Source: Loxodes magnus (taxonomy: Eukaryota > Ciliophora > Karyorelictea > Loxodida > Loxodidae). From it: a stretch of 64,000 nt of DNA. The position numbers and the translations under genes are program-made. The stretch covers positions 1 to 64,000 of the forward strand of contig CAMPDV010002038.1 of the NCBI GenBank assembly GCA_946699065.1, in the 5' to 3' direction. A model generated the notes under the pieces. It did no database searches. It was not told where the DNA came from and was given only the letters and a program-made list of their open reading frames with translations. This document shows positions 1 to 64,000 of the stretch, piece after piece; positions within the stretch are counted from its first letter, which is position 1, and each line of letters opens with the position of its first letter.

Positions 1-1125
1 ATTCAAATTAAATGGATTTTATATTAAATGGTAAAATATTTAATTTCTTCTAAATATTTTAGAATAAAAGTTATTTTTAAGAAAACATATTCTGATAAAA
101 ATTTGGTTAATTAACACATTATATAAAAAAATGATTTAGTTAAAAAAGCTTAAAAGTAGAATAAGAAGAAGAATAGCATAAATTAAAAATATCTAGTATT
201 ATAAAAAATATCTATATATATAAAATTTTTATAATTATTAAAAAAATAGTAGATATAAAATTTTAATTTATAGTAAATGAAAATTTAAATAACCTTAGCA
301 AAATATAAATAAGCATAAAATTATCTAATAAGTAAAAGTAAAATATCCAAATAACTGTATATAAAGAATAGTTTTAATAAAGAAAATACTAAAATAAAGA
401 TAATAAAGATATTATAGAATTAAAAATTTTAATAAAATTAAGGTACCATATCATATATATGACTTGCAGTTTATTTTTAGTACCTATTAGAAGCTTATTA
501 ATTTAATTCTACTTAATAATTTTAACTATTAGTAATAAAAATTGATGCAGCTTTAATTAAGTAAAATTTAAATAGTATAGAAAAGAAGCAAACCTTATTA
601 GAATCTATTGATTATAAATACAACAAATCAATAAAAGTAAAGATATCTTTAATATATAAATTAAGGGTAAATGTTAATGAAGCCAAAGTTATTATATCAA
701 ATATTGCTTTCAATTAAAATAATCAAAACTTTTTTTTGTCTTTAGTAAAAATAAAGGTATAAGTATTAATACTTTTTGTGCAGGAAACTTCCATAATGAT
801 GAAGGAATTATATAAATAGGGAGAAAATAAAAAAATAGGAATATATATAAAAATTTCTTAATTATCTTAAGCTTAAAAGCTTTTTCATTAACTTACATTA
901 TTTATTAAAAAGTTGTCTAGAAAGAGAAACAATCCTACTATCTAAATACTCATAAAGTGTTCTTATAAACTATAATATGTTTAAGAAATAATTAATTTTA
1001 TTAAAAGACAAAAGAACAATCAGAACTAGTTATTATTTAGTTTAAATACATTTTATTTTATAAAAGAAAGAAAATTAAAAAACATGATTAAAGATTTTTA
1101 AATAAATAAGTATAAGAAAAAAATT
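1..1125 (+). other. A-rich leader before gene A, no gene seen
   Basis: Very AT-rich stretch without a recognisable coding signal. Its second half (about 420-1,190) is related to 25,180-25,960, the leader of A', so the leader was duplicated together with the gene. Copies are at 28,951-30,075 and 59,561-60,680. Confidence 0.6.
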
Positions 1126-1189
1126 AAAAATTATAATGGAAAGGTAAAAAAATAATGTAAAGGGTAAATAAAGACTTAATTATTTTAAT
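1126..1189 (+). promoter_or_regulatory. Conserved block before gene A start
   Basis: A block of about 65 bp directly before the ATG is kept in all seven copies of the A family on + (also before 4,735, 25,964, 30,139, 33,659, 56,580 and 60,744). It reads roughly ATAATGGAAAGGTAAAAA, then AAAGGRTAAATAAAGAC, then TTAATTATTTTAAT. The surrounding leaders differ in length, so this is likely promoter or 5' UTR sequence; the function is inferred only from conservation. Confidence 0.5.
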
Positions 1190-4100
1190 ATGAAGATACT
1201 GAAAATCATATTTTGAATTTTTTATGCTTTATTTTTCTTTGCATAGAATGATAATTTCTTTTTATTTTAGATAATGCTCTTTCATTTTTTCGCTTTTATT
1301 AAAGTTTTCTATTGCAGTATTTTCAATATTTAATAAAAGAGAATGCAAAATTGACTAATGAGAGATACTTCAGCACTTCCTTGTTTTTTTATAAAGATGG
1401 ATTTTTTATAATTTAGTTTATATTCCTGGTTTAAATAATTTATTATCTGTTTCCTTAAACGACTGTAAAAAAGATTTTTCTTATTTTATTAAAAATGTAT
1501 AGAAATGTAATTATTTATTTAATAAAAGTATATAATTGAATGAAATTTTTGTATTATTTATTTTAAATTTTGTATTCAATTTTAATAGAATAAATCCTTT
1601 TTTAAGTGCTTAAGGAAATGTTTTAATTAATTTTAATTATCTTTAGTAAATTTTACTCTGCTTAGAATAGTACAACTATAAAGCTTTTAAATGGTTACTC
1701 TATTATTTAATGAGTGTTTTATGCAAATCTTAATCCTTCAATTAAATATACATTGAAGATTAAAAGTTATGTTCATAGATTAAATTTAGATTTTATGATT
1801 AAGACATTGCTTTTCTACTTCTTTTTGCAATCTCTTTAGATTTTTTAATCCAGTAAGATGAGAATGCATTTGATTTAATCCGCTTTTAGAAAGATGAAAC
1901 TTAAGGAACTAAAATTATACAGATTGGATATTTGCTGTTCGTGTACTTTGATTTTCTTAGAAATATTAAAGTATTTTGTTTGATTTTTGATAAGAGAGTT
2001 CAATTTAACTTTCGTTAGGTTTTTATATAAAACTTAGAGCCTTTTTGTCTTAGTTAATTTCTTTCACTTGTGAAAGCTAAAAAAACTCTAAACTATTATA
2101 GATTCCTCAGTACAGCTATAAATGATACTGGTAATTAAAAAGATCTTAAGTGATATGTTATAGCAAAAAAGAAGTCTTTGATAGTAGCAAGCTAATGAGT
2201 GAAGGAAAAGTAATCCATTTACTTAGTTAAAAATGCAAAAATATGACTTGACAAATGTAAGCTAAATTTAAGAAATCAAAATTAAACCTAAGCATACTAA
2301 AAGTAATCCTCAAGCCAACACTATTCAATTATATAGTTGATAAAGTTTCAATTAGATAGTTTATAGATATCTAACTTGCTAGGAATAAGAAAATTCTCTA
2401 ATAAAGTTTGAATTATTCCAAGATTAAGATTAAAAGGAAAAAAGACAAGTTGTTGATTCTATTATTAGAACAAAATCTATAAAGATTGAGAATCATATTT
2501 ATAACATATGAGAGTCAAATCACTACATCTAGACAAGAAGTTAGACTATAATTAAAATTTATGTATGAGAGTATCACTTAGAAAGATCTGCAAGATATTC
2601 CTAGATATAATAGTCAAAGTATAAAGTTTTTGATTGAACAATTTTACAAGTAAAACTGAATAATATTAAGGATGAAAAAAGAATAATATTCGAATATCAA
2701 GAATAGAGAACCAAGAAAAATTAAATAAAGCTTTACAAAACAAAAATAATGAAAAATAGAAAAAAATAGAAATGAAAGGTTCGAGTACTCGGAGTATGTC
2801 AGAAAATAAATAAATGTTAAAGCAATTTAACATTAGATATAAAAAATTAAAAGCAAATTAAGAGTTTAGAAATAATAAATAATCTAATATAGATAGAAAT
2901 AGAATTAAATAAATTTGAGGAAAGAGAATCGCTCCAAAAGAAACTTTTTAAAAAGCTATGTATCATTTAAAATTAAATATCCTACAAATTAAACACATAG
3001 CACAGAATTATTTTTAAAATATAAATAGATAAAGTTCTGAACAAAACTATTAAGAAAATCTTAGATAATCTAATGAACAGATTATAAAACTTTTGAGATA
3101 AGTTAAAAATTTATGAAAGAAAGGGCAATTAATATTTATAGTTAAAGTGAAATAAACAAAATTTTTATAAAGCATAGCTAAAATTAAAAACCTATAGAAC
3201 ATATAACAAATATAAATTCACATAATAAGCAAATGCAAGTAAATCAAAATTTAAAAGTAATAAAGGCAGGATTTTATCAAGAAAACATTTCTTAAATGAA
3301 AAATGAAATACTTGGTAAGATTATTAAGGATATATCAAAATTTAACCTTTTTAAAGTGAATGTTATTAGACAATCATTTAGCGTTATTAAATTAGAAATA
3401 GAAATTATTTAAGCTATATTAGAGTCTATAAAAAAAATTTGAAGCGCTTAGTAAAAAAATTATGAAAAAGACTATTTGAAGTAATGATGATTACTTTTTT
3501 AGGAAAAAAGAAGATTATAAAAATGCCATAAACTTATCTAAATTTAATCTTACCTAAGATTAGACAGTAGAGATAATTAAATAGCCAAAAAGAATTTTAC
3601 AGTCGATTAGCAATTAAACTATAATCAGATCAACTATGGAAATCCAGAAATTATAAATTTTTTAAAAATAGGATTAGAATCTTATCACTTAGAGTTTAGT
3701 CAAAGCAATATAATAATTTAAGAGTAATTCGAATTTCATAATCTAAAGATTCAAGTTAGTTGATAAAGGAATTTTTATAAAAATTGATAAATTAAGTTAA
3801 TAATAATTTAGAGATTTCATTTCAAAGGATTTAGATATGACTAAAATGAAATAAAATAGCACAAAGTTTAATATAAAGTTTAAAAGGAATAATAATATTA
3901 CTTAGTAAACTAAAATGATTAAACAAGAACTGAAAATAAGAAGCTAAAATATTAGTTATAAAGATTTAAGAATTAAAAAAGAAGAATCATAGAGATATTG
4001 TAAAATTCTGATTTATAGTAAAAATATTTTTAAAATAACAATTAATTCTTATAAAATGAAATAAGTAAAGAGGATTTATAAGATACATATTAGAGAAATA

Positions 4101-4369
4101 ATTAAAGAGAAAACTAAATAAGTTATAAAGGCAAAAAAAAATAAAAATTAAAGTTAAAGAAAGTAAAACGGACAGATAAAAGAAATTAAATAAACTATCA
4201 CAAAATTAGAGAAAATAAAACAACTAATATAAAGTAGGGAATTTTGCAATTAAATTAAAAAATTTAAAAAAATAATAATAAAAAATAAATAGAAATTGAT
4301 TGGTACATAAATGCAAGCTAAGTAGAAAATAGTTTAGAATTTATATTAAATGAAAGAAATAAAATGTAA
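1190..4369 (+). CDS. Gene A1, long protein with hydrophobic N-terminus, unknown family
   Basis: Read with TAA/TAG as Gln and TGA as Trp, the frame of the ATG at 1,190 stays open to an arbitrary end at TAA 4,367 (about 1,060 codons; the frame is arithmetically continuous). The N-terminus (MKILKIIFWIFYALFFFAQN) looks like a signal peptide or first membrane segment, followed by more hydrophobic stretches to about residue 250 and then a Lys/Gln/Asn/Ile-rich body likely to form helices and coiled coils. Support for the frame: compared with B1, codons TGA 2,123 and TAA 2,132 correspond to TGG 5,678 and CAA 5,687, and A1/A2 differences fall often at third positions. In the middle of the gene another frame also looks protein-like, so local frame changes cannot be excluded. 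No domain recognised. The end is a guess based on where similarity among A, B and A' fades. Confidence 0.5.
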
Positions 4370-4671
4370 TTAAAATATTGCCAATAAAAAAAATAAAGAT
4401 ATATTTAATAAAGAATATAATAAAAGTATTACTTTCTTCTTATAAATTAACTTAATAAAAAATTTATAGTTTTAAATAAAAGAAAATATTTTTAAAATTT
4501 AAATAAATAATTTAAAAAAAATAAACTTATAAATTTGGATAATAGTGAATATAGATAGGTTATAATAAGAAACAAAAATGAATATTATATCAAAAATTAT
4601 ATACATTTATATGAAAAAGTGTAAAAGTTGCTTATAAATCTCATAAAAAATTACATAATAGTTCCTAATTA
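4370..4671 (+). other. Spacer between A1 and B1
   Basis: A-rich, no gene seen. A segment near 4,560-4,680 recurs at about 28,300-28,400 and 58,910-59,000 in the spacer after A', joined there to different neighbours, so it is a piece of the 3' flank of this gene family. Confidence 0.5.
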
Positions 4672-4734
4672 AAATTATAATGGAAAGGTAAAAAATATAA
4701 TGTAAAGGATAAATAAAGACTTAATTATTTTAAT

Positions 4735-6990
4735 ATGAAGATACTGAAAATCATATTTTAATTTTTTATGCTTTATTTTTCTTTGCTTAGAATTGCAAAT
4801 TCTTCTTAAAACTTTTTGGATAAATGTTCTATCATTTTTATCGCTTTTACTAATGTTCTCTATTACAGTATCATCTATTTTTAAGAGAGAATGTAAAATT
4901 GACTAATGAGAGACACTTTAGTGTTTCTTTATTCCTTTTATTTATAAAAAATATATTGATTATAATTTAATTTTTATCCCTATTTTAACTAATTTATTTT
5001 CGTTTTATTTCCTTAAACGACTGTAAAAATGATTTTTCTTATTTTATTAAAAATTTATAGAAATTTAATTATTTATTTAACAAAAATATATAATTGAATG
5101 AAATTTTTGTATTATTTATTTTATATTATTTTGGTAGTAATAAATTTAATAGAATTAATCCTTTTTTAAGTGTTTAAGGAAATGTTTTAATTAATTTTAA
5201 TTATCTTTAGTAAATTTTACTCTGCTTAGAATAGTACAACTATAAAGCTTTTAAATGGTTAGTCTATTATTTAATGAGTGTTTTATGCAAATCTTAGAAT
5301 TTTAATAAAATAGATATTGAAAGTTATGTTCATAGATTTAATTTGATTTCTATGATAAAAAACATTTTTTCTACTTTTTGTTTACAATTGTCGGTTTTTT
5401 TAATCCAGTAAGATGATTTTGCATTTTATTAGATTCGCTTTTAGACAGATGAAATTTAAGGAATTAAAATGGGTAAAGATTGGATATTTACTGCTTATGA
5501 GCTTTGACTTTCTTTAGAAAGATTAAGTATTTTGTTTGATTTTTGATGAGAGAGTTCAAGTTAAAAAACTGTAGGTTTTTATATAAACTTAGAGCATTTT
5601 TGTCTTAGTTAGTTTCTTTCATTTGTAAAAGCTGAAAAGCCTCTAAACTATTATAGATTCCTCAGTACAGTTATAAATGGTACTGGCAATGAAAAAGATC
5701 CTTAAGGCATTGTTATATCAAAAAAGAAGTCTTTGATAGAAGCAAGCTAATGAGTGAAGATTCTTTAATCTGTTTACTTAGTTAAAGATGTAAAAATATG
5801 GCTTGACAACTATAAACTTTATTTTAGAAGTTATAAAAACAAGTCTAAGCATACCAAAAGTAATCCTTAAACCAACACAAATCAAATATACAACCAAAAG
5901 ATAAATTTTAAATTAGATAATTTATAGATTCTTAGTTTGTTAGAGCAAGATAACTCCATATCAAAATCTAGAATTATTCCAAGAATAAGATTAAAAGGAA
6001 AAAAATCCAAGTTACTGATTCTTTTATTAGAGCAAAAACTTTAAAGAATTGGAAATAAAATTCTATAACTTATCAAAGGCAAAAAGGTAAACAACTACAT
6101 TTAGATAAGAAGCAAAACTTAATTAAAAGCATTAGTTTATATTTACGTATAAGAATATTACTTAGAAAGACCTAAAAGATTACTTCTAGATATAATAATA
6201 AAACTATAAAGTTTTTGATTGAATGATTTGAGGCAGAACAAAAAGGTTGAATATTAAGAAAAGATAATTAAGAAGAATTAAATAAAACTTTACAAAGCAA
6301 AAACTAATTAAAATAGAAAAATTACAAATGAAAGATCCGAGCACTCAAACACCTAATCTAATAAATAAAAGCAGATTAACTTTATATGTGAAAATATGAA
6401 ATACCAAACTAAGAGTAAATATATAATAGAAATAGAATTAAGTAAATTTGATGAAAGGGAATTGTTCCAACAGAGAAATTTCTTTAGATTATTTAAAATT
6501 AAATAGTCTACAAGATATACACATAAAAATGAATTATTATTAAAATATAAACAGGTAAAATCCTGAAGTAAGCTTATATAATTTAATGAACAAATTAGAA
6601 AACTATTTAGATATGTTAAAAATTTATGAAAGAAACGTAATATTTATAGGTAAAGTGAAATCGGATAAACTTTTTTAAGACATAGTTAAAAACCTGTAGA
6701 ACATCTAACAAATATAAATTAACAAAAAAGGAAAATGTAAGTAAATTAAATCTTAAAAACAATGAAGGAAGAATTTTTAGAAAGAAAACTTTTTATAAGT
6801 AAAAATGAAAGATAAAAGAATACTAACCACTAAAGTATAGATAAGAAAACAACTAGAAAAAGAAGGATTTCTACAAATAAATTAAATTAACCAATTTAAA
6901 AGAGTAAAAAATAATTAATTATAAGGTAAAAAGGATTCGATATCTAAAATCAAGCTAAGGTGAAAATGTTTTAGAGTCTATATTAAATAA
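4735..6990 (+). pseudogene. Gene B1, shortened paralogue of A
   Basis: Starts with the same conserved upstream block and the same first codons as A1, but one base is missing after codon 8 (the run at about 4,759), which takes it out of the frame used in A1 and B2; small compensating indels follow. About 900 bp matching A1 positions 3,290-4,160 are absent, so the protein would lack its third quarter, while the C-terminal motif SQ-GEN-LESILN is kept near 6,950. Codons in shared parts show Trp (TGG) and Gln (CAA) where A1 has TGA and TAA. Probably a decaying copy; the end is estimated. Confidence 0.45.
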
Positions 6991-9045
6991 AAGAAAAAAG
7001 TTTAATAAAGGTCCTATCATTTTAAAAATTATAAAACATATTTATAAGAGTATAAATAAAAAAAGTAGCTTATAATCTAGGATAAAAATGAATATCGATT
7101 ATATATAATAAAAAACATAAATTACATATACTTTAAAAAATTATATAGTAAATAATATATTTGAAAAAGTGTAAAATTGAATATATATCTTATAAAAATC
7201 ACATATAGTTCATAAATAATTCTTTAAAATGTTGTTATGAAAAAGATATTAAATAAAGTAATTGAAAGACAAAAATTTATCTATTAAAAATAAATAAACA
7301 TAACAAATCATAAATATCTAACCAATTTATAAAATTTATTAAGGTTAAAAGTATAAAACATCATTTTATATACATAAGAGTGAAAAAGTAGAAAATAATA
7401 AAATAAATGGTAATTAAAAATATTGATAAAATATATAATTATAAAAAACATTATAAAGAAATAAAAAAGTAAATAATAAAAATATAAGTAAAATTTAAAA
7501 ATTATAAAGTAAAAAAATTTATTAAAATAGTAAAATAAAATAATGCTTAAAAAAGTAAAAATATAAATAATTTAAAATTTATGAAATAAAAAAGTAAATT
7601 CAGAAAGTAAAAAATAAAAAATATGAATAATTTCAAAAATTTAATAGTTTGTGATTGAATGTCAATATATTGAAATATAAAGGATAATAATATTGTTAAT
7701 TTATTAAATACTAGAGCTAAGTAAAAGCTAGAATCCAAGGATTTTAGGATAAAGAGCAAAATATTTAATTTTAATTAAATAATTTAGAATAAAAACTTGG
7801 CTTCAAAAAAAATATTTAGATAAAAGCTTGGCTAATTAACTCATAATAAAAAAGAGAAGCATGATTTAATTAAATATTTAAAAGGTTAAAAATAGTAAAA
7901 TAAGAAGAATAACTTAAAGTAAAAAAAATTTATTATAGAAATAGAAAATAGATATCCTTTAAAATTTGTATCAATACTAAAAAATTATACAATTGCTATC
8001 AAATCTTAATCCATATTAAATGAAAGTTTAAATAAACTTAGCAAAAATATAAATAATAAGTATAGCATTATTTAAAAATAAAAAATTAAAGTAATATAGT
8101 TATTGTACATAAAGGATAATTTTAATAAAAGGATTATAAAAATTAAAGATAATTAAGGAATCAGAGTAATTAAAATTAATTAAATCTAAAAAAATTAGAA
8201 ACATAAAGTTAAATATCAATTAATCTTATCTTAAGGAAAAAGACATTCATTGTTGCAAAGTTATTTTAATCAGAAAATAAAAAACCATGAAAGAAAATCT
8301 CAAAATATTGAAAATTTATTTAAAAAAATTTAAAATATTTTAATCAAAAATACAAAAGTGTACGATTAAAGAATTAAAAATGGATAAAAAATATAAATGA
8401 AATAAATAATGATTTAAATTAAAAAAAATATTTCTGATATAAATATTAAAAATAATTTCCCACTTGAGAAATAAAATCTGAATATGATCAATGTGCTATA
8501 TAAGGGATAAAAAAAGTAAAATATAATTATAAAAAATATTTAGATTTAAAATATGAAATTATCATATAATGCTTAATAAATTTAGAAAAGAAAATATTTT
8601 ACAAAAGTTAAAATTTTTATTTAAAATAATAGTATTTAACTTTTCGAGCTTGTAATTTTTAAATTTTGTAGTAAGATTTTTTTAATATTTTTAATATTCT
8701 GCTTCTTTTATCTTAAATTAGTTTCTTGATTGATTATGCACAAAATTTATTCATCTTATATTTTTTAATAATTTTTAATGAGGTAAAATATAAATTTATT
8801 AATAATAAAAATTTTATTTAAAAATATTTAAACTTTATCTCAAAAAATATTCTAGTTATCAATTTTAGTTATTTTAGCCTAATACTAAAACAACTAAAAT
8901 ATTTTATTAATATTTAAATTATATATTTTTTTTAATTGGTAAAATTTTTCTAGTAGATTAATTACAAAAAGTAAAAATTGTTTTTGTCTTGTAGTGAAGA
9001 AATTTAACTAACTTGGAGTTGTATTAAAATTATAAATCATAATCT
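6991..9045. other. A-rich spacer, no gene seen
   Basis: Up to about 8,640 the + strand is dominated by A with short T-containing words, low in complexity and without codon structure. The part 7,000-8,100 is closely related to 27,260-28,250 in the same unit and to 36,000-37,100 and 57,900-58,900. Relative to unit 2, unit 1 lacks about 40 bp near 7,391 and 250 bp near 8,175. From 8,640 to 9,045 composition is balanced between A and T but nothing is recognisable. Confidence 0.6.
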
Positions 9046-9720
9046 AAAATCTATGTTGTTTCTTGTCAGCCATATAGATCATAATTCCTTTTCCTTATCT
9101 TAGATCTTCTACTCATTATCCTTCATATTTGTTTCCATTTTTATACGTAAATGCTTAATATACATTCTTCTTATCTTTCACTCTCTCTTTGATACAACAC
9201 TTCTTCATTTTACTCATTTTCTAGCGTATTCTAAATTAAAGTATTTTCTTCTTAAGTTTCTTCTTATTTATATCACTAAATATATTCTCTTCTCTCTTAC
9301 TGTGCTTCTATCTTCTTTATACCATTAAATATGGTTTTCTCGTCTTCAGTTTTTATATTAATTTTACAACTAAGTATATTCTTCTCTTCTTCAGTTTCAA
9401 TATATTTGATACACTAAATATATTCTTCTATTTTTCATTTTCTTTCTCTTTTAGAAAATTAATTATATATTTCTCTTCTTAAGCTACTATCTTATGTATA
9501 GCAATTCTTATATTCACTTCCTCTTGCATATAATCTTGTAATTCCTTCAAATTTTGCTCCACATTTTCTAAATTCATTATAAAAGCTTCTTCCTTTTTTC
9601 AACATTTTTACATTTTTTCTAGTAGTAAACACTCTGAAGAATTCTATTATGTCTCTCATTTTTATTCCTTCTCTCAACTCTTATCATTCCACATATGTAT
9701 TTTTGAATTTTTCTATTAAG
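9046..9720 (-). pseudogene. Decayed kinase-MORN fragment
   Basis: On the - strand this carries the tail of a kinase domain (CWKKEEAFIMNLENVEQNL, compare CWKQESDLRMDLENVMQKL in the neighbouring gene), a Glu-rich linker, and a single MORN-like unit at about 9,060-9,160 (KYEGQWVEDLRQGKG). The parts lie in different frames, so at least two frameshifts separate them. The front of the kinase domain is not visible upstream. It is an inverted, degraded relative of the gene at 10,468, with TGA and TAA read as Trp and Gln inside the MORN motif. Confidence 0.65.
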
Positions 9721-10467
9721 CATTTTCAATAATGTGATTACTTTTAAAGCTAGGAGTAAAGTAAATTTTTTTCTGATGTTTGGCTTTTATGTTGAAATAT
9801 TAAGGCTATCTTTTTGCATTTTTAAGTAAAGCTTGCATTGTTTTAGTATGCTATTTGTAAACTTTTAGCCTTTTATAAATTTTATCTTCAGCTGTTTGCA
9901 AAAAGTTTAATAAATTTTTGTTATATGAATTTAAGTTTTTTGTATGCATAGTTTTAAGCTAAATTGATTCATTTTGTACAATGTTTAAAAAAGCTAGATT
10001 AATAGAATAGTCAAGTAGCAATAATTTCATTATTTGTGTATAAATCATTGAGAGATCAGAATTTAAGTGTATTTAATAGTTTTCTAAAAACTAAATTTTC
10101 TTCTTATTTTACAAATTTTTTATTTATACTGAAAAAAAGATGAAAAGTTTATTTTTTTTATTATTTAAAATAAAAAATTATACTTCAAATATAATCTAAG
10201 TTTAAAAAAAAGCAAGTTTAAAGATACAGTTACTGCATTAAAAAATTAATATAAGTTTTCTAAGGTGTTTATTTGTTTTTTTATTGATTTATGATTAAAA
10301 CATCTAATTTTTCTATGTTAAAAGTGGGAAAATTGTCTTTTCTAATTTCGTTCATTTTTAGCAAATAGTATTAAAATATTTTAAAAATCATTTTTCAAAC
10401 TTTTTTTTTAGTAAAAAGAGCTTTTAAATTAGTTTATAAAAAAATAAAATTATAAAATATTTCAAGC
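9721..10467. other. Region between divergent kinase-MORN relic and gene
   Basis: AT-rich. The - strand can be read as a Lys/Gln-rich peptide upstream of the relic, but nothing identifies it and I do not call a gene. It presumably holds the promoter of the kinase-MORN gene; no motif stands out. Copy at 38,957-39,718. Confidence 0.4.
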
Positions 10468-12543
10468 ATGTAAATTGATAGTTCTGCAATACAAATAGAA
10501 GAAGAAATAGGATAGGGCGGATATGGCTAAGTGTTTAAGGGAAAATGAAATAAGTATACTGATGTGGCTATAAAGTAGTTATTCTAAGAAAAGTTAACTT
10601 TCGAAGCTGAGAAGGAACTTCAAAATGAGTTGCATATCATACAAAGTATCAATCATCCTAATATTATACGTTTCTATGGCGTTTGTTTGAATCCAGCATC
10701 AATAATAATGGAGTTAATGGATAGATCTCTGTTTGATCTATTACACAGTGAGGAAGAAATTTTATGAAGTTAAAGAATTTACTTTTGTCAAGAAATAGCT
10801 AAAGGTTTAATCTAAATACACAGTTAAAAAATAGTACATTCAGATTTAAAATCACTTAATATTCTCATAAATAGAAGTAACTAGGTAAAAATTTCAGATT
10901 TTGGATTAGCTTGAATTAAAACAACAACAAAAACTACAAATACAAAGAAATAAGTAGGAAAAATAAGTTGAATGGCACCTGAACTTTTCGGAATGCGTCC
11001 AGTATATAGTAAGTGATCAGATATTTATGCATATGGAGTTACTATATGGGAAATAGTTACAAGAAAAATTCCATATGCATAAGTTGAAGATTAAGAGTTG
11101 AGAGAAGGAATTAAGAGAGGAGAGAGAGAAGAGATTCCTTCCGGTTGTATTTTAGAGGAAATAATAAAAGGATGTTGAAAATAAGAGTCAGATCTAAGAA
11201 TGGATTTAGAAAATGTAATGCAAAAGTTGAATAAATTAAAAGATTAGATAATAGAAGAAGAGTATGCAATTAATGGTAGAAAGAAGATAGAAACTTAATA
11301 AGAGAATATACTTAGTGGAATAATTAAGATAGAAGCTTAATAGGAAAACGTTTAAACAATTTAAAATAAGAAAGAAAATAAGTAAAATGAAGAAGTGTTG
11401 CCTTAAAGAGAGAGAGTGAAAGGCAAGAAGAATGGATTTTAAGTATTTACGTATAAAAATGGAGAAAGATATGAAGGATAATGGATAGAAGATCTAAAAT
11501 AAGGAAAAGGAATTTATTATTATGCTAGTGGAAGCATATATGAGGGAGAGTATTTAAATGATAAAATACATGGATATGGAGTGTTTAAATGAACAAGTGG
11601 AGCAAGATATGAAGGATAATGGATACAAGGTCTAAAATAAGGAAAAGGAACTAATTATTTTGCAGATGGAAGAATATATGAGGGAGAGTATTTAAAAGAT
11701 AAAATGCATGGATATGGAGTTTATAAATGAACAAATGGAGCAAAATATGAAGGATAATGGATAGAAGATCTAAAATAAGGAAAAGGAATTTATTATTATG
11801 CAGATGGAAGAATATATGAGGGAGAGTTTTTAAAAGATAAAAAGCATGAATATGGAGTTTATAAATGAACAAGTGGAGCAAGATATGAAGGATAATTGAT
11901 AGAAGGTCTAAAATAAGGAAAAGGAATTTATTATTTTTCAGATGGAAGTATATATGAGGGTGAGTATTTAAAAGGTAAAATGCATGGATATGGAGTGTTT
12001 AAATGAACAAATGGAGAAAGATATGAAGGATAATGGATAGAAGATCTAAAATAAGGAAAAGGAATTTATTATTTTGCAGATTGAAGAATATATGAGGGTG
12101 AGTTTTTAAAAGGTAAAATGCATGGATATGGAGTTTATAAATGAACAAGTGGAGCAAGATATGAAGGATAATGGATAGAAGATCTATAATAAGGAAAAGG
12201 AACTTATTATTTTTCAGATGGAAACATATATGAGGGAAAGTTTTTAAAAGGTAAAAAGCATGGATATGGAGTGTTTAAATGAACAAGTGGAGCAAGATAT
12301 GAAGGATAATTGATAGAAGATCTAAAATAAGGAAAAGGAACTAATTATTATGTAGATGGAAGCGTATATGAGGGAGATTATTTAAAAGGTAAATTGCATG
12401 GTTATGGAATTTATAAATGAACAAGTGGAGCAAGATATGAAGGATAATGGGTAGAAGATCTAAAATAAGGAAGAGGAACTTATTATTATGCAGATGGAAC
12501 AATCGAGAAGCAAAATTGGGTTAACGGAAAAAATGTATTATGA
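10468..12543 (+). CDS. Protein kinase fused to MORN repeats, copy 1
   Basis: A 691-residue protein. Kinase domain, about residues 10-265: glycine loop GQGGYG (15-20), VAIK lysine 36, helix-C Glu about 54, HSD-LKSLN catalytic loop (124-131, Ser replacing the Arg of HRD), DFG 144-146, SWMAPE 167-172 with Trp encoded by TGA. The pattern is closest to tyrosine-kinase-like Ser/Thr kinases. A Glu/Lys/Gln-rich linker follows, then MORN repeats from about residue 330 to the end. MORN repeats commonly bind membranes or lipids, so a membrane-anchored signalling kinase is a fair inference. Frame is intact from the ATG to TGA 12,541 (2,076 nt); this TGA is taken as the stop because the MORN array and similarity to protein end there. 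Reading only works with TAA/TAG as Gln and TGA as Trp. Loss of the HRD Arg suggests no control by activation-loop phosphorylation. Confidence 0.92.
11455..12500 (+). repeat. 138-bp repeats encoding paired MORN motifs
   Basis: About eight tandem copies of a 46-residue unit, each holding two MORN motifs (RYEGQW and IYEGEY types with conserved HGYGV and KW-SG). The DNA repeats are nearly identical, which implies recent expansion or gene conversion. Several Trp and Gln positions are TGA and TAA in every repeat. Confidence 0.9.
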
Positions 12544-13105
12544 AATCTTTTTTATATTACTAGTTTTAATATATAATAATATTAATTATAAATATTAACA
12601 AATTTATTAGTTAACTTAAGTAAGAAAAAAATACATTATAAAAACAATCTTTATTTTTTAATTGTATTTTGATTTAAAAATATCTATCAAGTATTAAAGA
12701 GAAATTCATTTTTGATTACGTAAAATTATATAAGAAAATTATATTAAAAAGAAAAGTGTTAAAGGAATAAGGTTGCAAAGACATTAGTGAGTCTAAAAAA
12801 AGTCTAATTAATTTTGAGATTAATAGTTGAAGATTAAATTAATAAGTTAAATGTATGTAAATAAAAAGTAGTGAAACCTAATCGAGTGATTATTAATATA
12901 TAGTTATGTATGTTTTTTAAGTTTATTAAAGTGTATAAGTTTTGAATTATATATGAAAATAAAATAAAAGAGTTTCAATATTTAGAAATATTGGGACATA
13001 CTTGTAATACTTATAACCTAGGCTATAAATATTGCAAATATGTTAAATATAAAAGTTTTATATTTGTCTATCAATTTTCTCTCTCTCTCTCTTGCTCTGA
13101 TTTTA
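12544..13105. other. Spacer between kinase gene and retroelement
   Basis: No gene seen. It holds the 3' flanks of two convergent genes, the kinase on + and the retroelement on -. A TC microsatellite lies at about 13,077-13,093, directly after the retroelement's end. Copy at 41,795-42,356. Confidence 0.6.
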
Positions 13106-16100
13106 TCAAATTTCTATTTTTCCAGCCTTTTTTTTGATTTTTATAAATATGATTAAAGTCGTTGGTTTCTTTAAGTACATCACTTGCTCTTAAAGCATTT
13201 CAACTCGCTTCTTTTACATTTTGTAATGAAAGATTTTAATTAACTTGTCAATTTTAGGAATTTGGTTTTTTGAGAAGCTCTTGTTTATATAGTTTTAGTC
13301 GTATAAAATTAATCTCATTTGATCCTTACCTTATAATATTTTATGACTTCCAAATTCCTAAATAATATCTTCATAGTATTTACAATTAAAAATATGTTCA
13401 AATTCATCATAATTTTCTCCACAGATACAAATTATACTATAATCAACATTAAGATGTCGCATACTAAGTTCCTATTAAAAATTGTAAGAAAATGTCTTTA
13501 GTTTATAAATAGAAATAGTCTCTTTAACATACTACTTATTGTATTTAATATAAGTAACTTCAGGAAACACACTTAATTCATTGTCTATTTGGCCAATAAT
13601 TCTTTATGCAGTTTTCATAAGCGCGTTCCTTTAGAGACTTTCTTTAAAATATTTCTATTTAATTTTTAGTTCCAAATATTTGTTAAATTCTTTAGTGTTT
13701 CAAAACTGTTAAATATCAAAGTTATATAAATTGATGCATTTTCTTAAGTATTTCCAGTAAGGTAAATTGTGCTAAATGAATTTTTCTGACAAAAAAGCTA
13801 GATCTGAGTTAGGATTTTCTTTACTATGGATTATTAATTTTTAATAAAAACGCATTAACTTTTAAATTACCATATGTTTAAATGGAAGTCAATTCAATTC
13901 AATAAAACAAGACTCATTAAAAGTCGAATCCGATGATCTAAAAGCCTATCTTGCAATGAGTCTTTACGATTTACTAATTTAATTTATTATTCCTTTAACT
14001 CCTGGAATGACAGGTCATGGAGTTATATCACACCCATATTCAACTTTAGGCAAGACAAAAGTTCTACATATAGTTTTAAAGTTTAGTGGGCAAGTTATTC
14101 CATATCTAGAAAGTATAGTAGTAGCTCTTTAAATTGCTATCCTATATTTAGTGACTACTGTTACACAATGTAATTTGTAATTTGATTTGCTTCCAATTTA
14201 ATATACTAAATAAGTTACTTAATCTTTTTAATTAATTAGCATTCCATTGAGATTTAAATTAATAGTGTTTTTATGTTCATTTTATTAGTTTTTTTTCATA
14301 AATTCTATTACTTCGCAATTTGCTATATTTATTGTTAATTTTACTCATTCAAAAATTGTAATTGTGGCTTTTATCAATTTTTAAGCATTTTTTAGTTTTC
14401 TGATAATTCAATTAAGTCATCAGCAAAAGCCCGAGCTACAAATGTTTTTGATAGTATTTTAAATCCTAGTTTCTTCTGGTTCTCTTCAAGGTATCTTACT
14501 ATAATATCATAGTATAATATTGCAAGTACGGGGCCATGACTACTTCATTGTAAGACTCCATTGTTATATTCTATTGTTTTTGTAGGGTATCCATCAATAA
14601 TAAATCTTGCATCTATATTTAAATAAAAGGATTCAAAAACCTATATCAATCTAAGAGGAAGCCTAAGTCTTCGAAGATGATCGAATAGTAATTATCTGCA
14701 AATACTATCAAACATTTTTTCAACATCGATCAGAATAGCTATTAATTTTTACTAAGTGGTTGATCGTTTAGACATAAATCCAAACTAAGCTTAGTGAATA
14801 ATATTACGGTCTTGTATATATCCATAAAGTCGTAAAGTGAGAGCTTTATCATAAATTTTCAATAAACAATTTAATAAAGCTATAGGTCGTCAATTAGATC
14901 AAGTACTTTTGCTACCTTTTTTAAATATTGGTAGGATATTGATTTTTTTCATTTCATTTGGAATATTTAGTAGTCTAAACATATTATTTATAAAACAAGT
15001 TACAATTTTATGCAATTCTTATCTTCCGTACTTAATAAGTTCTGCTTTCAATCCATCTTTACCAGAAGCCTTATTATTAGCAAGTTTGATTATTATTTGT
15101 TTAATTTCTTTTTCTGTAAAAGGAGTAATTTCTTAAAGATTACTTAATTTCTGATTCACTATAAAAGGCTTGCTTTTATATATTGCATCTATTTTTCTAT
15201 TGGAGAATTCTATATCATTTTCACTTAGAGTTGCATGTTTGTTAAAAACATTCTTTTCTAAATTATCAACAAATTACTATTATTAATTGAAACTGAAGTT
15301 CATTTAATTTCGTATTTTAGGATTTATCAAATTCTTAGCCTGCTTAAACATTATTTGGGCATTTTTGCTAAGATCTAAATACTTTTTCTTTGCTTTCTAT
15401 TTTAAGCATTTCCAAAATTAATAGAGATATTTCTTATAAGATTTATTTTTAATTTTATAAAGTCTAATTACTTCCTCATTATGTCGTCCATAAAGAATAA
15501 AGCTACTTTAATAAGAAATATTATCTTTTTTAGCTTAAGCAAATAATTTTGCCAAATAAGTGGGCATTTTATTGTAATTATTATTTTTTATATAATGCCA
15601 AGAGGTTCTTCTGCATTGGAATTAATAACTTCACATATAGATTAATATTATTAATCAGTGTTGTTCTAGTCTATTTATTAAAATTATTGGTACTTTCCTT
15701 AAAACTAATTTTAATCATATCTTTTTGCTAAAGGATCCTATAGTTTTGAGATTTTAAAAAGCGGCTGATATTCCTAATCTTACTCAAACTGCCTAAATTA
15801 ATAAACTAGGGTAATACTCAAGGGTAAATGATCAGTTATTAAACCTGAGTCTTAAATAACTATAAAATTAAGGAAATTATCTGTATTCAAATGTTAAGTT
15901 ACTAAAAAGTAATCATTACAATAACTTTTATTGTTAGCTCTATGAATAAAAGTATTATATTTCTATTCATTTAATACTACCAATTTATGTGCTCCAATTA
16001 AATCTAATAATCTTCGAGTGTTATCATTAATCGGTTACTATTTATTACTGCCATATCCAGAAAGAAGAGCATTCAAATCTCCGTATAATATAGTAGGATT

Positions 16101-16600
16101 CTCAAAATCAAAATTTAAATATTAGAAATATATTCATAAGCTATTTCCTTAATCGTATTTGATTTATTATTGGTAGGTAGATAGCAAGATGCAATTGTTA
16201 TATTCTCAATTCTAATACTTATAAAATGTCCAGGAAGTTTAGAAAAATCTATTTGATTTTAACAAGAATCAAGTTAATTTTTAACTAATAGACATACGCC
16301 ACCTACACGTTTACTAGCATTTTAATAATAAGTTTTATATTAGTTTATAATAATAGGAGCGTATTAATCTTAAGTTCATGTTTCATTTAATGAGATAACG
16401 TCAAAATCGTTTGCTAGTACGAAATCTTAAATTCCTTATTATTTACTCGCTATTGAATTAATGTTAATATGTCCTATTTTAAGTTAATTAAAAGTCTGAG
16501 ATCCACCAGAAAGTCCACTTTCATAAATGCAAATACTTTTATTTCCTTACTTATTATTTTCTATTTGTATCAATTTTTTTTCCAAGCTCTGGATGTTGAT
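13106..16600 (-). pseudogene. Endonuclease-reverse transcriptase ORF, frameshifted
   Basis: Endonuclease: KIGHININSIAS, DFDVISLNETW, YGDLNALLSGYGSN and ITDHLPL are seen in order. Reverse transcriptase: SNWRPIALLNCLLKIYDKAL, QFGFM--RSTTQQ, DVEKMFDS (motif A), NNGVLQWSSHGPVLA (motif B, Trp from TGA where most LINEs have Gly), FADD at 14,416-14,427 (motif C). C-terminus: CICGENYDEFEHIFNC, a CCHC-type motif usual behind LINE reverse transcriptases. A one-base shift at about 16,110 separates the ETW and GDLNA parts, another at about 14,380 follows FADD. From 14,380 to the TGA at 13,106-13,108 the frame is clean. TGA as Trp is needed in SNWRPI. Would copy RNA into DNA at a nicked target if intact; this copy cannot make the full protein. 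Confidence 0.88.
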
Positions 16601-17430
16601 GAAAAAATTGAATTAAAATGTATATTACTTTTGGTGTATATTTCTTTAATAATTTTGTATAAATTGTTATTGTTTTCTTAATTCTATCAATAATGTCTCA
16701 TTTCATTCTTAATCAATTGTTACATTACTTCCTTAAATATTGCTATTTCATATTATCCACGTCTTCATGAACCTTGTCTAATAAACTTCTAAATTTAGGG
16801 AGATATTAAATTGAAATCATTTATTAATGAATCACATTCCTTTTGATTTTTCTAATTATTTATACATTTGGCAGAAAGATCTAAATTTTAGTCAATTTCA
16901 TATTTACTTTTGAGAGGATTATTATGTTGAGTTGCTAGTAAATAATAATTACACTAGGATTAATTATTAACTCCATGAATAAAAGCATTATATTCTTAAT
17001 TGTTTAAAATTATTAATTTACTAGCTATTTAATTTATGATAATATGTTCTATTCTTATTTTTGAACCATCTTATGCTCCACCAAACAGGCCTCCCTTATT
17101 TAATTCCTTATGAGTCTCTTTAAATATGTATCATTTCCTTTCTATATTCTGGGTGCTAGTGGAAAAACTAGATTAGAATGTAAATTACTTAGATCGTGTA
17201 AGATTGTAGTAGCTTTTAGTCTATTTTTATAATATTTGATGTATAATCTACAGTACCATGAGTTAATTCTTTATTAATTGTTACATATCTATCTCGAACA
17301 CTACTTATTTCATATTAATTTCTCCTCCACGAACCTTATCTTATGAAATTTTAAAGTTGCGGAGCAGTTAAATTAAAGTCTCTAATTAATTTGTTGCATT
17401 CTTATAACATTTTCTAATGTTCCATTGAAC
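16400..17430 (-). repeat. Internal tandem duplication in the retroelement
   Basis: The segment encoding DFNLTAPQLQNFIRQGSWRR up to the start of the endonuclease occurs twice, at about 16,990-17,430 and 16,400-16,860. In the outer copy the endonuclease start (GGAQDGSKIRIEHIIIN) is fused to the endonuclease end (NNQEYNAFIHGVNN) with the catalytic middle missing. GSWRR is coded with TGG at 17,337-17,339 and TGA at 16,765-16,767, which again shows TGA as Trp. The inner copy has a one-base deletion after GQYEI. Confidence 0.75.
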
Positions 17431-18060
17431 GTTTAGCTGGAGGAAATAAATTGCTGTCTTCTTCATGTTTTCTTTTTAGTGAGTTAGTAGTTTAATTATA
17501 GATTTTAATTTAATTATTAATTTAATTTAAAGTTGTCTAAGTCTGTTTATCTATTAGCAAAGATTTAGTACCTTATTTTAGCAAACCTTGATTCAATTTA
17601 GAATTAATTATTTCTTAATCCTCAATTTAATTTTTTCAAATATTGATAAATTTTGTAGAAGAATCTAAAATTTCTTAATCTTCTTATCTTATTTTAATAA
17701 AATTTTTATCTAAAGATACATTATTATTAGAGTTTCCTAATTTTTCTAAATTAACCTAGCAATATTAATTTTTTGAGCATGGTTTAGTTTTCAAATTAAA
17801 TAATTCTTTTCTTAGTTACTAATTATCTATTTCTAATTTTCTATTTTCTTTATCACTAATTTAATTACCAATAATTAAGTTTAAATTCAATTAATTATAA
17901 AGATGCTAAAGTTTTAGAAAATTTTAATCCGGCAAATTTACTTAGCTTTATTATTCATTTTCTTAAGTAATTATTGTATTAGAGGAGTTATATAAACACT
18001 ATGTTTTCGTTTAAGTTTCTTTATAACAACAAATATCTCTGTTTAAGTTTAATAATTTGC
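17150..18060 (-). CDS. ORF1-like N-terminal part of the retroelement
   Basis: Continuous frame with long coiled-coil character (LEIDNQQLRKELFNLKTK and on), several Gln-rich stretches and a basic patch SLKRKHEEDSNLFPPAKRS resembling a bipartite nuclear localisation signal. In frame it leads into the IRQGSWRR segment and so probably into the endonuclease, meaning one ORF rather than two. LINE ORF1 proteins bind RNA and form trimers through coiled coils; this role is inferred from position. No clear start codon found. Confidence 0.5.
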
Positions 18061-19099
18061 TTGCTCAATTTAATTTGTTTAAGTTTAAAATGAATATTAT
18101 TCAGTTTAATTAGTTTAATTTTACTAATTTTTTTAAATTTGTTTATATCTATTTAGCTAATTAGCATACTAAATTAATAGTTATTATATTTCATTCTATT
18201 TTTACTCCAATAAACTTTGTGTATTTAATTATATTAAATTTTAAAATATTTATAAAATGGTTATTTACTCTTCTTTTGCTATTATTTCTTAACCTAAAAT
18301 TTAATTTTTTTTTTAACTTTAGACTTTATTAAGATATTGATCATTTTTAATTTTTAAGCATTAAACTATTTCAGATACTTCATTTAATTATATGAGCGTT
18401 TTCACTTTTTAATCTTCTTAAATTTCGAATTAAGTTTGACTGTAAATTAATTGTTTTTAGAAATAATCAATTTAATCTTTCATATAAATCATTTAATTTT
18501 AGGTAAATATTTCATTTTATTGCAAATCAAATTATGATGATTGATTTATTAAGTGCAATTCAGTTTAAGTAACTTATTCATTGACATATAATTGTGTTTA
18601 TACTTCTTTACTAAGCAAATCTCTATTTAATTAATAAATATTCCTTTATTTATATTTCAAATCATTTTATTTTTATAAAATTAACTCTGATAGTTCATGA
18701 GAGTAATTTATTTCTTTTGACTATATTTGCTTACTATTATCATACAGTCTGCGAATTATATGTTTTCTTTCTTTTAATAATAATCTTAATTATATTCTTT
18801 AGTATATCTATTCTCACTATTTTTTATTTTATTCAAATTTTATTATTATTTTTTTATTGATTTAATATTTTTTCATTCACTTATTAAATACTTTAGATTG
18901 TTTCTAAAAATAATCTTTGTAATTTTTTATCTAATTTGCAAGTTTATTTATTAAAAAATGTTATTAATTTATGTTTTTAACATCTTTCCTTTTATTTACT
19001 ATTGATTAGCTTTAATTGTTTGATTTATTTTAAGAAAAGCTTAAATAGTTTGTTAACTCACCTATAAATATAATCCATTATATAATGAATTTTTTTAAG
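18061..19099. other. T-rich spacer between retroelement and gene C
   Basis: No gene recognised; holds the 3' side of gene C and the possible 5' side of the retroelement, both on -. The 1.29-kb insertion of unit 2 falls at the position equal to 18,760 here. Confidence 0.4.
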
Positions 19100-22000
19100 T
19101 GGCAAGTCTAACTACCACATATTTTCCCTTCATTAAATAAATTTTAATGCATTGATACTTTGCATTTCCTGTATTCTGGGTCAATCAATTTTTTTTATTT
19201 TTTTTATAATAAAATCATTTTTTTTATTTTTCGAATTCTTACAATTTTTATTAATTACTTTTTTTTCTGAATTTTTGCTATTAATTATTACATTTTCTTA
19301 TCTTTTTTTTGTTTGATATAATTTTGAATCCATTTTCCCTTTATTTTCTATCATTTAAATTTACTTATTATTTTCTTAAATTATTTTAAAACTTATATCT
19401 AATAAATCTCTTAGATTATTTTAACTTTATCAATTTTTTTTAGAATAAATATGTAAATTATCATATATTTAAAATTCTTCTTGGTTTTAAATTCTCAATT
19501 TTTAATAAAGAATTTTAAATTCCTTTTCATATTTTTTTAAATCTCCTTAATTTTGCTAAGTTATATTGTTCCTTTTAAAATTCTGATGGATTTTTTATTG
19601 TATTCTTTTTAATTATAGTTACATCCTTTGAACTATATTGTTAGACTATACTAAGACCTCTGAAAATATCTTAGATTCTTATTTTATATCTTTAAATACT
19701 AACTTTTCTTATTTATATTGTACATTGTCATTAATCAAATAAATTGGATCTTCAATTTGTAGAGGTCGATTCACTCTTAGCGTTTCTAACTTTTTTAACT
19801 TTTTTCTTAAATGACGAGAATCTAATTTTTATGAAAAGATTCCATATTTTCGATTTTTGATGTAAAATTGATTATAATTTAATTTTTTTTTTCTTCAGCT
19901 TCTTATTTACTTTTTGATATTTTCGAATACTATGGTTTATATAATGATAGATTTACTTATTCTTTACAATATTAGTAAAATGTTCTTCTTTTCTAAATAA
20001 GTAATCCTTTAATGCTGCAAATAACATTTCTATAGTTCTATTTCTAAATTTATCTATTTTTATAGACTCTAAATTTATCTTAAATTGCTATAATTTTTAC
20101 TTCTAGCTGAAGCAAAATAAGTGATTATCTATTATGTTCAATTTACCTAGGATAGTTCCTTATTTATCCTTACCAAATTTATTAAATTTTTACTGGCTAA
20201 TTAAGAATATTTTTCTTGATAAAACTTAGCATTATTGTTTTAATAATTTAATTAGCTTATGCTTTATATTTAATTTAGTTTATTAGTTTATTTATGTTTT
20301 TTAGATTACCTATTTATTCTTATTTTTCTAATTACTTTCTAAAAAGCTTCTTTCTCTGATTTTACTTTAGCATAGAATCTTAATTTTACGCTATGCCTTA
20401 TCGTTTTTACTTAATCATAAAATTTATTAATTTACTATATTAATTTTATAGGGCAACCTTAATTATTTTATTTTAACTATGCTAATGGTATTTCTATAAA
20501 TGTTTCTTGCTATGTGAATAACTATTAGACTATTTAATTTTGAATAATTCATAGATTATTAAAAATATTCTTTTAGTCAAATTCTCTTTAATCACATTAC
20601 TTAATTCTATTTCTATTATATTTTAATTTTATGCTTCCTTACTCTTACTTTTCGTATTTAATCTTTTCATATCTAAAATTTAAGTTTTTTCATAGTTATT
20701 TATTTTCTTATGTATTGAGAACTCTTAGATATTTCATTTATTGCTCCCTATTTTTTATTATTTTTAGTTAGTAAAATTTTATGATACTCTTCTTAGTTCA
20801 TTGTTCTTGATATTTAAATATTAATTCTTCTTTTTTAACTTTATTTTCGTTTTGTTTCACTTCCAAAATTATTCAATCAATTAATTTATAGCTTGATAGA
20901 TATACCTAGAAGCAATGTTTGTAAGCTTTTTAAGTCATACTATCGTAGATAAGCATTAGGCTTCTTATCTAAATAGGTTAAATTGCCTCTGATATGCAAA
21001 AAGATGCTTTCTTCTATTTTTGATAAGTCCTTTCGTTCCAAAATAATCATTAACTAAGTCAGTTTTATTCTTTAATCTTAACCTCAGAATGATTCAATCT
21101 TTTAGAGTATTTTCTTATTTTAAGCATGCAGTATATCCATAAAGTTCTCTAATTGAATCTTATCTTTTAATTATATAATCCGATTATTATTGTTTTGGAT
21201 TGCTTTTGAGATTTCTAAAATCAAGCTTAAATTTGTAAAATTATATTTTTATTATTTTCACTTAGTAAAAGGATTATAGGTACTCTTCAATCATTTTTAT
21301 GCTACTATTAAAGACTTCTTCTTTTGATATCACACATAATTGAGAGCTCCTTTCATTATCTTGTACTTTTAGCATCTTTTATAGCTGAATTTATTAATCT
21401 ATTTAATAGTTTTTATTCTTTATCCATTTTGGAAATAAAAGGAATTACCTAAGAAATTAATATCCAAAACCTAATATAAAAAATTACCGTTAGTTAAAAT
21501 AGTCTTGCTAATATATATTCAATCATAGTACTTTAGCATGTAAATAAAATAGGATCTTTCTTAAACAAACATCAAGCTCATAACTAGCTATCTATTAGTA
21601 ACAAAACTCCTTAAATTTCATCTTTCTAAATAAAAATCCAATAAAATGCATTCTCATCTTGCTGAACTATAAAAGCCAACTAATATTATAGAAAGCACTA
21701 GTCAATCAATATCTTCTAATATAATCTAAGTTTAATGAATAAGCTTAGCTTTTAATCTATATTATAATAATAAATCTAATAATAAAAGCATAAAGAATAA
21801 ACTAAATAAAAGAGTGAGTTACCTTTTTTAAAAGCTTCTATTTATCATGCTAATTCTTGGTAATATAAAAAATGGTTTAGAATTTTTTTGTTTTATTCAA
21901 ATCGAAAAGTAGTAGAAATATAATTTTTAAATAGAGTCAATTTATTTAAGATCTTTAAGGAAGTCTAAAAGTATTTCCTTAAACACTCAAGAAATGTCTT

Positions 22001-22237
22001 TTTTCTTTTAATTACAGAGAGTTGATTACCTTCATAAAGGATAAAAAGTGATAAATTAAAATATCTATAAGAAAATAAAAAAGAAATATTTAAAATAAAA
22101 TAGAAAAATAAAACTAAAAGCGAAACTTTTAAAATTAAAAATGCTTTTAAGTAATTATTCAAACAAGCTCTCCGGTCTAGAAATTTAGAAAAAGTAAAAA
22201 AATAAACTTTTTTCGCAAAAAGATTCCAATTACTCAT
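19100..22237 (-). CDS. Gene C1, diverged relative of gene A on the - strand
   Basis: From ATG 22,237 (MSNWNLFAKK) the frame reads through hydrophobic N-terminal segments (residues about 30-75) into a body of more than 900 residues with protein-like stretches such as KLDSRHLRKKLKKLETLRV and VNRPLQIEDPIYLINDNV. It is related to gene A along its length: both have CLRK-F near residue 85-145, QQDENAF (A in a neighbouring frame), SKKE-like segments, LDSR, and an IDW motif near the end. Length is also about 1,050 codons. The C-terminal end near 19,100 is an estimate and short T-run indels near 19,265 and 19,434 differ between units. Function unknown. No membrane or enzyme family recognised. Confidence 0.5.
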
Positions 22238-22393
22238 TGAAACTTTTTAGTTCTGAACAAAATTTTAAATATTTTCTATAATTTTTTAGCTTTTATTATG
22301 TAATTAATTTAATTATAAGTGGTATTATACCAATGGTAATTAAATAGTCAATAATCAGGACCTAAATAAATTAAAAATAGAAATGATTAGTAA
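22238..22393. promoter_or_regulatory. Short divergent interval between C1 and D1
   Basis: Only 156 bp separate the start codons of gene C (-) and gene D (+), so promoters for both probably lie here. AT-rich, no motif recognised. Nearly identical in unit 2 (52,854-53,009). Confidence 0.4.
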
Positions 22394-25080
22394 ATGTGAA
22401 ATTTGTAATAAGATTGGAAACTATTGAGAAATTGTTGGGAGAGAGAAAGAATAGAAAATAAACTAAAAGAAAAGAAAATATTTGAAGGAGATGACCTCCA
22501 TTTTTTCAGCTTTGAATGGCAATATCCGAAAGAAGAAGTTAAGGATTTATGAACTGCTTGAAAAAACCTTGAAATATGAAACCTGGAGAAGGTAGAAATG
22601 CAAGGGGACTAGTAGTAAGCCAGGGCTGAAGAGAAAACTATTATTTTGATTGTATTGTATTGGGTAAAAAGATTAATATATTAAAGTATTTAAAATTTAA
22701 CGATTTGACTTACTTACAATATCTAGAGTTTTACGATAGATTTATAAAAAAAGAAAATGGAATTTTCATATAAAGCAAAAATTCTAAGAATAAAAAATTT
22801 CTTAATAATTAGCAATAATTAACTTCAAACTAACTTAGGCAAATTCCAAACAAAGTTAATTAATTATTTATTTAAAAAAATGGATACTATATTTAAATCA
22901 ATTATTAGTAAGATAACTACAACAAAATTTTTCCTATTAAGTAAGATTTAAAAAATTAATTTGGTCTTTCGACTTAATAAAGAAGAAGTCGAGATAAGAA
23001 ATAAAAATATCAAAAAAAGTTTATCCAATACTATAAAAATTGAGAAGACTTAAACACAAATAGAAATGTAAGAATTATAGAAGAATGTATAACAGTTTAG
23101 TATTAGAGAATTATCATTGTATATAATAATAAATTAAATTCTGGTGATATTGATGCATTTAAACTTCTTTCCTATTAACTTTCAGAAGTATCTGGAGATT
23201 TTTTAAATCGATCTCTTAATTAATGTAACTGTCTTGAAATTCTCAGTCAGTAGTATTAGGCTTTCATCCTATAAATTTGTTCTGCTTTTAATAGTTTTTT
23301 CTTATTATCTTCTTATTTTAATTAGATTTCTTTCTGATGCTAATGTATCTTTCTATTTTTCAATAATTTCCATCAGCGATTGCAGAGATTACCTTGTATT
23401 TTGCAAAAATACATTTTCTTCTTTCTTAGGTTTGCTTCTTTATCTTCAAATTTTTCAATCTGATCATATCCTCTTTCAGATCTAAAAATTCGACCTGATT
23501 TTAACTGTCGGCATTTTTCAACTAGCTGCTGTTCTATTTAGACGTCTGATATTTTTGTTTTTAAGTCATAATTATAGAATTATCTACTCTGGCGTTGCCT
23601 CACATTTTATAAGGCTTAGAATCTCCCCTTTCTTGCGATTTATTCCTTATTTCCATTTATTATTGCTTGATATTGGTCTCCTTTTCGAGAAATCAAGAAG
23701 TTATAGCCTAGATTATTTTAAAAGATTGAAATAACCGTCCTAAATTTTATAATCCCCCTTTCTCCTTGGTAGCATCTAATGCAAGATTACTCGCAATGCA
23801 GTATACATTGCACCAGATTACCCACTAGTTCTCCTGACAGCAACTGACATCCATATTTTAAGAATATATACAATAAGAATAACATTTTCCCAGCAACAAA
23901 AGAAAGATTAAAATAAGCATTAAAATTAAATCTAAAACTAATAACTTTTTGGCTCAATCACACAAGAGGTTGATTAAAAGATTACTAGTTAGAATTTTAA
24001 TTTAAGTGGGTACGAATTTTTACTTGGTAGCATCATCAATTTATATGCTAAGTTTGAAAAGTAAATTGAAGATAGCATAAACTCTCAGAAGGATAGAAAT
24101 AATAATAATGAGGCTAATTTAATTTTACATATCTTAAATAACTTAATATATTAAAATTCTTGTGTTTAAAGATAGTTTAATACTGTTCAGTAATTTTTAT
24201 GGAATATGAACTTTTACCAGTAATTTTAAACTTTACTGATGTTGAAAATCAAAAACCCAGTTAATAAGAAACTACTGAAAAAGAAAGAAAAATAATCAAA
24301 AAATTTCGGAATAGATAAACTATGTATAACACAAACTGGTATCTATGAATAAAAACTCTTCGTAAGATCACTTGAACGGTTACAATGGTAATCTCCCACT
24401 TATTAAAACGACATGATACTCACCAATATTAAAAAAGTATCAGCAAGATTTGGTTGAAATTCCAGGAATTATACAGCTTTATTAACTTTAAAAATAATAG
24501 AAAATTAAATATGCTATCATAACCTTCAACATAAAAGTAATAATAAATTTAAAAAACACTTTATAGCAAGAAAATTAGATTCTGGTTTTGAAGGTAATCT
24601 TTTAATAAGATCTAACTGAGTGATGGTTTTTCAGTAAAAATAATAATAATAGTTGATAATATAGAAGCACATAAGTATTTATATCTACTAACTTAATTTG
24701 ATTTCCTAATCTTGGAATATAATTAGGATAATTGTAAATTAGATTACTTTGATATATATATTTAGTTATTTAAAATATAAGTATTTTATAGTACTAAGTA
24801 TAGTACTATAGTATATATTTAATTGGGTATAATTAATAACGAATTTAACAATAGAACTTTATTATGATATAAAGTGAAATAAACTTTTATAACTATATAT
24901 AGAAATTTACTTACTCCAACTTTTAAATTCTAGTAGAATAAGAAAGACTATTCTCTTGGATTATCTTAAAATTTTAATTATCAACTTAGAAAGAATCAAA
25001 CAGGACCAAAATAAATAGTATTTAAAATTGCTTGACTCAACTAAAATTGGTATTAAAATATAAACTAAATCCAATTTTAA
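22394..25080 (+). pseudogene. Gene D1, unknown protein, frameshifted
   Basis: From ATG 22,394 the frame gives MWNLQQDWKLLRNC, then FEGDDLHFFSFEWQYPKEEV and TAWKNLEIWNLEKVEMQG. At the G run 22,604-22,607 unit 1 has four G where unit 2 has five; with five, the frame continues directly into GLVVSQGWRENYYFDCIVLG and DAFKLLSYQLSEVSGDF. With four the protein is cut, so unit 1 is broken. Downstream to about 25,080 the same frame stays plausible but other frames compete after 24,030, so the end is uncertain. Many Trp are TGA. No known domain recognised; a transposase or nuclease cannot be excluded. Confidence 0.45.
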
Positions 25081-25900
25081 TTTTTATAGTTTTGGTAGTC
25101 TTTTTTTGCTTTATAATGTAATTTTAGTTTATAGTATAAAGAATAAAACTAAAAGTAAAAATTATATTTTTAGGAGGGATAAATTAACATTCATTTAACT
25201 AAAATTAAGATATCATATCTTCATTTATAAGGCTTACAGGTTAGTTTTAGTACCTATTTAATAATAGAATGTTGTATAGGTTTAATAATAACTCTATCTA
25301 TTTAGAAATAGAAGTAGCTTTAATTAAACTTAAATCCTATAGAAAAAGAGAAAACCTTATTAGAATCTACTGATTATAAATATAACAAACCTATAAGAGA
25401 AAAAGTATCTTAATATATAAAGCAAAGGCAAATCTTAATTAAGCCAAAGTTATTATAGTAAATATTAAATTTTGCTTTCAATTAAAATAATCAAAATATT
25501 TTAGTCTTAAGTAAAAATAAAGGTATTAGTATTTTTATATTTTATACTTTTTCTACAGCAACATTCTATAAAGATGAAGGAATTATATTAGTAACAAAAA
25601 AGAGAAAAATGAGAGATATAAAATATCTTACTTATTTAAATGGCATTTTTTCATTAACTTGAATTATTCATTTAAGAGTTAACTATAAAGAGAAAAACTT
25701 ATTTAATCTAAATATTTGTAAGCATCTTAATGGATTTTAAAATGTTTGAGAATTAATAAATTTAATTAAAAGATATAAGAGCAATCAGAGTATATGCTAT
25801 TACTAAGTTAGTGCTAAATAAATGTTTATTTTATAAAAGGATAATAAAATTAAAGAATTATGCTTAATTATTTTTTAAATATTTAAGTATAAAAAAAATT
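25081..25900 (+). other. Leader before A'1
   Basis: AT-rich, no gene seen. Related to 400-1,125 before gene A1, showing that a segment of leader plus gene was duplicated. Followed by the same conserved start block at about 25,903-25,963. Copy at 55,691-56,515. Confidence 0.5.
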
Positions 25901-25963
25901 TAAAATTATAACGGAAAGGTAAAAAAAATAATTTAAAGGATAAATAAAGACTTAATTTTTTAA

Positions 25964-27240
25964 TATGAAGTTACTGAAAATCATATTATGAATTTTTTAT
26001 ACTTTATTTTTCTTTGTATAGAATAGTAAATTCTTCTTAAAACTTTTGGATAAATGTTCTATCATTTTTTTCGCTTTTACTAATGTTCTCTATTACAGTA
26101 TCATCTATTTTTAAGAGAGAATGTAAAATTGACTAATGAGAGACACTTTAGTGTATCTTTATTCCTTTTATTTATAAAAAATATATTGATTATAATTTAA
26201 TTTTTATCCCTATTTTAACTAATTTATTTTCGTTTTATTTCCTTAAACGAATGTAAAAATGATTTTTCTTATTTTATTAAAAATTTATAGAAATTTAATT
26301 ATTTATTTAACAAAAATATATAATTGAATGAAATTTTTGTATTATTTATTTTAAATTATTTTGGTAGTAATAAATTTAATAGAATTAATCCTTTTTTAAG
26401 TGCTTAAGGAAATGTTTTAATTAATTTTAATTATCTTTAGTAAATTTTACTCTGCTTAGAATAGTACAACTATAAAGCTTTTAAATGGTTAGTCTATTAT
26501 TTAATGAGTGTTTTATGCAAATCTTAGAATTTTAATAAAATAGATATTGAAAGTTATGTTCATAGATTAAATTTAGATTTCTATGATAAAAAACATTTTT
26601 TTCTACTTTTTGTTTACAATTGTCGGTTTTTTTAATCCAGTAAGATGATTTTGCATTTTATTTGATTCGCTTTTAGATAGATTAGCAATAAAAGACCAAA
26701 ATTTCTAAAATATTTAAAATTAGATTAGAATCTTATCTTTCAGAGTTTATTCATAGTAATATAATAATTGTAGAGTGATTCAAATTTCACAATCTAAGGA
26801 TTCAAGTTAGTTGATAAAGAAATGCTTATAAAAATTGATAGATTAAGCTAATAATAATTAAACAATTTTATTTCGAAGGATTTAACTATGGCCAAAATGA
26901 AATAACATATCACTAAATTTATATAAACAAAGGAATTATACTGACTTAGTAAAACTAAAAAGATTAAAAAACTGAAAATAGGATTTTAAATAATTAGTTA
27001 GAAATAAAGAAAAAAAGTTAAATTAAAGCCAGCAAAAATGAAAGATAAAAGAAATTTATACTAACTACTAAAGTATAGATAAGAAAACAACTAGAAAAAG
27101 AAGGATTTCTGCAAATAAATAAAATTAACCAATTTTAAAGAGTAAAAATCAAATAATTATAAGATGAAAAGGATTCGATATCTAAATTCAAGCTAAGGTG
27201 AAAATGTTTTAGAGTCTAAACTAAATGAAAGGAAAAAAAG
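25964..27240 (+). pseudogene. A'1, internally deleted copy of gene A
   Basis: Begins like gene A (MKLLKIILWIFYTLFFFVQN) and follows it to about 26,685, where the sequence jumps to the part of gene A near 3,607. The two sides share GATTAGCAAT at the junction, so about 1.7 kb was lost, probably at a short homology. The C-terminal motif SSQGENVLES is kept near 27,200. After the junction the frame appears to differ from that of A1. Unit 2 has the same junction at about 57,300, so the deletion predates the unit duplication. Confidence 0.55.
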
Positions 27241-28950
27241 TAATAAAGGTCTTATCATTTAAAAAATTATAAAACATATTTAAAAGACTATAAATAAAAA
27301 TGTTAATATGTAATTAAAATTGATTTAATAATATAAATGAACAGATTTAAATAAAAGTAGATATTTATAAAATTTGCACTTATAAATAAAATAAAGTAGC
27401 TTATAATCTTGGATAAAAATGAATATCGATTATATATAATAAAAAACATAAATTGTATATACTATCAAAAATTATATAGTAAATAATCTATTTGAAAAAG
27501 CGTAAAAATTGAATAATATCTTATAAAAATAACATATAGTTCATAAATAAATAACGCTTTAAATTGTTGTTATGAAAAAGATATTAAATAAAGTAATTGA
27601 AAGACAAAAATATTACCTATAAAAAATAAGCGTAGCCAATCATAAATAATTAACCAATTTATAAAATTTATTAAGGCTAAAAGTATAAAAACATTATTTT
27701 ATATGCATAAGAGTGTAAATAATAAAAGCAACTTAAATAGTAAATCTAAAACGAAAAAGTAGAAAATAATAAAATAAATGGTAATTAAAAATATTGATAA
27801 AATATATAATTATATAAAACATTATAAAGAAATAAAAAAGTAAATAATAAAAATATAAGTAAAATTTAAAAATTATAAAGTAAAAAAATTTATTAAAATA
27901 GTAAAATAAAATAATGCTTAAAAAAGTAAAAATATAAATAATTTAAAATTTATGAAATAAAAAAGTAAATTCAGAAAGTAAAAAATAAAAAAATGTGAAT
28001 AATTTCAAAAATTTAATAGTTTGTGATTGATTATCAGTATATTGAAATATAAAGGATAATAATATTGTTAATTTATTAAATACTAGAGTTAAGAAAAAGC
28101 TAGAATTCAAATAAAATGGATTTTATGATAAAGAGCAAAATATTTAATTTATATTAAATAATTTAGAATAAAAGTTTGGCTAATAAACATATATCATAAA
28201 AGAGAAGCATGATTTAGTTGAATATTTAAATGGTTAAAGATAGATTAATAAGCTTCAGTAATTTTTTAGGAATATGAGCTTTTACCAGCAATAATAAGAA
28301 ACCAAAATTGAATATTATATCAAAAATTATATACATTTATATGAAAAAGTGTAAAAGTTGCTTATAAATCTCATAAAAAATTACATAATAATTCCTAACT
28401 AAAATAAATAATTCCTTATAATTTTTTTATGCAAAAGATAATAAGCAAATAAAATTATTTTAATGAAAGAACAAAAATATTACCTACAAAAAATAAACTT
28501 AGCCAATCATAAATAAATCAACTAATATATATAATTTATTACTGATAAATAAATAAACAATTTTATATGCTTAATAATATAATAAAAAGCAAACATGAAT
28601 AGAAAAGTCTAAATCGGAAAAATAGAAAAGAACCTAAAATTAAATACTAATAAAAAATTTATGATTACTAAATTTTTTATAAAGTAAACAAAAGTTTACA
28701 ATAAAATTTAAATTATAATTAAAAAAATTAAAGTTAAAAAAATGTATAAAAATAGTAGAAATAAGAATATTTTATAAAAAAGTAAATGTTTAAATAATTT
28801 AAATTTAAGAAATAAAATTGGAAAGTTTAGAAAATAAATCGTAAAAATAACTAAAAATATTTTATACTTTGTAGTTGAAGATTAATATATAGAAATGCAG
28901 AAGATACAATTATCGTTTTATCAAATATTAGAAAGAAAACTAACATTCAA
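27241..28950. other. A-rich spacer at end of unit 1
   Basis: No gene seen. A mosaic: 27,260-28,250 matches the spacer after gene B, then about 28,235-28,310 matches a piece of gene D (24,171-24,240), then 28,300-28,400 matches the spacer after gene A. Confidence 0.55.
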
Positions 28951-30075
28951 AAAAATTGAATTTATATTAAAAAGCAAAATATTTCATTACTTCTAAATAT
29001 TTTAGAATAAAATTTATTTTTACAAAAAACATATTCTGATAAATTTTTGGTAATTAACACATTATAAAAACTTGATTTAGTTAAAAAAGTTAAAAAGTAG
29101 AATAAGAAGAAGAATAGCGTAAATTAAAAATATCTAGTATTATAAAAAATATCTATATATATAAAATTTTTATAATTATTAAAAAAAATAGTAGATATAA
29201 AATTTTAATTAATAGTAAATGAAAATTTAAATAACCTTAGCAAAATATAAATAAGCATAAAATTATCTAATAAGTAAAAGTAAAATATCCAAATAACTGT
29301 ATATAAAGAATAGTTTTAATAAAGAAAATACTAAAATAAAGATAATAAAGATATTATAGAATTAAAAATTTTAATAAAATTAAGATACCATATCATATAT
29401 ATGACTTGCAGTTTATTTTTAGTACCTATTAGAAGCTTATTAATTTAATTCTACTTAATAATTTTAACTATTAGTAATAAAAATTGATGCAGCTTTAATT
29501 AAGTAAAATTTAAATAGTATAGAAAAGAAGCAAACCTTATTAGAATCTATTGATTATAAATACAACAAATCAATAAAAGTAAAGATATCTTTAATATATA
29601 AATTAAGGGTAAATGTTAATGAAGCCAAAGTTATTATATCAAATATTGCTTTCAATTAAAATAATCAAAACTTTTTTTTGTCTTTAGTAAAAATAAAGGT
29701 ATAAGTATTAATACTTTTTGTGCAGGAAACTTCCATAATGATGAAGGAATTATATAAATAGGGAGAAAATAAAAAAATAGGAATATATATAAAAATTTCT
29801 TAATTATCTTAAGCTTAAAAGCTTTTTCATTAACTTACATTATTTATTAAAAAGTTGTCTAGAAAGAGAAACAATCCTATAATCTAATACTCATAAAGTG
29901 TTCTTATAAACTATAATATGTTTAAGAAATAATTAATTTTATTAAAAGAAAAAGAGCAATCAGAACTAGTTATTATTTACAAAGTTAATTTAAATACTTT
30001 TTATTTATAAAAGAGAGAAAATAAAAGAATTATGATTAATGATTTTTAAATAAATAAGTATAAGAAAAAAATTAA
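28951..30075 (+). other. A-rich leader before gene A2
   Basis: Copy of 1-1,125, no gene seen. Followed by the conserved start block at about 30,076-30,138. Confidence 0.6.
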
Positions 30076-30138
30076 AAATAATAATGGAAAGGTAAAAAAA
30101 ATAATTTAAAGGGTAAATAAAGACTTAATTATTTTAAT

Positions 30139-33100
30139 ATTAAGATACTGAAAATCATATTTTGAATTTTTTATGCTTTATTTTTCTTTGCATAGAATGA
30201 TAATTTCTTTTAATTTTAGATAATGCTCTATCATTTTTATCGCTTTTACTAATGTTCTCTATTACAGTATCATCTATTTTTAAGAGAGAATGTAAAATTG
30301 ACTAATGAGAGATACTTCAGTACTTCTTTGTTTTTTTATAATTTAGTTTATATTCCTGGTTTAAATAATTTATTTTCGTTTTATTTCCTTAAACGACTGT
30401 AAAAATGATTTTTCTTATTTTATTAAAAATTTATAGAAATGTAATTATTTATTTAACAAAAATATATAATTGAATGAAATTTTTGTATTATTTATTTTAT
30501 ATTATTTTGGTAGTAATAAATTTAATAGAATTAATCCTTTTTTAAGTGTTTAAGGAAATGTTTTAATTAATTTTAATTATCTTTAATAAATTTTACTCTG
30601 CTTAGAATAGTACAACTATAAAGCTTTTAAATGGTTAGTCTATTATTTAATGAGTGTTTTATGCAAATCTTAATCCTTCAATTAAATATACATTGAAGAT
30701 TAAAAGTTATGTTCATTGATTAAATTTAGATTTTATGATTAAGACATTGCTTTTCTACTTCTTTTTGCAATCTCTTTAGATTTTTCAATTCAGAAAGATG
30801 AGAATACATTTGATTTAATCCGCTTTTAGAAAGATGAAATTTAAGGAATTAAAATTATACAGATTGGATATTTGCTGTTCGTGTACTTTGATTTTCTTAG
30901 AAAGATTAAAATATTTTGCTTGATTTTTGATGAGAGAGTTCAATTCAACTTTCGTTAGGTTTTTATATAAAACTTAGAGCCTTTTTGTCTTAGTTAATTT
31001 CTTTCACTTGTGAAAGCTAAAAAATTCTAAACTATTATAGATTCCTCAGTACAGCTATAAATGATACTGGTAATTAAAAAGATCTTAAGTGATATGTTAT
31101 AGCAAAAAAGAAGTCTTTGATAGTAGCAAGCTAATGAATGAAGATTCTTTAAGCTATTTACTTAGTTAAAAATGCAAAAATATGACTTGACAAATGTAAG
31201 CTAAATTTAAGAAGTCAAAAACAAGCCTAAGCATGCTAAAAGTAATCCTCAAGCCAACACTATTCAATTATATAGTTGATAAAGTTTCAATTAGATAATT
31301 TATAGATATCTAACTTGCTAGGAATAAGAAAATTCTCTAATCAAGTTTGAATTATTCCAAGATTAAGATTAAAAGGAAAAAGGACAAGTTGTTGATTCTA
31401 TTATTAGAACAAAATCTATAAAGATTGAGAATCATATTTATAACATATGAGAGTCAAATCACTACATCTAGACAAGAAGTTAGACTATAATTAAAATTTA
31501 TGTATGAGAGTATCACTTAGAAAAATCTGCAAGATATTCCTAGATATAATAGTCAAACTATAAAGTTTTTGATTGAACAATTTTACAAGTAAAACTGAAT
31601 AATATTAAGGATGAAAAAAGAATAATATTCGAATATCAAGAATAGAGAACCAAGAAAAATTAAATAAAGCTTTACAAAACAAAAATAATGAAAAATAGAA
31701 AAAAATAGAAATTAAAGATTCGAGTACTTGGAGTATGTCAGAAAATAAATAAATGTTAAAGCAATTTAACATTAGATATAAAAAATTAAAAGCAAATTAA
31801 GAGTTTAGAAATAATAAATAATCTAATATAGATAGAAATAGAATTAAATAAATTTGAGGAAAGAGAATCCCTCCAAAAGAAACTTTTTAAAAAGCTATGT
31901 ATCATTTAAAATTAAATATCCTACAAATTAAACAAATAACACGGAATTATTTTTAAAATATAAATAGATAAAGTTCTGAACAAAACTATTAAGAAAATCT
32001 TAGATAATCTAATGAACAGATTATAAAACTTTTGAGATAAGTTAAAAATTTATGAAAGAAAGGGCAATTAATATTTAGAGTTAAGTGAAATAAACAAAAT
32101 TTTTATAAAGCATAGCTAAAATTAAAAACCTATAGAACATATAACAAATATAAATTCACATAATAAGCAAATGCAAGAAATCAAAATTTAAAAGTAATAA
32201 AGGCAGGATTTTATCAAGAAAACATTTCTTAAATGAAAAATGAAATACTTGGTAAGATTATTAAGGATATATCAAAATTTAACCTTTTGAAGTGAATGTT
32301 ATTAGACAATCATTTAGCGTTATTAAGTTAGAAATAGAAATTATTTAAGCTATATTAGAGTCTATAAAAAAAATTTGAAGCGCTTAGTAAAAAAATTATG
32401 AAAAAGACTTTTTGAAGTAATGATGATTACATTTTTAGGAAATAAGAAGATTATAAAAATGCCATAAACTTATCTAAATTTAATCTTACCTAAGATTAGA
32501 CAGTAGAGATAATTAAATAGCCAAAAAGAATTTTACAGTCGATTAGCAATTAAACTATAATCAGATCAACTATGGAAATCCAGAAATTATAAATTTTTTA
32601 AAAATAGGATTAGAATCTTATCACTTAGAGTTTAGTCAAAGCAATATAATAATTTAAGAGTAATTCGAATTTCATAATCTAAAGATTCAAGTTAGTTGAT
32701 AAAGGAATTTTTATAAAAACTGATAAATTAAGTTAATAATAATTTAGAGATTTCATTTCAAAGGATTTAGATATGACTCAAATGAAATAAAATAGCACAA
32801 AGTTTAATATAAAGTTTAAAAGGAATAATAATATTACTTAGTAAACTAAAATGATTAAACAAGAACTGAAAAAAAAGAAGCTAAAATATTAGTTATAAAG
32901 ATTTAAGAATTAAAAAAGAAGAATCATAGAGATATTGTAAAATTCTGATTTATAGTAAAATTATTTTTTAAATAACAATTAGTTCTTATAAAATGAAATA
33001 AGTAAAGAGGATTTACAAGATGCATATTAGAAAAATAATTGAAGAGAAAACGAAATAAGTTATTAAGGCATAAAATAATAAAAATTAAAGTTAAAGAAAG

Positions 33101-33294
33101 TAAAAATGCTAGATAAAAGAAATTAAATAAACTATTACAAAAGTAGAGAAAAGAAAAAAACTAATATACAGTAGGGAATTTTGCAATTAAATTAAAAAAA
33201 TAATAAAAAATAAATAGAGATTGATTGGTACATAAGTGCAAGCTAAGTAGAAAATAGTTTAGAGTTTATATTAAATGAAAGAAATAAAATGTAA
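30139..33294 (+). pseudogene. Gene A2, start codon changed to ATT
   Basis: Same gene as A1 with scattered substitutions and indels. The ATG of all other copies is ATT at 30,139-30,141. The point equal to TAA 4,367 lies at 33,292, still in the same frame as 30,139, so the rest may be intact. The next in-frame ATG would drop the hydrophobic N-terminus. Could be a translated gene using another start, but more simply it has lost expression of the full protein. Confidence 0.45.
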
Positions 33295-33658
33295 TTAAAA
33301 TATTGCCAATAAAAAAAATAAAGATATATTTAATAAAGAATATAATAAAAGTATTACTTTCTTCTTATAAATTAACTTAATAAAAAATTTATAGTTTTAA
33401 ATAAAAGAAAATATTTTTAAAATTTAAATAAATAATTAAAAAAAAAAAACTTATAAATTTGGATAATAGTGAATATAGATAGGTTATAATAAGAAACAAA
33501 AATTAATATTATATCAAAAATTATATACATTTATATGAAAAAGTGTAAAAGTTGCTTATAAATCTCATAAAAAATTACATAATAGTTCCTAATTAAAATT
33601 ATAATGGAAAGGTAAAAAAAATAATTTAAAGGGTAAATAAAGACTTAATTATTTTAAT

Positions 33659-35915
33659 ATGAAGATACTGAAAATCATATTATGAATTTTTTATGCTTTA
33701 TTTTTCTTTGCATAGAATGATAATTTCTTTTTATTTTAGATAATGCTCTATCATTTTTTTCGCTTTTACTAATGTTCTCTATTACAGTATCATCTATTTT
33801 TAAGAGAGAATGTAAAATTGACTAATGAGAGACACTTTAGTGTATCTTTATTCCTTTTATTTATAAAAAATATATTGATTATAATTTAATTTTTATCCCT
33901 ATTTTAACTAATTTATTTTCGTTTTATTTCCTTAAACGAATGTAAAAATGATTTTTCTTATTTTATTAAAAATTTATAGAAATGTAATTATTTATTTAAC
34001 AAAAATATATAATTGAATGAAATTTTTGTATTATTTATTTTAAATTATTTTGGTAGTAATAAATTTAATAGAATTAATCCTTTTTTAAGTGCTTAAGGAA
34101 ATGTTTTAATTAATTTTAATTATCTTTAGTAAATTTTACTCTGCTTAGAATAGTACAACTATAAAGCTTTTAAATGGTTAGTCTATTATTTAATGAGTGT
34201 TTTATGCAAATCTTAGAATTTTAATAAAATAGATATTGAAAGTTATGTTCATAGATTAAATTTAGATTTCTATGATAAAAAACATTTTTTTCTACTTTTT
34301 GTTTACAATTGTCGGTTTTTTTAATCCAGTAAGATGATTTTGTATTTTATTTGATTGCTTTTAGATAGATGAAATTTAAGGAATTAAAATGGGTAAAGAT
34401 TGGATATTTACTGCTTATGAGCTTTGATTTTCTTTAGAAAGATTAAAGTATTTTGTTTGATTTTTGATGAGAGAGTTCAAGTTAAAAAACTGTAGGTTTT
34501 TATATAAACTTAAAGCATTTTTGTCTTAGTTAGTTTCTTTCATTTGTAAAAGCTGAAAAGCCTCTAAACTATTATAGATTCCTCAGTACAGTTATAAATG
34601 GTACTGGCAATGAAAAAGATCCTTAAGGCATTGTTATATCAAAAAAGAAGTCTTTGATAGAAGCAAGCTAATGAGTGAAGATTCTTTAATCTGTTTACTT
34701 AGTTAAAGATGTAAAAATATGGCTTGACAACTATAAACTTTATTTTAGAAGTTATAAAAACAAGTCTAAGCATGCAAAAGTAATCCTTATACCAACACTA
34801 ATCAATTAGACAACCAAAAGATAAATTTTAAATTAGATAATTTATAGATTCTTAGTTTGTTATAGCAAGATAACTCCATATCAAAATCTAGAATTATTCC
34901 AAGAATAAGATTAAAAGAAAAAACGTCCAAGTTACTGATTCTTTTATTAGAGCAAAAACTTTAAAGAATTGGAAATAAAATTCTATAACTTATCAAAGGC
35001 AAAAAGGTAAACAACTACATTTAGATAAGAAGCAAAACTTAATTAAAAGCATTAGTTTATATTTACGTATAAGAGTATTACTTAGAAAGACCTAAAAGAT
35101 TACTTCTAGATATAATAATAAAACTATAAAATTTTTGATTGAATGATTTGAGGCAGAACAAAAAGGTTGAATATTAAGAAAAGATAATTAAGAAGAATTA
35201 AATAAAACTTTACAAAGAAAAAACTAATTAAAATAGAAAAATTACAAATGAAAGATTCGAGCACTCAAACACCTAATCTAATAAATAAAAGCAGATTTAC
35301 TTTATATGTGAAAATATGAAATACCAAACTAAGAGTAAATATATAATAGAAATAGAATTAAGTAAATTTGATGAAAGGGAATTGTTCCAACAGAGAAATT
35401 TCTTTAGATTATTTAAAATTAAATAGTCTACAAGATATACACATAAAAATGAATTATTATTAAAATATAAACAGGTAAAATCCTGAAGTAAGCTTATATA
35501 ATTTAATGAACAAATTAGAAAACTATTTAGATATGTTAAAAATTTATGAAAGAAACGTAATATTTATAGTAAAGTGAAATCTGATAAACTTTTTTAAGAC
35601 ATAGTTAAAAACCTGTAGAACATCTAACAAATATAAATTAACAAAAAAGGAAAATGTAAGTAAATTAAATCTTAAAAACAATGAAGGAAGAATTTTTAGA
35701 AAGAAAACTTTTTATAAGTAAAAATGAAAGATAAAAGAAATTTTATTAACCACTAAAGTAAAGATAAGAAAACAACTAGAAAAAGAAGGATTTCTACAAA
35801 TAAATTAAATTAACCAATTTAAAAGAGTAAAAAATAATTAATTATAAGGTAAAAAGGATTCGATATCTAAAATCAAGCTAAGGTGAAAATGTTTTAGAGT
35901 CTATATTAAATAAAA
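33659..35915 (+). pseudogene. Gene B2, shortened paralogue of A
   Basis: From ATG 33,659 the N-terminal frame is intact (MKILKIILWIFYALFFFAQN), unlike B1. Near 34,357 one base is missing relative to B1 and A' in the run before the second RWNLRNQN motif, and the frame is lost or altered there. The same block of about 900 bp as in B1 is absent relative to gene A. The end is estimated from the SQ-GEN-LES motif. Confidence 0.45.
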
Positions 35916-38281
35916 GAAAAAAGTTTAATAAAGGTCCTATCATTTTAAAAATTATAAAACATATTTATAAGAGTATAAATAAAAAAAGTAGCTTATAATC
36001 TAGGATAAAAATGAATATCGATTATATATAATAAAAAACATAAATTACATATACTTTAAAAAATTATATAGTAAATAATATATTTGAAAAAGTGTAAAAT
36101 TGAATATATATCTTAAAAAAATCACATATAGTTCATAAATAATTCTTTAAAATGTTGTTATGAAAAAGATATTAAATAAAGTAATTGAAAGACAAAAATT
36201 TATCTATTAAAAATAAATAAACATAACAAATCATAAATATCTAACCAATTTATAAAATTTATTAAGGTTAAAAGTATAAAACATCATTTTATATACATAA
36301 GAGTGTAAATAATAAAAGCAACTTAAATAGTAAATCTAAAACGAAAAAGTAGAAAATAATAAAATAAATGGTAATTAAAAATATTGATAAAATATATAAT
36401 TATATAAAACATTATAAAGAAATAAAAAAGTAAATAATAAAAATATAAGTAAAATTTAAAAATTATAAAGTAAAATAATTTATTAAAATAGTAAAATAAA
36501 ATAATGCTTAAAAAAGTAAAAATATAAATAATTTAAAATTTATGAAATACAAAAGTAAATTCAGAAAGTAAAAAATAAAAAATATGAATAATAAAAAAAA
36601 TTTAATAGTTTGTGATTGAATGTCAATATATTGAAATATAAAGGATAATAATATTGTTAATTTATTAAATACTAGAGCTAAGTAAAAGCTAGAATCCAAG
36701 GATTTTAGGATAAAGAGCAAAATATTTAATTTTAATTAAATAATTTAGAATAAAAACTTGGCTTCCAAAAAAATATTTAGATAAAAGCTTGGCTAATTAA
36801 CTCATAATAAAAAAGAGAAGCATGATTTAATTAAATATTTAAAAGGTTAAAAATAGTAAAATAAGAAGAATAACTTAAAGTAAAAAAAATTTATTATAGA
36901 AATAGAAAATAGATATCCTTTAAAATTTGTATCAATACTAAAAAATTATACAATTGCTATCAAATCTTAATCCATATTAAATGAAAGTTTAAATAAACTT
37001 AGCAAAAATATAAATAATAAGTATAGCATTATTTAAAAATAAAAAATTAAAGTAATATAGTTATTGTACATAAAGGATAATTTTAATAAAAGGATTATAA
37101 AAATTAAAGATAATTAAGGAATCAGAGTAATTAAAATTTAGACAAAATTAATATAATAAAAATATGTATTTAGTATCAAAGAAAAAATTGTATAGTTTAG
37201 CATTATAGTAATTATGAAAAATTTTAATAGATAATAAAGCTTGAAAATTTAAATTAAAGATGCAATAAAAATTATTTAATGACAAAATATTAGTATTAAA
37301 CGTAAATCTTATAAAAGAAAAATGTTATCTATAAAAATATTTTAGTAAATAAACTGAAATGATAGAAGATAAAAAACTAATTAAAATTAATTAAATCTAA
37401 AAAAATTAGAAACATAAAGTTAAATATCAATTAATCTTGTTTTTATGGAAAAAGACATAATCTTATCTTAAGGAAAAAGACATTCATTGTTGCAAAGTTA
37501 TTTTAATCAGAAAATAAAAAGCCATGAAAGAAAATCTCAAAATATTGAAAATTTATTAAAAAAAATTTAAAATATTTTAATCGAAAATACAAAAGTGTAA
37601 GATTAAAGAATTAAAGATGGATAAAAAATAAAAATGAAATAAATAATGATTTAAATTAAAAAAAATATTTCTGATATAAATATTAAAAATAATTTCCCAC
37701 TTGAGAAATAAAATCTGAATATGATAAATGTGCTATATAATGGATAAAAAAGTAAAATATAATTATAAAAAATATTTAGATTTAAAATATGAAATTATCA
37801 TATAATGCTTAATAAATTTAGAAAAGAAAATATTTTACAAAAGTTAAAATTTTTATTTAAAATAATAGTATTTAACTTTTCGAGCTTGTATTATTTAAAT
37901 TTTGTAGTAATATTTTTTTAATATTTTTAATATTCTGCTTCTTTTATCTTAAATTAGTTTCTTGATTGATTATGCACAAAATTTATTCATCTTATATTTT
38001 TTAATAATTTTTAATGAGGTAAAATATAAATTTCTTAATAATAAAAATTTTATTTAAAAATATTTAAACTTTATCTCAAAAAATATTCTAGTTATCAATT
38101 TTAGTTATTTTAGCCTAATACTAAAACAACTAAAATATTTTATTAATATTTAAATTATATATTTTTTTTAATTGGTAAAATTTTTCTAGTAGATTAATTA
38201 CAAAAAGTAAAAATTGTTTTTGTCTTGTAGTGAAGAAATTTAACTAACTTGGAGTTGTATTAAAATTATAAATCATAATCT
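35916..38281. other. A-rich spacer of unit 2, no gene seen
   Basis: Copy of 6,991-9,045 with a 250-bp insertion at 37,139-37,388 and a 27-bp tandem duplication at about 37,432-37,485. No coding signal. Confidence 0.6.
37139..37388. repeat. 250-bp indel between 10-bp direct repeats
   Basis: Unit 2 has AATTAAAATT at 37,129-37,138 and again at 37,379-37,388 with 240 bp between; unit 1 has a single AATTAAAATT at about 8,169 and none of the sequence between. Either an insertion with a 10-bp target duplication in unit 2 or a deletion by recombination in unit 1. The inserted sequence is A-rich and not recognised. Confidence 0.75.
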
Positions 38282-38956
38282 AAAATCTATGTGGTTTCTT
38301 GTCAGCTATATAGATCATATTTCCTTTTCCTTATCTTAGATCTTCTACTCATTATCCTTCATATTTGTTTCCATTTTTATACGTAAATGCTTAATATACA
38401 TTCTTCTTATCTTTCACTCTCTCTTTGATACAAAACTTCTTCATTTTACTCATTTTCTTGTGTATTCTAAATTAAAGTATTTTCTTCTTAAGTTTCTTCT
38501 TATTTATACCACTAAATATATTCTCTTCTCTCTTACTATGCTTCTATCTTCTTTATACCATTAAATATGGTTTTCTCGTCTTCAGTTTTTATATTAATTT
38601 TACAACTAAGTATATTCTTCTCTTCTTCAGTTTCAATATATTTGATACACTAAATATATTCTTCTATTTTTCATTTTCTTTCTCTTTTAGAAAATTAATT
38701 ATATATTTCTCTTCTTAAGCTACTATCTTATGTATAGCACTCCTTATATTCACTTTCTCTTGCATATAATCTTGTAATTCCTTCAAATTTTGCTCAACAT
38801 TTTCTAAATTCATTATAAAAGCTTCTTCCTTTTTTCAAGATTTTTTACATTGTTTCCAGTACTAAACACTCTGAAGAATTCTATTATGTCTCTCATTTTT
38901 ATTCCTTCTCTCAACTCTTTTCCTTCCACTTATGTATTTTTGAATTTTTCTATTAA
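38282..38956 (-). pseudogene. Decayed kinase-MORN fragment, unit 2
   Basis: Copy of 9,046-9,720 with a few substitutions, same broken order of kinase tail, linker and one MORN unit. Confidence 0.62.
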
Positions 38957-39718
38957 GCATTTTCAATAATGTAATTACTTTTAAAGCTAGGAGTAAAGTA
39001 AATTTTTTTCTGATGTTTGGCTTTTATGTTGAAATATTAAGGCTATCTTTTTGCATTTTTAAGTAAAGCTTGCATTGTTTTAGTATGCTATTTGTAAACT
39101 TTTAGCCTCTTATAAATTTTATCTTCAGCTGTTTGCAAAAAGTTTAATAAATTTTTGTTATATGAATTTAAGTTTTTTGTATGCATAGTTTTAAGCTAAA
39201 TTGATTCATTTTGTACAATGTTTAAAAAAGCTAGATTAATAGAATAGTCAAGTAGCAATAGTTTCATTATTTGTGTATAAATCATTGAGAGATCAGAATT
39301 TAAGTGTATTTAATAGTTTTCTAAAAACTAAATTTTCTTCTTATTTTACAAATTTTTTATTTATACTGAAAAAAAGATGAAAAGTTTATTTTTTTTATTA
39401 TTTAAAATAAAAAATTATACTTCAAATATAATCTAAGTTTAAAAAAAAGCAAGTTTAAAGATACAGTTACTGCATAAAAAAATTAATATAAGTTTTCTAA
39501 GGTGTTTATTTGTTTTTTTATTGATTTGTGATTAAAGCATCTAATTTTTCTATGTTAAAAGTGGGAAAATTGTCTTTTCTAATTTCGTTCATTTTTAGCA
39601 AATAGTATTAAAATATTAAAAAATCATTCTTCAAACTTTTTTTTTAGTAAAAAGAACTTTTAAATTAATTTTTTTTTAATTAGTTTATAAAAAAATGAAA
39701 TTATAAAATATTTCAAGC

Positions 39719-41794
39719 ATGTAAATTGATAGTTCTGCAATACAAATAGAAGAAAAAATAGGATCGGATGGATTTGGCTAAGTGTTTAAGGGAAAATGAA
39801 ATAAGTATACTGATGTGGCTATAAAGTAGTTATTCTAAGAAAAGTTAACTTTCGAAGCTGAGAAGGAACTTCAAAATGAGTTGCATATCATACAAAGTAT
39901 CAATCATCCTAATATTATACGTTTCTATGGCGTTTGTTTGAATCCAGCATCAATAATAATGGAGTTAATGGATAGATCTCTGTTTGATCTATTACACAGT
40001 GAGGAAGAAATTTTATGAAGTTAAAGAATTTACTTTTGTCAAGAAATAGCTAAAGGTTTAATCTAAATACACAGTTAAAAAATAGTACATTCAGATTTAA
40101 AATCACTTAATATTCTCATAAATAGAAGTAATTAGGTAAAAATTTCAGATTTTGGATTAGCTTGAATTAAAACAACAACAAAAACTACAAATACAAAGAA
40201 ATAAGTAGGAAAAATAAGTTGAATGGCACCTGAACTTTTCGGAATGCGTCCAGTATATAGTAAGTGATCAGATATTTATGCATATGGAGTTACTATATGG
40301 GAAATAGTTACAAGAAAAATTCCATATGCATAAGTTGAAGATTAAGAGTTGAGAGAAGGAATTAAGAGAGGAGAGAGAGAAGAGATTCCTTCCGGTTGCA
40401 TATTGGAGGAAATAATTAAAGGATGTTGAAAATAAGAGGCAGAACAAAGAATGGATTTAGAAATTGTAATGCAAAAGTTGAAGAAATTAAAAGATCAAAT
40501 AATAGAAGAAGAGTAAGCACTTAATGTTATAAAGAAGATAGAAGTTTAATAAGAGAGTATACTTAGTGGAATAATTAAGATAGAAGCTTAATAGGAAAAC
40601 GTTTAAACAATTTAAAATAAGAAAGAAAATAAGTAAAATGAAGAAGTGTTGCCTTAAAGAGAGAGAGTGAAAGGCAAGAAGAATGGATTTTAAGTATTTA
40701 CGTATAAAAATGGAGAAAGATATGAAGGATAATGGATAGAAGATCTAAAATAAGGAAAAGGAATTTATTATTATGCTAGTGGAAGCATATATGAGGGAGA
40801 GTATTTAAATGATAAAATACATGGATATGGAGTGTTTAAATGAACAAGTGGAGCAAGATATGAAGGATAATGGATACAAGGTCTAAAATAAGGAAAAGGA
40901 ACTAATTATTTTGCAGATGGAAGAATATATGAGGGAGAGTATTTAAAAGATAAAATGCATGGATATGGAGTTTATAAATGAACAAATGGAGCAAAATATG
41001 AAGGATAATGGATAGAAGATCTAAAATAAGGAAAAGGAATTTATTATTATGCAGATGGAAGAATATATGAGGGAGAGTTTTTAAAAGATAAAAAGCATGA
41101 ATATGGAGTTTATAAATGAACAAGTGGAGCAAGATATGAAGGATAATTGATAGAAGGTCTAAAATAAGGAAAAGGAATTTATTATTTTTCAGATGGAAGT
41201 ATATATGAGGGTGAGTATTTAAAAGGTAAAATGCATGGATATGGAGTGTTTAAATGAACAAATGGAGAAAGATATGAAGGATAATGGATAGAAGATCTAA
41301 AATAAGGAAAAGGAATTTATTATTTTGCAGATTGAAGAATATATGAGGGTGAGTTTTTAAAAGGTAAAATGCATGGATATGGAGTTTATAAATGAACAAG
41401 TGGAGCAAGATATGAAGGATAATGGATAGAAGATCTATAATAAGGAAAAGGAACTTATTATTTTGCAGATGGAAACATATATGAGGGAAAGTTTTTAAAA
41501 GGTAAAAAGCATGGATATGGAGTGTTTAAATGAACAAGTGGAGCAAGATATGAAGGATAATTGATAGAAGATCTAAAATAAGGAAAAGGAACTAATTATT
41601 ATGTAGATGGAAGCGTATATGAGGGAGATTATTTAAAAGGTAAATTGCATGGTTATGGAATTTATAAATGAACAAGTGGAGCAAGATATGAAGGATAATG
41701 GGTAGAAGATCTAAAATAAGGAAGAGGAACTTATTATTATGCAGATGGAACAATCGAGAAGCAAAATTGGGTTAACGGAAAAAATGTATTATGA
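39719..41794 (+). CDS. Protein kinase fused to MORN repeats, copy 2
   Basis: Also 691 residues with an intact frame (2,076 nt to TGA 41,792). Nearly identical to copy 1. The main change is in the glycine loop: GSDGFG instead of GQGGYG, so the second Gly of the GxGxxG pattern is Asp. Lys36, Glu54, HSD, DFG and APE are kept. The linker differs more (EAEQRMDLEIVMQKL). At codon 260 copy 1 has TAG (11,245) and copy 2 has CAA (40,496), a synonymous change only if TAG is Gln. The loop change may lower ATP binding; whether this copy is still an active kinase is open. Confidence 0.92.
40706..41751 (+). repeat. 138-bp repeats encoding paired MORN motifs, copy 2
   Basis: Same eight-copy array as in unit 1 with only isolated differences between units, although repeats within one gene differ from each other more. 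Confidence 0.9.
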
Positions 41795-42356
41795 AATTTT
41801 TTTTATATTACTAGTTTTAATATATAATAATATTAATTATAAATATTAACAAATTTATTAGTTAACTTAAGTAAGAAAAAAATACATTATAAAAACAATC
41901 TTTATTTTTTAATTGTATTTTGATTTAAAAATATCTATCAAGTATTAAAGAGAAATTCATTTTTGATTACGTAAAATTATATAAGAAAATTATATTAAAA
42001 AGAAAAGTGTTAAAGGAATAAGGTTGCAAAGACATTAGTGAGTCTAAAAAAAGTCTAATTAATTTTGAGATTAATAGTTGAAGATTAAATTAATAAGTTA
42101 AATGTATGTAAATAAAAAGTAGTGAAACCTAATCGAGTGATTATTAATATATAGTTATGTATGTTTTTTAAGTTTATTAAAGTGTATAAGTTTTGAATTA
42201 TATATGAAAATAAAATAAAAGAGTTTCAATATTTAGAAATATTGAGACATACTTGTAATACTTATAACCTAGGCTATAAATATTGCAAATATGTTAAATA
42301 TAAAAGTTTTATATTTGTCTATCAATTTTCTCTCTCTCTCTCTTGCTCTGATTTTA
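41795..42356. other. Spacer between kinase copy 2 and retroelement
   Basis: Copy of 12,544-13,105, no gene seen; TC microsatellite at about 42,328-42,344. Confidence 0.6.
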
Positions 42357-45300
42357 TCAAATTTCTATTTTTCCAGCCTTTTTTTTGATTTTTATAAATA
42401 TGATTAAAGTCGTTGGTTTCTTTAAGTACATCACTTGCTCTTAAAGCATTTCAACTCGCTTCTTTTACATTTTGTAATGAAAGATTTTAATTAACTTGTC
42501 AATTTTAGGAATTTGGTTTTTTGAGAAGCTCTTGTTTATATAGTTTTAGTCGTATAAAATTAATCTCATTTGATCCTTACCTTATAATATTTTATGACTT
42601 CCAAATTCCTAAATAATATCTTCATAGTATTTACAATTAAAAATATGTTCAAATTTATCATAATTTTCTCCACAGATACAAATTATACTATAATCAACAT
42701 TAAGATGTCGCATACTAAGTTCCTATTAAAAATTGTAAGAAAATGTCTTTAGTTTATAAATAGAAATAGTCTCTTTAACATACTACTTATTGTATTTAAT
42801 ATAAGTAACTTCAGGAAACACACTTAATTCATTGTCTATTTGGCCAATAATTCTTTATGCAGTTTTCATAAGCGCGTTCCTTTAGAGACTTTCTTTAAAA
42901 TATTTCTATTTAATTTTTAGTTCCAAATATTTGTTAAATTCTTTAGTGTTTCAAAACTGTTAAATATCAAAGTTATATAAATTGATGCATTTTCTTAAGT
43001 ATTTCCAGTAAGGTAAATTGTGCTAAATGAATTTTTCTGACAAAAAAGCTAGATCTGAGTTAGGATTTTCTTTACTATGGATTATTAATTTTTAATAAAA
43101 ACGCATTAACTTTTAAATTACCATATGTTTAAATGGAAGTCAATTCAATTCAATAAAACAAGACTCATTAAAAGTCGAATCCGATGATCTAAAAGCCTAT
43201 CTTGCAATGAGTCTTTACGATTTACTAATTTAATTTATTATTCCTTTAACTCCTGGAATGACAGGTCATGGAGTTATATCACACCCATATTCAACTTTAG
43301 GCAAGACAAAAGTTCTACATATAGTTTTAAAGTTTAGTGGGCAAGTTATTCCATATCTAGAAAGTATAGTAGTAGCTCTTTAAATTGCTATCCTATATTT
43401 AGTGACTACTGTTACACAATGTAATTTGTAATTTGATTTGCTTCCAATTTAATATACTAAATAAGTTACTTAATCTTTTTAATTAATTAGCATTCCATTG
43501 AGATTTAAATTAATAGTGTTTTTATGTTCATTTTATTAGTTTTTTTTCATAAATTCTATTACTTCGCAATTTGCTATATTTATTGTTAATTTTACTCATT
43601 CAAAAATTGTAATTGTGGCTTTTATCAATTTTTAAGCATTTTTTAGTTTTCTGATAATTCAATTAAGTCATCAGCAAAAGCCCGAGCTACAAATGTTTTT
43701 GATAGTATTTTAAATCCTAGTTTCTTCTGGTTCTCTTCAAGGTATCTTACTATAATATCATAGTATAATATTGCAAGTACGGGGCCATGACTACTTCATT
43801 GTAAGACTCCATTGTTATATTCTATTGTTTTTGTAGGGTATCCATCAATAATAAATCTTGCATCTATATTTAAATAAAAGGATTCAAAAACCTATATCAA
43901 TCTAAGAGGAAGCCTAAGTCTTCGAAGATGATCGAATAGTAATTATCTGCAAATACTATCAAACATTTTTTCAACATCGATCAGAATAGCTATTAATTTT
44001 TACTAAGTGGTTGATCGTTTAGACATAAATCCAAACTAAGCTTAGTGAATAATATTACGGTCTTGTATATATCCATAAAGTCGTAAAGTGAGAGCTTTAT
44101 CATAAATTTTCAATAAACAATTTAATAAAGCTATAGGTCGTCAATTAGATCAAGTACTTTTGCTACCTTTTTTAAATATTGGTAGGATATTGATTTTTTT
44201 CATTTCATTTGGAATATTTAGTAGTCTAAACATATTATTTATAAAACAAGTTACAATTTTATGCAATTCTTATCTTCCGTACTTAATAAGTTCTGCTTTC
44301 AATCCATCTTTACCAGAAGCCTTATTATTAGCAAGTTTGATTATTATTTGTTTAATTTCTTTTTCTGTAAAAGGAGTAATTTCTTAAAGATTACTTAATT
44401 TCTGATTCACTATAAAAGGTTTGCTTTTATATATTGCATCTATTTTTCTATTGGAGAATTCTATATCATTTTCACTTAGAGTTGCATGTTTGTTAAAAAC
44501 ATTCTTTTCTCAATTATCAACAAATTACTATTATTAACTGAAACTGAAGTTCATTTAATTTCGTATTTTAGGATTTATCAAATTCTTAGCCTGCTTAAAC
44601 ATTATTTGGGCATTTTTGTTAAGATCTAAATACTTTTTCTTTGCTTTCTATTTTTTGCATTTCCAAAATTAATAGAGATATTTCTTATAAGATTTATTTT
44701 TAATTTTATAAAGTCTAATTACTTCCTCATTATGTCGTCCATAAAGAATAAAGCTACTTTAATAAGAAATATTATCTTTTTTAGCTTAAGCAAATAATTT
44801 TGCCAAATAAGTGGGCATTTTATTGTAATTATTATTTTTTATATAATGCCAAGAGGTTCTTCTGCATTGGAATTAATAACTTCACATATAGATTAATATT
44901 ATTAATCAGTGTTGTTCTAGTCTATTTATTAAAATTATTGGTACTTTCCTTAAAACTAATTTTAATCATATCTTTTTGCTAAAGGATCCTATAGTTTTGA
45001 GATTTTAAAAAGCGGCTGATATTCCTAATCTTACTCAAACTGCCTAAATTAATAAACTAGGGTAATACTCAAGGGTAAATGATCAGTTATTAAACCTGAG
45101 TCTTAAATAACTATAAAATTAAGGAAATTATCTGTATTCAAATGTTAAGTTACTAAAAAGTAATCATTACAATAACTTTTATTGTTAGCTCTATGAATAA
45201 AAGTATTATATTTCTATTCATTTAATACTACCAATTTATGTGCTCCAATTAAATCTAATAATCTTCGAGTGTTATCATTAATCGGTTACTATTTATTACT

Positions 45301-47310
45301 GCCATATCCAGAAAGAAGAGCATTCAAATCTCCGTATAATATAGTAGGATTCTCAAAATCAAAATTTAAATATTAGAAATATATTCATAAGCTATTTCCT
45401 TAATCGTATTTGATTTATTATTGGTAGGTAGATAGCAAGATGCAATTGTTATATTCTCAATTCTAATACTTATAAAATATCCAGGAAGTTTAGAAAAATC
45501 TATTTGATTTTAACAAGAATCAAGTTAATTTTTAACTAATAGACATACGCCACCTACACGTTTACTAGCATTTTAATAATAAGTTTTATATTAGTTTATA
45601 ATAATAGGAGCGTATTAATCTTAAGTTCATGTTTCATTTAATGAGATAACGTCAAAATCGTTTGCTAGTACGAAATCTTAAATTCCTTATTATTTACTCG
45701 CTATTGAATTAATGTTAATATGTCCTATTTTAAGTTAATTAAAAGTCTGAGATCCACCAGAAAGTCCACTTTCATAAATGCAAATACTTTTATTTCCTTA
45801 CTTATTATTTTCTATTTGTATCAATTTTTTTTCCAAGCTCTGGATGTTGATGAAAAAATTGAATTAAAATGTATATTACTTTTGGTGTATATTTCTTTAA
45901 TAATTTTGTATAAATTGTTATTGTTTTCTTAATTCTATCAATAATGTCTCATTTCATTCTTAATCAATTGTTACATTACTTCCTTAAATATTGCTATTTC
46001 ATATTATCCACGTCTTCATGAACCTTGTCTAATAAACTTCTAAATTTAGGGAGATATTAAATTGAAATCATTTATTAATGAATCACATTCCTTTTGATTT
46101 TTCTAATTATTTATACATTTGGCAGAAAGATCTAAATTTTAGTCAATTTCATATTTACTTTTGAGAGGATTATTATGTTGAGTTGCTAGTAAATAATAAT
46201 TACACTAGGATTAATTATTAACTCCATGAATAAAAGCATTATATTCTTAATTGTTTAAAATTATTAATTTACTAGCTATTTAATTTATGATAATATGTTC
46301 TATTCTTATTTTTGAACCATCTTATGCTCCACCAAACAGGCCTCCCTTATTTAATTCCTTATGAGTCTCTTTAAATATGTATCATTTCCTTTCTATATTC
46401 TGGGTGCTAGTGGAAAAACTAGATTAGAATGTAAATTACTTAGATCGTGTAAGATTGTAGTAGCTTTTAGTCTATTTTTATAATATTTGATGTATAATCT
46501 ACAGTACCATGAGTTAATTCTTTATTAATTGTTACATATCTATCTCGAACACTACTTATTTCATATTAATTTCTCCTCCACGAACCTTATCATATGAAAT
46601 TTTAAAGTTGCGGAGCAGTTAAATTAAAGTCTCTAATTAATTTGTTGCATTATTATAACATTTTCTAATGTTCCATTGAACGTTTAGCTGGAGGAAATAA
46701 ATTGCTGTCTTCTTCATGTTTTCTTTTTAGTGAGTTAGTAGTTTAATTATAGATTTTAATTTCATTATTAATTTAATTTAAAGTTGTCTAAGTCTGTTTA
46801 TCTATTAGCAAAGATTTAGTACCTTATTTTAGCAAACCTTGATTCAATTTAGAATTAATTATTTCTTAATCCTCAATTTAATTTTTTCAAATATTGATAA
46901 ATTTTGTAGAAGAATCTAAAATTTCTTAATCTTCTTATCTTATTTTAATAAAATTTTTATCTAAAGATACATTATTATTAGAGTTTCCTAATTTTTCTAA
47001 ATTAACCTAGCAATATTAATTTTTTGAGCATGGTTTAGTTTTCAAATTAAATAATTCTTTTCTTAGTTACTAATTATCTATTTCTAATTTTCTATTTTCT
47101 TTATCACTAATTTAATTACCAATAATTAAGTTTAAATTCAATTAATTATAAAGATGCTAAAGTTTTAGAAAATTTTAATCCGGCAAATTTACTTAGCTTT
47201 ATTATTCATTTTCTTAAGTAATTATTGTATTAGAGGAGTTATATAAACACTATGTTTTCGTTTAAGTTTCTTTATAACAACAAATATCTCTGTTTAAGTT
47301 TAATAATTTG
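42357..47310 (-). mobile_element. LINE-type non-LTR retroelement, copy 2 (inactive)
   Basis: Copy of 13,106-18,060 at a constant offset of 29,251 bp over most of its length. It keeps the endonuclease and reverse transcriptase motifs, both frameshifts (at about 45,361 and 43,631) and the internal tandem duplication (about 45,650-46,680). It therefore came with the duplicated unit and did not insert separately. Confidence 0.85.
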
Positions 47311-48011
47311 CTTGCTCAATTTAATTTGTTTAAGTTTAAAATGAATATTATTCAGTTTAATTAGTTTAATTTTACTAATTTTTTTAAATTTGTTTATATC
47401 TATTTAGCTAATTAGCATACTAAATTAATAGTTATTATATTTCATTCTATTTTTACTCCAATAAACTTTGTGTATTTAATTATATTAAATTTTAAAATAT
47501 TTATAAAATGGTTATTTACTCTTCTTTTGCTATTATTTCTTAACCTAAAATTTAATTTTTTTTTTAACTTTAGACTTTATTAAGATATTGATCATTTTTA
47601 ATTTTTAAGCATTAAACTATTTCAGATACTTCATTTAATTATATGAGCGTTTTCACTTTTTAATCTTCTTAAATTTCGAATTAAGTTTGACTGTAAATTA
47701 ATTGTTTTTAGAAATAATCAATTTAATCTTTCATATAAATCATTTAATTTTAGGTAAATATTTCATTTTATTGCAAATCAAATTATGATGATTGATTTAT
47801 TAAGTGCAATTCAGTTTAAGTAACTTATTCATTGACATATAATTGTGTTTATACTTCTTTACTAAGCAAATCTCTATTTAATTAATAAATATTCCTTTAT
47901 TTATATTTCAAATCATTTTATTTTTATAAAATTAACTCTGATAGTTCATGAGAGTAATTTATTTCTTTTGACTATATTTGCTTACTATTATCATACAGTC
48001 TGCGAATTATA
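47311..48011. other. Spacer left of the 1.29-kb insertion
   Basis: T-rich copy of 18,061-18,760; no gene seen. Confidence 0.4.
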
Positions 48012-49300
48012 TAGTAAAAACTGCATTTTATTTTTAGTAATCATGTTCAATTTATTGTAATTGAAGGTTTTTACTCTTGTTGTACTAATTTCAGTATTAA
48101 ACTCTATTTTAAAGTATGTTTTCTATTTAATTTTAATGTTAAGTATATTGAAATAAATCTTAAGTATCTTAAATATCTTAATTATCTTAATTAATTATCT
48201 TTTATTTCTATTCTTTTTTCGTTTAAATCTTAAATATCTTATTTAATTTTATTCTTTTACCGCAATGTCAGCCTATGGTCTCCTTTTTACAATTTACTTG
48301 GCTTTACCTTAACGCTCTTTATATAATTTTAGAGTTTATAACAATCTCATCAATTCTTTGCTTTGATTTAAAAAGCATTTTTAAAGGAATTCTTAATTAA
48401 TTATTTAGTTATGTTAATTTCGTTCTATTTAAAATTACTTATAAGCTTATTCTAATCTTTTATTATACTTTATTTTATTAAGAATCTAGTAAACCAATCT
48501 CTTGTGTAAGTATTTACACTATTTTATCAAATTAACCTTATGACAGAAGAACTTTCTACTATTACAGACTCTATAGAAAAAAAATTGACTTCTATAAAAT
48601 GTTTTCTAAATATCCACTTTTATTATTAAGGAATAAAGCAAAGGGAATAAAAAATGAAGTTGAAGGGAAAAGGTATTTGAGTTTTAAGGTGTTAAAGGTA
48701 AGATAAGGTAAGAAGTGTACTGTGTAAGGGTTTAGAAATAGTGTGAGAGTTTAAGGCATAAAGTAAAGTCAATAATTTTGTATTGAAATTAGATCTTTTT
48801 TTTTTATATATTAATTATTTATTTAAAGTTTTTTTTTTCTTCATTTTTTTCATTTATAACTTTATTTTCTTATTAAAATATTTTTTTTAATTTCAATTTT
48901 TTTTCTTTTTTACTATATTTTGTTTTTTTAAATTTAATTCAGAATTTTTTTATTCAATGTTATTTTTTTCTTTTTTTCTTATTTTCATTGGTTTATTAAT
49001 TTTTTTTAATCAACTTTTCTTATATTTGAATTTTTTTTTGTTATCTTTCTTTTTTTATTTATTGACAGATTTTTTTTTAATATCATGTCATTTTTGATAT
49101 TACATATTTTTTCTTGATTTTATTAAAAGATTCATATCTTTTTTTTTTGACATATTTTTTTCTCAAGTTTTATTAATAAAGTTTCTTATTATTTTTTTTT
49201 CTTTTTTTAGATTTTTTTCATTTTTATTCTTCTTTTTATTTTATTTTTTTCAGAATTTTCTTCGATTAGTTTTTTGTTTTTTTATACTTCCTGCTTGAGA
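48012..49300. mobile_element. 1.29-kb insertion present only in unit 2
   Basis: Unit 1 reads straight from GAATTATA to TGTTTTCT at 18,760, while unit 2 has 1,289 extra bp at that point. The left half has ordinary AT-rich sequence with short ATCTTAA-type repeats and a more GC-balanced piece at 48,640-48,760; the right half (48,790-49,280) is almost pure T runs. The ends show no obvious inverted repeats; at most AT is duplicated. It may be a small transposon, a retained germline segment, or a sequence lost from unit 1. No coding sequence recognised. Confidence 0.6.
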
Positions 49301-49639
49301 TGTTTTCTTTCTTTTAATAATAATCTTAATTATATTCTTTAGTATATCTATTCTCACTATTTTTTATTTTATTCAAATTTTATTATTATTTTTTTATTGA
49401 TTTAATATTTTTTCATTCACTTATTAAATACTTTAGATTGTTTCTAAAAATAATCTTTGTAATTTTTTATCTAATTTGCAAGTTTATTTATTAAAAAATG
49501 TTATTAATTTATGTTTTTAACATCTTTCCTTTTATTTACTATTGATTAGCTTTAATTGTTTGATTTATTTTAAGAAAAGCTTAAATAGTTTGTTTACTCA
49601 CCTATAAATATAATCCATTATATAATGAATTTTTTTAAG

Positions 49640-52600
49640 TGGCAAGTCTAACTACCACATATTTTCCCTTCATTAAATAAATTTTAATGCATTGATACTT
49701 TGCATTTCCTGTATTCTGGGTCAATCAATTTTTTTTATTTTTTTTATAATAAAATCATTTTTTTTATTTTTCGAATTCTTACAATTTTTATTAATTACTT
49801 TTTTTTTCTGGATTTTTGCTATTAATTATTACATTTTCTTATCTTTTTTTTGTTTGATATAATTTTGAATCCATTTTCCCTTTATTTTCTATCATTTAAA
49901 TTTACTTATTATTTTCTTAAATTATTTTAAAACTTATATCTAATAAATCTCTTAGATTATTTTAACTTTATCAATTTTTTTTTAGAATAAATATGTAAAT
50001 TATCATATATTTAAAATTCTTCTTGGTTTTAAATTCTCAATTTTTAATAAAGAATTTTAAATTCCTTTTCATATTTTTTTAAATCTCCTTAATTTTGCTA
50101 AGTTATATTGTTCCTTTTAAAATTCTGATGGATTTTTTATTGTATTCTTTTTAATTATAGTTACATCCTTTGAACTATATTGTTAGACTATACTAAGACC
50201 TCTGAAAATATCTTAGATTCTTATTTTATATCTTTAAATACTAACTTTTCTTATTTATATTGTACATTGTCATTAATCAAATAAATTGGATCTTCAATTT
50301 GTAGAGGTCGATTCACTCTTAGCGTTTCTAACTTTTTTAACTTTTTTCTTAAATGACGAGAATCTAATTTTTATGAAAAGATTCCATATTTTCGATTTTT
50401 GATGTAAAATTGATTATAATTTAATTTTTTTTTTCTTCAGCTTCTTATTTACTTTTTGATATTTTCGAATACTATGGTTTATATAATGATAGATTTACTT
50501 ATTCTTTACAATATTAGTAAAATGTTCTTCTTTTCTAAATAAGTAATCCTTTAATGCTGCAAATAACATTTCTATAGTTCTATTTCTAAATTTATCTATT
50601 TTTATAGACTCTAAATTTATCTTAAATTGCTATAATTTTTACTTCTAGCTGAAGCAAAATAAGTGATTATCTATTATGTTCAATTTACCTAGGATAGTTC
50701 CTTATTTATCCTTACCAAATTTATTAAATTTTTACTGGCTAATTAAGAATATTTTTCTTGATAAAACTTAGCATTATTGTTTTAATAATTTAATTAGCTT
50801 ATGCTTTATATTTAATTTAGTTTATTAGTTTATTTATGTTTTTTAGATTACCTATTTATTCTTATTTTTCTAATTACTTTCTAAAAAGCTTCTTTCTCTG
50901 ATTTTACTTTAGCATAGAATCTTAATTTTACGCTATGCCTTATCGTTTTTACTTAATCATAAAATTTATTAATTTACTATATTAATTTTATAGGGCAACC
51001 TTAATTATTTTATTTTAACTATGCTAATGGTATTTCTATAAATGTTTCTTGCTATGTGAATAACTATTAGACTATTTAATTTTGAATAATTCATAGATTA
51101 TTAAAAATATTCTTTTAGTCAAATTCTCTTTAATCACATTACTTAATTCTATTTCTATTATATTTTAGTTTTATGCTTCCTTACTCTTACTTTTCGTATT
51201 TAATCTTTTCATATCTAAAATTTAAGTTTTTTCATAGTTATTTATTTTCTTATGTATTGAGAACTCTTAGATATTTCATTTATTGCTCCCTATTTTTTAT
51301 TATTTTTAGTTAGTAAAATTTTATGATACTCTTCTTAGTTCATTGCTCTTGATATTTAAATATTAATTCTTCTTTTTTAACTTTATTTTCGTTTTGTTTC
51401 ACTTGCAAAATTATTCAATCAATACTTTATAGCTTGATAGATATACCTAGAAGCAATGTTTATAAGCTTTTTAAGTCATATTATCGTAGATAAGCATTAG
51501 GTTTCTTATCTAAATAGGTTAAATTGCCTCTGATATGCAAAAAGATGCTTTCTTCTATTTTTGATAAATCCTTTCGTTCCAAAATAATCATTAACTAAGT
51601 CAGTTTTATTCTTTAATCTTAACCTCAGAATGATTCAATCTTTTTAGAGTATTTTCTTATTTTAAGCATGCAGTATATCCATAAAGTTCTCTAATTGAAT
51701 CTTATCTTTTAATTATATAATCCGATTATTATTTTTTTGGATTGCTTTTGAGATTTCTAAAATCAAGCTTAAATTTGTAAAATCATATTTTTATTATTTT
51801 CACTTAGTAAAAGGATTATAGGTACTCTTCAATCATTTTTATGCTACTATTAAAGACTTCTTCTTTTGATATCACACATAATTGAGAGTTCCTTTTATTA
51901 TCTTGTACTTTTAGCATCTTTTATAGCTGAATTTATTAATCTATTTAATAGTTTTTATTCTTTATCCATTTTGGAAATAAAAGGAATTACCTAAGAAATT
52001 AATATCCAAAACCTAATATAAAAAATTACCGTTAGTTAAAATAGTCTTGCTAATATATATTCAATCATAGTACTTTAGCATGTAAATAAAATAGGATCTT
52101 TCTTAAACAAACATCAAGCTCATAACTAGCTATCTATTAGTAACAAAACTCCTTAAATTTCATCTTTCTAAATAAAAATCCAATAAAATGCATTCTCATC
52201 TTGCTGAACTATAAAAGCCAACTAATATTATAGAAAGCACTAGTCAATCAATATCTTCTAATATAATCTAAGTTTAATGAATAAGCTTAGCTTTTAATCT
52301 ATATTATAATAATAAATCTAATAATAAAAGCATAAAGAATAAACTAAATAAAAGAGTGAGTTACCTTTTTTAAAAGCTTCTATTTATCATGCTAATTCTT
52401 GGTAATATAAAAAATGGTTTCGAATTTTTTTGTTTTATTCAAATCGAAAAGTAGTAGAAATATAATTTTTGAATAGAGTCAATTTATTTAAGATCTTTTA
52501 AAAAGTCTAAAAGTATTTCCTTAAACACTCAAAAAAGTTATATATCATTAGTGAGTAAAAGGCTAAAATTAAAAAAATTAAAAGATCTTATGATTAAGTG

Positions 52601-52853
52601 ATTCAAGAAATGTCTTTTTTCTTTTAATTACAGAGAGTTGATTAGTTTCATAAAGGATAAAAAGTGATAAATTAAAATATCTATAAGAAAATAAAAAAGA
52701 AATATTTAAAATAAAATAGAAAAATAAAACTAAAAGCGAAACTTTTAAAATTAAAAATGCTTTTAAGTAATTATTCAAACAAGCTCTCCGGTCTAGAAAT
52801 TTAGAAAAAGTAAAAAAATAAACTTTTTTCGCAAAAAGATTCCAATTACTCAT
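49640..52853 (-). pseudogene. Gene C2, copy of C1 with indels
   Basis: Same start (MSNWNLFAKK at 52,853) and body as C1. A 74-bp insertion at about 52,535-52,608 changes the reading after about 85 residues, and T runs at 51,641-51,645, about 49,981 and about 49,806 are each one base longer than in unit 1. The first two changes together restore the frame of C1, leaving a different stretch of about 300 residues. Which copy has the ancestral reading is not clear. Confidence 0.42.
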
Positions 52854-53009
52854 TGAAACTTTTTAGTTCTGAACAAAATTTTAAATATTTTCTATAATTT
52901 TTTAGCTTTTATTATGTAATTAATTTAATTATAAGTGGTATTATACCAATGGTAATTAAATAGTCAATAATCAGGACCTAAATAAATTAAAAATAGAAAT
53001 GATTAGTAA

Positions 53010-55690
53010 ATGTGAAATTTGTAATAAGATTGGAAACTATTGAGAAATTGTTGGGAGAGAGAAAGAATAGAAAATAAACTAAAAGAAAAGAAAAGATTTG
53101 AAGGAGATGACCTCCATTTTTTCAGCTTTGAATGGCAATATCCGAAAGAAGAAGTTAAGGATTTATGAACTGCTTGAAAAAACCTTGAAATATGAAACCT
53201 GGAGAAGGTAGAAATGCAAGGGGGACTAGTAGTAAGCCAGGGCTGAAGAGAAAACTATTATTTTGATTGTATTGTATTGGGTAAAAAGATTAATATATTA
53301 AAGTATTTTAAATTTAACGATTTGACTTACTTACAATATCTAGAGTTTTACGATAGATTTATAAAAAAAGAAAATGGAATTTTCATATAAAGCAAAAATT
53401 CTAAGAATAAAAAATTTCTTAATAATTAGCAATAATTAACTTCAAACTAACTTAGGCAAGTTCCAAACAAAGTTAATTAATGATTTATTTAAAAAAATGG
53501 ATACTATATTTAAATCAATTATTAGTAAGATAACTACAACAAAATTTTTCCTATTAAGTAAGATTTAAAAAATTAATTTGGTCTTTCGACTTAATAAAGA
53601 AGAAGTCGAGATAAGAAATAAAAATATCAAAAAAAGTTTATCCAATACTATAAAAATTGAGAAGACTTAAACACAAATAGAAATGTAAGAATTATAGAAG
53701 AATGTATAACAGTTTAGTATTAGAGAATTATCATTGTATATAATAATAAATTAAATTCTGGTGATATTGATGCATTTAAACTTCTTTCCTATTAACTTTC
53801 AGAAGTATCTGGAGATTTTTTAAATCGATCTCTTAATTAATGTAACTGTCTTGAAATTCTCAGTCAGTAGTATTAGGCTTTCATCCTATAAATTTGTTCT
53901 GCTTTTAATAGTTTTTTCTTATTATCTTCTTATTTTAATTAGATTTCTTTCTGATGCTAATGTATCTTTCTATTTTTCAATAATTTCCATCAGCGATTGC
54001 AGAGATTATCTTGTATTTTGCAAAAATACACTTTCTTCTTTCTTAGATTTGTTTATTTATCTTCAAGTTTTTCAATCTGATCAATCCTCTTTCAGATCTA
54101 AAAATTAGGCTTGATTTAACTGTTGGCATTTTTCAACTAGCTGCTGTTCTATTTAGATGTCTGATATTTTTGGTTTTAAGTCATAATTATAGAATTATCT
54201 ACTCTGGCGTTGCCTCACATTTTATAAGGCTTGGAATCTCCCCTTTCTTGCGATTTATTCCTTATTTCCATTTATTATTGCTTGATATAGGTCTCCTTTT
54301 CGAGAAGTCAAGAAATTATAGCCTAGACTATTTTAAAAGATTGAAATAACCGTCCTAAATCTTATAATCCCCCTTTCTCCTTGGTAGCATCTAATGCAAG
54401 ATTACTCGCAATGCAGTATACATTGCACCAGATTACCCACTAGTTCTCCTGACAGCAACTGACATCCATATTTTAAGAATATATACAATAAGAATAACAT
54501 TTTCCCAGCAACAAAAGAGAGATTAAAATAAGCATTAAAATTAAACCTAAAACTAATAACTTTTTGGCTCAATCACACAAGAGGTTGATTAACAGATTAC
54601 TAGTTAGAATTTTAATTTAAGTGGGTTCGAATTTTTACTTGGTAGCATCATCAATTTGTATGCTAAGTTTGAAAAGTAAATTGAAGATAGTATAAACTCT
54701 CAGAAGGATAGAAATAATAATAACGAGGCTAATTTAATTTTACATATCTTAAATAACTTAATATATTAAAATTCTTGCGTTTAAAGATAGTTTAATACTG
54801 TTCAGTAATTTTTATGGAATATGAACTTTTACCAGTAATTTTAAACTTTACTGATGTTGAAAATCAAAAGCCCAGTTAATAAGAAACTACTGAAAAAGAA
54901 AGAAAAATAATCAAAAAATTTCAGAATAGATAAACTATGTATAACACAAACTGGTATCTATGAATAAAAACTCTCCGTAAGATCACTTGAACGGTTACAA
55001 TGGTAATCTCCCACTTATTAAAACGACATGATACTCACCAATATTAAAAAAGTATCAGCAAGATTTGGTTGAAATTCCAGGAATTATACAGCTTTATTAA
55101 CTTTAAAAATAATAGAAAATTAAATATGCTATCATAACCTTCAACATAAAAGTAATAATAAATTTAAAAAGCACTTTATAGCAAGAAAATTAGATTCTGG
55201 TTTTGAAGGTAATCTTTTAATAAGATCTAACTGAGTGATGGTTTTTCAGTAAAAATAATAATAATAGTTGATAATATAGAAGCACATAAGTATTTATATC
55301 TACTAACCTAATTTGATTTCCTAATCTTGGAATATAATTAGGATAATTGTAAATTAGATTACTTTGATATATATATTTAGTTATTTAAAATATAAGTATT
55401 TTATAGTACTAAGTATAGTACTATAGTATATATTTAATTGGGTATAATTAATAACGAATTTAACAATAGAACTTTATTATGATATAAAGTGAAATAAACT
55501 TTTATAACTATATATAGAAATTTACTTACTCCAACTTTTAAATTCTAGTAGAATAAGAAAGACTATTCTCTTGGATTATCTTAAAATTTTAATTATCAAC
55601 TTAGAAAGAATCAAACAGGACCAAAATAAATAGTATTTAAAATTGCTTGACTCAACTAAAATTGGTATTAAAATATAAACTAAATCCAAT
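53010..55690 (+). pseudogene. Gene D2, copy of D1 with the intact G run
   Basis: Five G at 53,220-53,224 join the two N-terminal parts of gene D into one frame, giving at least 340 continuous codons (to about 54,080). Further on, two single-base deletions relative to unit 1 at about 54,083 and 54,110 change the frame. Neither unit thus has a full clean copy under my reading. No domain recognised. Confidence 0.45.
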
Positions 55691-56515
55691 TTTAATTTTT
55701 ATAGTTTTGGTAGTCTTTTTTTGCTTTATAATGTAATTTTAGTTTATAGTATAAAGAATAAAACTAAAAGTAAAAATTATATTTTTAGGAGGGATAAATT
55801 AACATTCATTTAACTAAAATTAAGATATCATATCTTCATTTATAAGGCTTACAGGTTAGTTTTAGTACCTATTTAATAATAGAATGTTGTATAGGTTTAA
55901 TAATAACTCTATCTATTTAGAAATAGAAGTAGCTTTAATTAAACTTAAATCCTATAGAAAAAGAGAAAACCTTATTAGAATCTACTGATTATAAATATAA
56001 CAAACCTATAAGAGAAAAAGTATCTTAATATATAAAGCAAAGGCAAATCTTAATTAAGCCAAAGTTATTATAGTAAATATTAAATTTTGCTTTCAATTAA
56101 AATAATCAAAATATTTTAGTCTTAAGTAAAAATAAAGGTATTAGTATTTTTATATTTTATACTTTTTCTACAGCAACATTCTATAAAGATGAAGGAATTA
56201 TATTAGTAACAAAAAAGAGAAAAATGAGAGATATAAAATATCTTACTTATTTAAATGGCATTTTTTCATTAACTTGAATTATTCATTTAAGAGTTAACTA
56301 TAAAGAGAAAAACTTATTTAATCTAAATATTTGTAAGCATCTTAATGGATTTTAAAATGTTTGAGAATTAATAAATTTAATTAAAAGATATAAGAGCAAT
56401 CAGAGTATATGCTATTACTAAGTTAGTGCTAAATAAATGTTTATTTTATAAAAGGATAATAAAATTAAAGAATTATGCTTAATTATTTTTTAAATATTTA
56501 AGTATAAAAAAAATT
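55691..56515 (+). other. Leader before A'2
   Basis: Nearly exact copy of 25,081-25,900; no gene seen. The conserved start block follows at about 56,516-56,579. Confidence 0.5.
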
Positions 56516-56579
56516 TAAAATTATAACGGAAAGGTAAAAAAAATAATTTAAAGGATAAATAAAGACTTAATTTTTTAAT

Positions 56580-57850
56580 ATGAAGTTACTGAAAATCATA
56601 TTATGAATTTTTTATACTTTATTTTTCTTTGTATAGAATAGTAAATTCTTCTTAAAACTTTTGGATAAATGTTCTATCATTTTTATCGCTTTTACTAATG
56701 TTCTCTATTACAGTATCATCTATTTTTAAGAGAGAATGTAAAATTGACTAATGAGAGACACTTTAGTGTATCTTTATTCCTTTTATTTATAAAAAATATA
56801 TTGATTATAATTTAATTTTTATCCCTATTTTAACTAATTTATTTTCGTTTTATTTCCTTAAACGAATGTAAAAATGATTTTTCTTATTTTATTAAAAATT
56901 TATAGAAATTTAATTATTTATTTAACAAAAATATATAATTGAATGAAATTTTTGTATTATTTATTTTAAATTATTTTGGTAGTAATAAATTTAATAGAAT
57001 TAATCCTTTTCTAAGTGCTTAAGGAAATGTTTTAATTAATTTTAATTATCTTTAGTAAATTTTACTCTGCTTAGAATAGTACAACTATAAAGCTTTTAAA
57101 TGGTTAGTCTATTATTTAATGAGTGTTTTATGCAAATCTTAGAATTTTAATAAAATAGATATTGAAAGTTATGTTCATAGATTAAATTTAGATTTCTATG
57201 ATAAAAAACATTTTTTTCTACTTTTTGTTTACAATTGTCGGTTTTTTTAATCCAGTAAGATGATTTTGCATTTTATTTGATTCGCTTTTAGATAGATTAG
57301 CAATAAAAGACCAAAATTTCTAAAATATTTAAAATTAGATTAGAATCTTATCTTTCAGAGTTTATTCATAGTAATATAATAATTGTAGAGTGATTCAAAT
57401 TTCACAATCTAAGGATTCAAGTTAGTTGATAAAGAAATGCTTATAAAAATTGATAGATTAAGCTAATAATAATTAAACAATTTTATTTCGAAGGATTTAG
57501 CTATGGCCAAAATGAAATAACATATCACTAAATTTATATAAACAAAGGAATTATACTGACTTAGTAAAACTAAAAAGATTAAAAAACTGAAAATAGGATT
57601 TTAAATAATTAGTTAGAAATAAAGAAAAAAAGTTAAATTAAAGCCAGCAAAAATGAAAGATAAAAGAATACTAACCACTAAAGTAAAGATAAGAAAACAA
57701 CTAGAAAAAGAAGGATTTCTGCAAATAAATTAAATTAACCAATTTTAAAGAGTAAAATATAATTAATTATAAGATGAAATAGATTCGATATTCAAATTCA
57801 AGTTAAGTAGAAAATGCTTTAGAGTCTAAACTAAATGAAAGTAAAAAAAA
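56580..57850 (+). pseudogene. A'2, internally deleted copy of gene A
   Basis: Same start and same deletion junction (about 57,300) as A'1, with few differences up to about 57,660 and more after it, where the tail resembles the B type. Confidence 0.55.
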
Positions 57851-59560
57851 GTAATAAAGGTCTTATCCTTTTAAAAATTATAAAACATATTTAAAAGACT
57901 ATAAATAAAAATGCTAATATGTAATTAATATTTATTTAATAATATAAATGAACAGATTTAAATAAAAGTAGATATTTATAAAATTTGCACTTATAAATAA
58001 AATAAAGTAGCTTATAATCTTGGATAAAAATGAATATCGATTATATATAATAAAAAACATAAATTGTATATACTTTAAAAAATTATATAGTAAATAATCT
58101 ATTTGAAAAAATGTAAAATTGAATATATATCTTAAGAAAATAACATATAGTTCATAAATAAATAACGCTTTAAATTGTTGTTATGAAAAAGATATTAAAT
58201 AAAATAATTGAAAGACAAAAATATTACTTATTAAAAATAAACATAATTAATCATAAATATCTAACCAATTTATAAAATTTATTAAGGTTAAAGGTATAAA
58301 AACATTATTTTATATATATAAGAGTGTAAATAATAAAAGCAACTTAAATAGTAAATCTAAAACAAAAAAGTAGAAAATAATAAAATAAATGGTAATTAAA
58401 AATATTGATAAAATATATAATTATAAAAAACATTATAAAGAAATAAAAAAGTAAATAATAAAAATATAAGTAAAATTTAAAAATTATAAAGTAAAAAAAT
58501 TTATTAAAATAGTAAAATAAAATAATGCTTAAAAAAGTAAAAATATAAATAATTTAAAATTTATGAAATACAAAAGTAAATTCAGAAAGTAAAAAATAAA
58601 AAATATGAATAATTTCAAAAATTTAATAGTTTGTGATTGAATATCAATATATTGAAATATAAAGGATAATAATATTGTTAATTTATTAAATGCTAGAGTT
58701 AAGAAAAAGCTAGAATTCAAATAAAATGGATTTTATGATAAAGAGCAAAATATTTAACTTCTATTAAATAATTTAGAATAAAAGTTTGGCTAATAAACAT
58801 ATATCATAAAAGAGAAGCATGATTTAGTGCAATATTTAAATGGTTAAAGATAGTTTAATACTGTTTAGTCATTTTTTAGGAATATGAGCTTTTACCAGTA
58901 ATAATAAGAAACAAAAATGAATATTATATCAAAAATTATATACATTTATATGAAAAAGTGTAAAAGTTTATTATAAATCTCATAAAAAATTACATAATAA
59001 TTCCTAATTAAAATAAATAATTCCTTATAATTTTGTTATGCAAAAGATATTAAGCAAATAAAATTATTTTAATGAAAGAACAAAAATATTACCTATAAAA
59101 ATAAACTTAGCCAATCATAAATAAATCAACTAGTATATATAATTTATTACTGATAAAAGAATAAGTTAACTATTTTATATGCCTTATGATATAACAAAAA
59201 ACAAACATGAATAGAAAAGGCTAAATATGAAAAATAGAAAAGAATCTAAAATTAAATAGTAATAAAAAATTTATGATTACTAAATTTATTATAAAGTAAA
59301 CAAAAGTTTACAATAAAATTTAAATTATAATTAAAAAAATTAAAGTTAAAAAAATGTATAAAAATAGTAGAAATAAGAATATTTTATAAAAAAGTAAATT
59401 TTTAAATAATTTAAATTTAAGAAATAAAATTGGAAAGTTTAGAAAATAAATCGTAAAAATAACTAAAAATATTTTATACTTTGTAGTTGAAGATTAATAT
59501 ATAGAAATGCAGAAGATACAATTATCGTTTTATCAAATATTAGAAAGAAAACTAACATTC
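57851..59560. other. A-rich spacer at end of unit 2
   Basis: Copy of 27,241-28,950 with the same mosaic of spacer and gene D fragments (D piece at about 58,847-58,920). No gene seen. Confidence 0.55.
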
Positions 59561-60680
59561 AAAAAAAATTGAATTTATATTAAAAAGCAAAATATTTCAT
59601 TACTTCTAAATATTTTAGAATAAAAGTTATTTTTACAAAAAACATATTCTAATAAATTTTTGGTAATTAGCACATTATAAAAACTTGATTTAGTTAAAAA
59701 AGTTAAAAAGTAGAATAAGAAGAAGAATAGCATAAATTAAAAATATCTAGTATTATAAAAAAATATCTATATATATAAAATTTTTATAATTATTAAAAAA
59801 ATAGTAGGTATAAAATTTTAATTAATAGTAAATGTAAATTTAAATAACCTTAGCAAAATATAAATAAGCATAGAATTATCTAATAAGTAAAAGTAAAATA
59901 TCCAAATAACTGTATATAAAGAATAGTTTTAATAAAGAAAATACTAAAATAAAGATAATAAAGATATTATAGAATTAAAAATTTTAATAAAATTAAGATA
60001 CCATATCATATATATGACTTGCAGTTTATTTTTAGTACCTATTAGAAGCTTATTAATTTAATTCTACTTAATAATTTTAACTATTAGTAATAAAAATTGA
60101 TGCAGCTTTAATTAAGTAAAATTTAAATAGTATAGAAAAGAAGCAAACCTTATTAGAATCTATTGATTATAAATACAACAAATCAATAAAAGTAAAGATA
60201 TCTTTAATATATAAATTAAGGGTAAATGTTAATGAAGCCAAAGTTATTATATCAAATATTGCTTTCAATTAAAATAATCAAAACTTTTTTTTGTCTTTAG
60301 TAAAAATAAAGGTATAAGTATTAATACTTTTTGTGCAGGAAACTTCCATAATGATGAAGGAATTATATAAATAGGGAGAAAATAAAAAAATAGGAATATA
60401 TATAAAAATTTCTTAATTATCTTAAGCTTAAAAGCTTTTTCATTAACTTACATTATTTATTAAAAAGTTGTCTAGAAAGAGAAACAATCCTATAATCTAA
60501 TACTCATAAAGTGTTCTTATAAACTATAATATGTTTAAGAAATAATTAATTTTATTAAAAGACAAAAGAACAATCAGAACTAGTTATTATTTAGTTTAAA
60601 TACATTTTATTTTATAAAAGAAAGAAAATTAAAAAACATGATTAAAGATTTTTAAATAAATAAGTATAAGAAAAAAATTA
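59561..60680 (+). other. A-rich leader before gene A3
   Basis: Copy of 1-1,125; no gene seen. The conserved start block follows at about 60,681-60,743. Confidence 0.6.
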
Positions 60681-60743
60681 AAAATAATAATGGAAAGGTA
60701 AAAAAAATAATTAAAGGGTAAATAAAGACTTAATTATTTTAAT

Positions 60744-63700
60744 ATGAAGATACTGAAAATCATATTTTTAATTTTTTATGCTTTATTTTTCTTTGCATAG
60801 AATGATAAATTCTTTTTATTTTAGATAATGCTCTTTCATTTTTTCGCTTTTATTAAAGTTTTCTATTGCAGTATTTTCTATATTTAATAAAAGAGAATGC
60901 AAAATTGACTAATGAGAGATACTTCAGCACTTCCTTGTTTTTTTATAAAGATGGATTTTTTATAATTTAGTTTATATTCCTGGTTTAAATAATTAATTAT
61001 CTGTTTCCTTAAACGACTGTAAAAAAGATTTTTCTTATTTTATTAAAAATGTATAGAAATGTAATTATTTATTTAATAAAAGTATATAATTGAATGAAAT
61101 TTTTGTATTATTTATTTTAAATTTTGTATCAATTTTAATAGAATAAATCCTTTTTTAAGTGCTTAAGGAAATGTTTTAATTAATTTTAATTATCTTTAGT
61201 AAATTTTACTCTGCTTAGAATAGTACAACTATAAAGCTTTTAAATGGTTAGTCTATTATTTAATGAGTGTTTTATGCAAATCTTAATCCTTCAATTAAAT
61301 ATACATTGAAGATTAAAAGTTATGTTCATAGATTAAATTTAGATTTTATGATTAAGACATTGCTTTTCTACTTCTTTTTGCAATCTCTTTAGATTTTTTA
61401 ATCCAGTAAGATGAGAATGCATTTGATTTAATCCGTTTTTAGAAAGATGAAACTTAAGGAACTAAAATTATACAGATTGGATATTTGCTGTTCGTGTACT
61501 TTGATTTTCTTAGAAAGATTAAAGTATTTTGTTTGATTTTTGATGAGAGAGTTCAATTTAACTTTCGTTAGGTTTTTATATAAAACTTAGAGCATTTTTG
61601 TCTTAGTTAATTTCTTTCACTTGTGAAAGCTAAAAAAACTCTAAACTATTATAGATTCCTCAGTACAGCTATAAATGATACTGGTAATTAAAAAGATCTT
61701 AAGTGATATGTTATAGCAAAAAAGAAGTCTTTGATAGTAGCAAGCTAATGAGTGAAGGAAATGTAATCCATTTACTTAGTTAAAAATGCAAAAATATGAC
61801 TTGACAAATGTAAGCTAAATTTAAGAAGTCAAAAGTAAACCTAAGCATACTAAAAGTAATCCTCAAGCCAACACTATTCAATTATATAGTTGATGAAGTT
61901 TCAATTAGATAATTTATAGATATCTAACTTGCTAGGAATAAGAAAATTCTCTAATAAAGTTTGAATTATTCCAAGATTAAGATTAAAAGGAAAAAAGACA
62001 AGTTGTTGATTCTACTATTAGAACAAAATCTATAAATATTGGGAATCATATTTATAACATATGAGAGTCAAATCACTACATCTAGACAAGAAGCTAGACT
62101 ATAATTAAAATTTATGTATGAGAGTATCACTTAGAAAGATCTGCAAGATATTCCTAGATATAATAGTCAAACTATAAAGTTTTTGATTGAACAATTTTAC
62201 AAGTAAAACTGAATAATATTAAGGATGAAAAAAGAATAATATTCGAATATGAAGAATAGAGAAACAAGAAAAATTAAATAAAGCTTTACAAAACAAAAAT
62301 AATGAAAAATAGAAAAAAATAGAAATTAAAGATTCGAGTACTTGGAGTATGTCAGAAAATAAATAAATGTTAAAGCAATTTAACATTAGATATAAAAAAT
62401 TAAAAGCAAATTAAGAGTTTAGAAATAATAAATAATCTAATATAGATAGAAATAGAATTAAATAAATTTGAGGAAAGAGAATCGCTCCAAAAGAAACTTT
62501 TTAAAAAGCTATGTATCATTTAAAATTAAATATCCTACAAATTAAACACATAGCACAGAATGATTTTTAAAATATAAATAGATAAAGTTCTGAACAAAAC
62601 TATTAAGAAAATCTTAGATAATCTAATGAACAGATTATAAAACTTTTGAGATAAGTTAAAAATTTATGAAAGAAAGGGCAATTAATATTTATAGTTAAAG
62701 TGAAATAAACAAAATTTTTATAAAGCATAGCTAAAATTAAAAACCTATAGAACATATAACAAATATAAATTCACATAATAAGCAAATGCAAGTAAATCAA
62801 AATTTAAAAGTAATAAAGGCAGGATTTTATCAAGAAAACATTTCTTAAATGAAAAATGAAATACTTGGTAAGATTATTAAGGATATATCAAAATTTAACC
62901 TTTTTAAAGTGAATGTTATTAGACAATCATTTAGCGTTATTAAATTAGAAATAGAAATTATTTAAGCTATATTAGAGTCTATAAAAAAAATTTGAAGCGC
63001 TTAGTAAAAAAATTATGAAAAAGACTATTTGAAGTAATGATGATTACTTTTTTAGGAAAAAAGAAGATTGTAAAAATGCCATAAACTTATCTAAATTTAA
63101 TCTTACCTAAGATTAGACAGTAGAGATAATTAAATAGCCAAAAAGAATTTTACAGTCGATTAGCAATTAAACTATAATCAGATCAACTATGGAAATCCAG
63201 AAATTATAAATTTTTTAAAAATAGGATTAGAATCTTATCACTTAGAGTTTAGTCAAAGCAATATAATAATTTAAGAGTAATTCGAATTTCATAATCTAAA
63301 GATTCAAGTTAGTTGATAAAGGAATTTTTATAAAAATTGATAAATTAAGTTAATAATAATTTAGAGATTTCATTTCAAAGGATTTAGATATGACTAAAAT
63401 GAAATAAAATAGCACAAAGTTTAATATAAAGTTTAAAAGGAATAATAATATTACTTAGTAAACTAAAATGATTAAACAAGAACTGAAAATAAGAAGCTAA
63501 AATATTAGTTATAAAGATTTAAGAATTAAAAAAGAAGAATCATAGAGATATTGTAAAATTCTGATTTATAGTAAAAATATTTTTAAAATAACAATTAATT
63601 CTTATAAAATGAAATAAGTAAAGAGGATTTATAAGATACATATTAGAGAAATAATTAAAGAGAAAACTAAATAAGTTATAAAGGCAAAAAAAAATAAAAA

Positions 63701-63922
63701 TTAAAGTTAAAGAAAGTAAAACGGACAGATAAAAGAAATTAAATAAACTATCACAAAATTAGAGAAAATAAAACAACTAATATAAAGTAGGGAATTTTGC
63801 AATTAAATTAAAAAATTAAAAAAAATAATAATAAAAAATAAATAGAAATTGATTGGTACATAAATGCAAGCTAAGTAGAAAATAGTTTAGAATTTATATT
63901 AAATGAAAGAAATAAAATGTAA
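60744..63922 (+). pseudogene. Gene A3, one-base deletion near residue 130
   Basis: Third copy of gene A with an intact ATG. At about 61,139 one T of the GTATTCAATT found in A1 (about 1,572) is missing. The total length to the end point used for A1 is one base short of a whole number of codons, in agreement. Apart from this it is very similar to A1. Confidence 0.45.
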
Positions 63923-64000
63923 TTAAAATATTGCCAATAAAAAAAATAAAGATATATTTAATAAAGAATATAATAAAAGTATTACTTTCTTCTTATAAAT

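What the first reader, a model, noticed from the sequence alone, without database searches (positions are those of the whole stretch)
1..64000. 29-31 kb multigene unit repeated in tandem at least three times
Seven or more gene-like blocks on both strands recur in the same order with high identity, yet offsets change between blocks because of unit-specific insertions. Arrays with units this large, carrying a kinase gene, a dead retroelement and several copies of an unknown gene family, are not a usual satellite or rDNA pattern. It could be an amplified locus, a germline-limited array or a giant composite element.
Basis: seen in the sequence. Interest (0 to 1): 0.8.

Follow-up and report, generated by a model that had tools for sequence, protein, structure and literature searches.

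The report
Tandem 30-kb kinase gene array
A 29-31 kb block of ciliate DNA carrying one probably working kinase gene, a dead retroelement and decayed repeats stands copied head to tail, most likely by ordinary recombination; it is real and large, but of a familiar kind.

Summary
The repeat is real: unit 1 is 1-28,944, unit 2 28,945-59,556, unit 3 starts at 59,557; blocks are 96.3-99.3% identical, and a reversed-sequence control gave no hit. 28,950 and 59,560 are not junctions, only where base 1 of the window recurs. The genome's size (705.7 Mb) matches the 706-Mbp macronuclear assembly of the ciliate Loxodes magnus, and the kinase gene fits that group's code (TAA/TAG = Gln, TGA = Trp or stop). 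A unit holds one likely working gene (691-aa kinase with 14 MORN repeats), a frame-broken LINE, and four copies of a family without sign of coding. Units recur on other contigs; on 515-kb C186 they end beside other sequence with kinase-MORN relatives. I read it as a chromosomal tandem duplication spread and homogenised by unequal exchange; a nested 5.2-kb module bounded by a 115-bp repeat is a footprint. The 'insertions' are better read as deletions in unit 1. A probe from another kinase locus (C279) also recurs, three of four intervals being 23-26 kb. The assembly merged reads at 96% identity, and C186 and C1513 disagree at the edge, so order and copy number stay uncertain.

The parts
1..28944 (+). 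Unit 1 (28,944 bp; start point arbitrary, set by the window)
28945..59556 (+). Unit 2 (30,612 bp)
59557..64000 (+). Unit 3, first 4.4 kb; continues on contig C2038 to 83,266
10468..12543 (+). Kinase-MORN gene, unit 1: ATG 10,468 to probable stop TGA 12,541; 691 aa with TAA/TAG=Q and TGA=W; PK_Tyr_Ser-Thr 3.2e-58, 14 MORN stretches 2.3e-91
39719..41794 (+). Kinase-MORN gene, unit 2 (start; end worked out from the same 692 codons)
12969..18760 (-). LINE-type non-LTR retroelement copy, unit 1; endonuclease pieces and RVT_1 (1.9e-18) lie in three different frames, so it is broken; copies of 94-98% elsewhere in the genome, many stopping at different points on the 5' side. Edges not exact: low one between 12,969 (end of homology of edge copy Wd) and 13,000 (start of the probe), high one is the end of the probe and of the unit-1 block; the element may go further
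42220..48011 (-). Same LINE copy, unit 2 (edges with the same doubt)
1122..3308 (+). F family copy F1, unit 1; no codon periodicity between units
4667..6810 (+). F family copy F2 (78% to F1)
19976..21758 (-). F family copy F3, inverted (67% to F1)
25136..26682 (+). F family copy F4, partial
30070..32245 (+). F1 of unit 2
33591..35729 (+). F2 of unit 2
50518..52300 (-). F3 of unit 2
55751..57297 (+). F4 of unit 2
60676..62861 (+). F1 of unit 3
4560..4675 (+). About 115-bp direct repeat, first copy; with the one at 28,291 it bounds the 5.24-kb module repeated in tandem at the end of C2745
28291..28405 (+). 115-bp direct repeat, second copy (96.5% to the unit-2 form of the first, 33,486-33,599)
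37139..37377 (.). Segment of about 240 bp kept in unit 2, missing in units 1 and 3; its ends share about 11 bp
48013..49299 (.). Segment of about 1,288 bp kept in unit 2 and the 6 other units read besides, missing only in unit 1
52537..52602 (.). 66-bp segment kept in unit 2 and the 6 other units read besides, missing only in unit 1
9083..9731 (-). Decayed inverted fragment of the kinase-MORN gene (about 70-81% to it)

Best explanation
SHOWN in the assembly: units of 28.9-30.6 kb stand head to tail on C2038; C2745, C4548, C1513 and C186 carry such units too; on the 515-kb contig C186 the units stop beside sequence of other kind; the LINE copy is in all 8 units read there (U1-U3, V1, V2, W1, X1, Y1) but not beside edge copy Wd; units are mosaics of one another. 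INFERRED: a kinase-MORN gene and flanking F repeats at an existing kinase-MORN cluster were duplicated; a LINE landed in one copy; that copy was multiplied by unequal crossing-over between misaligned direct repeats, and the units are kept alike by exchange and gene conversion. The only part with a sign of constraint is the kinase domain, so if the array does anything for the cell it changes dose or variety of a MORN kinase, perhaps a membrane- or cortex-bound signalling protein (recalled view of MORN repeats, not tested). The rest is probably passenger DNA.
For: Tandem order and identity. Anchor: on C186 (515,293 bp, of which I read 460,001-515,293) unit-like sequence begins at about 477.6 kb, after MORN runs and a kinase relative at 466 kb; searches with unit segments found nothing of the unit further left on C186 except kinase relatives at 423-454 kb (hit lists are capped). 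Exchange: the nearest relative of a unit changes along its length, with 1-kb stretches of 0 differences and others of 20-70; a module of about 5.24 kb repeats about 2.7 times at 99.7-99.9% at the end of C2745 and its boundary falls in the 115-bp repeat. LINE before amplification: 98-100% within the array units, mostly 94-96% to longer copies elsewhere. Constraint on the kinase domain: pN/pS 0.26 for U2 against Wd (21 of 161 synonymous, 22 of 649 non-synonymous sites, Fisher p=1e-5), 0.46 U1-Wd (p=0.013), 0.37 U1-U2 (p=0.04). Likely second array: a 3-kb probe from C279 recurs there at 82,209, 149,501, 172,952 (split by an insert), 199,149 and 221,821 at 97-99%.
Against: C2038 and C2745 (read whole) and C4548 (20 of 42 kb read) never leave the array, and C186 and C1513 both end at unit position 3,039, so order and number are unknown. 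The two contigs that show the edge agree only for its last part: C1513 has a further Wd-like copy at 29.4 kb (83% aa), where C186 has at about the matching distance only a 58% kinase; one of them may be misjoined, or they are haplotypes. The assembly used an overlap identity of 96%, so part of the mosaic may be assembler switching, and the nested module sits at a contig end. Of 9 gene copies whose start I read, 4 (V1, W1, X1, Xd) are frameshifted and 5 open. The MORN part shows no clear constraint (pN/pS 0.8, p=0.17), and pairs among U1, U3 and V2 have too few changes to tell (0 synonymous, 0-1 non-synonymous). The periodicity scan alone is weak: 5 of 95 overlapping windows reach p<0.05, about what chance gives; the kinase window is the lowest (6 of 6 variable sites at third positions, p=0.0025, uncorrected). 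C150 and C2497 carry some unit segments at 95-96% beside a kinase 71% alike at DNA level, which duplication of whole units does not explain.
Confidence: 0.8

Rival explanations
1. Assembly artefact: one or a few real copies were strung together or interleaved by the assembler, so the long tandem run on C2038 is partly false.
For: Overlap identity threshold 96%; the paper suspects misassembly of low-complexity repeats; C186 and C1513 end at the same unit position and disagree further left; C1513 and C5792 share the same matches at their starts.
Against: Units differ by up to 3.2% in aligned bases (0% in one pair for one block) and by private deletions; the step from unit position 28,944 to 1 is seen on C2038, C2745, C186, C1513 and C4548. 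A false chain would still need real reads from unit end to unit start.
Confidence: 0.12
2. Extrachromosomal circles of about 30 kb, assembled round and round.
For: C2038 and C2745 hold no other sequence.
Against: On C186 the units are joined to sequence of other kind in a 515-kb contig; distinct units lie side by side, and C1513 holds copies at uneven spacing of about 27-39 kb.
Confidence: 0.04
3. Germline-limited array, absent from the somatic nucleus.
Against: The assembly size equals the published macronuclear one (706 Mbp against 848 for the micronuclear; [quoted passage not shown]
Confidence: 0.02
4. A giant composite mobile element that inserts its own copies.
For: Parts of the unit (F1, 22.7-24.7 kb) are 94-96% alike on contigs where the kinase is only 70-73% alike, so pieces have moved or been converted between loci.
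Against: No mobilisation gene besides the broken LINE in the frames scanned; copies are head to tail; the 40 strong F matches lie on 13 contigs that also carry a unit segment or a kinase match (40 of 93 candidates were scored).
Confidence: 0.02

Closest known systems
Human megasatellites / macrosatellites (PMC2588610; passages seen, one of them in the abstract)
   Same: Large tandem units, some with genes, some with embedded transposable elements, presumably grown by unequal crossing-over, with higher-order structure and deletions in single units
   Different: The largest unit in the passages seen is 12 kb; here 29-31 kb, in a ciliate, and copy number is unmeasured
Tandem gene arrays of Trypanosoma brucei (PMC1855330; passages seen)
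   Same: Tandem genes of a protist, evolving in concert yet variable, with unequal crossing-over and gene conversion both inferred
   Different: Those genes are transcribed polycistronically; here one gene stands in some 30 kb with much DNA that looks non-coding, and transcription is unknown
L. [quoted passage not shown] section read)
   Same: 5-6 kbp consensus, RVT_1 plus Exo_endo_phos_2, most copies incomplete
   Different: I could not compare with their consensus, so which family this copy belongs to is not known
rDNA tandem arrays of L. magnus (PMC11441545; section read)
   Same: Head-to-tail chromosomal arrays
   Different: No RNA family in the window at Rfam gathering score and no tRNA by ARAGORN

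Membership tests
Gene-bearing tandem array (macrosatellite / tandem segmental duplication) | Large units repeated head to tail with high identity | tested here: met
   in the assembly as given
Gene-bearing tandem array (macrosatellite / tandem segmental duplication) | Lies in a chromosome | tested here: met
   C186: units joined to other sequence; one edge only, and C1513 disagrees with it further left
Gene-bearing tandem array (macrosatellite / tandem segmental duplication) | Footprints of unequal exchange or conversion between units | tested here: met
   Mosaic units and nested module; assembler switching not excluded
Gene-bearing tandem array (macrosatellite / tandem segmental duplication) | Variable copy number between individuals | not testable with these tools
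   No reads or second strain
Karyorelict code (NCBI table 27) | TAA and TAG = Gln, TGA = Trp inside genes and stop at the end | tested here: met
   One gene tested. TGA where kinases have Trp (recalled motif, e.g. before MAPE); stop TGA 12,541 with no in-frame TGA in the 40 codons and no TAA/TAG in the 24 codons before it; rule seen
TKL-like protein kinase | Kinase domain with its signature motifs | tested here: met
   Pfam 3.2e-58. PDB: 907 sequences at E 1e-20 or better, 60 shown, led by an EGFR chain, a Src-Abl ancestor, CTR1, TAK1 and B-raf, so the label TKL is my inference. Array copies U1-U3, V1, V2, Y1 read HSD where Wd and Xd read HRD; activity not tested
LINE retrotransposon | Endonuclease plus reverse transcriptase, copies cut at the 5' side in the genome | tested here: met
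Working LINE | Unbroken reading frames | tested here: not met
   Two endonuclease pieces and the RT lie in three different frames
Germline-limited DNA of ciliates | Absent from the macronucleus | tested here: inconclusive
Giant composite mobile element | Own integrase/transposase and defined ends | tested here: inconclusive
   None in the frames scanned. Not scanned in unit 1: minus strand 1-13,000; plus strand 9,000-10,000 and about 12,600-22,000; one of three plus frames of 10,000-12,600; both strands after 25,200. Ends not sought

The most novel reading that the evidence does not exclude
L. magnus carries several independent giant-unit tandem arrays built round one fast-diverging MORN-kinase family, so that array growth is this family's regular way of making new variants (for instance copies with HSD in place of the HRD catalytic motif): a diversity system in an unedited ciliate genome.
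Probability: 0.12. Interest if true: 0.55.

Novelty: new member of a known kind. Interest (0 to 1): 0.3.

Why it matters
If the species name holds, a ciliate that does not edit its genome keeps, in its somatic assembly, the kind of large, element-bearing, gene-carrying tandem array known from ordinary eukaryotes. It gives a marked locus (LINE insertion, private deletions, nested module) for measuring how such arrays change in a species whose somatic nuclei are made anew from germline copies even in asexual division. It also warns that reading by the standard or the common ciliate code makes a likely live gene look dead.

Tried and rejected
Standard-code open frames of 150 aa or more: none, which led to code 6 and then to TGA=W. 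RNA families at gathering score and tRNAs: none. F family as genes: rejected because none of the windows over F1-F4 reaches p<0.05 for codon periodicity (lowest 0.058) and few indels are multiples of three; Pfam found nothing on the plus strand of 1-9,000. In that scan 5 of 95 overlapping windows reach p<0.05 (8,167; 8,467; 8,767; 10,567; 27,987), about chance level, so it is used against the F genes only with that caution. Open frame at 22.7-24.5 kb: no Pfam family above its cut-off, no periodicity; parts of it match many places. The first Pfam scan missed the RT in a long translation; a shorter piece gave RVT_1, while three other LINE pieces gave nothing, one of them, as I later saw, in a frame without the endonuclease. 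Paper searches on MORN kinases, Loxodes gene duplication, tandem segmental duplication and megasatellites listed no description of this array; the L. magnus paper's main text holds neither 'kinase' nor 'MORN'. Of that paper I saw the abstract, sections 6, 7, 8, 11 and 25 and passages, not its supplements.
Full report
OBSERVATION. Comparing the window with itself gave collinear blocks at offsets 28,944, 29,211, 30,540 and 30,616 covering all of unit 1, with 96.3-99.3% identity, plus the first 4.4 kb of a third unit at offset 59,556 (98.6%). The reversed unit gave 0 hits, so low complexity at about 21% G+C does not explain it. The window is G000:C2038:1-64000; the contig is 83,266 bp and ends inside unit 3.

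WHICH ORGANISM. G000 has 705,730,643 bases in 7,843 contigs. The L. magnus macronuclear assembly is given as 706 Mbp (section read). The kinase frame has TGA where kinases have Trp (recalled motif) and TAA/TAG read as Gln, as in NCBI table 27, which the paper describes for Loxodes, with coding UGA and UAA depleted for about 20 codons before the stop (passages). The species name rests on size and code; no tool named the genome.

CONTENT OF A UNIT. (1) A kinase-MORN gene, 691 codons and stop, 10,468-12,543 (Pfam PK_Tyr_Ser-Thr 3.2e-58, 14 MORN stretches). Of nine copies with the start in fetched sequence, U1, U2, U3, V2 and edge copy Wd are open to the same stop; V1, W1, X1 and Xd are frameshifted, truly or by assembly error; a tenth, Y1, was only partly read. 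Between U2 and Wd the kinase domain has pN/pS 0.26 (p=1e-5), U1-Wd 0.46 (p=0.013), U1-U2 0.37 (p=0.04); the MORN part of U2-Wd 0.8 (p=0.17). These pairs are not independent, and U1, U3 and V2 are almost the same sequence. (2) A LINE copy on the minus strand from about 12,969 to at least 18,760. Endonuclease (5.5e-6, and 6.6e-5 in another frame) and RVT_1 (1.9e-18) lie in three different frames. It is 98-100% alike within the units and mostly 94-96% alike to longer dispersed copies, many ending at different points on the 5' side (lists capped). (3) Four F copies (F1, F2, inverted F3, partial F4). Between units they show no codon periodicity and mostly frame-breaking indels. In the genome 41 matches were reported (40 of 93 first-look candidates scored), 40 of them strong, on 13 contigs that also carry a unit segment or a kinase match. 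(4) A decayed inverted kinase-MORN fragment at about 9.1-9.7 kb.

OTHER COPIES. C2745 (73,907 bp) holds two full units and more, C4548 (42,216 bp) two copies of the 22.7-24.7 kb segment, C1513 (103,989 bp) three full and one cut copy of the 8.2-11 kb segment about 27-39 kb apart, and C186 (515,293 bp) two, near its right end. C696 has one copy, 87-98% by segment. C1177, C1576, C4248, C161 and C2497 hold F segments (80-98% by segment) and C150 the 22.7-24.7 kb segment (95%), beside a kinase only 71-73% alike at DNA level. That pieces of the unit are more alike than the gene beside them is not explained by simple duplication; conversion between loci is my guess.

MECHANISM. Three facts point to unequal exchange. 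The nearest relative of each unit changes along its length. At the end of C2745 a module of about 5.24 kb (unit positions 28,291-28,944 plus 1-4,675) is repeated about 2.7 times at 99.7-99.9%, and its boundary lies in a stretch of 115 bp that matches both ends (the two are 96.5% alike when 28,291 is compared with the unit-2 copy). Unit 1 lacks three segments that others have, one with about 11 bp of shared ends. Against this: the assembly used an overlap identity of 96%, so the mosaic may in part be artefact, and the module lies at a contig end.

THE EDGE. On C186, of which I read 460,001-515,293, the last unit-like part (477.6-482.7 kb) is copy Wd: 91% alike to unit 7,865-12,968, the homology ending about where the LINE begins, then about 2.9 kb without a hit of over 300 bp and long MORN runs. 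Wd and Xd read HRD in the catalytic loop; the array copies readable there (U1, U2, U3, V1, V2, Y1) read HSD. Further kinase relatives lie at 423, 433, 442, 454 and 466 kb of C186. C1513 is collinear with C186 over Wd/Xd and W1/X1, so these may be alleles, though W1 and X1 are 98.3-99.9% alike by block; further left the two contigs disagree, C1513 having another Wd-like copy at 29.4 kb. So the array seems to have grown at an older cluster of such genes, but its edge is not settled.

A HABIT OF THE FAMILY? The kinase domain gave 138 scored matches in the genome out of 4,127 first-look candidates. A 3-kb probe from C279 recurs on that contig at 97-99% at five places (one split by an insert), 67.3, 23.5, 26.2 and 22.7 kb apart, and twice on C1138 (one split) 38.2 kb apart. 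I tested the 3-kb probe only, not whole units.

COMPARISON AND VERDICT. The nearest known kinds are the megasatellite with embedded transposable elements (PMC2588610, passages) and the tandem gene arrays of T. brucei (PMC1855330, passages). The finding is real and well seen; its reading as an amplified locus holds, germline limitation and composite element gain no support. New member of a known kind; interest 0.3. On checking, confidence in the best explanation was set at 0.8 instead of 0.82, and the artefact rival at 0.12 instead of 0.1, for the disagreement of C186 and C1513.

Noticed in passing
C2745:59,633-73,907 (in L016, L017, L030): Nested tandem module of about 5.24 kb at 99.7-99.9%, about 2.7 copies up to the contig end.
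   Followed up: yes
C279:82,209-224,823 and C1138; L031: A second likely kinase array: a 3-kb probe recurs at 97-99%, three of four intervals on C279 being 22.7-26.2 kb.
   Followed up: partly
C1177: 53,294 and 107,772 (F2), about 60,070 and 114,545 (kinase): Same order of F2 and kinase repeated about 54.5 kb apart; F2 87-88% to this one, kinase 72-73% at DNA level.
   Followed up: no
window 22,700-24,700: This segment is 95-96% alike on C696, C2497 and C150, while the 18,760-19,760 segment is 88% on C696, 75% on C2497 and not among the 24 scored matches for C150; parts of it match many places.
   Followed up: no
window about 10,837 (kinase catalytic loop): HSD in the array copies readable there against HRD in edge copies Wd and Xd.
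   Followed up: partly
C186:467,935-474,695 (L018, L019): Long runs of the 138-bp MORN repeat beside the array, 86-90% alike to those of the unit.
   Followed up: no
C1513:103,989 and C186:515,293; starts of C1513 and C5792: Contig ends that coincide in unit position or in matches, suggesting alleles or duplicate contigs.
   Followed up: no
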